Shown: in pieces, positions 1-64,000 of the stretch
Numbering within the stretch: the first letter of the stretch is position 1
Layout of the letters: every line of letters starts with the position of its first letter
Origin: Undaria pinnatifida
Lineage: Eukaryota > Sar > Phaeophyceae > Laminariales > Alariaceae
Direction of reading: 5' to 3'
Length of the DNA stretch: 64,000 nt
NCBI GenBank assembly: GCA_012845835.1
Contig: JABAKD010000023.1
Coordinates: 5,934,137-5,998,136, forward strand
Program-made: the position numbers and the translations under genes
The notes under the pieces: model-generated
Seen by the model: the letters and a program-made list of their open reading frames with translations, nothing else
Told to the model about the DNA's origin: nothing
The model's database searches: none

Positions 1-1500
1 GGTAGACACCTGCAATACGGATACCAAGTAAGTGGCTGCGTACGGGATTCACCATAACCCGTGAGTGACATTTGTGTTTGGCGTTCGTCACGAAGATACG
101 CTTACGTTGCCAACCTGTTCTCAGCCTCTCACACGTCGGCTCGCAGCCCTACACAGAATTGAGTACAAAAGGTTTGATAACCTTAAATATATAGCATAGA
201 TCTCACATGCACTGAGTGTTGAACAATCCCCCGACTGTGGCCGTTTTTTCAGAAATCCTGTGACAATATACATTTCTACGCTACCAACCTTGAACGAAAT
301 GAACCCCTACAATACCCCCACCCCAGTCTAAGCCCGGGCGTTTGACGTCATTTAGCACACATTATGTATGAAATACCTCACTCGCTGAGTCAGCTGGGCA
401 ATCAGTGATATTACCTCTGCAAGGCTTGGTCGAATATCTATATGTTTATTGGAGTTTTGTGGCATTCATTGCGCAAGGTGAAGAATCAACACCATACGTA
501 AAGCAGGATCGCTCACCACTTCAGTGTACATAATGTCAAGCACCTACAAGGCAATATAATGAGATTCCCAAATCTTTTTCTCGAGGTTTTGTCACGCACA
601 AAATGACTGCGCACACAAGATGTCACAAGGATGTCGGAGATCACCTCAGCATTGGGTCTATGCAGGATACGCAGCTTAGCCTTCGCTGAACACATTTTCG
701 TCGATCCTAACTTGGTGCCCGAAACGTTTGCCGATACAATAAAACAGCTAGTAGTGCTCCCGCACCGCTATTTATGAGTGCCAGAGAGATCTAAGTCCTA
801 TGTCCACGTACGATGCACGATTTGCCGCATCCCCTCCACAGTCCTCAAACCCTCATCTTCATTCCGCTTACCCCACCTAAAGAATGGCATACGTACGCTA
901 CTTCGTCACTGAAGTGTCTTTGTTTCATTCAACCCTACAGTGTGCCCACATTTTCTGTAATGTCGTTTGCGGTGCATATAACACGTCTACACCAAGCACG
1001 CCCGAAAATTGGCCAAGCTCTCATCTTGTTAGGAACAAGTAACAAACTCCTTTGATCCAAGGTTCGCTCGTAAACACGTTGGATATCCTTGGTCTGAGAT
1101 GTACCGGGCATACTCGTAGCTCTAAAGTGTTCACAGTATCGTATCACCAGTCTGCATGGTACGATCCAACGGTGGCGTTAGACGCAAATTGTTAGGATCT
1201 TGAAGCATCGAAGATCCAAGGGTGACCCAGAACACACGTGCTACAGTTGTAAATAACGAAGTGGCAAGATCCAAGCGTGACGTATAGCATGCGTATCCTA
1301 GGAGCCAACGAAATTAAGAGGTTTCGGCGTGACATTGCACAGGTACGTTAGGGCTCTGCGACATCGCAAGATCTACGAACTGGCGCAGCATATTCGGGCT
1401 GAACCGTTTCCTAAATTGATTGATCGGGCTCCTTGACTCACCTCAACCTAATATGGCCGGAAAGCCATTCTTGTTTTGCGGGATGATGTGTTTGTAAACC
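1..1500. other. No gene recognised
   Basis: No coding bias, splice-phased motif or RNA gene seen. Between about 1,070 and 1,400 the phrase AAGATCCAAGGGTGAC and variants recur about every 60 bp, a weak degenerate repeat. Confidence 0.4.
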
Positions 1501-1827
1501 ACAAGACCATGGAATCGGCTAATCGAGTCATTACACTTGGCGTTTCTCAAAATCGTTCTATCTGGGTGAGGTTATAGGACTCAACGAGGTGCAGTATGCA
1601 GTAAGTATCTTAAGACAGAAAAGAGTGCACCTCTCCCGTGGCTTGTATGACCGCAAGGTCTACGAGGTGCGGTACGCGCATTGGCTTAGCGTCGAACGCG
1701 ACCCCGTAGGATTCCATGGCGACGGAAACCACAAATCTATCTTCTTAGCGTTCAACTGGCCGTACACGCCAAGAGTGACTAGCGACGCCAAGTGTCATGT
1801 GCCTTGTCGCTCTCGGGATATGATTTA

Positions 1828-2451
1828 TCACCGTAGGGATGAACAATCTTTGGCCGTGCAATTAGCTTGCCGCTGAAGTGGTCGTCGTCCAAGAAATGAG
1901 TGAGTGGTACTGGTGGGGTCGACCACTACATCTTCCTGTACCGCCAGCACCACTCCGTTCGTCGCCACGGTTAGAGTCACAGCAGTGTTTGCGGACGGGT
2001 GCGCAGTCACGCCCAACGAAGATGCTGTGTGTCGCAGAGCATGGCGGCTCGCCGAACAACACGTACTCGTCATAAAAAATTCCCAAGACCGTGTTCGGGT
2101 TACCAGCGCGTTCCATGCACCCCCGTTGCGGTCGTTAATGTGTCCAATGATCTGAGGTAGCGTAGCATACAGATCCAGAAGTTGTTGGAATAATATTATC
2201 CTGTACAGGACGGGATCTAAGAAAGGGTGGACGGGCACGGTAAGTGGGGGATCATAATCACTTCGCGATGGTGCCCTCTGCATCATAGTGCATGGTATTG
2301 TGGTGAGACCGTAGTCGAAGGCATTTTTGATGGCGTTGTGGTAATCGGATTGAAATTCACGTCGGCTAAGATTCAAATACCCGTTAAAGGAATCGACAGC
2401 TATGCTCGCACCACCCTCAAACGCACCCGTGCAACAGTAGAACGGCTCCAA
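1828..2451 (-). pseudogene. Possible relic of a beta-helix paralogue
   Basis: A 207-codon minus-strand frame carries GAFEGGASIAVDSFNGYLNL then SRREFQSDYHNA. Its spacing resembles one beta-helix coil of the large gene at 16.8-40.0 kb (G-G-A-x-I ... L-x-L ... F-x-S-x-Y-x-N-A). A later part is Thr/Val-rich (ANTAVTLTVATNGVVLAVQE). No convincing splice sites or neighbouring coils were found, and the rest of the frame is not clearly coding. It may be chance resemblance. If real, it is a fragment only. Confidence 0.25.
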
Positions 2452-2597
2452 CTGTTTCTCGGCCCCATCGACTCTAAGCGTTACTTCGACACAATTTCAA
2501 AAGGTACACGTCGACAAGGCAATCCACGGTGTTGGTGTGTATGTAACAAAAACACGAAATAAATGCTGAAAGTTCAACAATGACGGCTTGTAGTCTG

Positions 2598-2878
2598 GAC
2601 ACGTGCTACGACAGGGGTATTAAGGTATACCACTTTTTTGGGTAAAATATTTTCTGATTGATCAGAAGTTTTCAACCTCTAAATCATGGGAATGACATTT
2701 ATTTGTTTGTTGACATGTTAGTTTGTTCGTGTACCTAGGCCATGGGTCTTGGTCGTGTCGGGTTTGTTTCTTTCAGCTTCTGAAGATCATTGTTTTTTTG
2801 TGTGTGGGATTAGGAGCTCCTCAAGCAGTGGAGAGCCTAAAAAATATGATAGTTGCGCCCCTATACCGTAGCGTGCGT
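2598..2878 (-). mobile_element. MITE family A, copy 3 (reverse)
   Basis: GACACGTGCTACGACAGGGG at the left and CCCCTATACCGTAGCGTGCG at the right. The internal GTGTACCTAGGCCATGGGTC and TAGGAGCTCCTCAAG are reverse complements of the family landmarks. Confidence 0.6.
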
Positions 2879-3162
2879 AAACAACTACCGGTGGAACCCC
2901 CCCTCTTCTTGTGGTTCACTGCACGGCTGTGGCAGTATTTCTCTGCGAACGGGTTTGTCGTCAAAATGTGCTACATGAGAACACTCTTTGGATGAGGTAC
3001 AGCACCTGCCAAGTGAGATATAGTTCTCATTACCTGCACGGGAGGTTACGCCTTCCTCCACAACACGTGCTTCAGTAGTGCCTAGTGAGCACTACCGGTT
3101 TCGCGCTGAATAGGCAGCCTCATGAACATTTTAGTACACCCCTACCGTCGCGTGTGCCTCGT

Positions 3163-3422
3163 GACGCGTGCTACGATAGAGGTGCAACACGTGACTTCTG
3201 GGTTCCTGCCATTGGGAAATTAGTCAAGACTTCTCTCCCAAAAGCTGTTTCGAGAGAAAAAATTACTGCTACGGGATGAAAATGCCCATGGCCTAGGTAC
3301 ACAACAAAAATCACGCAAAAAATGGCATTTTCCGACAATTTTGGGTTAAGGAGCTCCGTCATCCAAAAATCATTCAGAAAACATTTCAGACGAAAAGTGA
3401 TACCTCTATCGTAGCACGTGCC
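3163..3422 (+). mobile_element. MITE family A, copy 1
   Basis: 260 bp with terminal repeats GACGCGTGCTACGATAGAGG and CCTCTATCGTAGCACGTGCC. Internal landmarks CATGGCCTAGGTACACAAC and TTTTGGGTTAAGGAGCTCCG recur in the other copies. Confidence 0.7.
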
Positions 3423-3540
3423 TGATGTACTGTAGATCTTCGGCGAAGGAGCTCCTCCGTCAGACAGATTATGCTTAGATAAAACAATGCATTGGCTGTC
3501 GCACCACGAGTTTTATCGTGTCCCGGCACCGACGAAAGAG

Positions 3541-3783
3541 TCGTTCTACGATAGCCCCCTCAACTTTTCTTTAACGAAATCGCCGGTTTGGAAACCAGCT
3601 TCCGACCGTATCTCCTGAAATACGGTGTCCATTGACAACCCGACCGACGTCATCGTTCGAAAGTCCTTTCCAAACAAGTGTACGAATATATGTTTTTATA
3701 GCACCCTTCCTCGTGTCGAGCAGCCATGGAACGGTCGTTGAAGAAAATCGATGGTTTCGGGGGGGGGCTATCGTAGAATCAGC
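3541..3783 (+). mobile_element. MITE family B, copy 1
   Basis: The ends TTCTACGATAGCCCCCTCAA and GGGGGCTATCGTAGAATCA are inverted repeats of about 20 bp. The interior holds TTTAACGAAATCGCCGGTTT and TATCTCCTGAAATACGGTG. Total about 243 bp, no coding capacity. Confidence 0.7.
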
Positions 3784-3993
3784 CGAAATGAAATAATTGC
3801 TCCGTAATGGGAGACTATCCAGTCGGGTTTGGCATGAGTATTCAATGCCCCACCAACCTTAGCGAAAGTCAAGCGTTTCGGGCCGCCGCGGTATACGCAC
3901 TCAATGGGCAGCTCTTACCGACGGTAGAGTATCCCCGCCCGTCTGTTAGTACTAGCTACAAAGTCCCTTTGGTTATGCTCAACTGGTAAAAAA

Positions 3994-4508
3994 AATCGAA
4001 ACCCGACCGCGTATTCACACGCACCATGGCTTGTATGACGCCCTGTCACTGCTAGGGTCGGTGACCCATAGGTCGAGGTTGTCATTCGATTCCAACTGGA
4101 GCCTGATCCTAAACTCGTTGTTGCACCCCTCGTTGACGATATCCACGTTGAATTAAAAGTCCACCTCTGCACCGTCGGGTGCTTTGAACAGACCAAAGAA
4201 ACGGACTGCCTCGCTGTAGCCGATGGGGATGTCGTCAATGCCAGCCGAACAGTTTACCCATCGATGTGTCTATCACGCCTTGACCGGGCTCAAAATCGGT
4301 CGTCGCTGCTTCGTTGTTGAGGTAAGAGGTACAGCGCGGCGAAGGCTGAAGACGTCGTGTTGGCGTATTCCGCCAAGTTTTCTGACACCGCAATTGCACG
4401 TATATCGGCTCTGTCGGCGACGCCAAACTTGTAACACACTCTTGTTAACGAACCGCGGCCTTCAGCCGTGAGATCTAGAGTCATGAGGTGAGGGAAACAC
4501 GCATACAT
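3994..4508 (-). pseudogene. Decayed coding fragment, family not recognised
   Basis: Minus-strand segments with coding character follow each other across frames: CYKFGVADRADIRAIAVSEN then LAEYANTTSSAFAALYL (about 4450-4310), TDFEPGQGVIDTSMGKLF (about 4300-4250), DDIPIGYSEAVRFFGLFKAP (about 4235-4170) and, after an in-frame TAA, FNVDIVNEGCNNEFRIRLQL plus NDNLDLWVTDPSS (to about 4010). Codons end mainly in C or G. At least two frame changes and one stop make this a pseudogene or a poorly resolved multi-exon gene. The plus strand is partly open across the same bases but with less biased codons. I do not recognise the protein. Confidence 0.4.
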
Positions 4509-4759
4509 AGTCTACCGTCGATGCAGGCCTAACGTATATTTACTGACCTCTAGCGGTTCGCCGGAGGACGGATAAACGCTTATCAGAGTCTCAGGGAATC
4601 GGGTGCACAGGTGACAGGTTTGGCGTCTCTCCGATAGGAAAGGATGGATGGTAAGTGTTTTCTTATCTCCAGAACCGAAGGGCTGTGGTCTAGAGAAGTG
4701 TGAGGGGCTTGGTAGGTGTTCAGGTTGGGTGTTAAAGCGTACCACGAAAAACACCAAAA

Positions 4760-5330
4760 GAAGGCCACATCAAACGCGCCCCGCTGTTATCATAAACGCC
4801 TGTACACTGTGCTCGTGAATCTTGTAACTGTCACGGACGATTGATAGCATCCCCCTTAGCATATTGCGAGTGAAAAGAGCACTATGCTATAACAATGTTA
4901 ACTATAACCAAGAGTGAAGAGACGCAACGCATATTTACAGAAGAAATGGTTTCAGGGATACACTGACAAACCGAGATCGCAGGGGCCATCAGAGGGAAAT
5001 CTCTCATTAAAACCCTCACCCTGATTTCTCACTGCGTATTTAACTGCCTGACCACTATTCTATGGCTGTCGTCCCTCTACACTTGTTCAGCGATGAATAA
5101 GTGCAGTGGCTCCTAATGACTAAGCATATAAATCGAATAACGTTACGTTGTCCAAACAATCCAACATGAATCAAGAACAAATCAATACATATCGACCCAC
5201 TCCCTGGTACGGAATGTAAACTCCCACATACATACAACCAAGGACAACACCATATGACGCGCTGTTGCCTCCAAATCTAACCAGTTAACACAAAAGTTTC
5301 ATGCCCACCGCCGTTTAGTGACACAATACA
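4760..5330. other. No feature recognised
   Basis: AT-rich sequence with short random frames. Nothing recognised. Confidence 0.4.
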
Positions 5331-5960
5331 AATCAAATGGAAGAATCAAATGAATCAGACGATATGCTTATCGTAACTAAATTATATATTGCTAAAACAC
5401 AAAGAACAGCCCACGCGGCACAAAAAATATACATACTTAAACAAAAGCAAACAGCGAACACGGGTATTTTGAACGGGAACAGTAAAAACATGAACAAACA
5501 AACAAACAAACAAGACAAAAGGAATGGCTAACGCAGCAATCGAAAAAAACGAAACGAAACAACATAAGAAAGCAGCCAACAAGACGTTCGAACCGAAAAT
5601 TAGGAAACAAACAAAAACAGCCAACACGCCAAAAATAAGTTGCAAGACAAAACCAAGCAAACCAGTGAACGCGGCAATCGAGACAAAATATAATATGATC
5701 AAAACCCAAAGCGGCCAACGCGGCAATTACAATACACAATAAAAACACTACAAAAACAAAATAACATCCTTCTTGGCTTTTCTGACGGGCCGGAAGGAAA
5801 TAGGCAAAGGTATAACAAACAAAATAGCGATCGTTGCTGTGTGACGGACTGGACGGGACTGGACGGAAAGAAGAATAGACAGGAAAAAACAGCTAAGACG
5901 GCTATCGAACTGGACATTGCAAACCAACAAAACCAGCAAAGAACACACATGACTTTCACC
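5330..5960 (+). repeat. A-rich, strand-asymmetric low-complexity region
   Basis: The plus strand is strongly A-rich and T-poor, with recurring AACGCGGCAATCGA and AACAAACAAACAAA. The long hydrophobic (Phe/Leu/Cys) minus-strand frames and Lys/Asn/Gln plus-strand frames follow from this composition, so no gene is called. Confidence 0.6.
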
Positions 5961-6589
5961 TAACCCGGAACACCTTCATGAAAATATCAACCGGAAATCT
6001 AGGAAATAGAAACTTCTGACAGGCAAAACAAGACAGGCCAAGAAGACACATTGCTATGACAAAACAAATGTTTACCTCGCACACAATAATAACTTCTTAC
6101 ATACAGAAACTCACACACAACAGTCACCCCGTTATCGCCGAAAAACATCCTAACTTTTTTCGACCCTACTATCCCACCCCAAAGCGAGCAGCTGCCACCA
6201 ACTGGATGCACCATTCTTCACCTGACAACTTCTCAACAGGACCCCTCGTCAAAGTGCAACTGAACAATAAATTCGAGAAGCAGAAGCAGGGTAAGGAACT
6301 CTTGGCCTTGTCGTCGGACCCAGTTATCGTCGCTCTATCGCAGTCGCCAGTAGCCGGTGTTGTAGTCCGGCACGTGACTCTTGCAGTCTGGACGAGTAGC
6401 CCAAGCCCTTTCACATGGCCCAGAGACCTATTTCGCGGATAGAGACGAGGCATCGCGACGAGAAAGAGGCGCGTCGAGAGATGGCGAGTAAATATCACGA
6501 GGAGAGATAGCAAGGGAGCGGAACGGCGGGAGATAGCGAGAGAGTGGCACGGCGATAGCAAGGGAAAACAGAAGCGCGGCGATAGATAG

Positions 6590-6775
6590 CGAGTGAGCGG
6601 GGCACGGGCAAGCGTGCGGAGCGACGGATCAAGGCACGGGCAAGGGCTCACAGCGAAGGAATGGCGCAACGGCGCACGGGCAAGGGTTTGGAGCAAAGGT
6701 GCGGCGTGCGGGCAAAGCCTCGGCGCGTGGAAACAGCGCACGGGCAGGGGTTCGGAACGAGAGAGTGCACACAAG
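6590..6775 (+). repeat. GCACGGGCAAGGG minisatellite
   Basis: Five units near 6,604, 6,635, 6,675, 6,708 and 6,738 with core GCGCACGGGCAAGGGTTCGG and a period of about 31-40 bp. It is preceded by purine-rich GATAGCGAG repeats (6,480-6,600). This explains the long arginine-rich and leucine-rich open frames on both strands here. Confidence 0.7.
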
Positions 6776-7189
6776 CTAGGTCTCGAAGCGAGTGAACGGC
6801 GCGCGGCGAAAGGAAGGGCGTCCTGCAAAGTTTGTTCTAGATGGGAGCCCTTCCATCACCTTCGATCAAAAAATGTAGGCTTGGTACCCCTCGCGTGGTG
6901 TCGGGTGAATCCGTGCCGTGGCAGGCTTCCGACGAAGGCGGCACCTACCCCCCTCCACGATTTGAAAACTAATGGAAAGAAAGGAACAGAGGAACAGTTA
7001 TGGGCACGCATGCTGAACGGGACTGCGGTAAAAATGATGGACCCGTGCAGCCGAATACGGGGCGTCCGTAAACATCACAACGGTCGGTTGCACGGGTGTA
7101 TGGGTGTGACGAGTCGTTTCCCACGGTTGTGTGTGCGGATCCCATAAGGAAAGACATCGCCGTTCAACAGGTCAACATAATGACCACGT

Positions 7190-7760
7190 TTCCACACCAC
7201 AGAAAAGTGTCCTACGAACAGAGAAACTAATATAAATGTACTGGTACGCAGACAGGCACTTCTGTAACGGAGTGTTCGTCCCGTGGAAATGGGCAGACCT
7301 ACAGGAGCCGGGTTGCCGTCTCCTTCAGAGTTTGGGACAGTAACAAAGGCCGCAACAACAGGTGCGGATCCATCTCTGAAAGGTGCTTGACGCCTCTCGT
7401 TAAACAAACACAAAATGTCGAACAAAATCAATACAAGCACGAACGAACAAAGCGAACAAAAACAGGTGCACGCCCTATGACTAGGCACAGACCTAGAGAT
7501 ACCTGGTTATAATCTTGCCAAGCATGGGAGACAGCAACAGCGATCCCCATAGGTACGGACCCAACCAAATATCGGCCAATACCCTGTATACGAGATAACA
7601 CAGGTGCAATTCCCGTGGCAAGGTACAGATATACAGGGGCCAGGTTTTCGTCTTCCCTTAGAATAGGAAACGACGACGTCTGTCCTTATAGATACAGACC
7701 CGACCAAATATAGGCGTATACCCCGTCTCTCCGAGAAAAGTAACAAATAATTAAACGGGT
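7190..7760 (+). repeat. Diverged array of about 150-bp units
   Basis: CCCGTGG...CAGGAGCCGGGTTGCCGTCT (7,280) recurs as CCCGTGG...CAGGGGCCAGGTTTTCGTCT (7,612), and GGACCCAACCAAATATCGGC (7,557) recurs as AGACCCGACCAAATATAGGC (7,706). Confidence 0.5.
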
Positions 7761-10242
7761 ACCAAACGGAATAAACGAAAACAACTAACGCATGGACCAT
7801 GGTCAACACGGCGAGATTCAGTGAAGCTGAAACTATGTGAGGGTATTTAGTGTAACGTAAGCTTCACCATCGGGTGGAGGTTACCGCGAAAAGAAGTCCG
7901 CTTAAAAACGTGCGTGGTTTGGAGCTTCCGTGTGAGAGGCAACACTCATTTTTTCAAAGTTCGGACATAATTCACTCACGGAACCGAAGGTTCTTCTGAG
8001 AGAACATCCTTTTTTGGAGTCGAGTTTCGTTATTCCAATTCCTTTCTTGGATTAGAAAGGCGCACTCGCATCACCGTAGGCGTGTTGTTCTCTTAGATTC
8101 AGCCCCGTCGCCTCTTCCCCCTTGTCCTTCAGCGGGTAAACCGGCGTGGTAGAGGCGGAAAAACAAATATGAGAGCAAAAAGCCGTCTCCTTCTTATGTG
8201 CAGTGTGTAGAGGACAGATTGTCGTAGGGGAGGCGGCGAGATATGTCCTTCAAAAAAGGGACCTAGATGAATGAGACGTCATGGCGACCACGAACGTGTG
8301 AATCGTCTTTGTGTTGACGACATCGCCTAGCGCAAATAAATGTGTACAATAAGCAGTTCTAGAAGCATCGGGAGTAACGCCGGTTGCCGCAAAATAGTAC
8401 GATATGAGAACAGAGGGTTTGACAAGGCAAACGATATATTACAATTTTTTCCGCCTTATTCATATCATCCCTGTATTATCCTCGCACTATTGTCGTGCTC
8501 CTTCCCAGTAGTAGTAACTTAGGTCTGGGGTCACATAGCGGGGCACTTCTTGTCTTTGCCGTACGCGCCTTCGTTTCTATCGGGAGAAAGATTCAGTGTG
8601 TTTCTTCCCTCGTCGACTCTCGTCAAATACACGCAATGCTATAGACACTATAAGCAGTGATCCGTTGTTAGCATTTTTGCAGATACAAATTGAAAATCTC
8701 ACCACGGGAGACATCGAACTCAAGGACCAACGCCAGTAATGTTAGAGAGTAACCATTAGACCACCGGGGCGACCGTTTAGACTTTATAGCACCATGATAT
8801 CGCGTTATTGATTACTCTGATTTTTCTCACACGGCAAGGGAGAACCAAGATTTCTCTTTGCATTCGTTCCGATCAGGGCGATCGGTTTCACGAGCGTGTG
8901 CAGGGGAAGATGTATCACATATGTTGCAGAGAGCGGTTTGGAAGAGCCAAAAACGGCTTAGAGGTACATGAGGCTAGCTGAAGCGCTTTCATCAGGGACA
9001 ACGGTACACACTAAGGTCCCAAGAATTAGGGATGAGCAATATAGGCACATCAACGAGTTTCCGCTAAAGGGACAGATCAAGTCGTGGGCAGCGTTCGGAA
9101 ATGCGCAGAGAGTGGAATAATATGAGAATCGGTAGGACAGGGAGGAAATAATGAAGAATGGGATGTACGGCCCTCGTTCGTACAGAGAGGGACACGTAAC
9201 AGGGATCAATCTATGGAAGCCAAGGACCGCAAAGTAAGGGAAGGGTGGTAGCACCGACGGCGGGAAGTTTTTCAGCCCTTTCATCTCATGCAATCTTGAA
9301 TGAAGAACTGTTGACGAGATACAAGCACATCCTCGAGGGCGGAGGTAGACAACAGCTGAAACCAATAATATATTCCCGAGTGGAAGAACGCCTCTTCCAG
9401 GAGCCGTCTGTGGGTTTTCAAGATTCACTCGTGGTAAGCTCTGCTTCTTCTTCGCACGAAGTAAGAATAAGATAAAGAGTTGAGACTCCACCCACCCACT
9501 CCACGAGCATACATAATTCAGCAGTATTTATGTATTTTGCGTAATCCAGAGAAGGAACGCTCTCAGAAGCTCGATAAGAACAAGGATACAGAGATAGATA
9601 CTTCTTCCTTACCGCCGTCGAAAATAACACAGAATAGTAGGTGATATACCAGATAGTCACACGACGACTCTGGCTGTTTTCGCCGACGGGGTGGAAGCAC
9701 CTTCGTGGAGGTATTCCTTCCCTATCATCCCATACTATCTGAAAAGAAGAACTGTCGACAACATACAACCGTAAAATATTTTGCTAGTTTGTCGAAAACG
9801 CGTCGTGATATTTTCAGTTGCATTTTGTGTTTAAGCATATTACACGCGATAAAGTCTCGGGGCATTTTGTGTCAATTCGACGAGTCTGAACGTTACTATT
9901 CATTTGTCGTCTTCCCCACGACCCACGACATACAACCGTAGTAGGTATGGTCTACTATAATACCTGGTACGATCTTATACGCATCATGCGATACCGACAT
10001 ACACGGTGTTTGCACCCCATCTAGGAGCACATCACACGTACGTCGTGTGCTGTCGGTGTGTGCTTTCAATTTTGTGCATTCCTGACGAAGGTAGCAGTTT
10101 GACCTCTTCGCCAGAGTAATAAAATTTTACATCTGCTAGATACCGGTTATTCAAGGTCTGTGTTCTCGCGCGTCTGCGAAAAAGAACAGGGTAAAACAGA
10201 AAAGTATACCAAATCTTCGAAATATTTGTTCCAGATCCATGA
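7760..10242. other. No gene recognised
   Basis: This holds the tRNA-like head at 8,698-8,776 and a fragment (about 7,905-8,010: GCGTGGTTTGGAGCTTCCGT, TTCTGAGAGAA) repeated at about 12,255-12,360. The longest frame (177 codons, minus, 9,491-8,958) shows no recognisable domain. Confidence 0.4.
8698..8776 (-). repeat. tRNA-like SINE head
   Basis: The minus strand reads CCCCGGTGGTCTAATGGTTA (A-box-like) and, about 35 bp later, GAGTTCGATGTCTCCCG (B-box-like). The acceptor and T stems do not pair, so it is not a functional tRNA. The same head recurs at about 21,650, 27,520 and 35,560. Confidence 0.55.
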
Positions 10243-11047
10243 GGGCCCAGATTAACGAAGAGAGCGGAAAATCGTAATTCGATTTTTCATTTATTTCATG
10301 AAACAAATATACAAAAAATCAGCTCTGCTTCTTATCGAAGAATGGCGTAGTGTGTTCTAGAAAATATAAATTCTAAAAACGCAAAATAGTCAACGAAAAC
10401 CCGTGGGCAACGACAGAGGCGACAGATGGCTCGCGTCCTCCCCGGAGCGCCGCGGCTAGCGGCAGATTGTTTTGGCTGGCAGCGGCTTAGAGGCTATGGC
10501 TCTAGGCGTCTCTTGGCTGGGCTGGCGCCACCCCACCGCCCGACACGAGCAGCAGCGACGGGGATATAGCGGTCGGACTTACGAGCAAAATCGTCATGTG
10601 GTAGTTGGTTGTGTAACGTTCGAGGTGCAGGGCGACAAAAAGCTGGTTTGCGGCGGTCTCGATTGTTGTCGAAGCGTCGCAGGCGGTCTACGCTGTGCTA
10701 AGGCCCTTCGGGGGCCACGCTGCGGCTGCTCCAGTGCTCCTAACTCTCGCAATGGTGGCTTCATCCCTCTCGATCAGCGGACGACATGGCACCAATTCGC
10801 GTGGCCGACTTCTGTTACATAGAACAAGCCATGTCTAAGTAGACAAGCTCCCTAAATTGAATTCGATTTTCGACTAAATTCGACCGAGAAACTCTTTTTC
10901 TACTTCTTTCTTGAATTTGATTTTTCGTAATAATTCTGAGAATGCCTGCTTGGTGATTCATTTTTTTGCCAATCAGATGCAAGTTGACCTCAATTCTAAA
11001 TCAAAATTGGAAATTCGATTTGGCAAGTTCCTCGTTAGTTCGGGCCC
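10243..11047 (+). mobile_element. 805-bp TIR element, copy 1 (non-autonomous)
   Basis: The left end GGGCCCAGATTAACGAAG and the right end CGTTAGTTCGGGCCC are inverted repeats that extend into AATTCGATTTT-type sequence. The insertion is flanked by the 3-bp direct repeat TGA (10240-10242 and 11048-11050). The interior holds a GC-rich block (about 10,430-10,800) with a 116-codon open frame, framed by AT-rich arms. It is homologous throughout to 58,253-59,063. No transposase motif is seen. A 3-bp T-N-A duplication suits PIF/Harbinger-like or CACTA-like transposition (inference). Confidence 0.75.
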
Positions 11048-11147
11048 TGATACTAGTCATGTTCTGGATCCCGTGGTTAAATGCCGAAAATGTAACGACG
11101 GCCAACTTTGACTTGTACAACCATGACGATAACTTTTGTTTCGACCG

Positions 11148-11650
11148 CAGGCATGTGTCATGCTTTATGTTGCTTTCATTGATGATGGCTCCCGTAAAAC
11201 AAACACTAACCAACCGCAGGGGAACCTCGACACAGGAAAATTATTGCTTGTCCGTGTGTCGTAAGAAATGAGCAGACAGACTCCAGAGCCGTCCGACAAA
11301 ACACAGCACCCTAGCCCGACCGATGACGGCGATGTTTTCCCGGAAAAATGTTTGGGATACATTAAACTCAACATATTCAGGTCATCACGGATAGTCAATC
11401 GCAGGCGTGTATCATGCTTGTGTTGCATTCATTGATGATAGCTCGCGTACAGCCAGCTCTCACCAAAAGCAGTGGTTCCTTGACACGGGATTGACAATAC
11501 CTGCCTGTGTATCGTAAGATTCAACAGCAGCAGGCAGACTCCAGAGCTGTCCGATGAAACACAGCACCCTATTTTTGACCAATGGCGCCGATGCTTCTAC
11601 GGGGATAAAATGTTTGGTATACATTGAGATCAGTTCATTTCTACAGGCAG
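11148..11650 (+). repeat. Tandem duplication, period 253 bp
   Basis: Copy 1 (11,148-11,400) and copy 2 (11,401-11,650) share GCAGGCATGTGTCATGCTT / GCAGGCGTGTATCATGCTT, CATTCATTGATGATAGCTC, CAGACTCCAGAGCTGTCCG and ACACAGCACCCTA. It starts 100 bp to the right of the 805-bp TIR element. Confidence 0.75.
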
Positions 11651-12601
11651 ACTCTACAGAGTGCGTAGTGAAATACCCTGCCTCTTTCTTTCGATTCTAT
11701 CGTCGACCCGTGTTACATCGTTACCCCTAGCTTGCAATACCTGTGCAAGATGCTTACCTCTCCCCGGGTCAGCGGCGTTCAGAGTGTTTCGTGCGTTAAC
11801 TACTACGCTTTGCGCTCCACCTTGTTCTCGAACCTCATGCCACATACATGTGTGCACGAGAAAACCGCGGCTTGGGTCTTGTTTGCACGCACCATTGTCA
11901 TTTTTTACGCCGCCGTAACAATAGTACCTTTGACACCCCAAATATCACGAAGAAGTGTTGATCCGTCAATGTATACGAAGACTTCGAATGAATGCTGGTT
12001 TTTGTCTGTTGAGCTCATGGACGGACGTCCGTCGAGGAGAAAGAGTGCCTTCATAGCAAATTTGTTGATATAGACTGCATCAAAAGCCCACACAGAGGAC
12101 ACACGTCACAGAGCACAGAAAAGGACCCGACGCCCAAGGGCCAAACTCAACTCAACACAGATAAATTCAACGAAGCTGAAAGTTTGTGAGGCTGCTTCCC
12201 AAGTTGCACGATGGGGACGATTTTTGGGCCAAATGGACTCGGCTTCCAAACGGGCGTGGTTTGGAGCTTCCGTGTGTGAGGCGACGCTCACTCACTTGTG
12301 GAATATTGAACCAGAAAGCTCTCACGGAACCTAAAGCAAAATCTCTTCTGAGAGAATGGAGTGCATCAACACCTACCTTAACATATGTCTGTGCACAAAA
12401 CCACTCCCGACAAAACCCACATTTCTCAATGGCATCTGCTCAAATACATGTAGCACCTCAACCTCTTGGTACGGTCCATTACCCCCCCCTTCTCTTCGCC
12501 ACGTCCTCTTTGCGCGACCATTATGGAGGGCTAGGCAGCCCCGCCCGATCCTCCAAAAATCTACTACTTCGGGAGAGCCTCACATTAGGAAGCAACAATT
12601 A

Positions 12602-12835
12602 CGGGTAGCTCCAAGCGGGGTAGGTTTCAAGGCATTGTATTATGTGTCCCAACCTCAGTATAGAATCATGTCGAGCAGATTTTCTTATGCGCGAAACCTC
12701 CGGGTAGAGTGAGCCCCCGAGCAAGGGCTCGCAGCAGTCTACGATCACGAACGCCCCCCAGGTACCACTAGGTACCCAATAATAGCCCAATAGCCCAAAC
12801 GGCACGAAACTGATACGTAACTATCATGCTGAACA
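12602..12835 (+). repeat. Dispersed repeat, copy 1 (pair with 15,627)
   Basis: AAGCGGGGTAGGTTTCAAGG, GTGAGCCCCCGAGCAAGGGC and GGCACGAAACTGATACGTAA recur in order at 15,627-15,862, with about 80 percent identity by eye. Confidence 0.65.
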
Positions 12836-12839
12836 TTCC

Positions 12840-13955
12840 AAATCAGCACCCTGCCGGATTCGTCACAAGACAGTGACGAATCAACACTTGACTCAATTCC
12901 GTCACCTGAAACTACAAAAATTGCAAGAGAAAACTCATCATCATAAGCGAAATCTTCTTCAATACTCCCACCTACAACAATTGTAATAACAACAAAAGAT
13001 TATAACAGCCGCGCGCCATCAGGGCAGAAACTAATGCGACAGATAAAATGCCAGAGATCTCAAGATCACCCTGACAAAGGTCTCCCGTTGTCCCCTAATA
13101 CCGCCATAGATATGCTGATCATACCGGTAAACCAATATAGCATAAATTATTGTCCGCAAACACATAATTTACCTGAGACACGAAAATTGGCATACACCGT
13201 CCGTGATAGAAAACGTGTCAGACCATCCACAAGCCACCCCGTTTTTCATTGCAAAACAAAAGCAAAATCTTGTTTGAGAATAATATAATATTATCAAAAT
13301 ATCGCATCCTTCGAATTTCCGAACAGTATTAAACCACCCATCAAGTACAGAAAATCGACATCGGTAATCCAATGACTAATTGAGACGTTGCAACCCCTCT
13401 CTCATTGAATACCAGTATGTCCTGTACTGTACGGTCACAAAGATGCCCCATACCATCTCATCAACACACGTACGCAAATACAAACAAGAGATACCAGCAA
13501 GACCTATAAGTCAGTGCAACCATTCCTCGCCAACAACAGTAATTACATGAAATATTGGTCATTCGCAAACCACCATAAAACCGAAAATACTCTCCTTTAT
13601 CTTGTGTTTGCGGTAGCTCCAAAAAATCGAATGAATAAACAATTAGAATGCCGCCACTGTTGATACGAAGAGCTCAAGCCCTATCAAGTACAAGAACTAT
13701 TCGACCATCGCAAAACAACTTTGTGTTTCACTCCTTCTTTGCGAACAAGCATTCGCCATATCTTTCTGTTGGTAAAACAATCAATCAATCGTGAACACGA
13801 CCACCTCTATTTGGCAATCAATCAGAAGATTACTGCCATGACAAAATATACCCGAAAACTATATCCAATCAGTGCCACCATGAATACCATACGTCAGCAG
13901 TACATTTCTCAATATGATGCACCCACGTACCCTCTTCTCCAAATCGTTATTGACT
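12840..13955. other. AT-rich unique sequence, no gene recognised
   Basis: Long AT-rich stretch with CA-rich words. No repeat partner or coding signal seen. Confidence 0.4.
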
Positions 13956-14220
13956 GTAAATCAGCTCCACCAGCGCTGGTTTCCTTCTGGTCCTGTCTCC
14001 ACCAGAAAAACAATACAAAATTATTAGATTGAGAAAGGCTGATTTGAACATGAAAGACACACTTCAAAACTCCGCATTGTTATGATATGTATATCAGCCC
14101 CACCAATTCCCTTCTGGTGCTGCCTATACTAGAAAAACACCTCAAGTTTTTCGGAGTTACGAAGAATGTCTGATTAGAACATGAAAACCCACTGCAAAAC
14201 TACCAGTAGAAAAATGCTAC
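13955..14220 (+). repeat. Tandem duplication, period about 130 bp
   Basis: Shared: ATCAGCTCCACCAGCGCTGG / ATCAGCCCCACCAATTCCCT, CTTCTGGTCCTG / CTTCTGGTGCTG, AGAAAAACA, and TGATTTGAACATGAAAGACA / TGATTAGAACATGAAAACCC. Confidence 0.6.
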
Positions 14221-14716
14221 GTATACCATCTAAAAAGAATGTTAGATCCTACCATCTGCGGGTCTCCACTGTAACCGCAAATATATCGCCCAATATTTAA
14301 CGGATCTTTACTCTTGCCGTAAATAAATACACGTCATATTCGACCAAAACGATTTTCCATCGACAAGTGAATCAATCGTAAAAATAAAGTCACCATTATT
14401 GACCAGACCTGCCCCCCGCCGTCCCGCGATGTTACCAAGTCAGAAAACTCCGGCTGGCAAAATAATGAACTGATCTGCGCCCTCCATTACCTCTCCTCCT
14501 GCTGCTGCTGCATATCATGGAGTGCGTGCGGCCATGCCGCTCGGTTTGATGCCAGGACGAACCCCCATCGATATTTGGCACTGCTGCAGACAACTCACGA
14601 TTACCCCACGCCCTTTCCTTCCACTTTTACAGGCGGCGGGAAGGGCGCGGCATGACTTCGCCCTACCAAATCACTCCCCATGGTAGGGTGCACACGGGCT
14701 GGTGGCCATGCGACTT

Positions 14717-14973
14717 GACACGTGCTACGATGGAGGTGCAACAACTTATTTTCTGAACTTCTTTTTTGGGATCTTAATACCTCTCCGCCAAACCTGATTT
14801 GGAGAAAAAGAGAACTTATACTACCGTATGAAAAATCCCATTGCCTACGTACGCAACGAGAATCATGCGAAAAAAATGACAATTTTGGACTATATTTGGT
14901 TCAGGAGCCCCGTCATTCGGAACACGTTTCATCCAAAAAGATATACCTGAATACCTCTATCGTAGCACGCGTC
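14717..14973 (+). mobile_element. MITE family A, copy 2
   Basis: 257 bp. The ends GACACGTGCTACGATGGAGG and CCTCTATCGTAGCACGCGTC are near-perfect inverted repeats. ACTT flanks both sides (14713-14716 and 14974-14977), a possible 4-bp target duplication. The interior matches GGTTCAGGAGCCCCGTCATT. Confidence 0.7.
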
Positions 14974-15626
14974 ACTTCGCGGAAAATGCAGATAACCCCA
15001 CACTTGCTGCCTTCCCAATCAACTTTCTGAAGTGGAGGGCGCACGGTAAATACTAAATACATGCCCTGCGACTAGAAACCCCCCGCTCGCAACTCACGGC
15101 CTAGGGTGCCTACGGTTGTACTTCCGCCATGGAAATTTTAGCTGCTGCTGTCACCCCCCCCGGTCCGCTGTATACGGTCGGCGAGTCCAAGGTTATACTT
15201 CGACCATGGACATAGGTTGCTGCTACTCCCTGCCTAAGGTTCTGCCGCGCCGTAGGGCTGTCGCTACTACTGCTGTACGTAGTCTACAGCAGCAGTGGAT
15301 GCTCCCTGAAAACGACGTTTCCACAACATCATCTCCGGTTCAGAATACAACTCGCATATCGAGCTGCCCTCCCTCTTCGGCTATCAACGAATCGTCACGA
15401 TGGCGGTAGAGCATCTCTCCGTGCCATACCAGCGGTGGCTCTTTCCTTTTCCCCACCAGACTCCTCCTTGCGCCTTGCTACTCTTATCAACAGGCCTCCA
15501 AAACGGCTGGCTCCTCAAACCTTCCTTCCCCGTTAATCTTCGACAGCATGGCCCTGTTCCAATGCTGCTGACCCGTAGACCCCTTATAAGGCTAGACCGA
15601 CTCGACTCGCACTCTAGAGTTTTCGT

Positions 15627-15862
15627 TAGCGCCAAGCGGGGTAGGTTTCAAGTCATTGTATTACGTTTCCCAACCACAGGGTAGGGGCAAGTCGAGCAGA
15701 CAACTAATGCATGAGACCTTCGAGAAGAGTGAGCCCCCGAACAAGAGCTACAGCAGTCTACCATCAAGAACGCCGCCCAGGTACTTCTGGGTACCCGATG
15801 ATAGCCTAACAGCCCGAAACGGCACGAAACTGATACGTAACTGTCACACCAAAAATCCCATG
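15627..15862 (+). repeat. Dispersed repeat, copy 2
   Basis: Direct partner of 12,602-12,835, about 3.0 kb away. No terminal repeats or coding potential recognised. Confidence 0.65.
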
Positions 15863-16773
15863 CCAACAGGTCCCAGGGTATCGGGTTATACACTTGTTTA
15901 TCGAACCCGTGAGTCTCAGTTTAATTTGCGCTCCGATGGCTCCGCATCTTTCTCGTCTATGTCTGATCTTGCTCTTGGGATACGAGCCGTGCTCAACACA
16001 GCTGACATTATGTCTCGGTACTCTCTGCGAACTCGACACTTCACTCGGCAATCTCCCAGCTGGTGCCGACAGATGGTGCTTGCTTCTCGTACGGGCTATC
16101 AGGTGCGACCCAGAAGACGTGCACCACAGTCGCCATGCAGAGATCGTGCCAATGTTAATCATGAAATATTGTTAAGTTGAGGCGCCAAATATATAACGCC
16201 AGTATCGCCCTCGTCACCCCCCTTTGCTACACACGCTTCACAGGTCGGCACGTCACTCCGTTCCTCACAGGCCCTGCACCCTTTTAACCCTTTGCTTCTG
16301 AACCCTCCTTAAAGCGACTAGGAGGGAGTACCATACCCTCTGTCGTAGGTCCCCTATGCCTATGGGCTACACCACGAATCTGTAGTGCCTCAACATATGC
16401 CCTTCGTCGACTTGGTTCCCCGCCGGAACATTTCGGTGATCGAACAAGTCACACACCCATGTTCAACCCCTTTAATGAAAATACTGTAGCTTACCGGGGC
16501 CAGAGTGCAAAATAGACGAGACATATATATATATATATATATGACTCGCCATACCTCTACAACGCACATGTGCCCACTAAATATTATCTTGCAACATCAA
16601 GCCCTTTCTAAACGGCCACATGCCTTATGGCGAAATTGATTTCGACATCTGATACCCCGCATTTCGGCCGTACCTTCTACAGCAAGTACGTAAGCAGGTG
16701 CTAACGATCATGCATGGACTAGAAAAAAATTCGAATATATCGCAGATTCGTGTATTGCGGAACGCGATGGGAC
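15863..16773. other. 3' flank of the beta-helix gene
   Basis: Downstream of the stop at 16774 on the minus strand. An AT run at 16,526-16,542. Overlapping frames on both strands at 15,660-16,180 reflect composition. No polyadenylation motif was identified with confidence apart from TGTAA overlapping the stop. Confidence 0.35.
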
Positions 16774-17867
16774 TTACAAGGAATCCTGCTGTGCGTCGTC
16801 ATCTGCCACAACGTCTCGACATGGACGAGTGCAGTTTGTGGTTTCCCCTCTACTATCACTCAAAACCAGCGCTGGGTGAACTGACTTCACCTGGTTAAAA
16901 CACACCGCGTGCGAGCGGTGGACAGACGGGAATATCTGCTCCACGGTTGTTTTTTGACCGAGCCAATCTTGGGCCAATAGCACGGCTTGACCCACTACCG
17001 CGGCAATCAAAAACATATTCGCTGAGATTAGCACCCACCCGAACACCGATAGCGCCCCAAACTCGTCATCTGACTCGTTTGCTTTCTTCAGGAGGGCAAC
17101 GTACATGCCGGCTAAGACTACGATATTCCCCCACCGGTACAGGTTCATATCCACCCTCCTTTCAAACGGTGACAGATACTCCGAAATGAACAGGAACAGT
17201 GCCGCGAGTGAGAGCACAACAGCTATCTGATTAATGCTGTTGGGGGCGATGTACACTGACGACATTGAAATAGTTAGCCTACGGCAGTACTCGATTGCCT
17301 CGTAGTAGTATCGTGATGGCCTGTACGTGCTCCAAATACTCCTGAATGGTTGGAGGTGCGCCATCGTTTCTCTGTCAGCCGTCTGAAGGTGTTTTCGGTT
17401 TCGCACAAGCCACATACCTAAACATACGGGAATGCCGACCGGGTACACGATAACCATCAGGAGAGCGTAAATCTCGTACGATCTATGCTGGCTGGTTGTG
17501 CATGAGATGTTATAGTCCGCCTTAAGGGGGTAAAACACGCAAGCCTCATCGCAGATGAACGTCTGAAATAATGACGACGAAACCGAGGAGTAAACGAAGA
17601 ATGCAACAAACAGTGATGCAGAGAGATGCCTGTTTTGAATTGTTTCGATATACTCGGCAGACCCGCAGTTGGTTCGCTTGCCGACGTAGTACGCGACGCC
17701 CAGTACGGCGAACACCACCAGCGGTGCGATCGTCACAAGCAGGAGACGACCGTAGAAACTAGGGTAAAACAGGCACGAGTAAGAAGCGATATAGCTGATG
17801 TCGAAGTTGGCCAAGGTGAGGTACGACAGGAACACCTCGTACTCCTCTGGATAGACGTCTTCAACAA
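16774..17867 (-). CDS. Exon 8: polytopic membrane domain and C terminus
   Basis: The acceptor GCTGCAG|TTGTT joins in phase 1 to give WQIFS-VVEDVYPEEYEVF. Hydrophobic helices lie at about residues 615-637, 656-678, 705-729, 785-806, 817-834 and 845-876. The loop between helices carries a basic/aromatic stretch (STYRPSRYYYEAIEYCRR), a feature of these families. The tail after residue 876 is hydrophilic and ends at TAA (16776-16774) within TTGTAAG. An in-frame CAG|GTGAAG at 16,890 could act as an alternative donor, so the last 38 residues are less certain than the rest. Confidence 0.85.
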
Positions 17868-20800
17868 CTGCAGCAAACTAACGTAAACCACGGTGGGCAG
17901 CATGAATGACGGCAAGGATGTGAGTTAGCATACGTGCATCTGCGGCTCAGATATAGCGTGTTGCGTGGTAACCATGTCTCAAAGGTGCTTGGCTCGAGTT
18001 TATCGAAGGGAGGCTAGAACTCATGTTCCGTGCAAATTGTTGCACGCAGCTTCGATAACAATATTGGAGAAGACTAGGTGTCGTCGCCGTTAGAGGTGGG
18101 GGCACGAAAACAAAACACAAGTAACCTTATTCATCCCTCCCCCCTACCCCAAAACACCAAACAATACCGGTCATGTGACGTTCTAAGGTCTTGGGCCATT
18201 ACCGCAAAACAAATTACTTGTGTGTACAAGCTTTTCCCGAGGCTTGTCGATGCCCTCGTCTTTCGCTTGTACCGTAGTTACACAGGAAAGTTTGTCGCTT
18301 CTAAATACACTTGGCCAGGCACACTTATTGTCGATAGTGTTTATAGCGCTTGCGGCCTCACATGACTCAAAACCTCCGATTTCAAGGGCGGCAAGGAAGC
18401 ACTCTTCAAACAATTCCGGATTAATCGAATCGCCTCCACAACAAATAGGGGGGGAGACGGAGATACCATAGCAGTGCGACTAGCGTGCGACTAGCGTGTG
18501 ACATAACAGCGCAATACTGTGTGTGATGGCCGTATCAATGTGAACCCGCTCGTAGACAAAGTTGATGAGTCGTTAGTCACCATAATATTTCCAGCCATGG
18601 TAAGAAAATGTCAATGCTGAAAGTGTCCCAGTTGTGGCGTATTCTGTTGTTGAGGAAAGTTATGCAGCTCAACCAAAACAATCCATTCGACAGAGGGTAT
18701 GCTCGACCGAAAGCTGACACGCTAATGCAAAGCAAACACCTTCTTCCGATATTATTCGTCGACGCTTCAATTCTTGTTTGTTTTTTGCCCTTATAACCAA
18801 TAGGCCATGCTCTAGTACCTTACTTAGCCGAGCGGATACATGTTCTGGAAAAACGTCGTGTCTCTGCGGGAAGTGGCGATCTAGCCAAGTCCGCAGCCCG
18901 AACGAGGAAGGGTGTTGTTCTACGTGCTGATACACCCCCCGAAATGATCATAGATCGGTTGTGTGTGTTTTTGCACTGTCGTGTGCGCGTGGGCGAGGGT
19001 CAAGTAGAAGGTCTCGCAGGGTTTGACCGTATTCTAACAGCAGGACGCGCTCCTGTACAGTTGCAATTGGAAGTTATGTAGTGAAATATTACGTATGTTT
19101 GGGTACCGTAAGTAGTATAGCAAATATTTGCATGCCAGTGTGGGGCGTAGATAGTCGCCTCATACCCTAAATCCGAAAAGGTGCAAGGGCATGGTTTTAG
19201 ACATAGGGATATGACATATTTAATCTGTGCGCCCTCGCTTGAAGATTGGAGTTTTCATTGTGTTGAAGCCTGATTAACTTATTTAGCTAGACTGCGAATA
19301 TGTATATATATGTTATCATAGAGCGATATTTCGGCAGAGTGTCCCTAGCATCTGCTATGTGCTGATCGACCCAAGCCACGGTAGGGGGGGCCCCTTTTGG
19401 GCCTTTCATTTCAGTGGCTAGGGGTCACTCGCGCGAGTAACCCCTTTGTTCCTATGCAATCTTACGTTTTCTTTATGTTTTATATTGACGAAATCAATCC
19501 GCAATGCAAAGGTATTCTGAGCTGCGGCAAACCGAGTTCCTAAACCATCTTCATTCGTAGGCTACAGAGCTACTCGTGCGAGTGGCTTAAACACACCAGT
19601 GAAAATGGGGGTACCCCCTCTATCGTAGCCTTGGTCGATCACTCTGTTTGTGTGCTTTGTATGAAGCATCGTTCATCTATGTTCTTATTGCAATACGTTC
19701 CGGTCTCGAGGCCAGCTTGCACTATACCGTCGTTGTTTTCGTCGATACTTTACGCGCCCCATGCAGCGACCGTTCGAACATCGGCAAACACGTGCATCTT
19801 TTATTTCGGACCTGTTGTCTTCTTCACAACATTTTTTTAGGCGACTACGATTACTGCGTTGACGGCCCCGCCGGATAACCATGCGTTCTTAATTTAACGA
19901 CCACTGCACTAGGTACTGTCCACCACAACCAAGCCTACCATTGGCGTCTGGTGATCTGTCTCTGGAATTTGGCTGCAGGCTTTTTCCTCTGATCGTTGCC
20001 TGACGGTTACTGCTTTTTTCAACGCGGAAGCACGCCACACATCAATGACGCCATGATATATGCAATGCCGATGGTTCAAATTAATCCGATACGTATACGA
20101 CGAGTGTATGGGTTCATCAATATCTAGCACCACGAGTGAAATAGGCCAATCTAGATGACCTTCGGCCGACACCGCTGGTGGCAAATAGTCACGAGAAGAG
20201 AGGCACGACAACAATTATCCTTGTCAAGGGTATGCCACCGCCGGACAAACATCCGTTGCAACGAGTACCCTTCGCAGGTAGTATGCTACGGACGACACTC
20301 CCATCTGGGCCACGATTCGCCACGGAGACTGCATGCGGGTGATTCTACCATGCCCCCCTCCCAAACCGGTGATATTCTTTAACGTTCCATGGTTTCCCGA
20401 CACGAGGAACGGTGATATAAAGCAATTGTCTCCATGTACTCTCATTTTTGCAAAGGAACATCGAACGATGACGTCGGCGTGGCAAGGGGCACCGTAGTTC
20501 AGGAGATACCGCCGGGAGCTGGTGTCGAAACGAGATATTTCATTAAGGAATAGTTTGTGGGGCTACCTCACAATGACTCATGCGACCGCCGAAAACTCTG
20601 CCAACAAGCACCCCCGCAAGCAGTATGCGTGCACCGAAATCATCCAGCACCCAGCAGTGCTTCATACCTGAAAAAATCTGCCACACAACCACGACGATCT
20701 TGATGGCAGTTAGCGGCAGTGCCTTCATCAATAAGCCCTGAAAAGAATACCACCTTCGCTTGATGATCCCTTGGGTAGGTGTCAAACGTTTGTCGTCTGC

Positions 20801-23800
20801 CGTCCTCCCCAAGTGCTTCAATATCGCCGTTGTAGCCAGAAGAAACCCTAGGGCTACGGCTGAAGCCACCGCCATTGCCCGCCACTTGTCCCTTTCAGAA
20901 CAAAGTCGGCAGCTGTAGTCGAGCCCCGGCGAATATCCTTCCGAGCAAGTGGCACAATCTGTATTTGGAATCCGGGGAGAGTCGGCCGAGCGGGCGTAAC
21001 GAGGCGATAATATGGATTGATGCAGTACGGCGACAAGGTTTTTGTGGCTGCGGAGGGTTTTATCGACGTCCCGTACAGAGATTCGATGAAAGTGCTTGAT
21101 GCAGATGAATTTACGCGGTTATTCTGAAACGTTGCCGTTGAGCCTTCGGCTGGATAGTGCCGTCGCAGAAAATGAGCCTTCCAACTTAGGTTATAATATA
21201 CAGCAGGTTTCGATCATGTATGCAGACTGGCCGTCTACACTATATAAACAAATACGTACTCGCCCTGCCGTGTCCGTTCAGCACATCGACGTGAACGCGG
21301 ACGGATTCTACCCGTGGTGATTTTTTTTTTGCCACACTTCTACTTTCGAGCTTCTGGACGTGCAAGCCTTGATCACAGGTGTCGTTTTTTTCTCCCCCCC
21401 TTGTTATGGCCTTCATGTTTTTGGGGCGCATAGGGTTCAGCACCCACTGATCGTCGACATTACATCGAGTGTTGCAAACTCAGGCTCTCGCGCTTTCCGC
21501 AAGTCAATTAGTGCACAAGAAAAAGCCCCACAAAAATATATACGAGTAAGAACTCGGGGGATTCGAACTCACGAAATTGACCTAGATACCAGGCTCGAGG
21601 AAAACTTTATTCGCCACCATGGCAGCGAGTGATAAAGAGCCGATCGCCCCGGTGGTCTATTGGGGTTACACTGCTATGCTATGAAATAGCGTTGGTCCTT
21701 TAATTTTTTAACCACGGCGTTGTGAGCTTTGTTGGTTTTATTTATTTGCAAGGAAACACGAGAAGAAAAGGATAAACTAACTGCTGAAATCGGCTAGCAG
21801 CGTAGGTACAATTCGACGCCAATCGTCGAGGGAAGAAAATGCTGAATTCTTCTCGCGATAAAAAAATTTGGGCATGTACCGTATTGGTGATGGGGGACGG
21901 GAGTCCGCTATATGACCCCGGGTCTGAGTTATATTAGTGGCAGGGCGAGAGTAGTGTCAGCATCACCATAAACGGGATGGGAAAATGAAAAGTGGTGAAG
22001 TGTATTACTGCTGCTGTAATAATACGGTACCCAAGCAAGTTGCACCGATCTACTCGATCTGGACCGCCTGCTGTATATTGTGCAATTGGTCCATGTACAA
22101 CTTCTCTAATCACAGGACGGTATGAAATGATTGTCATTGAACTCGCTGAACTTCTTAGTGAGTGGTGGTTTCTTCTATCCACGAACCCCGGCCGAGCCAA
22201 TCAATCGAAGGTTGGGTTACACTGCGGAGTGGTATCAACGCAGGGGTCAAATGAAATGTGCTAACCCGAGCACCGCGGGGTTGGGGTATACGAATAGAAA
22301 TTCAGCAGTAACGCGAGTCGCCCAATTTTTTCCTAGTTGAAAATACCTTGAAGGATTTCTGAACCGGGGTTAGACCGTGTTCTGTGGTGCTGGCGTTGTA
22401 TACGAACCTCAGCTAGCTAAGGCTTCCACACCGTGCGGAGTGGTGTCGACCCGGGAGAAGTCGGCTTTCGTCCCCGGTTTGTTGCAGTTGATAGGGTATG
22501 GCAGAAGTTCTGGAACGGGGGTGGAGCCCTATTGCCATCGGGTGCGTCGGAACGCCCCCCGCCGGTTTGCTGGCCTACATCTTCCCTGTATGTCCCTGGA
22601 TCTACGAGCTGCACAGACACTCAACGATAAGCAAATGTGAACAATAGATGATTGTTGCACATCGGGCGGGGTTTTGTCGATCCGCGGGAAAAACCGGATA
22701 TCGTCCCCGGTTTGTCAAAGGATTTCTGAAACGGGCACAGGACTCTTTATCCTCCCATGGTGGCGTTGCCGTTATGTCCGAGCCCCAGCCAATCAGCGGT
22801 AAGCAAATATGGTTGGAGTTCCACGTCGTTCGGAGTGATGTCTACACGGTAGGTCATTGTTTATTTTCCCGCGTTTTTGGAGCTGTAGAGATTCGCGGGG
22901 GACATGAATCGGGGATTGGTCCCTATTTTCCTCGTGTGCGACGGAAACGCCCCTCATTGATGGGCCTCTATCCGCCGAGGACAGCGATGTGAAGCTCGAA
23001 CCAATCAGCGACTAGCCAACGGGATTGGGATTTTCTCACCGTGGAGGGTAGTGTCGACCCGAGAAAGTTCCGTTTACTTCCCCGGTTGATGGAAGTTATA
23101 GAGATGTGGAACGATCTCTGGACAGGGGATGGGACCCTATATCCTTCCGAGGTGGGGCTGGCTCAACATGCGAACCATGGGCAATCTGAAAGTCAGCCGG
23201 CCGTTGGGGTGGTATTTCCATACCGTGGGGGGAGGTATCATGTGTGGATGAATTCCGATCCCGGCATGAGACCCTAACGTGCCCGGGTGACGCCTAAGTT
23301 GTGTATGAATCCTGTCCAAAGCGCGATCAGACGAAACTGACAATTGTTTTTTTGCGTCTAATAAGTAAGCTCGAGCCTGAAATACTTAGCTGACAAACTC
23401 GCAAACGCTGTAGTCGCGTATTGTACCTACGAGAAGAGTGAGCGATCTACACAGCTATCAACAAGCAGCAGCATTGCAGTAGCATTCGAAGAGTTGGGGG
23501 AAGGCAGTCATACCACCGTGTTTCGCGCCCCGAACAACGTCAGCACGTTTATCCACGATCAGACAACACACCGAGAGTCGATATGGGAGGCTCGGATCAA
23601 GATGATACCATTATAGCATGCATTGTATTTCAAAAGCTGGCTCAGTGCGTGTCTGTCAGTGGCTACGAAGAGGACACGCATCGGACATGATCAGTCACCT
23701 TACTGGCCCCGGATGATTGATGGAGTTAATCTATCATAAGAAACGCACTCGACACGTTCCGCCGCCCTACTTAAGGGTCAGTCGGCGTGTGGTCGGATTT

Positions 23801-26800
23801 ATCCGTCGAAACCTGATGAATGAAGCTCGGAATCGGATTCATAAAAAAAATGGTATCTATTAATAGTAATACATTGTTATGATTATTAGTCTATATCGAA
23901 CCCTTGGCATTATCTTACATACTGCACGTGCAGACTATGATTTGTGTGGTGACGTTTTTCACTCTACCAAGTATTTCCTGGAAAAATTCGGAGCGCTGCC
24001 CTGCCCTACAAGAAGCATGGGCACCGTCGAATGCCGGCACCCATGCGGAGCCCTGGTATATATATATATATCTCTATATTATAAAAATTAAAATACACTC
24101 CAGCTGTGAGATCGAAGATTTCGTCGAAACTCATCTTTGCAAGCTGTGTGTGATACTCCGATCGCGCGCATTACGAGTTGTGTGTCCTCATTAAGGATAT
24201 AGGTCGGCGACTCCCCTTACAACTACAGTGTAGCTATCAGGGTCAACAGGATGATTTTAGTCAGTCTGTGCGCGGAAACTATAAAACCCGTTTCTGGGGG
24301 GGACAAAATCTGACAGCTGTGAAGGGAAAGGGAGGCCTGGTTTTGATCAAAAGCGAGCGGGTTTGGAGGGGGGCGGGGGGGGGGGGGGGGGGGTTGGGGC
24401 GGGGGGGGGACGGGGGGGGGGGGTGGGGTTGGGCGGGGGGGGGGGGTTGGGCGAGGGGGGGGGTTTCGGCGGGGGGGGCAGCTCAATATGTGCCTGGAAA
24501 CTATACATTATTTTGAGGGGATAAATGTGACAGATTTGGAAATAATACATCAGTTTATCATGTATATCCTGGGGTAAGTCGTACAATCAGTGAGTAAAGA
24601 GAGGGTGGAGTGTTCGAGGGGGTGGGGTTTGGGATGGGTTGGGGGGGGAGGGTGGGGGGTGGGGGCGGGGGGGGGGCGGGGGGGGGGGGGGGGGGGGGGA
24701 GGGAAGGGCTTCAGGTGAAGGGTTCGTTATACGTGTGGTGCTAGGTCTAGGCTATATATGATCTCATTCTTCCTTTTGGGAATTCGGTCATGATATTTGT
24801 TTCGTCTCGGCCTCATTATGCGATCCTCCGGACTGGAACTTCTCGGTCAAATAGCTTCGTTTGAGCGCCGTCTTCGGGGGGCGGCTCCAATGCCCCGCGC
24901 CCTGCCGTATCCGTTCCGCACCTCGACGTTAACGTTGATAGACGCTGAGCGAGAAAAGCGAGAAATGCGTCTATTTTTGTATTTCGGGCGGTATACGCCC
25001 GAGCTACTCTTGGATCTTGGCATGTGTTGAGCATGAACGAATAAATAAGTGTTGAGGTATTAGTCTAGTGGGTTATTAGTCCGTTTGACCACTTGCAAAA
25101 GGTTAACCAATAGCTTACCCAAACTAAACCTTATAACACTCTCCCCCCCTGAAACGGCGGGATAGCAGGTCGGCCGGACGTACCGGTGGACCTGTCAATA
25201 CATCCAACCCGTATCATTTCCTGGGTATGCCGGGGAGAGTATTTTTCAAGTTTAACATTCGGAAAATCTGAAAAAGTTTATTATGTACGGCGGATGTGGG
25301 ATTTGAACCCACGACCCCGAAAAAGCATGCTCTGTCGACGACGTCATATGCTATGTTATAGATGGGGGACACAGATTGCCCCCTGCAGGTTTGCCAATTG
25401 AGCAGGTCCTCGGATAGTACTCAATTTATTTTCCTTCGTAGAGACGTTGCTTTACTCGATTCCACCAGAGCCCCGGACAGCTTCTGAGATCGGAGGCGCG
25501 TGACTCCGATCTATTTCCTACCTTTTCGGAATAAAAAACGCCAACCTTATCATACAAAACCCATCCAAAGTATCTCAAATTCGGAAAATTACAGGCCTTT
25601 CGAGGCCGTGTCTTTACATAAGGGACATCGTTTCCAAATTGGCATCATTTCCAAAATTGGCATCTGACTTTCTTCCTGACGATGCTTTTTTCATGGCCGC
25701 CTCTAAGCGCTTGTCCTATCGTAGCTACTACTACTGTTGTGCGTCGTTCACTGTCGGCTCAGTGGGTATAGTGCTATATATCCAACGAAGGACGTGTCGT
25801 GAGTACGATTCTCGCTCAGACCATATTTGGTATTCAGGAGCGTGCGCCCTGGAAACGTTATGAATGGTTATGGTAGTGGTTAGAGTTCTCTTGAGTACTG
25901 TTAACTGTATTAAAATAAGAGGCGATTAGACTGATTCTACGATAGCCCCCCCAAAAACCAGCGGTTTTCTTTAACGAACGTTTCATGGCTGCTCGACACG
26001 AGGAAGGATGCTATGAAAAGAGTATCTGCAAATATTGTTTTGTTTGGGGAGGACTATCGAACGATGACGTCAGGGTGGCAAGGGGCACCGTATTTCAGGA
26101 GATACGGCCTGGAGCTGGTTTCAAAACCGGCGATTTCGTTAAAGAAAAGTTGGGGGGGCTACCGTAGAACCACACGATAGCTCTATAGATCCCTCGTGCG
26201 AAGTCGGTGCCAGTTTATCAGCGAACTCGAAAACATATTTATTGACTTTTTGCACAACCCACTCACTGTGAGTTTACTGAGTCACGTGACAATGGGTAGT
26301 GCTGTGTGTCGTGAGTTTGGTTCCCATCGACTTCATACTTGTATTTTTCAAGCTTGCGCGCTGACGGCATTCTGAATGGTTATTTTGGTAGTTTAACATC
26401 TATCTCATGGATTTAGTAGTACTATCCACCGGGCTTCTGAGTCAAGCAATTGAGTAGCTCAGTGAGCAGCGCTGTAGAATTTCTCGGCCAAATCACTTTG
26501 TTCGAAGGCTGCCGTCCAAGCGAGCAGCGGGCAAAATTTTGCATTTTGATTGGTACTCTCCAGTTATTCTTCGGATTTTGATATATGGAAAGGTTGATAA
26601 CATAACACTTGGCAAGACATTACTTCCAAACTGGCGTCATATTTTGTCCCAAAGAAAATAAAAATATTACTGCAAAAAAATCCCTATGGTACGGCGGTAG
26701 GTACACGTGCATACATACACACATCGATATAGACGTGGCAAGCGCACGCATGACTAAACGAGGAGGAGGCAGTAGCGATAACGGTTACGGCGCCAGAAAA

Positions 26801-29800
26801 GCCAAATAGCATCATTGCGAGTAGGTGCGTTCCCGGGGCTTCGAGGGTTGTATTTTACATGCTCCTCCAGTTGTCAAGCTGCGCCGCGCGAAGATGGTAA
26901 TAAGTAGACAGTATCCACGGAAGGCACCGGTGGTGGCATGCATTCGTCCCGGCATCGCATTGGTGGGTGTTATTTTTCCCCGAGAAAACCCTTTGGAGAA
27001 ATTTGTAGGGGCGGTGTGTGGATGGCGTGCTTTGTTGTTGCTGTGATCCTTGACTCCGTTGCTGTGGCCGTTTACCGGTCAAGTGCAAGCGGTCGTGTTG
27101 GTACGTAACTGACAAATAAGCTTGTGTTGCTTCGTGATTGGCGTGCTCCTTGCTGCTGATTGCTGATTAATCATCTCTTCCAGTGAGCTTTTGTTTTTTT
27201 GGCACTCTTGAATTCTACTTATCCAGCTCCTGGACATACAAGCCGTGGTCACAGGTGGCGTTTTTCGTTCCCCCCCACGGTTGATTCTCTCCAATATTTT
27301 TGGCGCATAGGGTTCAGCACCTACCGATCGTCGATTTCTTATCGAGTGTTGCCAACTCCCGCTCTCGCGCTTTCCGCAAATCAATTAGTGCACAAGAAGA
27401 AATCCAACGAAAATATATACGAGTACGCGCTCGGGGGTGATTCAAACTCACGAAGCTGACCTATACCAGGCTCGAGGATAACCTCATACGCCACCGGGGC
27501 AGTGAGTGATATAGACCAGGTCCCCCCGGTGGTCTAGTGGGGTTACACTGTTATTACTACTACTATTAATACAAGCGTTGGTCCTTGAGTAAAATGACTA
27601 CCGTTGTGAGCTTTGTTGACTTTGTTCATTGGCATAAATATATGAGGAAAAAATGATCAACTAATTAATTGCGGAAATCGCTTATTAATAGAAGCGTGGG
27701 TAGGTACAAATTGACGCGAATGGACGAGGAAAGAAAACGCTAAATTATTCTCGCGATAAAAATTAGGGCAGGTACCGTAGTGGGGAGGGTGAAGGGTAGC
27801 CTGCTAGATGACCCCGGATCTGAGATATATTACTTGGAGGGCGAGAGTGGATGGGAAAAAGAAAAAGAAGTGAAGTGTATTACTGCTTGCTGCGGTAATA
27901 TTACTATACCCACGCAAGCTGAACCGATCGACTCGATCTGGACTGACACTGCTGTATTATGCAAATGGTCCATGTACAACTTCTCTAATCACAGGCCAGT
28001 ATGAGATGATAGTCATTGAATTTGGTGAAATTCATAGCGAGTGCTGTTTTTCTCTATCCCCGAACCCCGGCCGAGCCATTAAATCGAAGGTTGGATTATA
28101 CTGTACGGGGTGGTATCGAGGCAGGGGGTCAAATGAAATGTCTGCGTACCGCGGGGTCGGGGTGTACGAATAGAAATTCAGCAGCAGCGCGAGTTGCCCA
28201 TTTTTTTTTCTAGTTCTAATTTCCTTGAAGGACTTTTTGAACCGGGGTTGGACCGTGTTCTGCATTGCTGGCGTTGTATACGAACCTCAGCTAGCTAAGG
28301 CTTCCACACCGTGCGGAGTGGTGTTGACCCGGGAGCAGTCGGTTTTTGGCCCCGGTTCGCTGCAGTTGATGGGGTATGGAAGGATTTGTGTAACGGCGGT
28401 AGAGCCCTGAACTCATCGGGTGCGTCGGAACGCCCCCCGCCCGTTTGTTGGTCTATCTCCTCCATGGGTGTCTCTGGCTCTACGAGCTGCACTGACAATC
28501 AACGATAAGCCAATGCGACTAGATGATTGTCGCACCATCATGCGGAGCTGTGTCGACCCACAGCAGAAATCGGATATCGTCCCCGGTTAGTCAGGATTTC
28601 TGAAATGGGTAGAGGACTCTATATCCTCCCATGGTGGCACTGCCCTTACACCAGAGCCGCAGCCAATCAGCGATAAGCCAATATGGTTGGGGTTCCACTT
28701 TGTGTGAAGTTGTATCGACACGGTAGGTCATCGTTATTGTTCCCACGTTTTTGGAGCTGTGGAGATTCGAGGATTCATGAATCGGGGATGCAACCCTATC
28801 TTCCCTGTGTGCGACGGAAATGCCTCCCATTGATTGGCCACTATCCGCCTAGGACGGCGCTGTGGAGCTCTAACCAATCAGCGACTTGCCAACATGTATG
28901 GGGTTTTCTCACCGTAAAGGGTGGTGTCGACCCGAGAAAGTTCGGTTTGCCTTCCCCGGTTGATGGAAGTTCTGGAGGCGTGGAAGGACCTCTGGACAGG
29001 GGATGGGACCCTATATACTCCGGAGGTGGAGCTGGCTCAACATGCAAATCATGGCGAATAAAAAAATCAGTCGGCCGTTGGGGTTGGGATTTCCATACCG
29101 TGCGCAGAGGTATCAACCCGGATTATATCCGTGTTCGTCCCCGGGTTGTCGGGGTTGTACATTTGTGGATGAGTTACGATCCCGGCATGAGACCCTTTCG
29201 GGCCCGGATGCCGCCTATTTTGTGTATGAATCCTGGCCAATGGGCGATCAGACGAAAATGACATGTTTATATTTTCGTCTGTAAAAACTCGAGTCTGAAA
29301 TTCTTGACTGTGAAAATTGTAAGCAGTGCAGTAGCGTACTGTATCTACAAGATGTGAGCGACCTACACAGCTAGCAACAAGCAGCAGCATTTCAATAGCA
29401 TTCGAGGAGTTAAATGACGAAAGCATCCATACCACCGTGTTTCGCGCCTGAAACGACGTCAGCACGGTTAACACGACCAGACAACACACAGACAGTCGAC
29501 CTGGGAGGATCGGATCGTGATGATACTATTCTATTTTCATATCATGCATTGTGTACTTTAGAAGCTGGCTCGGTGCGCGTCTCTCGTATCTACGAAGACA
29601 ACACGGAGCGGACATGGCCAATCACTTTATCGGCCCCGGATGCTTGATCGAGTAAAAATATCGTAAGAAACACACTGGACACGTTTCGTTGTCCTACTAA
29701 AGTGGCAGTCGTCGTGTGGTCAGATTTATCTGATCGAAACCTGATGAATGAAGCTCGGAATCGGATTCACTAAGAAAATCGGTAACTACTAATAGTAGTA

Positions 29801-30954
29801 CGTGGTTATGATTTTTAGTCTAAATCGAACTCTTGGCGTTATCTTATACATACTGTACGCGCAGACTATGATTGTGTGTGGTGGCTTTTTTTATCTAGAC
29901 CAAGACTTAGTATTGAATGGAACAATTCGGAGTGCTGCCCTGCCCTGCCCGAAGCATGGGTGCCGGCATATGCCGGCACCCATGCGGAGCCCTTCCAATA
30001 TAATTTTTTCATACATTGCAGGGAGGTAGAAATTTAGACCTGTAATGGACGGTCGCCTGCAGGTGGTAGTCTAGGCCTATTGTGCGATCGTCTTAAACTG
30101 TGGCGCCGTCGAAGACTTTATTCTGCAGTGATCTTGGCCGCCGTGGGTACAACCCTGGTTTGATTCTACGGCAACTTTATGTCCTTCTGGTCACGTATCT
30201 CCCAAACCTTAAACATCTTACTCTATCACGACCAGAGCTGATAAAGGTGAGGTCCAGAATTTCAATGGCTCTACCTTACATTTTGATTTTGGCATAACGC
30301 GCCTAGTCCAACCGCTATCTAGGACCTCGTGAGAAAAAGAGGCAACGGCATATGCTTCAAATCGTCTTCATCTGCCATCGCCGTTGGTGCGGACGTACGA
30401 TCAAAAATGATGCTGTCATTCGATAACGGCCTCCTGTGCTGCACCTGTCGGCAAGTATATGATATAATTAACCCTTAATATTTTCGTAGGTATCTGTCAG
30501 GCACAACGTTTTAGGCGCAGCAGTCCTCCCGATCCAAGTGGTAATGGTAAGTAAACCAGCTGGTGGGTTGATTCCAGCACGCACGACTGCTGGGCGGGTG
30601 GGTCTTTTGTCTTATGCACCGCCTGTCCCCGGGATTGTTTTTCTCTATTCACTTGTGGTAAGTATGCGATTATTGTAAATTAAACTGGAGTAGACAGGTC
30701 GGCCGCTTCTGGGCTTCGAAAAACAAACTAGCCCTGACGCCGGCTCTGCGCTGTTGCTGGGCTACTACCGGTGTAGTTTGGGCTGCGGATAATGCTCTGC
30801 GCGGTTGCTCCTGCTGCGACAGTACACCGGTCCTACGACATAGCCCTCGGTTGGTCGAGCGTCCTGTATGTTGTTGCGGTTGCTGTATGTTGTTGCTGTA
30901 CGTTGTTGCTGTATGTTGTTGCTGTAAGTTGTTGCTGTATGTTGTTGCTGTTGC

Positions 30955-31033
<79 letters not shown>

Positions 31034-34000
31034 GCTGTTGTCGTTGTTGTTGTCGTTGTTGTTACTGCTGCTGTACGTACTGCTTGTATTCCGCTGGTGC
31101 GCCCGCGCTACGCTATATCATACCTTGCACGTAATACTTGGTATTAACCGGACAAATCAATTGGCAGTAGTAACCGTCTGAGTACCCATTATCACGTGCG
31201 AGTATCAGCATATGACTTCCTTTTGCAAATATCGCATGACGACACAGATCAATTACGGTTGAAAATGTTTGCTTCTAGGACCGATACAAAGCTCCCCCAT
31301 ATAGCTAAGACTATCACTAACGACGTAGATGTCATGTGCTTCATGCTCATCGTCATATATCCAAACTCAACATTCATGCCCGTCCGACATTCGGGCAAAG
31401 GGGCCGCCTCAAATTCGAGGTACAAACATGGGCGAAGATCGCGCAACTATAGTACGCTCACGCTATGTGGTCCCCTCACATGCACCCTGGTAGCCGATAG
31501 CGCAGTATTTGTCAGGGTCTTGGCCCCCTGTACAGGCTTCGGGGCGGTAACACTCGAGCATGTCTTCAACCCATACGAAGGGACGATAGTAGCCAGCTGC
31601 AAGTGTAAGGGTTTCGGTTGTGGTGCCGCCCGATCGAGCATCGGTTCCTTTGGGTAGCTCCTTGCAGACGGGGGTTTGCGAGTCGACAGATACACCGTCA
31701 GGGATGGCAGTTTTGTCGGCCGAACATCCTTTGCACACGTTGACGAAAGTAGATACATTATCCTGTTGTCGCACCAAGAGAACACGAGCATCCGCATACG
31801 GGAATCTGTTGAGGACGGTGACCACAAACAATGCGATTGCTGTCGCCGGAGAAGATTCTTAAAGATATGCAGTAAAACTTATTCGGGGGTGTCGCAAGTC
31901 GAAAATGCGGAACACCGGCGTTCAAATCATGTGTATGTGCTACTGCCGTTCTCGCTGCGTCTGTATGCCTTTTTTTTGTTTCCTGGTGTAACAAGGTCCG
32001 ACAACACGTGTGTTATATCGCTGTTGCGTAAAATGTGAATGTGTTATCACCGTGTCTCGGACTCCTCCCCCTGCTGTGCCCCAACCACCCACGTACATCA
32101 TTGTTGTCGTACAGGCGAGAGCTTGGAGCACGGCTGCCGTTGTGCCGATGCTACGGAACTGATGTTGTATTGCTGTGTGCATGCTATTGTGTACTGATGC
32201 TGTGGCTGCGACGCTCAGCGGCTGCTGTTGAAAAACGGTAACACCGCTCTTCTTGATAACTTTGTGTTCCGTTTGCCTACGTCAGCACATACTGTGACGA
32301 TACATGCAGAGGAAAACACGCATGAATACAGAAGCACCGTTCGTGGCTGTTACAAAGGAGTTATGCTGCTATAGATGGTGATGAATAGTACTCTGTATAG
32401 CGGGCGGCAAAGCGGAGCGGGGCTAAAACAATTTGAGAGCGGAGCACGCTATTATTTACGGGAGCGCGAAAACTCAAGGCTTTTCGATGCACCTGTCTGT
32501 TTCAATGAAGCGGAACACATCTCCTTCGTGAAAAACGCCAGTTAGTTCAGCGACGTTGAAAGCTCTAAGCACCACGACAGAGCTCGGCTAGGATGCAGAC
32601 ATGCGTCGTAATGTACCGACGGTTAGCTTGCCCACCCCGAAGCCAACGTGTGAGTAAAGACCCTCGGCCGCCCGAGAACAGCATGCCAAAACCTAAACGT
32701 GCATTCTTGACATAAACAACGTCTTTACTACAACCAATGCAAGACGTGTGCTACGATAGCGGAAGCATTTCAGGGACGATCTATATATTACGGTTGGAGT
32801 TTTTCAACCGAAGAACTACGCAATACCGTTGGATTCCGGTTACGATTTACGATAGGTTTATCTCATACCTACGCGTGCGAGTAGACCATCAGGGTGATCA
32901 TTGTGTGGAGCGTATCACTTTTGTGAAGTACACTTATGCGGCGATGTGTAGAACTGCTAGCGTGAAGACTCTTGCATTCACTACGTGCATCCTTACTGTG
33001 CCGTATCATGCGTATCTTGGGCGACAAATGTTACGATCACCGGTCGTGCCTTTTTTAGTACTCATTCCTGAACAAACCAAGAGCAGATCCTACTACACAT
33101 CACACCACAGAATCGGCTATTACTTGTCATAACTCGATTGCGAACATATTATGTACGTGGACCAAGCCCATAGTCGTATGCCCCTTCAACATGGCGTCCG
33201 TTCCCGTCGAGTCCACCGCGGCTTGCATGCGCTTCTCACCAAAGACTCATAGGTTGCATACTGCCCGAGAGGACAATACAAAGCGTTTCCCCAGAACCCG
33301 ACGTTGCCAAAGCGAACCCTCGACGATGCACAAACACTGGCGATTGCCATGCCCTCGTCGCCGGCCCTGTTGGCCGTGAAATTCGAGCTGTACACTTCAA
33401 GGATCCCAGCCAGATAGATCGCCCCCCCCGAAGTCCCTGTTACATTACGGGGCAAAACGACTGTTGTTTTGGAAGAGCTACTGGATTATTAGGTATATGC
33501 GTACTGCAAACCAAACTTCTGATGATGTTGTTGGCATCTGGAACGCACCAAAGAACGTGTCAACCGTTGTTGTCATTTAAGGTTCGAGGAATCTTTTTAC
33601 AAGGCTCCAGTTGAACGTTTATTTGGCCACTGACATACCACCCACCCAGCAGCACAACCGTAAACGGTGTCACTCGAGTCATGGTCAGCCTGTTTACGGT
33701 TCAGGAGGGTTTAATACAAATGGGCACCTCGAAGGTAAATACCAGACGTTTAATGTTTGTGAGAAGATGTCCCATCTCGTCCATCTTAGCCTTGCGTGGA
33801 AAATGGGCACAAGGCACCACACGTTAATCAGCCTTTGCTCATTTTTTTCTCCACCCTGCTCTGCAACAGCTGCTGCTGAGATTCCTTACCGTGCGGTCAA
33901 CCTGTCAGAAATAAAACTTCGTTGTGCAGGTTTGTCGCAAGACGATTGTGAACCGTTTGCGCCGTAATAACTTACTTGCGTAGTTTCCGTAAAAGGTGGA

Positions 34001-37000
34001 GCCATTCACGATGTCAAGCCCCGCTTCGTCGTACAAGTAGATCGCGCCACCGTTTGTAGCCGTGTTGTCCTCAAACATGCAGTTCCTGTATTCCCTGACA
34101 CTACTGTATGCTGGGGAAGCCATATATATGGCACCTCCGCAGTCAGCGGTGTTTGATGTAAACACCACATCGCTAACATTCACTTCATTCGGTTCATCGA
34201 AAAATATGGCACCTCCTTGGTACTGTGCTGCATTCCCGGTAAAGATTGTGCTCCTTCCAATCGAAAGGGTGCTACGTCCGGCGGAGAATATCGCACCTGC
34301 CGAGAATCGATTCGGAATCAAACATATAGGACGTAAAGGTGTCTTTCCAGTCAGGGTAAACTCCGGGGTGTACAAGGGGGGCCTCGCCGAGGCGAGCTGA
34401 CACCCGCATACGGCTCCGGGCACACCCGGCATAGTCGGGGACGTGAAAGGCAAGTCGACCAAAAAGTCACCAGGTACTGCCAAACGGTTTAGGGAAATAG
34501 AAACAGTGGCAAAACGTACTGCCAAGGGGTTGAGGAATTACGAAACAAACGGGATAACATAGGTGAGTAACTCAATAATGGGGAGAGTCCTAATTCAGAA
34601 GGTAACGGATAGAACTAACAACCTGAATGGTCAGGCGGAGTCGAACGTGCAACCACCCAATCTGGCACGAAAGCACCAATATGAATGCAGTAGAATTTCA
34701 TAAGTAAAATGTGAAAATGGCGCATGGACACGACACCATCATCGAACATCCCGTGCACGGAAAGCCACAGGCATGCGTCAACACGGTGTTGTGACCACAA
34801 TGGGTGTGTGCAGGCCCCGTTTTCTATTCGAAGACATGCAAAGGTGACACCAAAGTGTCCGTTAAGATACCTTGTTATGAGGAAGAAACGGGACAGTTCG
34901 GAAAAGGTGTTGAGGTAAACCAGAGAGCAAAAGGAAAGAAGGGAGACTGGTCATGGTGGGCTGGATTGCCGCTAAATCATCACCGAAAAATGCCCGCAGT
35001 CCGGTGAAACATCGGGAGTTCGGGACAACCTTAACGTACTCAAGACTACCTTTAGATCAAAGTTTCACCTAAAATTCAACGTAATATTCGACGTAAGTTT
35101 GAACTGATTATCTTGTTCCGTGCGAATAAAAACATCGCTTCTGGTATTGAGCTGCATTACGCGAAGGTTGTCCGTAGTGGTTAGACTGTTTCCACAAAAA
35201 AAAAAGTAACATGCATTGGTCCGGCTATCGCATCGGCGGTTGGTTCCTTTCCTCGAGAAGACTCTTTGGAGAAGTACACGGGGTGTGGAAGGCGTCCGTT
35301 GTTATTGCTGTGGCGCCTGTCTCCGTTCCTGAAGTGGTCGTGTTAGTACGTAACTGACAATATAGATGGGCGATCGATATTGTAGTACGCAGCTTGCAAA
35401 ATGTGAGTATCGACTCTAGCTTATCGCCTAACTCACAGCTGAGGTCATAAGATTTGTTTTTTTTAAAATGTTGTGTTGCTTAGACTAGTACATGACGTGC
35501 TCCATGCTGCTGACTGCTGATTGAGAATCTCTAGTGAGTTATATAGAGCCGGTCGCCCGGTGGTCTAGTGGCTGCCCTTGATTACTTCTGTCGTTGGTCT
35601 TTGAAATTTATTTCCACCGTTGTGAGATATTTCACTTTTCTATTTGCAGAAATGCAGAAAAAAAATCAAGACACAAGCAAGTGCTTAGAACGCCTAGCAG
35701 CGTGGGTAGGTACACATAGGTAGACGCGAATCGGCGAGAGAAGAAAATGCTGCATTCGCGCGAAAAAAATTCAAGCATGTACCGTAGTGGGGACGGGGCA
35801 GGAGGGCCCGCTATGACCCCGGATCTGAGCTATACTACTGGGAGGGAGGGCGAGAGTAGTGCGAGGATAATAAATGGGATGGGAAAAAAAGCGATACAAT
35901 ATGAGAACATCTTTCAGACAAGCTACACCAACCAGCAATTACAGCAGAGTACACGTACAGTGGGGGTATTCCGATTCAAATTAACTCTGTGACAAGCCGA
36001 AGCAGACGCTCATTGCTTTTATTTGTTGTCAGGGCAATATATTATGGCTGTTCATGTATGCCGAGACATGTCGATGTGACTGCTCTTGTATCCCGGACGG
36101 CTTTATCTTTGAGACATTCTGGACACCAACTAGTGATATATAGATTACTTCCTGAGGTCAAAGCGTTTTGTAAGAATTGCGGTCGCATGGCGAATCTTTG
36201 CCGTGCGCGAGTAGTATTCATGAAACCTGAGAAAAGATTAGCGAGCTTAGTCAGGTTTCACCATCAGCGAATGAGATCGAAATGTTCAGCAAATGTTGTC
36301 GTTGTCGCCTAAGCAACAAAGAGGTGCTTATGCACAGCAAGTATTGCATGATTATTCCACCATTATTATGCGAGTCAAATAGGCACTCCTTTGGCCTCAG
36401 TTCACCGTTGTTACGCTCGAGTTGTGCCAGTCTTAGTTCCACTTACCAGTAGTTATTGTTTAAAGACCTCAGTTTTGCTTAAAACAGTGCTTGTAGCCAA
36501 GGGGGGGGGGGGGATTAACCCTGGATACAAATAGTACTTGGTCCATTTATGTTGCGTTTCCTGCTGCCGTTGTTGACAAATAGTGTTTCTCGACCTCATT
36601 TTGAGCGTGCTAGCTCCGCACACCAATCTAATATATTGTCAAAATCGCCATTTTGTGCGACCCATCATACAAAAAAAAACTGGTCGAATTGCGCTCGCAT
36701 TGCGAACGTTTGCCGTGTGCGAGAAGTATGCGACAAAAACGAGTCGGTCGGTCGAAATAACTGTGAGCTATCGCAAAAATATATATATAAAAAGATATTG
36801 AGTCATACTCGCGTTCTCACCGCCATTTTCGGAGGCCGAGTTGTCGACAAATTGGGCGCGGCCGTTGATGTCAATCCTCGAGCCGTAGGCGTAAATAGCA
36901 CCTGTTTCAACGTGAATAGCGGACGAACATGCGCAATATTTGACTGATCCCCATGAATATCGTAGGAATCTTCATCCCGCGTTGGTACTACGTTCGGAGA

Positions 37001-40000
37001 CATGTTGGGTAGGGCTCTGATCCGGTGGACCTATTATTGGAAGTGATCCCGAACATGCGGCGGAACAAACAATTACCATAGGTACGGAAAGTAACGCGTT
37101 TTTCCTCCTGCCCAAATCAGGACTGTTTATATGTTGGATACCAGTAAGACGCCCCCACACTACATATATCGAATGACTGAGGGCTAGCGGGGGGTCTAAC
37201 CATCCATGTGCCTAACGCTTTTAATTCATGAAGCATTGTCGAGTAAGTAGCCTCCTTTCGACACCAATACTTCAACAGTGAACTTTCAATTTTTCCATCA
37301 TTACCGATCCTCCGGTTCCGTGGTTAAGTTTTACAGACCTGTGTAGTTGCTTCCAGTAATCATTTTTCTCCACCCCGCCCCTGTGGCCATCGTCACGTGT
37401 GCGCCGCGGGTTATGCTGTCGTGTTATGATGGCTACCTTCTTCTTCTCACTGTTGTTGTTACCATATGTTCACAGCGGGTACTGCCATTGCCCTAAGACG
37501 GCTGCCTTCCTCTTCCGTGTATGTCTGCTGGACGGATGTACAATGTAGAGCGTTCGCTACGCCGCGTTATCATTCAAGGTCTAGAAATATTGCGGAGAAG
37601 TTGCATTTTATTGTACGTACTATCTAGCCTTTTGTGAGCACCTGGGGCATGGATACACGTACATCATGTGTGGACCGTGATAGACATAACCGATTGACGT
37701 GCTGAGAGCACGAGGAAACGGGTCGTGACTGAAGGTTCTACAGCAGGGAAGGAAGATGACTGAGATATTTGCCCTGACTATGCCAGGTTGTGGGTGCCAA
37801 CCTCGTATTGCGGCTTTAGGCTGAACACGTACATCATCAGATGCGGTTAACGAGAAGCTTCGCCACGATTAAGAGGAACTGTTGGCGACGGTGGAGAACG
37901 AGGTCCTGGTATATCCCCACACTACGTGAGGCATACCCGTATAGCTCTGAGTTTTCGGGATAGCGTGGCTGTATTTATGTCACTTTAAGGCGATCTACAG
38001 CACGGGTTCTCGTACAAACTCGTCCGGCGCACTCCGACGCGCTTCCGAGATCATATTCGACCATGATATGCGACTGAATTCCGCCCTGCCTTAGTCGCTG
38101 AAGTCGCGCAGGACTAAGACGAAGCTGCACAACCCAAGGAATAACGAATACGTTCTGCTCAATACAAACTACTGTGTGACATTTAGTTTGAGATTTCAAA
38201 CCAACTACGTAAGAGAATACGATCACGGTGATCCGTACAGCGTTTATCCTGCGCCAAACACACTCAACGTTCGTCGATGGCTGGCTGTCGGCAGTGGGTG
38301 CATACGCAAAACTTATTAATCAAGATTGAATGATACTTGTTTACTCGAAAGTCGTTGTACCCCTGCGATGGGCGAAGAATACCGGGCACTTGCGTACTAC
38401 AGTAAGTACTAGAGAACATATACAACGGGTTGTCACGTGCTGTGCTTTGAAAAAAAGTTATTCCGACATTGACGGCAAAGTAACGCCCTCGAACAATTCG
38501 AAACCTCAACAACCATCTCTTACCCCCGAAGTCAGCAGCATTCCGCCCGAAGTACGTGATGCCGTCGATGTAGATATCTGAGCGGTCGGCGGCAATGGCA
38601 CCTGCGTATCCATAAAGAAGAGAAAATTCTAGCAATTTTGACGCGCGCTACAATAGAGGTGAACCACGTTTTTTCTGAGGTTCCTCGGTTCGGGAGCTCA
38701 AGGCCTCTTATCAAAAACCCGACTTGGAGAAAATTAAAACTGGTGACCGGATGAACAACCTCATCGCCTAGGTACACAACGAGGATCGTTGTATAAAATT
38801 TCCATTTTTCGACGATTTAGGGCTAAGCAACCCCGGCATTAAGAAACCGTTTCAGCCGAAAACTGCCACCTCTATTATCGAAGCATGCGTCTGTTTTGCT
38901 TGAGAGAAAGATATGCAACGGAATCGACAACAGGCCCCACGACCGCCCATCCAGATCACGCATATACAAGGTATCACGGAGAGAGCAAAAGTACACGGCA
39001 TGATACGGCGCAAAAGGACCTGAGAACTTAACACGTAACGTTTTCGTCGCCTGGTGATTTTGGGGCCCATGCATAGCGATCCAAAAAATGACGATAGCGG
39101 TGTTTTTGAAAGCGTCTGTCAGTGGCGTCAGCGCGTAGCTGTACAAGTACGATCACGCTGTACGCCCGTCCCGTCCGAGCATTTTTCACTTGCTGTCGTT
39201 CGGGCGCAGATTTTCAGCCGATTTTATCCTCATCATAAAATCAGCCGCCGACGCATCAGCGGTGATTTTTCGTCGCTAATTTTCCCCTCTTAAGCGTATG
39301 ACGTCTCAAAGGAGTCAACCTTTCTATGATATGTGCATGACAACCTAAACTTCCGATACATTTCCGCTCCTTGTAGTGTTTTATTGGGTCCTTTCGTGGA
39401 AATTCTCGGGCTATTGTAGGACACCTCGTTGTGGTAGTGGACGCGGTTGAGCAGGGAAACGCAAGGTTTGACATTCTTGTCGCAAGCGAGCGTAGAATAA
39501 AATACCAGGTACCTGGTATCCCATAAATCGTTGGCTCACCTCCTTCTGAGCACTTGTTGTTCGTGAAATCGCAGCCGAACACGTACAAGGAACTAGAAGA
39601 CTTCACCTCCACTGCACCGCCGTCATATTCTGAGAGCCCCCCCTCAAGGTGCAAGTAGTGGAGGGCTAGAGTGGACATGTTCGTCACCAAGAAAATGCCT
39701 GTTGTTTCTCCAGCATCGATTACCGCGTGATCATCACTGGTGCTGTCCGACGTTGTGCCATGAGACCCAGTGACAGTCACATTTTTTCGACCGGATATCT
39801 CAATCCTCTGGTCAATCTGCAGGCGGCCGTTCCAGGTAACGTCAAAGACACCTTCACCAGTGCACCTCAGCGCGTCGACAAACTCGCGAACGTCGTCGAC
39901 TGATGTCAAGTTGACTGAAACAATGCCAGGTGGGCACGAGTCTGCGTGTGCCGATGAGGCAAGGGTGACTGCCGACGCAGCCATAATCGAAATCATGACG

Positions 40001-40011
40001 TCAATTTTCAT
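16774..40011 (-). CDS. Beta-helix / Cys-rich / polytopic membrane protein, 8-exon gene (whole locus)
   Basis: Eight exons, in transcript order: 40011-39540, 38601-38524, 36901-36821, 34296-33976, 33436-33240, 31762-31480, 20958-20668 and 17867-16774. Every intron is GT-AG and the joined length is 2817 nt, exactly 939 codons with stop, with no internal stop in the pieces. The 938-residue product has a signal peptide, then GGAI/GAIY beta-helix coils (about residues 75-365), a cysteine-rich GYYRP...CSEGYSPG segment (about 390-505) and about eight hydrophobic helices from residue 506 to 876. It is probably a secretory-pathway or surface receptor-like protein with an extracellular beta-helix. Ligand and function are unknown. 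The architecture matches GCC2/GCC3-type multi-pass families I associate with stramenopiles (from memory, not searched). Missed small exons in the long introns cannot be excluded, but none is needed to keep frame. Confidence 0.85.
19361..19643. mobile_element. MITE family C
   Basis: The left end TGATCGACCCAAGCCACGGT and the complement of the right end TGATCGACCAAGGCTACGAT form terminal repeats of about 25 bp running into G-runs. The element is about 283 bp and lies in intron 7. The right end keeps the CTACGATAG core seen in families A and B. Confidence 0.55.
20341..20578 (-). mobile_element. MITE family B, copy 3 (decayed ends)
   Basis: It shares CCCGACACGAGGAACGG, CGAACGATGACGTCGGCGTG and GGCAAGGGGCACCGTA with the copy at 25.9 kb. 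The ends are eroded (GATTCTACCATGCCCCCC and GGGGCTACCTCAC). It lies in intron 7, 90 bp past exon 7. Confidence 0.65.
20668..20958 (-). CDS. Exon 7: Cys-rich end and first membrane helices
   Basis: Acceptor AATACAG|ATTGT, donor TTTTCAG|GTATGA, phase 1-1, 291 nt (residues about 478-574). It begins YCATCSEGYSPGLDYSC and RLCSERDKWRA, closing the cysteine-rich domain. A hydrophobic helix follows from MAVASAVALGFLLATTAIL, then a basic loop (KRRW) and ALPLTAIKIVVVVWQIFS. A MITE (20,341-20,578) sits 90 bp past the donor, in intron 7. Confidence 0.82.
21321..21622 (-). mobile_element. tRNA-derived SINE, copy 1
   Basis: Same family on the minus strand, with head GCCATGGTGGCGAATAAAG, B-box-like GTGAGTTCGAATCCCCC and a T-run at 21,321-21,330 representing the A tail. 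The head side is followed by CAGCGAG (21623-21629), matching the target repeat of the copy at 27.2 kb, so the two are the same ancestral insertion duplicated with its host repeat. The tail-side flank is unrelated: homology with the 27-kb copy stops at the tail. Confidence 0.7.
22150..23340 (+). repeat. Tandem array of about 180-bp units with CCAAT motifs, array 1
   Basis: Units share GTGCGGAGTGGTGTCGACCC, a CCCCGGTTTGTT/GAT core, GGTATGG, GGGACCCTAT and a spacer with AACCAATCAGCGA-type sequence. Recurrences of the last motif at about 22,625, 22,790, 23,000 and 23,180 give a period of roughly 170-205 bp. Short open frames through the units (for example DPGEVGFRPRF) follow the repeat, not a gene. 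Confidence 0.6.
24075..24345 (+). repeat. GATCGAAG element, copy with full left part
   Basis: It starts ATTATAAAAATTAAAATACA, then CCAGCTGTGAGATCGAAGAT, TTTGCAAGCTGTGTGTGATA, TAAGGATATAGGTCGGCGAC, CTACAGTGTAGCTATCAGGG, GTGCGCGGAAACTATAAAAC and CTGACAGCTGTG, and runs into poly-G at 24,362. It serves as the reference for the family. Confidence 0.65.
24362..24478 (+). repeat. Poly-G / G-cluster tract
   Basis: Runs of 7-16 G separated by single T, A or C or short spacers. A second tract is at 24,610-24,712. Both lie in intron 6, where the transcript (minus strand) carries C-runs. The proline- and glycine-rich open frames through them are artefacts of composition. Confidence 0.85.
25270..25640 (-). 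repeat. Dispersed element with tRNA-like 3' half
   Basis: The minus strand contains ACACGGCCTCGAAAGGCCTG, a hairpin GGAGTCACGCGCCTCCGATC, CTGCTCAATTGGCAAACCTG (A-box-like) and GTCGTGGGTTCAAATCCCAC followed by ATCCGCC, a well-formed T arm and acceptor strand. The matching 5' acceptor strand is absent. The first part is shared with 54,525-54,785 in the opposite orientation. Confidence 0.55.
25932..26172 (-). mobile_element. MITE family B, copy 2
   Basis: Inverted copy of the element at 3,541-3,783. It starts TGATTCTACGATAGCCCCCC and ends GGGGGGCTACCGTAGAACCA. Internal matches include CACGAGGAAGG, GAACGATGACGTCAGGGTGG and GGAGATACGGCCTGGAGC. It lies in intron 6. Confidence 0.7.
27188..27499 (-). 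mobile_element. tRNA-derived SINE, copy 2, with 7-bp TSD
   Basis: On the minus strand it starts CCCCGGTGGCGTATGAGGTT (A-box-like) and has a B-box-like GTGAGTTTGAATC about 50 bp further. It ends in an A-rich tail (GCCAAAAAAACAAAAGC). The direct repeat CAGTGAG flanks it (27181-27187 and 27500-27506). The related repeat at 35,211-35,895 has a single AGTGAG at the same place with no insert, an empty site. Pol III transcription from the internal boxes is expected for such elements (family knowledge). Confidence 0.8.
28040..29270 (+). repeat. Tandem array of about 180-bp units with CCAAT motifs, array 2
   Basis: Counterpart of the array at 22,150-23,340 with the same unit order. CCAATCAGCGATAAGCCAAT (28,660) and ACCAATCAGCGACTTGCCAA (28,872) show the spacer motif, and GTGTCGACCCGAGAAAGTTC (28,925) shows the unit start. 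The order of units is kept between arrays, so the array was duplicated as a block rather than expanded twice. Confidence 0.6.
29954..29985. repeat. Perfect 32-bp palindrome
   Basis: GCATGGGTGCCGGCAT is followed immediately by its reverse complement. It lies at the right end of the 3-kb unit. The equivalent site in copy 1 (about 24,016-24,047) is an imperfect version with mismatches in the left arm. Confidence 0.85.
30880..31072 (+). repeat. TTG microsatellite with GTTGTTGCTGTATG minisatellite
   Basis: First about six GTTGTTGCTGTATG-type units (30,880-30,955), then about 25 uninterrupted TTG triplets, then interrupted TTG/TCG. It lies in intron 6, about 400 bp downstream of exon 6 in the direction of transcription. 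Confidence 0.9.
31480..31762 (-). CDS. Exon 6: cysteine-rich (GCC2/GCC3-like) segment
   Basis: Acceptor CAACAG|GATAAT (phase 0), donor GCAT|GTGAGG (phase 1), 283 nt. Motifs include VCKGCSADKTAIPDG, a CKELPKG segment, then AAGYYRPFVWVEDMLECY, ACTGG and YCAIGYQGA. The GYYRP...C...C spacing is that of extracellular EGF/ephrin-receptor-like GCC repeats. The split codon T|AT with exon 7 restores GYQGA-YC, the expected continuation, so the very long intron 6 reads as a true intron rather than a gene boundary. Confidence 0.8.
33240..33436 (-). CDS. Exon 5: last beta-helix coils
   Basis: The acceptor GTAACAG|GGACT joins in phase 1 to exon 4, giving ...NYA-R-TSGGAIYLAG. Two further coils follow (VYSSNFTANRAGDEGMA and VRFGNVGFWGNALYC), then CPLGQYATYESL. 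Donor TTG|GTGAGA leaves in phase 0. The CPLGQY element probably marks the end of the beta-helix and the start of the cysteine-rich region. Intron 4 upstream is only 539 bp, the shortest of the gene. Confidence 0.8.
33976..34296 (-). CDS. Exon 4: four beta-helix coils (107 residues)
   Basis: Acceptor TCGGCAG|GTGCGA, donor GCAA|GTAAGT, phase 1-1, 321 nt. Four consecutive coils are visible, starting GAIFSAGRS, GGAIFFDEPNE, GGAIYMASPAY and GGAIYLYDEAG. Each closes with an FxxN-x-A type turn (FTGNAAQ, FTSNTAD, FEDNTAT, FYGNYA). These are right-handed beta-helix (pectate-lyase-like / polymorphic membrane protein-like) repeats. The open frame extends further upstream to 34525, but that part lies before the acceptor and lacks coil motifs. 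Confidence 0.85.
35211..35895 (+). repeat. 3-kb dispersed unit, copy 3 (partial, empty SINE site)
   Basis: This matches 26,938-27,187 joined directly to 27,500-27,880: CGAGAAGACTCTTTGGAGAA, CTGCTGATTGAGAATCTC, AGTGAGTTATATAGAGCC, CGGTGGTCTAGTGG and GACCCCGGATCTGAG. It ends before the 180-bp array. It lies in intron 3 of the beta-helix gene. It preserves the state before the SINE insertion seen in copy 2. Confidence 0.7.
36821..36901 (-). CDS. Exon 3: single beta-helix coil (27 residues)
   Basis: The exon lies between acceptor GAAACAG|GTGCT and donor GGCG|GTGAGA, 81 nt, phase 1-1. It encodes GAIYAYGSRIDINGRAQF followed by VDNSASENGG, the canonical coil pattern with an Asn-x-Ala near the turn. 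It has no ATG-initiated reading frame of its own, so simple ORF finding misses it. It is recognised only by the repeat motif and the matching splice phase. Confidence 0.8.
38524..38601 (-). CDS. Exon 2: single beta-helix coil (26 residues)
   Basis: Acceptor ACGCAG|GTGCC and donor GGGG|GTAAGAG bound a 78-nt, phase 1-1 exon. It encodes one coil beginning GAIAADRSDIYIDG and ending RNAADFGG. The leading Gly codon is split across the junction with exon 1, so each coil starts G-[GA]-I. A short MITE (about 38,640-38,891) lies immediately upstream of this exon, inside intron 1. Confidence 0.8.
38640..38891 (+). mobile_element. MITE family A, copy 4
   Basis: GACGCGCGCTACAATAGAGG ... CCTCTATTATCGAAGCATGC, with CGCCTAGGTACACAACGAGG inside. 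It lies in intron 1 of the beta-helix gene, 38 bp from exon 2. Confidence 0.65.
39540..40011 (-). CDS. Exon 1: signal peptide and first beta-helix coils
   Basis: The start ATG at 40011 follows GCAGCACC, giving A at -3, and is preceded by a GTG that would add only four residues. Residues 1-28 form a signal peptide: a hydrophobic MISIMAASAVTLASSAHA core with likely cleavage near AHA. Downstream come a Cys pair, an N-terminal cap and the first coils, with motifs TVTGSHG, HYLHLEGG and DGGAVEVKSSSSLYVFGC, typical of parallel beta-helix strands. The exon ends ...SEGG at donor G|GTGAGC (intron base 39539) in phase 1. The region just upstream holds a C-rich run on the coding strand (about 40,088-40,100). 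No TATA box was recognised. Confidence 0.85.
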
Positions 40012-40229
40012 GGTGCTGCCCACACCTATACACAGGGGAAGAGTACAGTCGTTGTCGGAGACAACTATTCGCGACAGTCCAGGGTTGGGGGGGGGGCGGG
40101 AGGGAGGACAGGCGCTACTTCTTGGTTAGGTGTGATATGGGTTGCACGTTAATTTTCTTCCAAGTTATTCCTTGAGGTACAAGGAGGTCTTTGAGCGAGG
40201 GCCCTCGGAATGTGTACGTGGTATCCCTA

Positions 40230-40510
40230 TCTATCATCGTAACACGAGTGTCTCAGCGAAAACTGCTTGCGCCTGCAGTGAATAGCACCGGATTGGAAGT
40301 AACGAAAGGATTTTACGACATACAACAATATATACCTGGTGATAGCTACACTGTAGTTGCAAGGGGAGTCGCCGACCTAAATTCTTGATGAAGACACCCA
40401 ACCCGTAATACGCGCAATCGGAGTCACAAACAGCTTGCAAAGATGAGTTTCGACAATATATTTGATCTCACAGCTGGAGTGTATTTTAATTTTTATAATA
40501 TACATACCTG
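40230..40510 (-). repeat. GATCGAAG element
   Basis: Reverse-oriented family member: TAGCTACACTGTAGTTGCAA, GGGAGTCGCCGACCTAAATT, GCAAAGATGAGTTTCGACAA and CACAGCTGGAGTGTATTTTA. It lies just upstream of the beta-helix gene start. Confidence 0.6.
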
Positions 40511-40899
40511 GTAGCTTCTGTTAGGCTGCTGTTCACTTAATAGACAGATATTCAGCCATGATTGTTCGATTATACAGCAGGTGCACCAACACGACTGAGG
40601 TCCCTAATGGTTGCGTATAGTGACATCACTCGCGTAAATAGTTATATATGTCAAATGATGTGTATCATGGCCGATAGCTCGGTGACACCAGCAGCGATTA
40701 TTACACTAGGCGATCTCCAAAGAAGGTATAGCGAGGTATGGAGCAGCAAGACCAACTCAACAGCATATCATACATACATGTGACATCAAACCTTCTAGAA
40801 AAATAAACATTACCAGGCGGGTGATATAAAGGGGTGTCTTCTTGCTGCAACCGTCAATACGTACCCTTTACGGGTTTGTAGTTTCCGCGCACATATTGA

Positions 40900-41460
40900 A
40901 ATGCTCGCCCCTCCGCCCGCCCCCCCCGATCCCTCTTGTTCAAACGCCCCACCTGAAATCAATATATTTCAGAGTAGTAAACACTACTAGCCAGCTGATA
41001 TCATCTCATTATCCGTCTAGCCATCCATGCCGTAGCGCCAACTCATCTCCGCCCTCCCCTCCCCCCCCGCCCTTTCTTTCCCCGTCCTGTTCGTTCAAAC
41101 GCCCCACTTACAATCAAAATCAGCCAGAGTAATAAACACTTCTAAGCAATTGATATCACGTCATTATCTTCTAGCCATCTATGACGTAGCTTTCATTCAT
41201 CCCCCCTCCCCCCCCCTCCAACGCCCCCTCCTTCCCCACACCACGAACGATCGCCCAGACCCAGCACCGCGCGTATAGCAAGCCCCTACATATATGATTA
41301 ATACGCGCGATCGGAGGATCACACAAAATGTTGCGAACATCAGTGTCGACCAAATCCTCGATCTCATAGCTGGAGTATATTTAAATATTATATGTGACCT
41401 AAACCTCTTGCCCCCCCCCCCCCTCCCCTACCCCCCCCCCCCCCCCCCCCGCCCCATTTT
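40900..41460 (+). repeat. C-rich low-complexity region
   Basis: Several C-runs of 7 to 20 bases (41,060-41,075, 41,200-41,225, 41,410-41,455) alternate with diverged units containing ATAATAAACACTT and CCCCTACAT. The same unit text reappears at 41,580-41,700 and 45,290-45,400 (CCCCAACGCC, CGCCTAGACCTAGCACCACG). Confidence 0.75.
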
Positions 41461-41779
41461 TTCTTTTCTTTTTTCTTGCTTTTTCTCGCTTGAACGACCG
41501 ACCTAATATCGAAATCTGCCAGAGTAATAAACACTTGCCACGCCCTGGATATCGCTTGGTTATTTTTAAGAGCCGTCCGTACCGCTGCTGCATTTCCCAC
41601 CCACCCCCGCCCCCAACGCCACCTGCTTCCCCACCACCCGCACAATCGCCTAGACCTAGCACCACGCGTATAGCAAACCCCTACATCTATGCGACTTAAA
41701 GCCTTCCCCCCCCCGGACTGATTCTACGATAGCCCCCACAAAAATCAAGCCACATTCTCCCCCCCTCTCCCACAAGAAG

Positions 41780-43165
41780 GATTTATAGTTTCCACGCACA
41801 AATAAACCTGCCCCACCCGTCCCCTCCCCCCCCTTTCCCTCCTCCCGCCCCCCTTTTGATCAAAACCAGGCCCCCACGTCCTTCAAAACTCCGCCCTCCC
41901 CTCACCGGATATTCTGCTTACAGGATTCACTTGATAAACTGATGAATTTCCTTCCACAGCTGTCAGATTTTGTCCCCCTCAGAAACGGGTTATATAGTTT
42001 CCGCGCACAGACTGCCTAACATCACCCTGTTGACCCTGATAGCTACACTGTAGTTGCAAGGGGAATCGCCGACCTATATCCTTAACGAGGACACACAACC
42101 CGTAACACGCGCGATCGGAGTATCACACACAGCTTGCAAAGATGAGTTTCGACAAAATATTCGATCTCACAGCTAGAGTGTATTTCAATTTTCATGATAT
42201 ATCCTTCCAAGTATATATATATTGGTTTATTTCCGAAACCGGCACATTTATCCCCTCAAAATAACGTATAGTTTCCACGCACATATTGAGCTGCCCCACA
42301 CGCCCCACTCCCGCCCCAACCCCCCCCCCCCCCCCAATAATAAACTGGTGCCAAAACCGTCAGATTTATCCCCTTGAAAGGATTATAACTTACATGCACA
42401 AATTGCCCCCCCCCCCCCCCCCCCCCTCCAAACCCGCTCTCTTTTGGTCAAAACCAGGCCCTCACGTCCTTCAAAACTCCGCCCCCCCCCCCTCACCGGT
42501 TATTCGACTTACAAGATTCACTTGATAAAATGATACATTTCCCTCCACAGCTGTCAGATTTTGTCCCCCTCAGAAACGGGTTTTATAGTTTCAGCGCACA
42601 GACTGACTAAAATCACCCTGTTGACCCTGATAGCTACACTGTAGTTGTAAGGGAAGTCGCCGACCTATATCCTTAATGAGGATACACAACTCGTAATGCG
42701 CGCGATCGGAGTATCACACACAGCTTGCAAAGATGAGTTTCGACGAAATCTTCGATCTCACAGCTGTAGTGTATTTTCATTTTTTATAATATATATTGGT
42801 TTCACCAATTTTTATAATATATATATATATATTATGAAAATTATAATACACTCCAGCTGTGAGATCGAAGATTTCGTCGAAACTCATCTTTGCAAGCTGT
42901 GTGTGATACTCCGATCGCGCGCATTACGAGTTGTGTGTCCTCTATATATATTGGTTATATAGTTTCCGCGCACAGACTGACTAACATCACCCTGTTGACC
43001 CCGATGAGCTACACCGTACTTCCACGGGGAGTCGCCGACCTATATCCTTAATGAGGACACACAACCTGTAATAATCCGCGCGATCGGAGTATCACACACA
43101 GCTTGCAAAGATGAGTTCGACAAAATATTCGATCTTACAGCTAGCTTGAGTGTATTCTCATTTTT
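41780..43165. repeat. Cluster of GATCGAAG elements with C-runs and a large inverted repeat
   Basis: Copies at about 41,930-42,210 (-), 42,540-42,795 (-), 42,812-42,945 (+) and 42,955-43,165 (-). The second and third face each other and form arms of over 100 bp around an AT spacer. Poly-C runs (42,310-42,430) separate units. Confidence 0.65.
42678..42945. repeat. Large inverted repeat (arms over 100 bp)
   Basis: The left arm GGATACACAACTCGTAATGC ... CACAGCTGTAGTGTATTTTC and the right arm AATACACTCCAGCTGTGAGA ... GCATTACGAGTTGTGTGTCC are reverse complements with few mismatches, around an AT spacer (42,780-42,840). The strand could fold into a long hairpin. Confidence 0.8.
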
Positions 43166-43437
43166 ATTCAACACATGAAATTTCGATTCACAGTAGTACT
43201 CATGCTCTACGGAAATCAAAACCACCAACACTAACGTCGAAAGAAACAACACCATGTATACTTTCTTGCCCCTATTCACCTCGTATAGTGTATCTCTACA
43301 ACAAGGAGCATCAGATATATGCATTTTGCACGCACCAGGTAGAACCTTTAGGTCCCATCTTCCCCCCTCTACAACCCCATATCCTCCTTTCCTGAGAAAA
43401 AACACTAGAAATCTAAATCTGCCAGACAGAGGTATAA

Positions 43438-43672
43438 GACGTGTGCTACGATAGAGGTGCACCATTTTTTCGGGGGGGGGTTGCGCAATTTGGGAGGTCA
43501 AGGCCTCTCCCAAAACTAGTTTGGATAAAACAAACTGCTAGCAGATGAAAATCCCATGGCCTAGATACACAACACAAGAACCATACAAGACAATGGGCTG
43601 TGCTTCCGACGGTTTTGGGTTAGGGAGCCCCGTCAATCAGAAACCATTTTCGCCAAAAAACGGTATATGAAT
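43438..43672 (+). mobile_element. MITE family A, copy 5 (right end lost)
   Basis: The left terminus GACGTGTGCTACGATAGAGG is intact, the body has CCCATGGCCTAGATACACAAC and TTTTGGGTTAGGGAGCCCCG, and the right terminal repeat is missing. A further isolated left terminus occurs at 32,744-32,760. Confidence 0.65.
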
Positions 43673-44262
43673 ATTATCATCACGGGTTTATGAATATTAT
43701 AAGTCCTTTTATTGCCTGTGATTTTTCTCCTCTCATGAACACGGTCATCTGCAGCGCACATTGGATAGTAGTACTGCTGTGACAGGATTCTGCTGGCAGT
43801 TCGGTAATGTAAGAACGCAACCTGTTATATAGGACGGTTATTTCCCATCTTGATCTATACAATATTCGCCTACAGTAAGATCTGGTACACTGCATGTTGA
43901 GACGAATGTTAGTTTTTACAATTTCCAAGATCGGAAAATCCACCGAAAAGCGGTGTTTCGGTGGGATCTCAGGCTGAGATCGAGACAGGTACTTATTTTC
44001 CAGATGTCTCGGGGATAGACCGCAGATTTGCCCCCGCGCGCACACACGCACAATTTCCGAAGACGCGGCAGCCCCATTGGCCATTTGCCGAGCAGCTGCC
44101 GCTTGACCCTCGCTCACCTCGACCGTCATGGTCTGTAGCGTGCTGTGGCGCTGCAGCGCGATTGTGTATGTTTCGGCATTTCAAAAATCGTACATCCACC
44201 GCTCGAAAAAATGCCAACGAATATTTCGAACATTGCTGTTAGCTTCTGCATCTAAACTGACA

Positions 44263-44350
44263 ATTACCATGCACACTGGTTGGCAATCGTGAGTCGGCAT
44301 CCTGATATTTACACACTAGTTGGCAATCTTAAGTCGGCATCCTAATACTT
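44263..44350 (+). repeat. Short tandem duplication, about 51 bp
   Basis: CACACTGGTTGGCAATCGTG and CACACTAGTTGGCAATCTTA, each followed by AGTCGGCATCCT(G/A)ATA. Confidence 0.7.
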
Positions 44351-45639
44351 AGGCGCCGACACGAATGTCAGAAATATCTATGACCTGGATCGGGATATCA
44401 TACTCTTCCGTTCCCCTTGTCGCCTCGGTAGAGCATGTTGCGAGGCATGCTCTAGCAGGCTTGTAGGAAGTAGGGGGGGTCTTTCTGGCGGGTGTAAGGC
44501 CGGACTCACCCTCAAGGAGTGATACCTTCTTATTGCTGCGAGTGTTCGCGAGCTTAGGTGTGGCGGTAGAGTTGGATTGTACGTGATGCGTTAGGCATGG
44601 TCACCTACGATTCGCGCGTCTTGTTAAGTAGCAGCGGCGGAGCAGCAATGCTTAATCGGGATGCTAGTGTGCGGAGGCGGGCGCCACCACGAGCCACACT
44701 ACGGAGCAATCTCTGTTTGCGGAGGGAACTGCGCCGGCAGGAGGCTGGATTCGACGACGAAGGAGGACGGCGACTGAGCGTCGACCGGCGGGGACGAGAC
44801 GGATTGAACTCTCCCTGACCGAGAACTTATGTTTTTCAGATTAGCACCGCAAGCTGCCAGGAGCATTTCGGCTTTTTTGACGGGGAAGAAGGGGAGCCGA
44901 CTGGAATTGAGCGTCAACGAGAGCAAATAAGTGCGAATGAACGGGTCGAGAGAGCTAAGGCGATGAGGCAACCATGAAGAACCACAGCAGAAGGACGGCA
45001 CACGGAGACCTACGACTCGCACGAACACCATCACCACGAGAGCAGCGACGTATTTTTTCAGGGTTTTTTACTAGGCAGTAGTACAATATGTTGCGAACAT
45101 CAGTGTCGACCAAATCCTTGATTTACATATTATATGTGACCTTAACCTCTTGATAACCCTCCCCCCCCCCGCCGCGCCTTTTTTTCCCCTCACTTCCTCT
45201 TGCCTAAACGCCCCACCTACTATCGAACAAACACTTCCACGCTCTGGATATCGCCTCGTTATGGTTTCAGAGCCGTCCATGCCGCTGCTGCAATGCCCAC
45301 CCACCCCCGCCCCCAACGCCCCCTGCTTCCCCACCACCCGCACCATCGCCTAGACCTAGCACCACGCGTATGGCAAACCCCTACATCTATGCGACCTAAA
45401 GCCCTCCCCCCCCCGCCCCCGCCCCCCCCCCGCCACACCCCCCCCCCCCCTCCCCCACAAGAAATATTTATAGTTTCCACGCACAAATAAACCTGCCCCA
45501 CCCGTCCCCTCCCCCCCCTTTCCCTCCTCCCGCCCCCCTTTTGATCAAAATCAGGCCCCCACGTCCTTAAAAACTCCGCCCTCCCCTCACATGATATTCG
45601 ACCTACGGGATTCACTTGATAAACGGACGCATTTCCTTC

Positions 45640-45895
45640 CACAGCTGTCAGATTTGGTCCCCTTCAGAAACGGGTTTAATAGTTTCCGCGCACAGACTGC
45701 CTAACATCCCCCTGTTGACCCTGATAGCTACACTGTAGTTGCAAGGGGAGTCGCCGACCTATATCCCTAGTGAGGACACACAACCCGTAATACGCGCGAT
45801 CGGAGTATCACACACAGCTTGCAAAGATGAGTTTCGACAAGAAAAATCGATCTTACAGCTGGAGTGTATTGTAATTTTTATAATATGTTACTTAT
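45640..45895 (-). repeat. GATCGAAG element
   Basis: CAGCTGTCAGATTTGGTCCC, TAGTTTCCGCGCACAGACTG, GATAGCTACACTGTAGTTGC and GATGAGTTTCGACAAGAAAA. It is preceded by long C-runs (45,400-45,535). Confidence 0.6.
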
Positions 45896-46457
45896 GTCAC
45901 TACTTTTTGTAGAGAGTTGATAGGACTGTATACCGGTCATGGGGAACGACCCCCGCAACTTTCAACTGTTAGGCACGGACGTCGTAGCTCAGAGCTGCGC
46001 TACACCTTGTCAGATAACTATGGAAGACGGAGCGATCATTGATATTTTGCAAGTTGGCTCTTGGTTCGATTGCCCTTTTCTCACTGCATTCCCGCGAGTC
46101 TTCACTCTGAGCTGACAGCACTCCAGACAGCATGCACGGTCGTCTGTTCTCACGATTACCGTGGGGTTCGTACGATGCAGGCAGCCCAACCGCTGTAGTT
46201 TGTAGCCTCAAGTTGGTTAGTTGTGGGAACAAATGAACTGTATGCCGTTGTTAAGTGGATACCCACGGTCGTGCGAGTTCAGTTTGAACATTTAATCATT
46301 TAACTTCTGCGCCTTCTTCGTATCGTGCGTTTTGAGGCGGGAAAGCGTACAATTTCCCAGACAAATTTTTATTTAGTTCGGATTTCGCATCTTCATATGG
46401 TTCCAGCACCTTTGTGTGACCACGGACTCCAGATGGTTTGCAAGAGTTAATGTGAGA

Positions 46458-46536
46458 CAGCAACAACAAAAACACCAACACCAACAAAAACAGCAACAAC
46501 AAAACAACAACAACAACCACAACAACAACAACAACC

Positions 46537-46579
<43 letters not shown>

Positions 46580-46602
46580 CCAACAACAACAACAACTAAA
46601 AA
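46458..46602 (+). repeat. CAA microsatellite
   Basis: Interrupted then nearly pure CAA triplets (about 46,490-46,600). The poly-Gln and poly-Leu/Val open frames over it are composition artefacts. Confidence 0.9.
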
Positions 46603-47147
46603 CATCGGCTTTACAACCGATTATTTGTTTGCGCTTTTTTTCTTTGGGCGAGCTTGGGCGTTGACAGTCCCGCCAACGGGTATCGAATGATCGTTCGCCC
46701 CTGAACACGACATCACACGACCATCCTTTTTCTCCTTCCACATCAATAAACAACCTGGACATCACGTCGTCAGCCGAATGCAACATAACTACGGAAGCAC
46801 CAACAACCAACCTATGTCCTAACACATTGAAGCGTTCACCGGCCAAGAAAATCCGACGTACACCCCAACCTGCTCACACCAGCCGCCCGTACCAAGTGGT
46901 TGGAGAGCCCTTCAACAAGCTGTTTCCCCACCCCCCTGGCAGCACGTTCTGTCACGGTTTTTCTTTCCCCACACCCCATGGCCGCATGTAGTGCAATTTT
47001 TTTTCCTGTTTGCCTTGCACGTCTCAGACCATGCCGGGCATGTGCGGAGCTGCAGGCGGGCGTCAGCCTGCCGCGGCGAAGCCCTTCTTCTCTATTTACA
47101 AGAGTATACATATTATTTAAAAAAAAAACACTTATTAATAGGCAAAG

Positions 47148-47262
47148 CTGCGAGATCGAAGATTTTGTCGAAACTCACCTTTGCAAGCTGTGTGTGATAC
47201 CCCGATCGCGCGTGTTACGGGTTTTGTGTCCTCATTAGACTAAGGATATAGGTAGGCGACGC
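47148..47262 (+). repeat. GATCGAAG element (short)
   Basis: GCTGCGAGATCGAAGATTTT, TTTGCAAGCTGTGTGTGATA and GACTAAGGATATAGGTAGGC. Only the left part of the family consensus is present, next to an A-run (47,119-47,129). Confidence 0.55.
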
Positions 47263-47594
47263 AACTCTAATAACTAATCGCGGAGCATGTTCCTCGCCAG
47301 GCACGGGCCGCCAGATGCCTGCTGCTTGCTCAGTGCTGCCGTGTATCGACACACCACAACAACTGCTAATAGCACGGACTCGAGATAGTCGAGAGGTGTA
47401 GCTCAAGCCTGACGCGGCTGAGTGGTGATGGGGTGTACCAGCAGGCCGCTGCCACGATGGTGCTCTCTCGCCCGCATGGTGTTGTGGAGAATGCGTTGGC
47501 AATACTCGCACTCGCGCTCGTGGGCTATGCTGGTATCATGGACCGTGAGGAAAGGACAACTCGTGCATCATCGAATTTCCAGCGCGCCGTCACA

Positions 47595-47621
47595 GCAGCA
47601 GCAGCAGCAGCAGCAGCAGCG
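47595..47621 (+). repeat. CAG microsatellite
   Basis: Nine consecutive CAG triplets. A smaller GAC run of about seven triplets is at 51,623-51,642 and an AT run at 16,526-16,542. Confidence 0.85.
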
Positions 47622-48189
47622 CCGTCCAAGCGTCGGGGGCCGGGCGTGCTCGGAGGGAAGCACGCCTGCGTGGTGGCGACGTGCGCTAAGCGCGGCAGCA
47701 GCAGCAGCATCATATGTATGACGAAAAAAAATGCGGCAGGCTCACAAAAGTGAGAAAAGCAAGAACAGAAGCGGTATTGCCGGAGCTGGTGCGGTAGTGC
47801 TTGTTTTTGGTGCCGAGAAAGCGGATGCTGCCGCTGGCTGCCGCTGACTGCCGTTATCAATAGCTGTGCTACTGCTTGGTATGGTGGGACAGCGGCAGTG
47901 GCACTGTGGTGGTTATGCCACCACCGCCGTTGGTGGGCCGCCGTTGGTACTCGTATTTCGTACGATACGTTAAAAATGCGGCAGAGACCGCACGAATCTG
48001 CGGTTTGTACGACTTATCCATCCTTGCGCCATAGAGAAGCAGCGCTTTCGTTGATGCACCGAGAATAGCTTGAGAACGGTACGAAACCGTGGTTTTATAC
48101 GGTATATTTATACGGCTCACCGTAGTATAAACACGGTCTTCACGGATTTTCCTACGGGAAGTGGCCCCCCACCTTATCAAAAACGTTCA

Positions 48190-48560
48190 ACGGGGAACCG
48201 CACCGAACCGCACCGTAGGATTTATCACAGCACCGAACCCCACCGGAAGATTTGCTATTAATAATGGATATGACAACCACACCGAACCGCACTGACTGAC
48301 TGTAGGACACATTCAACAACGAACCGTACCGCACCATTTACAATTTTGGAAACCCGCACCGAACCGCACTGTTTTCTTTTTGAATATTTCAAACCCGCAC
48401 CAAACCGCACTGTTGGATATATAACAGAACCGAGCTGCACCGTACGATTTACAATATCCGAAAACCCACCGAACGGCACCGTGAGATATCCGCATTTTCT
48501 TAAAACCGCACCGAACCGGACCGTAGGATTTCCTATTTGAAAAAACCGCACCGTGCACGG
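48190..48560. repeat. Spaced repeat array, ACCGCACCGAACCGCACCGT core
   Basis: About ten cores (near 48,195, 48,229, 48,276, 48,316, 48,352, 48,393, 48,428, 48,464, 48,503 and 48,545) separated by AT-rich spacers, with a period of 34-47 bp. Cores are degenerate and internally repetitive (CCG-CACCGAA). Spacers often start TAGGATTT. Confidence 0.8.
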
Positions 48561-49254
48561 ACGGATAATCGCAAAGAACTCTGATATTCACATGGTCTTC
48601 AAGTTCCAACTTCCTCCCCCACCCAACCCCCCTGGCTAAAGGAAATCTGCCCCCCCCTCACCGGTCATATGGCTCTATACTGTATAGTCTATAATCAATA
48701 GTATGTAGCCTGGTGCATTCTACAGCCGTCAGGTTTTGTCCCCCTCATAAACGTGCGTAATTGTTTCTGTGCACAGATTGGTGAACATAACCCGTTGGTG
48801 TAGTGGCACTCCGAGTGGGGGATGCGTGGTTGGTCGGTGTTGGGAAGCGTGCTCCTCACGGGTTCCAGTGTCTTTATTGGTCTCTCCTTATATCTCGCTG
48901 GAGAGTCGTAGTGTAGTCTAAGCTTATAATTTTTTTTCTATACATTGAACTCCAAAAGACAGCCGAAAGAAGACAAGACAGGGTAGGGCAGGGTTGAGAA
49001 GGTAGAGCAGGTCGTGATATGTGGGGCGTCTTGCTTGTCCCATTATCGGCACCTACATTATCGCCCACCTATGATAGCCGTGACGTGAATGTGACGTCTA
49101 ATGTCACGTGGTTTCACCTCAACCATGACATGGTTTCACGTCAAATCTATCAACTATCCTTCTACGGAGGGCCCTTTATTACAGTGACCCTGGGCAAAAG
49201 CAAGTTCGTAGGGGAGTCATAAGATCTACGTATGTCCTTAATGTAGACGCACGC

Positions 49255-49442
49255 TCAATAACGCGCGCGATCGGACAATCACACACAGCGCTTGCCAATA
49301 TGAACCTTGACGAGCTCTTCGATCTCACCGGGCCGATCTTACGGCGGCTGCCCGCGATCGGAAAATCGACACACAACTTGCAAATATGAGTCTTGACGAA
49401 CTCTTCGACCTCACCAGGTCGGTCTCACGGCGGCTGCGTGCA
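49255..49442 (-). repeat. Two tandem GATCGAAG-related units
   Basis: Two diverged units about 94 bp apart: ATGAACCTTGACGAGCTCTT then CGATCTCACCGGGCCG, and ATGAGTCTTGACGAACTCTT then CGACCTCACCAGGTCG, each ending CGGCGGCTGC. The plus reading M-[NS]-L-DELFDLT is in step in both units and differs at wobble positions. Confidence 0.5.
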
Positions 49443-50032
49443 GCAGCTGTTGCAAGTAGTGGTGAATATCATGTGATCTCGTGTGCATCTTGAATTTTGA
49501 ACGAAAAATGCAAGTCGTACTGGATGCTCGTGCGAGTCGTGCTGCCATTTTTGTTTTCAATATCATATAGAGCTTGTATAGAGTGGTGTTTTTGCGTCGA
49601 ATCGTCAGGGGAACGAGATCGGAAATGAACTCAACTGCAGGGGCTACGACACCTATCGTGTGCCTACAGAGTTTATGACGAAAACCACTGCACAACAAAT
49701 GTTTAAACCCATGAAACATTTTTGACGTGATATGTACCTGGTATGCAAGTATGGTTTGGGGGTCCAGAGAAAATGAATCGAAAAATATCAAAAGAGTTTT
49801 CCCCATGCCCCGCGTGCGCAGGGTCTTGGAGAGTCTCGGTTTCATGAACTGGCTGTGAACGAAACAGGGAGTAGGTTTCCAAGGTACAGGTGATCGTACT
49901 TCTGCGGTTGATCGCGCGGAGTCCTTATGAACAACGTGCTTTCATGATTTTACATATACCAGGTAGTAGTAATAGATAGATGCTGGCCGAAGAACGGCGT
50001 GTGTGGGCAAAGCAATTTAAAGCTGTATATAA

Positions 50033-50364
50033 GCCGGTCGCTCCGGTGTCGTGTAAGGTTATCCTCAAGCCTGGTATGATCACACGAGGTACTAGGTCAA
50101 TTTCTGAGACCAAGTCCCCCCAGTGCATACTCGTGTGAAAATCGTAGGGACGTTTTCTTGAGCACAAATAAACTAGCGTAAAGCGCGAGGAGGGCGTGTG
50201 TTTGTGAATTTGCCTTACTCGATGAAAAATCGACGAGCAGTGAGCGAACCCTATGCGCGATAGAAATTGAAGGCAAGAACCGGGGGGAAGAAGGGACGAC
50301 ACCGCCTGTGACCACTCCTTGTCGAGAAAAAAGCTGGAAAGTAGAAGTGTGAACGAAAAAAACC
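50033..50364 (+). mobile_element. tRNA-derived SINE, copy 3, with 6-bp TSD
   Basis: Full-length relative of the SINE at 27,188-27,499. The head has CTCCGGTGTCGTGTAAGGTT and ATCCTCAAGCCTGGTAT, the body shares AAAGCGCGAG, AAATCGACGA, GAACCCTATGCGC and CACCGCCTGTGACCAC, and the tail is GAACGAAAAAAACC. It is flanked by ATATAA on both sides (50027-50032 and 50365-50370). The B box is degraded (CAATTTCTGAGACC). Confidence 0.75.
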
Positions 50365-50370
50365 ATATAA

Positions 50371-53300
50371 CAATAGCATGACCCCCTAGTTAATGTACTC
50401 CTGCTCGTAGAATACCGATGTACCTGGTACAAGATCTCAACCTGACTGACCAGAAGCCTAAGCCTTAACCTAGCCCCGAGATCACAGGAAGTGGGATCAT
50501 GGTGGACACTGTCCAAACAATGTACAAGAACACCGTGGGTTGTGGGGTTACGGTTTATATACACCCCTACTGCCTAGGAGTGTGTACAACTTTTTCAATG
50601 TGATGAGCTTCGTCGCAGTGAGTAAGGGGTTGAACACGCTACTCGGGGGATCACGATGTGGACGCTGCCAGTGACGACACCACTTACTTGTTGCATGATC
50701 TTTCCTCGTGCACTTCCGTTTATTATTTGGTTTCGTAGTGTTTAGACTACAGGTCTAAACGTTGTATCAGAAAATATTGAAAAAAATACACTACAGCTAT
50801 GAGATCGAAGCTACGTATGGGCGGAACTAATCTATGCAAACATTGTGTGATGCTCCGATCACGCGTAGTGCTGGGTTAGTGTCCTCGCTTGGGATATAGG
50901 TCGGCGAATCCCCTTATAACTAGTTTTTACCAGCAGGGTGAACAGAGCGATGCTACACGTAGTCAATCTGCCCACGAAAATTTAAAAACTCGTCTTTGAG
51001 AGTGACAAAAACTGGCGGTTATCGAATGCACCGGTAAATCAAGTGTCAATCCAGGGTCTATCCTGTAGATATCTATGGTATCCGCGTGTTCCCGCAGAAC
51101 CTGCCCAAATAAAACCTTTCCGGTCTCATTTTTCTGCGGGAGCAGGCGGTTGCCAGGTATTCGGTCGCATACTGGGTCGTTTTGGGCACACGAGATACCT
51201 TCGATGGTACCTCTGTCCCATGCCAAAACGGCCGTGGCCGGGCCCCGGGGTGATCCAAAAGGGGTGTGGCGCAAGCACAGGAGAACAGTGCCGTATGCAA
51301 CAGCTTACGATACAGATAGATGTCGTATCTGACACTTCCCTCTTTTTGCCCGTGGACCTTACGGGTTTATCGAGACGATGGTTGACGCACACTGTGTACG
51401 AGACGAAGGAGGGTTCAGCCTACATTGGTTGGTTGCGTTCCGTTGGGTTGGGTTGGGCTTAGGATGTACTCTAGACTATATAATTTAAAAAGTATGTCAA
51501 AATATTTCCTCGAAATAGCGATAAGTTACCCTTTTTTGTTCCCTAAGGTATACTTCCATCCCAGTGACTTGAAGCCTGTGCTATGACCATGGACTTGGTT
51601 ATGCGAGTAAAGCAAGAACTACAACGACGACGACGACGACGTCCTACAACACTTTAACGCTTTTCGCATACACGCACGTGTAGACTTGTCACATACTGGT
51701 ACCTGATGCTTGGTTAGGCTACCTTGTGTTTACTTTATACTGGCATACTTATGCGTTGCATTTTGGTTGTTATTCATGCCCGACTACCTTACTCAGCTCG
51801 ACATGCATTGATTGGGAGGCGACGACGAAAGTGTGCATACCTGGTACGTATTGCTTGTAGTACTCTAGGTCGATTTAGTCCGCACAAACTTTCTGTTTTC
51901 GTGTGATCTTTTTCTTTTCTTTGGATACCTTGGATACTTCCTGTATTTTCCATGTGGAGTCGAAGACGATGTGGGCAGTAGATGTCGCGTGCGAGTCTAT
52001 AATGCTTGTGTTAGTGGTGCTCAAGATCATTGCCTTAGCGTTTATTTAGCAGATGGTCGCCTGACTGGTGCCCATTCCATCTACAATACCATACATACCA
52101 TGTACTGGCAAAAGACAACAAAACAGCATTATTGAACATTGGAATGGAAAGGAAAAACAGTCCCTCGCACCCACCTGGTAAGCTGCAAGACGCGGTCCTG
52201 AGTTTTTTCGGGTAATCAGCTGGATCAGGTTGTCGGGCAGTACGCGTGGTTCCTACCACCGCTCCTCACTCCACGAGTATGCCGGCGTGCGTTGGTTCCA
52301 CGTACGATGAAGCCGAAAATTTGTATATAGTAGGCAGTGCGGTGGGCGAAACGTATTCATGTGTAGGTTCGTTCCTGCAAGATTGATCGATGCATTCTGG
52401 GACGATTTCGAAAACCGTTTCTCCAACTTCACGATGCAGCCAGAGGTGCAGTCTATGTATTGTTCCTGTAAAAATCTCTTGATGGCTTCCTTCGATGTAC
52501 GCCTAGAACCCTCTAAACTGACCGCCCCATTAGTACTGGCGACGACACAGCCGTATAGCCTCAGGGACCTGTGTGACTCAACTTTCCAATATTAGCGATC
52601 ACAGAAGTATCCACCTTTCCTCGCTCGTTTCCTACGTCCAACTGTTTCGACGGTAGCCTTTCGTGCTGCTGCTGTTTTGAAAGCCTCATGGTTGACTCAC
52701 GTTTGATCATTTTAATTTTTCCTATGCAGACAGGTGGATATTTTACTCAATACTGCTGTACATATTAAGCAAAAGGCTGTAATATTTGGGGAGGAGCTCC
52801 TCATTTCCTAGGAATTTCCGTGGGCCGGGTGCTATTCTTTGGACGGTGGTGCGTCGTGGCACGGCGCAGCATCTAGCCGGCGAAAACACAGCATCCACGC
52901 GGGCCGTATCAACCTAGGGCCTTTGAAAATGGCAGCCAGCCGGGCTTCAAGCTCTTTTCTGCTGTGCTAGTAATTATTCTGTGTACGTGTGTGTGATTGG
53001 TCCCCAGCGAGAGATCCCACCACGACAACATTTTCACGTCGAATGTAACCATCAATCACGCACCATCGGACCTCGTACCAAGTACAAGGTACAAGGTTCC
53101 CGTTCGGGATGGTTTTTCTTTATACCTCTCGGGCTCGCAAGTCGAAAAAAGGGAGCAGGGGCGTTCAAATGACTGACGTGTTTGAGCTCGCACCTCGCTT
53201 TTGGTGCTCGTGTACGCTTCGTACTATTGGTATACATGATACAAGGGCTTCGCTCGCAGGCGGCTGGACGCCGCCCGCTACGCTCGCGGAAGGGGGAATG

Positions 53301-53784
53301 GGCATTCAGTAAAAAGGCGGAAAAGAAGCACAAATGGCGCAACTGGCGACTTGAAAATGCCAAGAAGTCGATATATAGTACAACGGTACAGGATGGAGAC
53401 AATTATGATTATGAGTTTGTTATCATCATCCATTCGCCCAGTCTATGATGGGCACGTCGGAAGACTTGCTTGGCATATCCTTCCACCTCTCAGGTAGCAC
53501 CTGTACACTTATTAATAGCTCTCTCTAAGTCAATCATCAATAACAAATTATCGCAGTGCATAAACACCAGGCACGCGCTTGTCAAGGATAGAGACAGGAA
53601 AACTAGTAAAGGAGCGCAGTGCCAAAAAAAAATGCTGGAAGCAGGAACTTGAACGCACACACCGCAAACATGTGAAGTACATTTGTATTCCTGAAGGACG
53701 AAGAGCACGCATTTAGGCATAGTTCTCAAGAAACGATGCTGGTATATATAAACCACAACTTAACGTTCTATAAAGAACGTGCTG
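50371..53784. other. No gene recognised
   Basis: Apart from the diverged GATCGAAG element at 50,785-51,010, no repeat or confident exon was identified. Both strands are open at 51,040-51,460 (139 codons plus, 103 minus), with no recognisable motif. Confidence 0.35.
50785..51010 (+). repeat. GATCGAAG element (diverged)
   Basis: ACACTACAGCTATGAGATCG, TGTGTGATGCTCCGATCACG and GGATATAGGTCGGCGAATCC, then TTTTTACCAGCAGGGTGAAC and CCACGAAAATTTAAAAACTC, matching the order of the reference copy at 24.1 kb. Confidence 0.5.
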
Positions 53785-55022
53785 TCAACATTGCTTCCGA
53801 AGGAGCATGCAGGCTTGCTTGGACTCTTCCTCCTCAGCGGAGGTACCCAGCACCTTGCACTCTTGTTTTTTGTCGATGATCTTGTGGATCTGTCCACAAA
53901 CGTTGAAGCATAGCGGGAGGACGTCGATAAGTATGTGTAAAAAGGTATTCGTACTTCTCTCCAGCAGACGTTGTAACCATCCAAACTAATGGAGCTCCTT
54001 TCGTTGTTAGTAATTGTTGTGGTATTGTTGTACTTGCTCTTGGTACTTGGAATAAGAGCCGCACTTCATAGACTATATCCGCACGCAATCCCATAGTCTT
54101 GAGCAAGTGTTAAGGACTTAGTGGGGTATTAGTCCGTTTGACCACTTGCAAAAGGTTAACCAATAGCTTACCCAAACTAAGCCTTATCGCCATAGTACCT
54201 TTTTTGTGGTTGGTTTACCGTAGAGCCTTTCCTGCCCCCCCCCGCCACACCGGCGGCATGCGGCATGTTCTAGAGCCTTTTCTGCCCCCCCCGCCACGCC
54301 GGCGGCATACGGCAGGTTTTTGATGGGTGACTATTGCCTTGCTGTAGGGTCTGCTTTTCTTTCTACTGCTCTTCTTCGCGTGTTCCTGGCTCCGTAGCCA
54401 GACGGTTAGAGGTGTGGGAGTGGGTTTTGAGGAGCCGCATCTTCGACTCATGGTCTAGTTCGTAGAACCGGAGTTTCCCCGAATCTCCCATATTTCTGCA
54501 TATGCGACTCATCAGGGTGGGCTAGTGTTAAGATACGGCCTCGAAAGGCCTGTAGGTATCCGAATTTGAGATCATTTGGATGGGTTTCGTATGATAAGGT
54601 TGGCGGTTCATATTCGGGGAAGTTAGGAATTAGATCGGAGGCACGCGCCTCCGATCTCAGAAGCTATCCCGGGCTCTGGTGGAAACGAATAAAGCTACAT
54701 CTCTACGAAGGAACAAAAGTGAGTACTCTCCGAAGACCTGCTCAATTGGCAGACCTGCAGGGGGCACTCTGTGTCCCCACCTATTAATTTAACACAAGAG
54801 ACATGGATGTCTCGACTCGTGACACACAGGACGCAAGATAAGAGAAGAACGTACCTCGATGTCGAACGCCCTCGTGGCACCGTGGGAATGGAATGCGGGA
54901 TGTATATCGAGCAAGTGGTCACTTGCCTTCTTCAGGAGGTCACCGACCTTGATGTCGCCGGTGCACTTTGTGTTTATGTCCTCGCCGACTTTGCGGCCCT
55001 CGGCGGCTGCTTCGCAGGGCTT
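53785..55022 (-). CDS. Unrecognised Cys-containing protein, last two exons
   Basis: Two exons join in phase 0: 55022-54855 (acceptor GTTTGCAG|AAG after a pyrimidine-rich tract, donor GAG|GTACGT) and 53889-53785 (acceptor GTGGACAG|ATC, stop TGA at 53787-53785). They encode 56 and 34 residues, with segments KPCEAAAEGRKVGEDINTKC, GDLLKKASDHLLDIHPAF, IHKIIDKKQECKVLG and KQACMLLRKQC. Third codon positions are mostly C or G, unlike the surrounding DNA. The protein is charged, helix-prone and has six cysteines. I do not recognise the family. The 965-bp intron carries two dispersed repeats. Upstream exons are needed because the first one here enters in phase 0 without a start. Confidence 0.55.
54116..54187 (+). 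repeat. Short dispersed repeat shared with 25,066-25,137
   Basis: GGTATTAGTCCGTTTGACCA, CTTGCAAAAGGTTAACCAAT and AGCTTACCCAAACTAA are identical at both loci, in the same orientation, each followed within 0.4 kb by the GGCCTCGAAAGGCC element in opposite orientations. Confidence 0.6.
54525..54785 (+). repeat. Dispersed element, inverted relative of 25,270-25,640
   Basis: It shares GGCCTCGAAAGGCCTGTA, ATTTGAGATCATTTGGATGG, GATCGGAGGC...GCCTCCGATC and CTGCTCAATTGGCAGACCTG. It lacks the T-arm half. It lies inside the 54,854-53,890 intron of the unidentified gene. Confidence 0.55.
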
Positions 55023-55479
55023 CTGCAAACGACAACAACGGACGCGAATACCTTGCGTTCAGTGAATGTTCAATATAGTAAGGCCACGTCGCTGTCGTCG
55101 ATTTCCAAAGTTTGAAAGGAAGTCGTACAATTTAACACTGTTGTAATGAAAGCGGTCGTTTATGGGCAAAGCCCTGCCTGGTACCACAACGTTGCTAACA
55201 CCTATGAAACCACCACTGGGACAGGAACGAACGGGATTCACAGTCGCGACTGGTAAGCGTAAGCCCCGGTATACTGCTATACAACGCCTACCGGCGGAAT
55301 ACCGACAACGAAGGGTAAGAGACAGTACCTGCTGTATATATTGTTCGGTACTACTCTATTACTGCTGCTATCAACACTATTACGACCGACGTGTACTGCG
55401 ATTCCTGAAGAGGTTGCGCACCCTACTTGTACTCGTTAATACAAAGAGTTTATGTGGTTGTGTATGAAAAATGAGTAAC

Positions 55480-56250
55480 AGTAGTAGTACACCGCGTCAC
55501 TACATGAACAACTTGCTAACCCCAATCACGGGACTGCTCTCCAGCATCACCCAGGTTAACTTTAGCTTCTGTTTACTGCTATATATCAACCTCCAGAGTG
55601 TACTGCGACTGGTGCTGATGGTATCATGCTGCTGTGTTATTTATCACTGCATGGACCATTTTTACAACCCTGGCTGACCCGCGTGATGAGACTTGTTGCC
55701 CGTTTTCATTGCGTCTTACATGTATAGATACCACGTAGTCGTAGTCGTACATCCGAAACGTGTGTTTATTATAAAAAATGAAAATACACTCCAGCTGTGA
55801 GATCGAAGATTTCGTCGAAACTCATCTTTGCAAGCTATGTGTGATACTCCGATCGCGCGCATTACGAGTTGTGTGTCCTCATTAAGGATATAGGTGTTTT
55901 TATCACAGCACAAAGCGTCACTGCATGGACCACTTGTTCAACCCCCGCTTACCCCGATGGCGGGACTGCCCCGTACTCGTAGATGTACGTACATGAAGTG
56001 TGTTTAGCTATACGTATGAAAAATAAATTGCACCACACAGCGTCACTGCATACGTCTAGACCCGAGTACATGTACAATTCCCGCTTATACCCCGATGACG
56101 GGACTGCCCCGTACATGTACTCGTACATGCAAAAAGTGTGTTTGTATGCATGAAAAAGAAATCACAGCACAGTGTCACTGCGTAGACAACTAGTACAACA
56201 TGCTTACCCCGACGACGGGATTGCCCTCCGTGACCACCAAGGCGAACTTG
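55480..56250 (+). repeat. Tandem array, about 130-bp units
   Basis: Units share CACAGC...GCGTCACTGCAT, CCCCGATGACGGGACTGCCC, CGTACATGTACTCGTACAT and GTGTGTTT. Clear units start near 55,903, 56,030 and 56,160, with more diverged ones from 55,480. The array is split by the element at 55,771-55,894. Confidence 0.6.
55771..55894 (+). repeat. GATCGAAG element inserted in a tandem array
   Basis: ATTATAAAAAATGAAAATAC to AAGGATATAGGT interrupts the roughly 130-bp array of 55,480-56,250. The array sequence GTGTGTTT resumes on the right as GTGTTTTTATCACAGCAC, which suggests a short target duplication around TGTTT. Confidence 0.6.
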
Positions 56251-56647
56251 AGTTTGTTCAGGCTACGCGTCCCCAAGCACAGCTTCCACAACGTGTGGTA
56301 GTTCGACCAAGCTGGTGTAGCACACACATACTACAGCAAACGTTGCAGACAGGCACACAAGGTCAAACAATGTAAATTTCAATGCGCATCATTATTGGAA
56401 ACAGGATTCGCTTGAGTTCACCAACACCCAAAACCACATACTCTGGTAGTCTATTGTGCACAACTTGCAGCACACCCAGCCAACACTCAACGCAGCACTA
56501 CTGAAAATACAGGGTGTTGACATTTGGTGTCTTACCTATGTCGCACGGCGCTGAACACACTGACAATGGGAACAAACTCTCAACATCAGTAGTATAGTAG
56601 CTGACAGCAAACATCGAATTCCAACAACACGAAGAAATGAAACTCAC

Positions 56648-56770
56648 GTTTCGTCAAGCTCTCAGCTCCTTCGTTAGGGGCGCCGATCGAAGGTGAATCA
56701 CAGGTGTCCGCGTCACACCAGTCACACACGAGGGTTGTCGCCGCTTTCCCAGTGCTTCTTGTTAAGGTTA
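56648..56770 (-). CDS. Possible upstream exon, Cys-rich
   Basis: An open stretch on the minus strand reads TLVCDWCDADTCDSPSIGAP then NEGAESLTK and ends at a strong donor, AAAC|GTGAGT (56647). Just upstream (about 56,790-56,860) a related motif, VCGTCRSDDPSTC, appears in another frame, which suggests a CxxC...TC repeat. It may belong to the gene ending at 53785, but its phase 1 donor does not fit the phase 0 acceptor at 55022, so at least one exon would be missing between them. The 5' limit is approximate. Function unknown. Confidence 0.35.
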
Positions 56771-56999
56771 TGAAAAGCTTGGCACGTGGCACGTGGAAGG
56801 GTCGTCACTCCTGCAGGTGCCGCAGACAGCGTAGTAAACTCCTGTTTTTCCTATTTCGTGCGATGAGGAAGCCGTCACAACCCTTGCTCGGGCACGGCCA
56901 ATCAGGGTTGCAAGAAGAAGCTGAGTCCCGTTCTTGCCCGACCAGCGTCCACACGCCTGATCCTGAACCTCCACCACCCCCACTGACTGTTGGCGGAGC

Positions 57000-58249
57000 C
57001 TCCTCCCGTACTAGCCTTGGTCCGCTTCGCCAATTTCAACTTCAAATTGTTATTGCCGATCCGGCAAATTTCAAATTCAAATTGTTTGCAGCCGTCAACG
57101 GCAATTCCCTCTCAACAGCCAGCAATTGGCCAACTTCAAATGTAAAAGTACAAAAAAGAAGTTGCTGAAAAAGCAAAACAAAAATATCAGAGAGCAAGAC
57201 GTAAAAAAGATCAGAGAATGAGAACTAAGTAAGAATGAGACTAGGGAAAGCAAGGAAGGCAAGGAACTTCGGGACGGTTCTTTTCCCCAGCAACTAATTA
57301 TATTTTCGGCAATTACGGGCTGAGAAGGGCTGAGAGGGGGGAGGGTATGCCGAGCGAGACCTCCAAGGGGATCGAGATCTGCGTAATTAAGTTTATGTAG
57401 GTCCGATGAGATGTGTATGAGTGTTGACTTTGACTTGAACATGTTGCCGTGGTTCGATCTTCTGCTGCACACCACCCAAATACACGTACATCGTGACCAC
57501 GAGCACGAAGGCAAGAACGTGAAACGCGATGGCAGTTGTGCTGATGCTGATATCCTGTTGCTAAATACTGAGTGGGTAGCTGCGAGGCTCAACGGCAATT
57601 GTGACGATGCGACCTGGCGCGGTCGCAGAACCTGGCGCTGGCAGCAACTACGCTAACCGATAGAGCGCGCAAGATGTACGAGGCAGAAATACATTGATGT
57701 TTCAAAGGGCGCTCTCGGCCAAAAATGAAACACCTGAGAACAATGAACTGCTGTGTCTAGAGTTCGCGGGACACTGAAATCTGACGTGGAAGGATAGAAG
57801 AACAAGTTAAGAGTGAATGCGGTGGGGCCACCCTCGCCATTCGTCTTAACGGTCAGAGCACTACACCTTCCAGAAGCGTCTGATTTCGACACCTACCTGG
57901 ACTGCCTGGTACGATACGACCTTCTCGAAAATACAGCAGTAGTAGTAGTCGAATAGGTGGTAATCTTGCCGCTTTTCTACAACGTTTTTTCGTAGAAAGT
58001 TGCGGTTCAGCTGTATCGCTCATGTGCTATTTTCTGGTTTAGCTGCGCCTACGAGTACAGCAATGAACCAATCAACGCTACCGACTATTGCATCGACACT
58101 CCCCCGCAGTGGAAGTGGCATATGAAGGATTCTTTCAATAGTATGTTCTATTTGAGACCAAGTTTCGAACCAACCAGAGATGCGAAGCAATGTATTTCCA
58201 CTGAGGTGTAATGGAAACGTGCTCATGCAATTCACTTAACTCGAACTAC
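57000..58249. other. No confident gene
   Basis: A minus-strand stretch near 57,560-57,430 reads AFHVLAFVLVVTMYVYLGG, a possible membrane or signal helix after an acceptor-like AACAG. It has no in-frame ATG or convincing donor. It could be the 5' part of the gene ending at 53,785, but this is speculative. Confidence 0.25.
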
Positions 58250-58252
58250 TAA

Positions 58253-59063
58253 GGGCCCGAATTAACGAGGAACTTGCAAAATCGAATTTCGATTTTTTTT
58301 TAGAGAATTTAATTTAATTTGCATCTGATTGGTCAAGAAATGAATAACCAAGCAGGCATTCTCAGAATTATTACGAAAAATCAAATTCAACAAAGAAGTA
58401 TAAAAAGATATTCTCGGTCGAATTTAGTCGAAAATCGAAATTGAATTTAGGGAGTTTGTCCACCTATACATGGCTTGTTCTGTGTAGTAACCGAAGCCGG
58501 CCACGCGAATTGGTGCCATGTCGTCGGCTGATTAAGAGGCGAGAAGCCAACATTGCGAGAGGTAGGACCACCGGAGCAGCCGCAGCGCGGCTTCCGAAGG
58601 TCTTTAGCACAGCGTAGACCGCCTGCGACGCTTCGAAAACAACCGAGACCGCCGCAAACCCTGTTTTTCGTCGCCCTGCACCTCGAAAGTTACACGACCA
58701 ACTACTATATGATGACTTCGCTCAGAAGTTCGACCGCTATACCCCCGTCGATGCTGCCCGTGTCGGGCGGCGGGGTGGCGCCAGCCCATCCAAAAGACAC
58801 CTGGAGCCATAGCCTCCAAGCCGCTGCCGGCCAAAAGAATTGCGGCTAGCCGCAGCGCTCCGGGGAGGACGCGAGCCATCGCTCGCCTCGGTCGTTGCCC
58901 ACGGGTGTTCGTTGACCCTTTTGCGTTTTTGATTTTTTTTTTTTCCTAGAACGCACTGCGCCGTTCCTTGATAAAAACCAAAGTTGAATTTTTCGTGTAT
59001 TTTTCATGAAAAAAAAAAAAAAGTCGAGAGTCGATTTGGCAAGTTCCTCGTTAGTTCGGGCCC
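58253..59063 (-). mobile_element. 811-bp TIR element, copy 2 (inverted)
   Basis: Same family as 10,243-11,047 in the opposite orientation. Its left end GGGCCCGAATTAACGAGGAA and the complement of its right end GGGCCCGAACTAACGAGGAA match at 19 of 20 bases and continue into ACTTGC. The flanks carry the 3-bp direct repeat TAA (58250-58252 and 59064-59066). The internal open frame (91 codons, minus) matches copy 1 at GSGLEAMA, GWRHP-ARH, RRGYSGRT and VTFEVQGD but diverges afterwards by frame shift, which suggests the frame is not under selection. Confidence 0.75.
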
Positions 59064-59374
59064 TAAGGTCTGGGACTGGAAGTCGAATTGACCCAAAAAA
59101 TGGCAGATTTATTCGGCAAAAACCACAAAAAAATCCGAAAAAATGTCTCGGAGAAAAAAAAATGCAAACACTGTTTTTACTTGGTTTTAGACTCAATTTT
59201 AACGTTTGACAGGATATCACAAAATACGCAACACAGGAGGCGACTTGGATGCTGATTCAGCAGACACGTGTAATCAGTGTTAACGGAGGGAAGCACTCAT
59301 TACTATAAAGTTCCGTTGTATTTTGAAGTCTAATCGGACGGAAATGTGCGGGAAAAGTCGTGTTTTCTGGACAT

Positions 59375-60345
59375 TCACCGTGCCAGCTGATTCACGTCAT
59401 AGAAGATGCCATACTGCGAAACTTCTGCGAGATTCACGATGGTACCCACGACTGACTGACACCACCGTTTTCCTTCCTCGTCGAGAAGATTCTTCTCCGG
59501 TTTTTTAATCGAAAGTGCCCGTCCCGCTCCTGGGACTACAACCCCTATTGCAAAGCTCTCGACAATGTCCTCCGTGTTGTCTTTTCGGTCGATGGGGGGC
59601 ATCCCAATTTTTGCGGTCACGACCTACGTTCATGCCGAGCACCCTCGACACGTCGCTCATGTACCTGTCATCTCGAAACGCCTAAAAAGTTGTCCCTCTG
59701 TTGAACTTGTTATGCAGCTATAGCAGCTGCTTGTTTGCACCCAGTAGAAGAACACTATCCATGTACAGCATACAAAAATAACAATACCAATGCCATCTTC
59801 GAATGCGGAAACGCACTGGTCCGGTTTGAGTGGGCAGAACCTGATCTGGCGATGTGATGGTCCATAGTGCCCAAACAATTCCTCGGACTGTGCCGGAGAC
59901 AGTACAAACTCATGTTTGGCTTCATCACAGGAGAAACTCTGGACCTGTCTGGTATTTCCTTGCCGGGGGCCATCTTGACAAAAACGTCTTCCTCCACGTC
60001 GACGTTCAGCAATTCCTTCTGGACGTCAAGCATAAACGCCTCGTACTCCAGGTCTGTCGCGATCACCAGCATCATGCGGATCCTCTGACGTTTCCATACG
60101 GGGGCGAAGGTGCCGCCGTAGTCAATCGCAGGGACTTGAGGCTATACTTGTACGACTAGAGGGCTTGATACGTGCCACCTGCCTTGGTAATGTTTACCCG
60201 CTGCATGTCGATCACCCTCTGTCCTGTCGGGACTGAAGTGATTGGTATCAGATTGAAGACGTCGTGCTTCTTCAGGCTGGCCACAATCCTGTCATATGCC
60301 GCCTTTCAACGCGACGCTTGTGGAAGGCCCATATCCTCCTAGAAG
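59375..60345 (-). pseudogene. copia reverse transcriptase relic
   Basis: Recognisable blocks in order: KKHDVFNLIPITSVPTGQRV (about 60,270), DLEYEAFMLDVQKELLN then VDVEEDVFVKMAPGKE (about 60,060-59,960), SLYCLRHSPRNCLGTM (about 59,900), and the catalytic box region with YMDS at 59,765-59,754 where YVDD is expected. Both positions 2 and 4 differ, and the second Asp is lost. Two more stops follow. RWCQSVVGTIVNLAEVSQY and YDVNQLAR mark the connection domain, and similarity then ends abruptly at 59,375. The RT cannot be active. Confidence 0.8.
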
Positions 60346-60593
60346 ATGTCGGAGGGTTTTCCTTTTGCTCTCCCGCCGAAATTTTTCCTTGCGTATTGTT
60401 GGTGGTGCAGACGTTGTCTGTGTTGTACGCGTCGTCAAGTTGGTTGCAATGTCCAAATTGACATGAGATCCTGGTTTGAGAATTTTTGTTTGTGCACTTG
60501 TTGTACTGTGTCCTTCTGTAAGAGACCTATCAAAGCTGGGCGCAGTTGACCCGATTTACCCGATAATATGGAGCTGCAAACGCACGACCTTGG

Positions 60594-61180
60594 CTACGAG
60601 AAACGGCGCGGTAAACAACGGGCGGCATGGCAAAGCTGTCGGTACCCGTGACGGTCGCTGACGGTGCCGTCGGTGCAGGCACGGGTGATTGCGCCATTTC
60701 TCGCGCAGGTGCATATGCAGGTGTAGCTGAAGACGGTGATTCCTGCGGCGTCCCCCCCCCCAGGCGAAGCACCCCCTGGCGCAGTAATAAGCAGTGGGTC
60801 ATTGGCGTCGAAGTCCGAAGCACTCGTATAGCCCTTCACATCCCTTATCATGTCTTTGCATGACGAGTAGTTGTCGCCAAGGCTGCTGTCGCTATACTTA
60901 GACGTTGGAGATTCTTGACCCTGTATCGGCAAAAGCCGCCTAGAAAGGGAAAGCGAATGCGGTGGTTTTTCGATGAAGACGACTTTCATGGTTTCGACAC
61001 CTTAACGCGTATTAAGATTGCAGATACGGAAAGAGTTGCTCTCGTTCTAGCTGAAACCGCAAACCGTTCCTTTTCATGACGTGTGAGCGAGCTTGTTGGC
61101 GCCCTTGATATGCATAAACACATGCGTCTGAATTGCGAAACGTCGGGGTCAAGCACCTTGACGGTGTTTCCATGTTGAGC
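60594..61180 (-). pseudogene. copia integrase-RT linker
   Basis: This holds KGANKLAHTS (about 61,100) followed by two stops, then MKVVFIEKPPHSL and an acidic, serine-rich stretch with DFDANDPLLITAPGGASPGG (about 60,990-60,750). This is the low-complexity linker that precedes reverse transcriptase in copia polyproteins. The first part is the end of the integrase C-terminal domain. Stops at the TCA-TGA, AGC-TAG and CGT-TAA positions interrupt it. Confidence 0.6.
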
Positions 61181-61880
61181 GCCGAATGCGGGATGCGACT
61201 GCACAGATAAGACGCCGTTATCACGAGTTCTCCCCACTGAAAAGGAAGGATTCAATTGTCAACCATTTTTCAGCGAACCATTCCGCACAACATCCGCTCG
61301 TCCCGTTCGGATAAACTCGGATAAACCGATTTTCTTTGGTGTGTTGGTGCAGTGGATTCATTCGTTGTGCCTGTTCCTAGGCAGTAATCCTTGAACTCGC
61401 CGCCCGTAAAATCGCCTTTCTTGCCGGCACACCATCTGGTAATGCGTTAGCTGAGAGGTATCACGGTTGAAGTGACGAACAACTACTGAAGCGAGGCAAA
61501 CGATTGCTCTTTACTGCAGAGAAGGTAGACTGCGGTCCATTTCGTGAACTGATCGGTGACCTTGCTGAAAAACTTGTATCCACCGTATGCCGTCGGTTGG
61601 AAAGGGCCCATGAGATCGCCATACACGAGCTGAAAGGGCTAATTGATGGCGGCGTGTCTGGCTTCCTCGAGCTGAGCCAGCTGATGACTTTCCCGACCGC
61701 ACAGGCGCCTATGTCCGCAATAGAATCCGGAAATGCGACCCCATTGCCGTTCTTGCTGTCCATGTTCTCAAGACTGCGCTTGCTGAGGTGACCCAGCCGC
61801 CGGCGCCACCCTTGGGTATTGGCCACGCATTCATCGCAAGCTGTTTTCCTGCGTATCCATCCGCATTGAAGTTTAGCTTG
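61180..61880 (-). pseudogene. copia pre-integrase and integrase relic
   Basis: The pre-integrase motif RRRLGHLSKRSLENM and a CAVGK cysteine are at about 61,820-61,690. After a frame change and a TAG, the integrase core appears: VYGDLMGPFQPTAYGGYKFF, then VTDQFTKWTAVYLL (about 61,650-61,510). Further on come GGEFKDYCLGTGTT and SERDERMLCGMVR (about 61,400-61,280), the region of the second Asp and the Glu of the DDE triad; the usual DNGGEF context is altered to KKGDFTGGEF. PHSALNMETP near 61,170 matches the conserved end of copia integrase. Confidence 0.75.
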
Positions 61881-62313
61881 AAGGGGTAGGCATCGTGGTT
61901 CTCTTGACAAAGTTGAACGGTAATTTCGCCCGCCTCCAGTCTGGGTGTATAAATATATAAAATCTAAACTGATGCCCTTTGTCGATGTTGTTTATACATG
62001 GAAATATTGCGCCCAAAATACTTTGCACAATTACGATTATGATCCGCGCAATATATTGTTTTATGTTGTCGTTCGCGACGAGGCCTTGGAAGACACCCTC
62101 CACTCTTCTGTCCAGCAGAGAGCTTCCCGCCGAAGGCATCGTGCGGGGCGTACCAAGGGGGGTGTAGTTCCGTAAACAATGTTTGGGATCGGGGATGATG
62201 GTGTCGTCGAAGTAGTGGCCTGAAGCTCCGCTGCCGACTAGAAAAGTATCAACATTACCACTCTCGTGCGGTTTACGCTCGACCTCGGCCGGTTCTGGCT
62301 CGATCGGGGCCAT
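61873..62313 (-). pseudogene. copia aspartic protease relic
   Basis: The segment VDTFLVGSGASGHYFDD (about 62,262-62,205) aligns by eye with the retropepsin active-site motif, usually D-S-G-A-S-x-H. Here the catalytic Asp is Gly (GSGAS), so the site is inactive. Upstream lies an acidic/proline linker (EPEPAEVERK). Downstream the frame loses recognisable similarity, and pre-integrase resumes in another open frame. Confidence 0.65.
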
Positions 62314-62739
62314 ACCCTATAGTGATCTGTTCTCGCCGTCCATTCCCTCTTTCATGTGGAGAAGTCCGTTTTTTTTTCAACTCCAAAAGAGGGAATGGGC
62401 TTGGCGCGCTCCTCAAATGGCTGAGGACGCGATGCTGATAGTGCGCCGAATGGCCAGGCCCCCTCGTCGTGTTCTCACCCCGTGGAAATTGACGCTGTGG
62501 GATGTACTTCCGTTGTCCTGAAGGAGGCATGAGGATGGTCCGGCTGGGCGTCCGGTTTTTGAAATGTCGTAGGCGCTGCAGCTTCCTTTAATCCGTGGAG
62601 GCCCGTTGCAGGCAGGTGAGCGTTGCCCGTCCGCTCGTTTGCGCCTGCTGGCGTGGCAATCAACGTCGCTATGGGTGGTTGCTTTATTGTATGAGCACCA
62701 CGCTGAACTTCACTCGCTTGCACTGTTTCGTTGGTGCCG

Positions 62740-63365
62740 TCAGGGTGTTTTATTCTGTTGTCCTTGACGCTGCTGCGGATGCTGTCCATCATTCTTCTGC
62801 TGTTGCTTGACGCGTAGGGGGCACCCAGATTTGAAGTGCCCGACTCGACCACAAAATTGACATTTAATATCATTGCGATCGCTGTTCATTTCGTGCATGG
62901 CGGCACGACGTCCAGCGATACACCCAAATGAATAAGAACGCGAACGGTCCAGGGTATCTGTGTAAATGGCTGCCGTCAAACGCCGAGTATCGGCAACTGC
63001 GAAGTCACCGCTACTATGTGGGATTGTCGAATTGCCTTGAACTCGGACGGTAGAGCTTGCAGAAACAAATCCTCATATTGACGACATATTGGACCCTCTG
63101 GTGTGTCGCACGCGTTAAGGCGGTCACGGCAGTTATCTATGGTGCAAATGTACTCGTCAAACCCCTGTTCCGGACGCGTTCGAGTGTTGTGCATATCGAA
63201 ATGCTCGGCGCCAATTGCTTCCGCCCGAACTCTCTTCATATTTCTCTCTCAGCGCTGCTCACCCCTGGTGTCCATGTCCTGCTCCATCGTGGAGTGTGGT
63301 GCTCTCGAATGTCCGTACGGCGAAGAAACCTGAGCCGCCTGTCGAAATCACATTGTACTGAATAG
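62740..63365 (-). pseudogene. copia gag with CCHC zinc knuckle
   Basis: The gag part reads FDEYICTIDNCRDRLNAC and FLQALPSEFKAIRQSH (about 63,180-63,020), the conserved core of UBN2/retrotran-gag domains of copia elements. A frame change near 62,979 leads into CQFCGRVGHFKSGC (about 62,863-62,822), a complete CX2CX4HX4C nucleic-acid-binding knuckle. A Gln-rich tail (KQQQKNDGQHPQQRQGQQ) follows. Gag would coat element RNA in virus-like particles; this copy cannot do so because of the frame breaks. Confidence 0.75.
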
Positions 63366-63694
63366 ATCCTGGACGGCGGCATTTCAATCCGCATGGGCAG
63401 TGGCATGACTGTCGTGAGTCACCAACGCTCGCTTTTGCCCCTAGAGGATGTTAGGTATGGCTCTGTCGTAGATAATTAGACTGGGATGGGGCTTGGAACT
63501 CCATTCAAGAAAGTCACCCGCCTTTTTGCTTTCGAATTTGTGTATATTGGTCAAGACAACGTGAAGCCGTCCAATGTGATGGTTCCTCCCGCTCAGCAGA
63601 GAACATAGGGGTTTGTAAACACCTGCTTCAATCGTTGTGCAGGTTTTTTAAAAACACAACTGAGCTTTCAAAGCTCGGCGTTTGCCCCCTTGCA

Positions 63695-63985
63695 CTGTCG
63701 TACACTACCTGTTCCGTCTATGCTACTGCTGGTGGAGCGCAGTCTTTTGGCGTGCACTACTTGCGCCGTTCACGCTGCCGCTGGTGCAGGCTCAGCTGAA
63801 CGCCTGGAGTATGTTAGTGACCCGTGTTCTAATGACGCGCACTACCTGTGCCGTCGATGTTGCAGCTGGTGCAGGCTCAACTAAATGTCTCTAGTCCATT
63901 CTCGACCCGCCTTCGAATACCTGACGTGCACTATCTGTGACGTCGGTGCTGCAGCTCGTGCAGGCTAAAGCGGACGTAGCGCAAT
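63695..63985 (+). repeat. Tandem repeat, about 88-bp units
   Basis: Units near 63,701 (short), 63,750, 63,836 and 63,925 share GCACTACCTGTGCCGT, TGCTGCAGCTGGTGCAGGCT and CTGAC/TGAC spacer ends. It runs towards the window edge next to the copia relic and could be flank or leader sequence. Confidence 0.55.
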
Positions 63986-64000
63986 CTGCGACACCTCAAA

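Follow-up and report, generated by a model that had tools for sequence, protein, structure and literature searches.

The gene reconstructed on the minus strand of our window (the whole stretch of 64,000 nucleotides of Undaria pinnatifida DNA that was analysed) belongs to a large multigene family of putative surface proteins. The genes of this family that we read have an exon-per-coil design, with a tandem exon duplication in one of them, and family copies are enriched at contig ends. Our preferred reading, to which we give a probability of about 0.5, is that the family combines a signal peptide, a right-handed β-helix rod, a Cys-rich stalk and some seven to nine helices forming a membrane domain distantly related to the TRP family (PF06011), and that it acts as a surface sensor. 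Location at the cell surface, binding of a ligand, channel activity and a use in recognition would be in keeping with such an architecture.

The gene model and its family

The model consists of eight exons (Table 1) with GT-AG at all seven introns, and its 2,817 nt make up 939 codons, TAA included, for a protein of 938 residues; the gene is likely complete. The initial annotation had read the same eight exons by hand, and its coordinates, strand, splice dinucleotides and total length were all reproduced. The signal peptide that it proposed corresponds to an N-terminal hydrophobic segment by hydropathy, and the protein is indeed multi-pass, although hydropathy shows seven clear membrane segments rather than about eight. 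Exons said to be invisible to ORF calling are so in the case of exons 3 and 5, at a 100-residue cut-off only, whereas each of the remaining six falls within a listed open frame. The emphasis on one gene spread over 23 kb has to be tempered: the gene belongs to a large family, and a single intron, intron 6, which is swollen by interspersed repeats and the longest of the 47 measured among family copies, takes up 10.5 kb.

Table 1. Features of the gene in the window (positions are those of the window).
Feature	Positions	Strand	Description
Exon 1	39540..40011	-	Carries the start codon, a signal-like hydrophobic segment, the N-terminal region and the first coil; donor in phase 1
Exon 2	38524..38601	-	78 nt, single β-helix coil, phase 1-1
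Exon 3	36821..36901	-	81 nt, single β-helix coil, phase 1-1
Exon 4	33976..34296	-	Four coils
Exon 5	33240..33436	-	Last coil and region after it; phase 1 in, phase 0 out
Exon 6	31480..31762	-	First part of Cys-rich stalk
Interspersed repeat in intron 6	26176..29994		10 or more long copies elsewhere at 81-85%, at least 7 nearly full length
Interspersed repeat in intron 6	21306..24059		10 or more long copies elsewhere at 84-88%
Exon 7	20668..20958	-	CxxC (Cys-rich motif) followed by membrane segments 1 and 2; 3' end 2 bases shorter than in 22/22 paralog rows
Ten bases at exon 8 start	17868..17877	-	Part of exon 8 if the family acceptor (TTAG|TTT) is used; excluded by the frame-keeping acceptor of the initial annotation
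Exon 8 (boundaries of the initial annotation)	16774..17867	-	Remainder of the membrane domain, C-terminal tail and TAA stop

Relatives of exon 1 occur elsewhere in the genome at 38-55% identity. Exons 6 and 7 were found upstream of the last exon, in the same order and on the same strand, in 47 of the 48 family copies scored, and the 48th proved to be arranged likewise on a separate look. This alignment of exons 6, 7 and 8 makes it unlikely that exons 1-6 and 7-8 belong to different mRNAs, the outcome that had been named as fatal to the model. Constraint is strongest in the last membrane exon (omega 0.20), where 26 sequences share 44 invariant columns; stops are present in 6 of 48 matches to it, so that some family copies may be dead. 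Copies are concentrated at contig ends, 19 of 47 lying within 350 kb of one compared with 1.9 expected. Pattern searches for relatives gave nine matches in viral contigs and 55 in bacterial and archaeal genomes, none of which was confirmed, and among the open-licence papers listed none dealt with such a family in brown algae or stramenopiles, whether approached directly or by way of β-helix or subtelomeric families.

The last splice junction

Every junction had been held to restore a family motif. Junctions 1-2 to 6-7 do match paralogs in position and phase (three genes were read, not all of which offered each junction for comparison), but IFS|VVED, at the last junction, is no family motif. 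Among relatives, exon 7 ends in CAG|GT, phase 0, in 22/22 rows (20 distinct genes), exon 8 starts with AG|TTY, also in phase 0, in 30/30 rows (29 distinct genes), and all of these rows, 22 for exon 7 and 30 for exon 8, agree with a junction peptide Q-I-x-x-Q|F-x-x-(I/V). The window copy is 2 bases short at the end of exon 7, and the family junction is therefore out of frame. IFS|VVED regains the frame through an acceptor moved by 10 bases, at a cost of four residues, and it is one of 19 donor/acceptor pairs that keep the frame within the stretch tested. The last junction of the window gene departs from those of the relatives examined, IFS|VVED is doubtful, and the copy would be either a working gene with a shifted last junction, or a newly damaged one, or the product of an assembly indel.

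An indel in the assembly, behind which the true sequence would have the family junction and the gene would be ordinary and intact, is possible if somewhat improbable; the site at the end of exon 7 is a run of T followed by CAG, and all other parts of the gene are intact. We consider it quite unlikely that the copy is a young pseudogene, in which the 2-base departure from all 22 paralog rows puts the family junction out of frame and the remainder has simply not had time to decay. The length and repeat content of intron 6 and the stops in other family copies would agree with such decay, but the remaining exons are all open, with splice sites at paralog positions, splice options that keep the frame are present, and the branch of the window copy is barely longer than that of its neighbour (mean identity to 24 others 0.499 versus 0.505, lower in 16 of the 24). 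A young pseudogene in the window is compatible with our explanation of the family as a whole.

A rod of β-helix coils

The window protein matches the Pfam family Chlam_PMP (PF02415) in six stretches, with an E-value of 9.2e-17 and 59.8 bits against a cut-off of 20.6, and the coil motif of its rod is GGA(I/V)...FxxN. Genome-wide, Chlam_PMP gave no match at E<=0.001, perhaps because a single repeat of 19 residues cannot reach that threshold. The AlphaFold2 model of exon 4 (105 residues, pLDDT 92.6) has 12 strands, with three short strands per coil and the coils stacked as in a right-handed β-helix. No match at E<=0.001 was returned by Foldseek for this model, and none by a sequence search of the whole protein against solved structures; pectate lyases and PL6 alginate lyases, at 4-19% identity, were among the chains listed. 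A weak DUF7630 match in the window protein (0.36), with no genome-wide match at E<=0.1, was dropped.

The Pmps of Chlamydia are bacterial autotransporters with a C-terminal β-barrel. The window gene, in contrast, has introns between its coils and a predicted α-helical membrane domain, as Pfam gave no match to an autotransporter β-barrel and hydropathy shows multiple membrane segments of α-helical type. What Pmp and the window gene have in common are GGA(I,L,V) and FxxN repeats, described in the Pmp literature as building β-helix coils (PMC11166332).

When the minus strand from 40300 to 16700 was scanned for a single phase 1 coil between AG and GT, the 327 candidates contained seven non-overlapping matches above 6 bits, and all seven were coils of the gene model. 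The opposite strand of the same interval had one match (8.6 bits), and the remainder of the window had no coil-exon match at 9 bits on either strand. One repeat per exon, of near-fixed length and symmetric phase, describes exons 2 and 3 of the window gene as well as the 14 single-coil exons (78-84 nt, phase 1) of the C27 paralog, which lies near a contig end. The window gene, with two single-coil exons, is a short-armed member; another gene that was read has four or five, and in the neighbouring paralog the counterpart of exon 2 is tandemly duplicated. In distant relatives long unbroken frames apparently hold several coils, and no coil exon was found in 6 kb of one paralog, so that exon-per-coil arrays are not universal.

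Membrane domain, function and parallels

Sequence comparison suggests a distant likeness to TRP for the membrane part of relatives of the window gene. Six of 26 members match PF06011, which we take to be the fungal Flc/Pkd2-type family, with a best value of 0.0016; one relative, L056, reaches 3.8e-6, under the cut-off, and another, at C24, 3.0e-5, over it, but exon 8 of the window copy has no Pfam match to TRP. DUF6338 (6/26 members, best 0.00021) and 7TM_GPCR_Srv (2/26, best 0.0015, with no match in the window copy) match members at E-values equal to or lower than those of TRP among the same 26. A profile of exon 8 found no match among solved structures. The AlphaFold2 model of its membrane domain was too poor (pLDDT 49.6) and was discarded. 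We know of no β-helix ectodomain in the TRP family.

In the genes read, part of the rod is encoded by single-coil exons (78-84 nt, phase 1-1), an arrangement that would let coils be added, removed or left out in splicing while frame and fold are kept. Under our preferred reading of a surface sensor, the rod may bind polysaccharides or ligands on cell surfaces, within the wall or outside it, the stalk may relay strain or binding to the TRP-like core, and the core could admit cations or signal in some other way, while variation in coil number and sequence might give members differing specificities. The β-helix ectodomain, Cys-rich stalk and multi-pass membrane domain proposed at the outset are supported; the sensor or adhesion role then given to the protein is putative. 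A protein for adhesion or wall anchoring, without signalling and with the membrane domain as a mere anchor, is in our judgement rather unlikely: the rod resembles carbohydrate-active folds such as the lyases above and the Pfam scan of the window protein found no known signalling domain, but the constraint and invariant columns of the last membrane exon exceed what an anchor needs, and the TRP relation of relatives, distant as it is, argues in the same direction. A membrane-tethered lyase or epimerase is very improbable, since the overall fold is that of pectate and alginate lyases but the identity to those chains is so low and the Pfam scan found no enzyme family.

We read the family as an exon-per-repeat surface-sensor family comparable to the brown-algal LRR-ROCO and NB-ARC-TPR families, on which, in the literature consulted, the question of a diversifying recognition system in seaweeds has rested (NB-ARC-TPR as cited in PMC11378527). 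In brown-algal LRR-ROCO genes each repeat is an exon of 72 bp in phase 2, and exon gain and loss are proposed to diversify binding (PMC11378527). The likeness lies in one repeat per exon, fixed length and symmetric phase, here 78-84 nt in phase 1; the difference lies in the LRR and the ROC-COR GTPase core there (PMC11378527) and the β-helix coil and Cys-rich stalk of a membrane-bound protein here, and a Pfam scan of the whole window protein found no ROC-COR, other GTPase or NB-ARC domain. The NB-ARC-TPR proteins are candidate immune receptors whose repeats undergo exon shuffling (as cited in PMC11378527), as coils may here; they have TPR repeats and an NB-ARC core, and that source's account of them mentions no membrane domain, which the window protein does have. 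Arthropod Dscam has comparable arrays of alternative exons for an extracellular recognition domain, but there the units are alternatively spliced Ig domains (PMC11378527); the coil exons here are candidates for such splicing.

A bolder version, which we consider rather unlikely, would make the family the third exon-per-repeat recognition repertoire of brown algae and the first located at the cell surface. It would serve there in immunity or self-recognition, with part of its members clustered close to the ends of contigs, and its frame-neutral coil exons would be spliced in varying combinations to set a multitude of rods on a single TRP-like signalling core. No positive selection was seen in the one gene pair tested, which counts against our preferred reading too, as selection of this kind could be a mark of a recognition domain that diversifies fast. 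If true, exon-per-repeat diversification would be a broader strategy of brown algae, extended to an unrelated repeat in a membrane family, and the family would supply a candidate surface sensor. The exon-per-coil design, which had gone unnoticed in the initial annotation, is the main interest of the locus, and many ectodomain exons of the family are missed when the genome is read by open frames.

Gene model and span of the window locus

Rebuilding the exons from the DNA reproduced the eight-exon model of the initial annotation, whose hand reading was nearly exact: exons of 472, 78, 81, 321, 197, 283, 291 and 1,094 nt (2,817 nt in total), GT-AG borders at every intron, and a spliced frame of 938 residues plus a stop. 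The predicted protein has an N-terminal hydrophobic stretch (residues 3-21), eight GGA(I/V) motifs 26-29 residues apart, and a Pfam match to the beta-helix repeat profile Chlam_PMP (9.2e-17). About eight membrane helices had been proposed; hydropathy gives seven clear segments from residue 506 onward, whereas two further helices are suggested only by a low-confidence model of exon 8. The gene is real, but it is not unique: 48 scored copies of its last exon, exon 8, were found in the genome, the window copy counted. This number is a lower bound (630 candidates at first look; the remaining one of the 49 rows is exon 1), and six of the 48 matches contain a stop.

It had been considered that exons 1-6 and 7-8 might belong to two different mRNAs. 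This is unlikely, because exons 6, 7 and 8 are collinear in 47 of the 48 copies: exon 8 shares its strand with the closest exon 7 and exon 6, both no more than 20 kb upstream, and no wrong-strand case occurs (placement used 52 of 80 exon-6 rows and 58 of 64 exon-7 rows), and because a paralog on contig C22 is compact, with exons 4-8 within about 5 kb. For the 48th copy, exon 7 is among the rows left out of placement. The 23-kb span, presented as remarkable, proved not to be so. Intron 6 measures 10.5 kb against a family median of about 0.68 kb (range 0.2-10.5), and it is long because it contains two interspersed repeats, each present many times in other parts of the genome (27 scored of 22,329 candidates). 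The ORF list includes poly-Val/Leu/Thr open frames that stem from a long triplet-type microsatellite.

Coordinates of features in the window and on contigs of the assembly
Feature	Position	Remark
Window	C30:5934137-5998136	
Family acceptor of exon 8	window 17877	TTAG/TTT
Interspersed repeats, intron 6	window 21306-24059, 26176-29994	81-88% identity to copies elsewhere
Triplet-type microsatellite	window 30662-31107	
RVT_2 and zinc-knuckle frames	window 59755-60141 (-) and 62740-63072 (-)	
Neighbouring paralog	C30:6033690-6063897	divergent orientation
Exon 7 of the 48th copy	C52:14251546	
Densest family cluster seen	C61:815295-4477088	ten last-exon copies in 3.7 Mb

The initial annotation also held that every junction restores a family motif. 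The other junctions agree with paralogs in position and phase where readable (three genes), but the last one, judged by sequence comparison, departs from the family pattern. Among fetched relatives whose match extended to the end concerned, exon 7 ends in W(or L/V)-Q-I-x-x-CAG/GT, phase 0, in every one of 22 rows, which represent 20 distinct genes (the slash before GT marks the splice site), and exon 8 starts with AG/TTY, also phase 0, in all 30 rows (29 distinct genes). The window gene keeps the family acceptor, but exon 7 lacks two bases compared with relatives, which puts the family junction out of frame. The acceptor originally chosen, a CAG ten bases downstream, brings the frame back at the cost of four residues relative to the family. 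In the tested stretch, 19 donor/acceptor pairs preserve the reading frame, some of them joining the family acceptor to a later donor.

One exon per coil

Exons 2 and 3 of the window gene are single coils, each one turn of the beta-helix rod; the introns on either side are in phase 1 and interrupt the codon for the second Gly of GGAI. All stretches of 63 to 105 nt in phase 1 that are bounded by AG and GT were scored with a coil HMM. In the window gene it returned only known coils, and in the neighbouring paralog four single-coil exons plus one weaker candidate; two of these exons are tandem copies (417 bp, 92.3% identity with the intron). The C27 paralog, near a contig end with TTAGGG repeats, has 14 such exons in the interval that separates exons 1 and 4: eleven measure 81 nt, two 78 nt and one 84 nt, and two of the 14 score near the threshold. 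In the C22 paralog, 30 kb of the sequence separating exons 4 and 1 was read and gave four, and the 6 kb scanned of the C36 paralog gave none; some distant relatives carry several coils within one long frame. As controls, the antisense strand gave no hits with the HMM from window coils and one with a wider HMM, thirty Markov sequences of equal length gave two, and the rest of the window and L053 gave none. On the sense strand of C27, phases 0 and 2 yielded 3-5 hits that varied in length, so the phase-1 excess is clear, not absolute. A recurring GAIAADRDL... frame in L001, L002, L004 and L008 is unrelated to the coil motif; we take it to be, probably, a mobile-element reverse transcriptase.

The interest of the locus lies in this family of exon-per-coil membrane proteins, commoner near contig ends and with a core that is likely distantly TRP-like, which is comparable to the exon-per-repeat families already known from brown algae. 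Brown-algal ROCO genes carry each LRR on a phase-2 exon of 72 bp and show exon shuffling as well as alternative splicing; a similar account is given of NB-ARC-TPR genes (PMC11378527). Among the papers listed on brown algae/stramenopiles, beta-helix proteins and subtelomeric families, none describes a beta-helix family of such design. Another large brown-algal family is 'imm upregulated 3' (also named in PMC7929912), for which reports differ, giving upregulation in gametophytes, a female bias in Fucus, or high levels in juvenile sporophytes (PMC4421812, PMC3652789, PMC6909449).

Genomic position of the family

The assembly comprises 511 Mb in 68 contigs. Leaving aside the copy on contig C9 (0.2 Mb), the last exon has 47 copies, all on large contigs. 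A contig end is no more than 350 kb away for 19 of them, where 1.9 would be expected on those contigs; with the ends of all 68 contigs the expectation is 4.4 (p 1e-8). Other limits gave five copies within 50 kb (0.3 expected), five within 100 kb (0.5), 14 within 200 kb (1.1) and 25 within 1 Mb (5.3), and when copies were merged into clusters, 14 of 32 fell within 350 kb against 1.25 expected. TTAGGG/CCCTAA repeats occur at nine of 17 fetched ends, two of them with five units only; they are absent at five fetched ends near family copies and at both C30 ends, and one further end is all N. The window gene itself is internal on its contig. The first 400 bases of C61, which holds the densest cluster seen, are N.

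Membrane domain, selection and other sequence features

An alignment of 26 exon 8 sequences has 44 invariant columns. Window exon 8 has no good Pfam family match; among the 26 members, DUF6338 matched six (best 0.00021), TRP six (best 0.0016) and a GPCR profile two (best 0.0015). A profile search of the genome with PF06011 (TRP) gave four matches at E<=0.1. Three of these lie a short way downstream of matches that resemble exon 7 in distant relatives, and one of the three exceeds the cut-off. One such relative, L056, matched the exon 8 profile at 2e-102 and TRP at 3.8e-6 (26.4 bits, below the cut-off of 28.5). This adjacency, together with the hits of both profiles to L056, makes a TRP-like membrane origin likely for the wider family, the window gene itself being without a TRP match.

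Between the window gene and its neighbour, exon 8 gave dN 0.243, dS 1.191 and omega 0.20; omega was 0.33-0.42 for exons 1, 2, 3, 5, 6 and 7, and 0.47 for exon 4, all simple counts from one gene pair in which the coil exons are short. No positive selection was seen in this pair. Mean exon 8 identity to 24 others is 0.499 for the window gene and 0.505 for the neighbour (window lower in 16 of 24), so that window exon 8 is hardly more divergent. Taken with the omega values, this indicates that the gene was constrained, at least until recently.

The EsV-1-7 cysteine repeat is expanded in brown algae. In this genome there were 2,164 candidates for it, and each of the 150 that were scored exceeds the curated cut-off; 14 control genomes gave no match. 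The repeat thus points to a brown alga as the source of the assembly. C30 holds many of the 150. At the window edge, an RVT_2 reverse transcriptase fragment (2e-13) and a weak zinc-knuckle frame, pieces that were scanned separately, are probably a copia-type retroelement.
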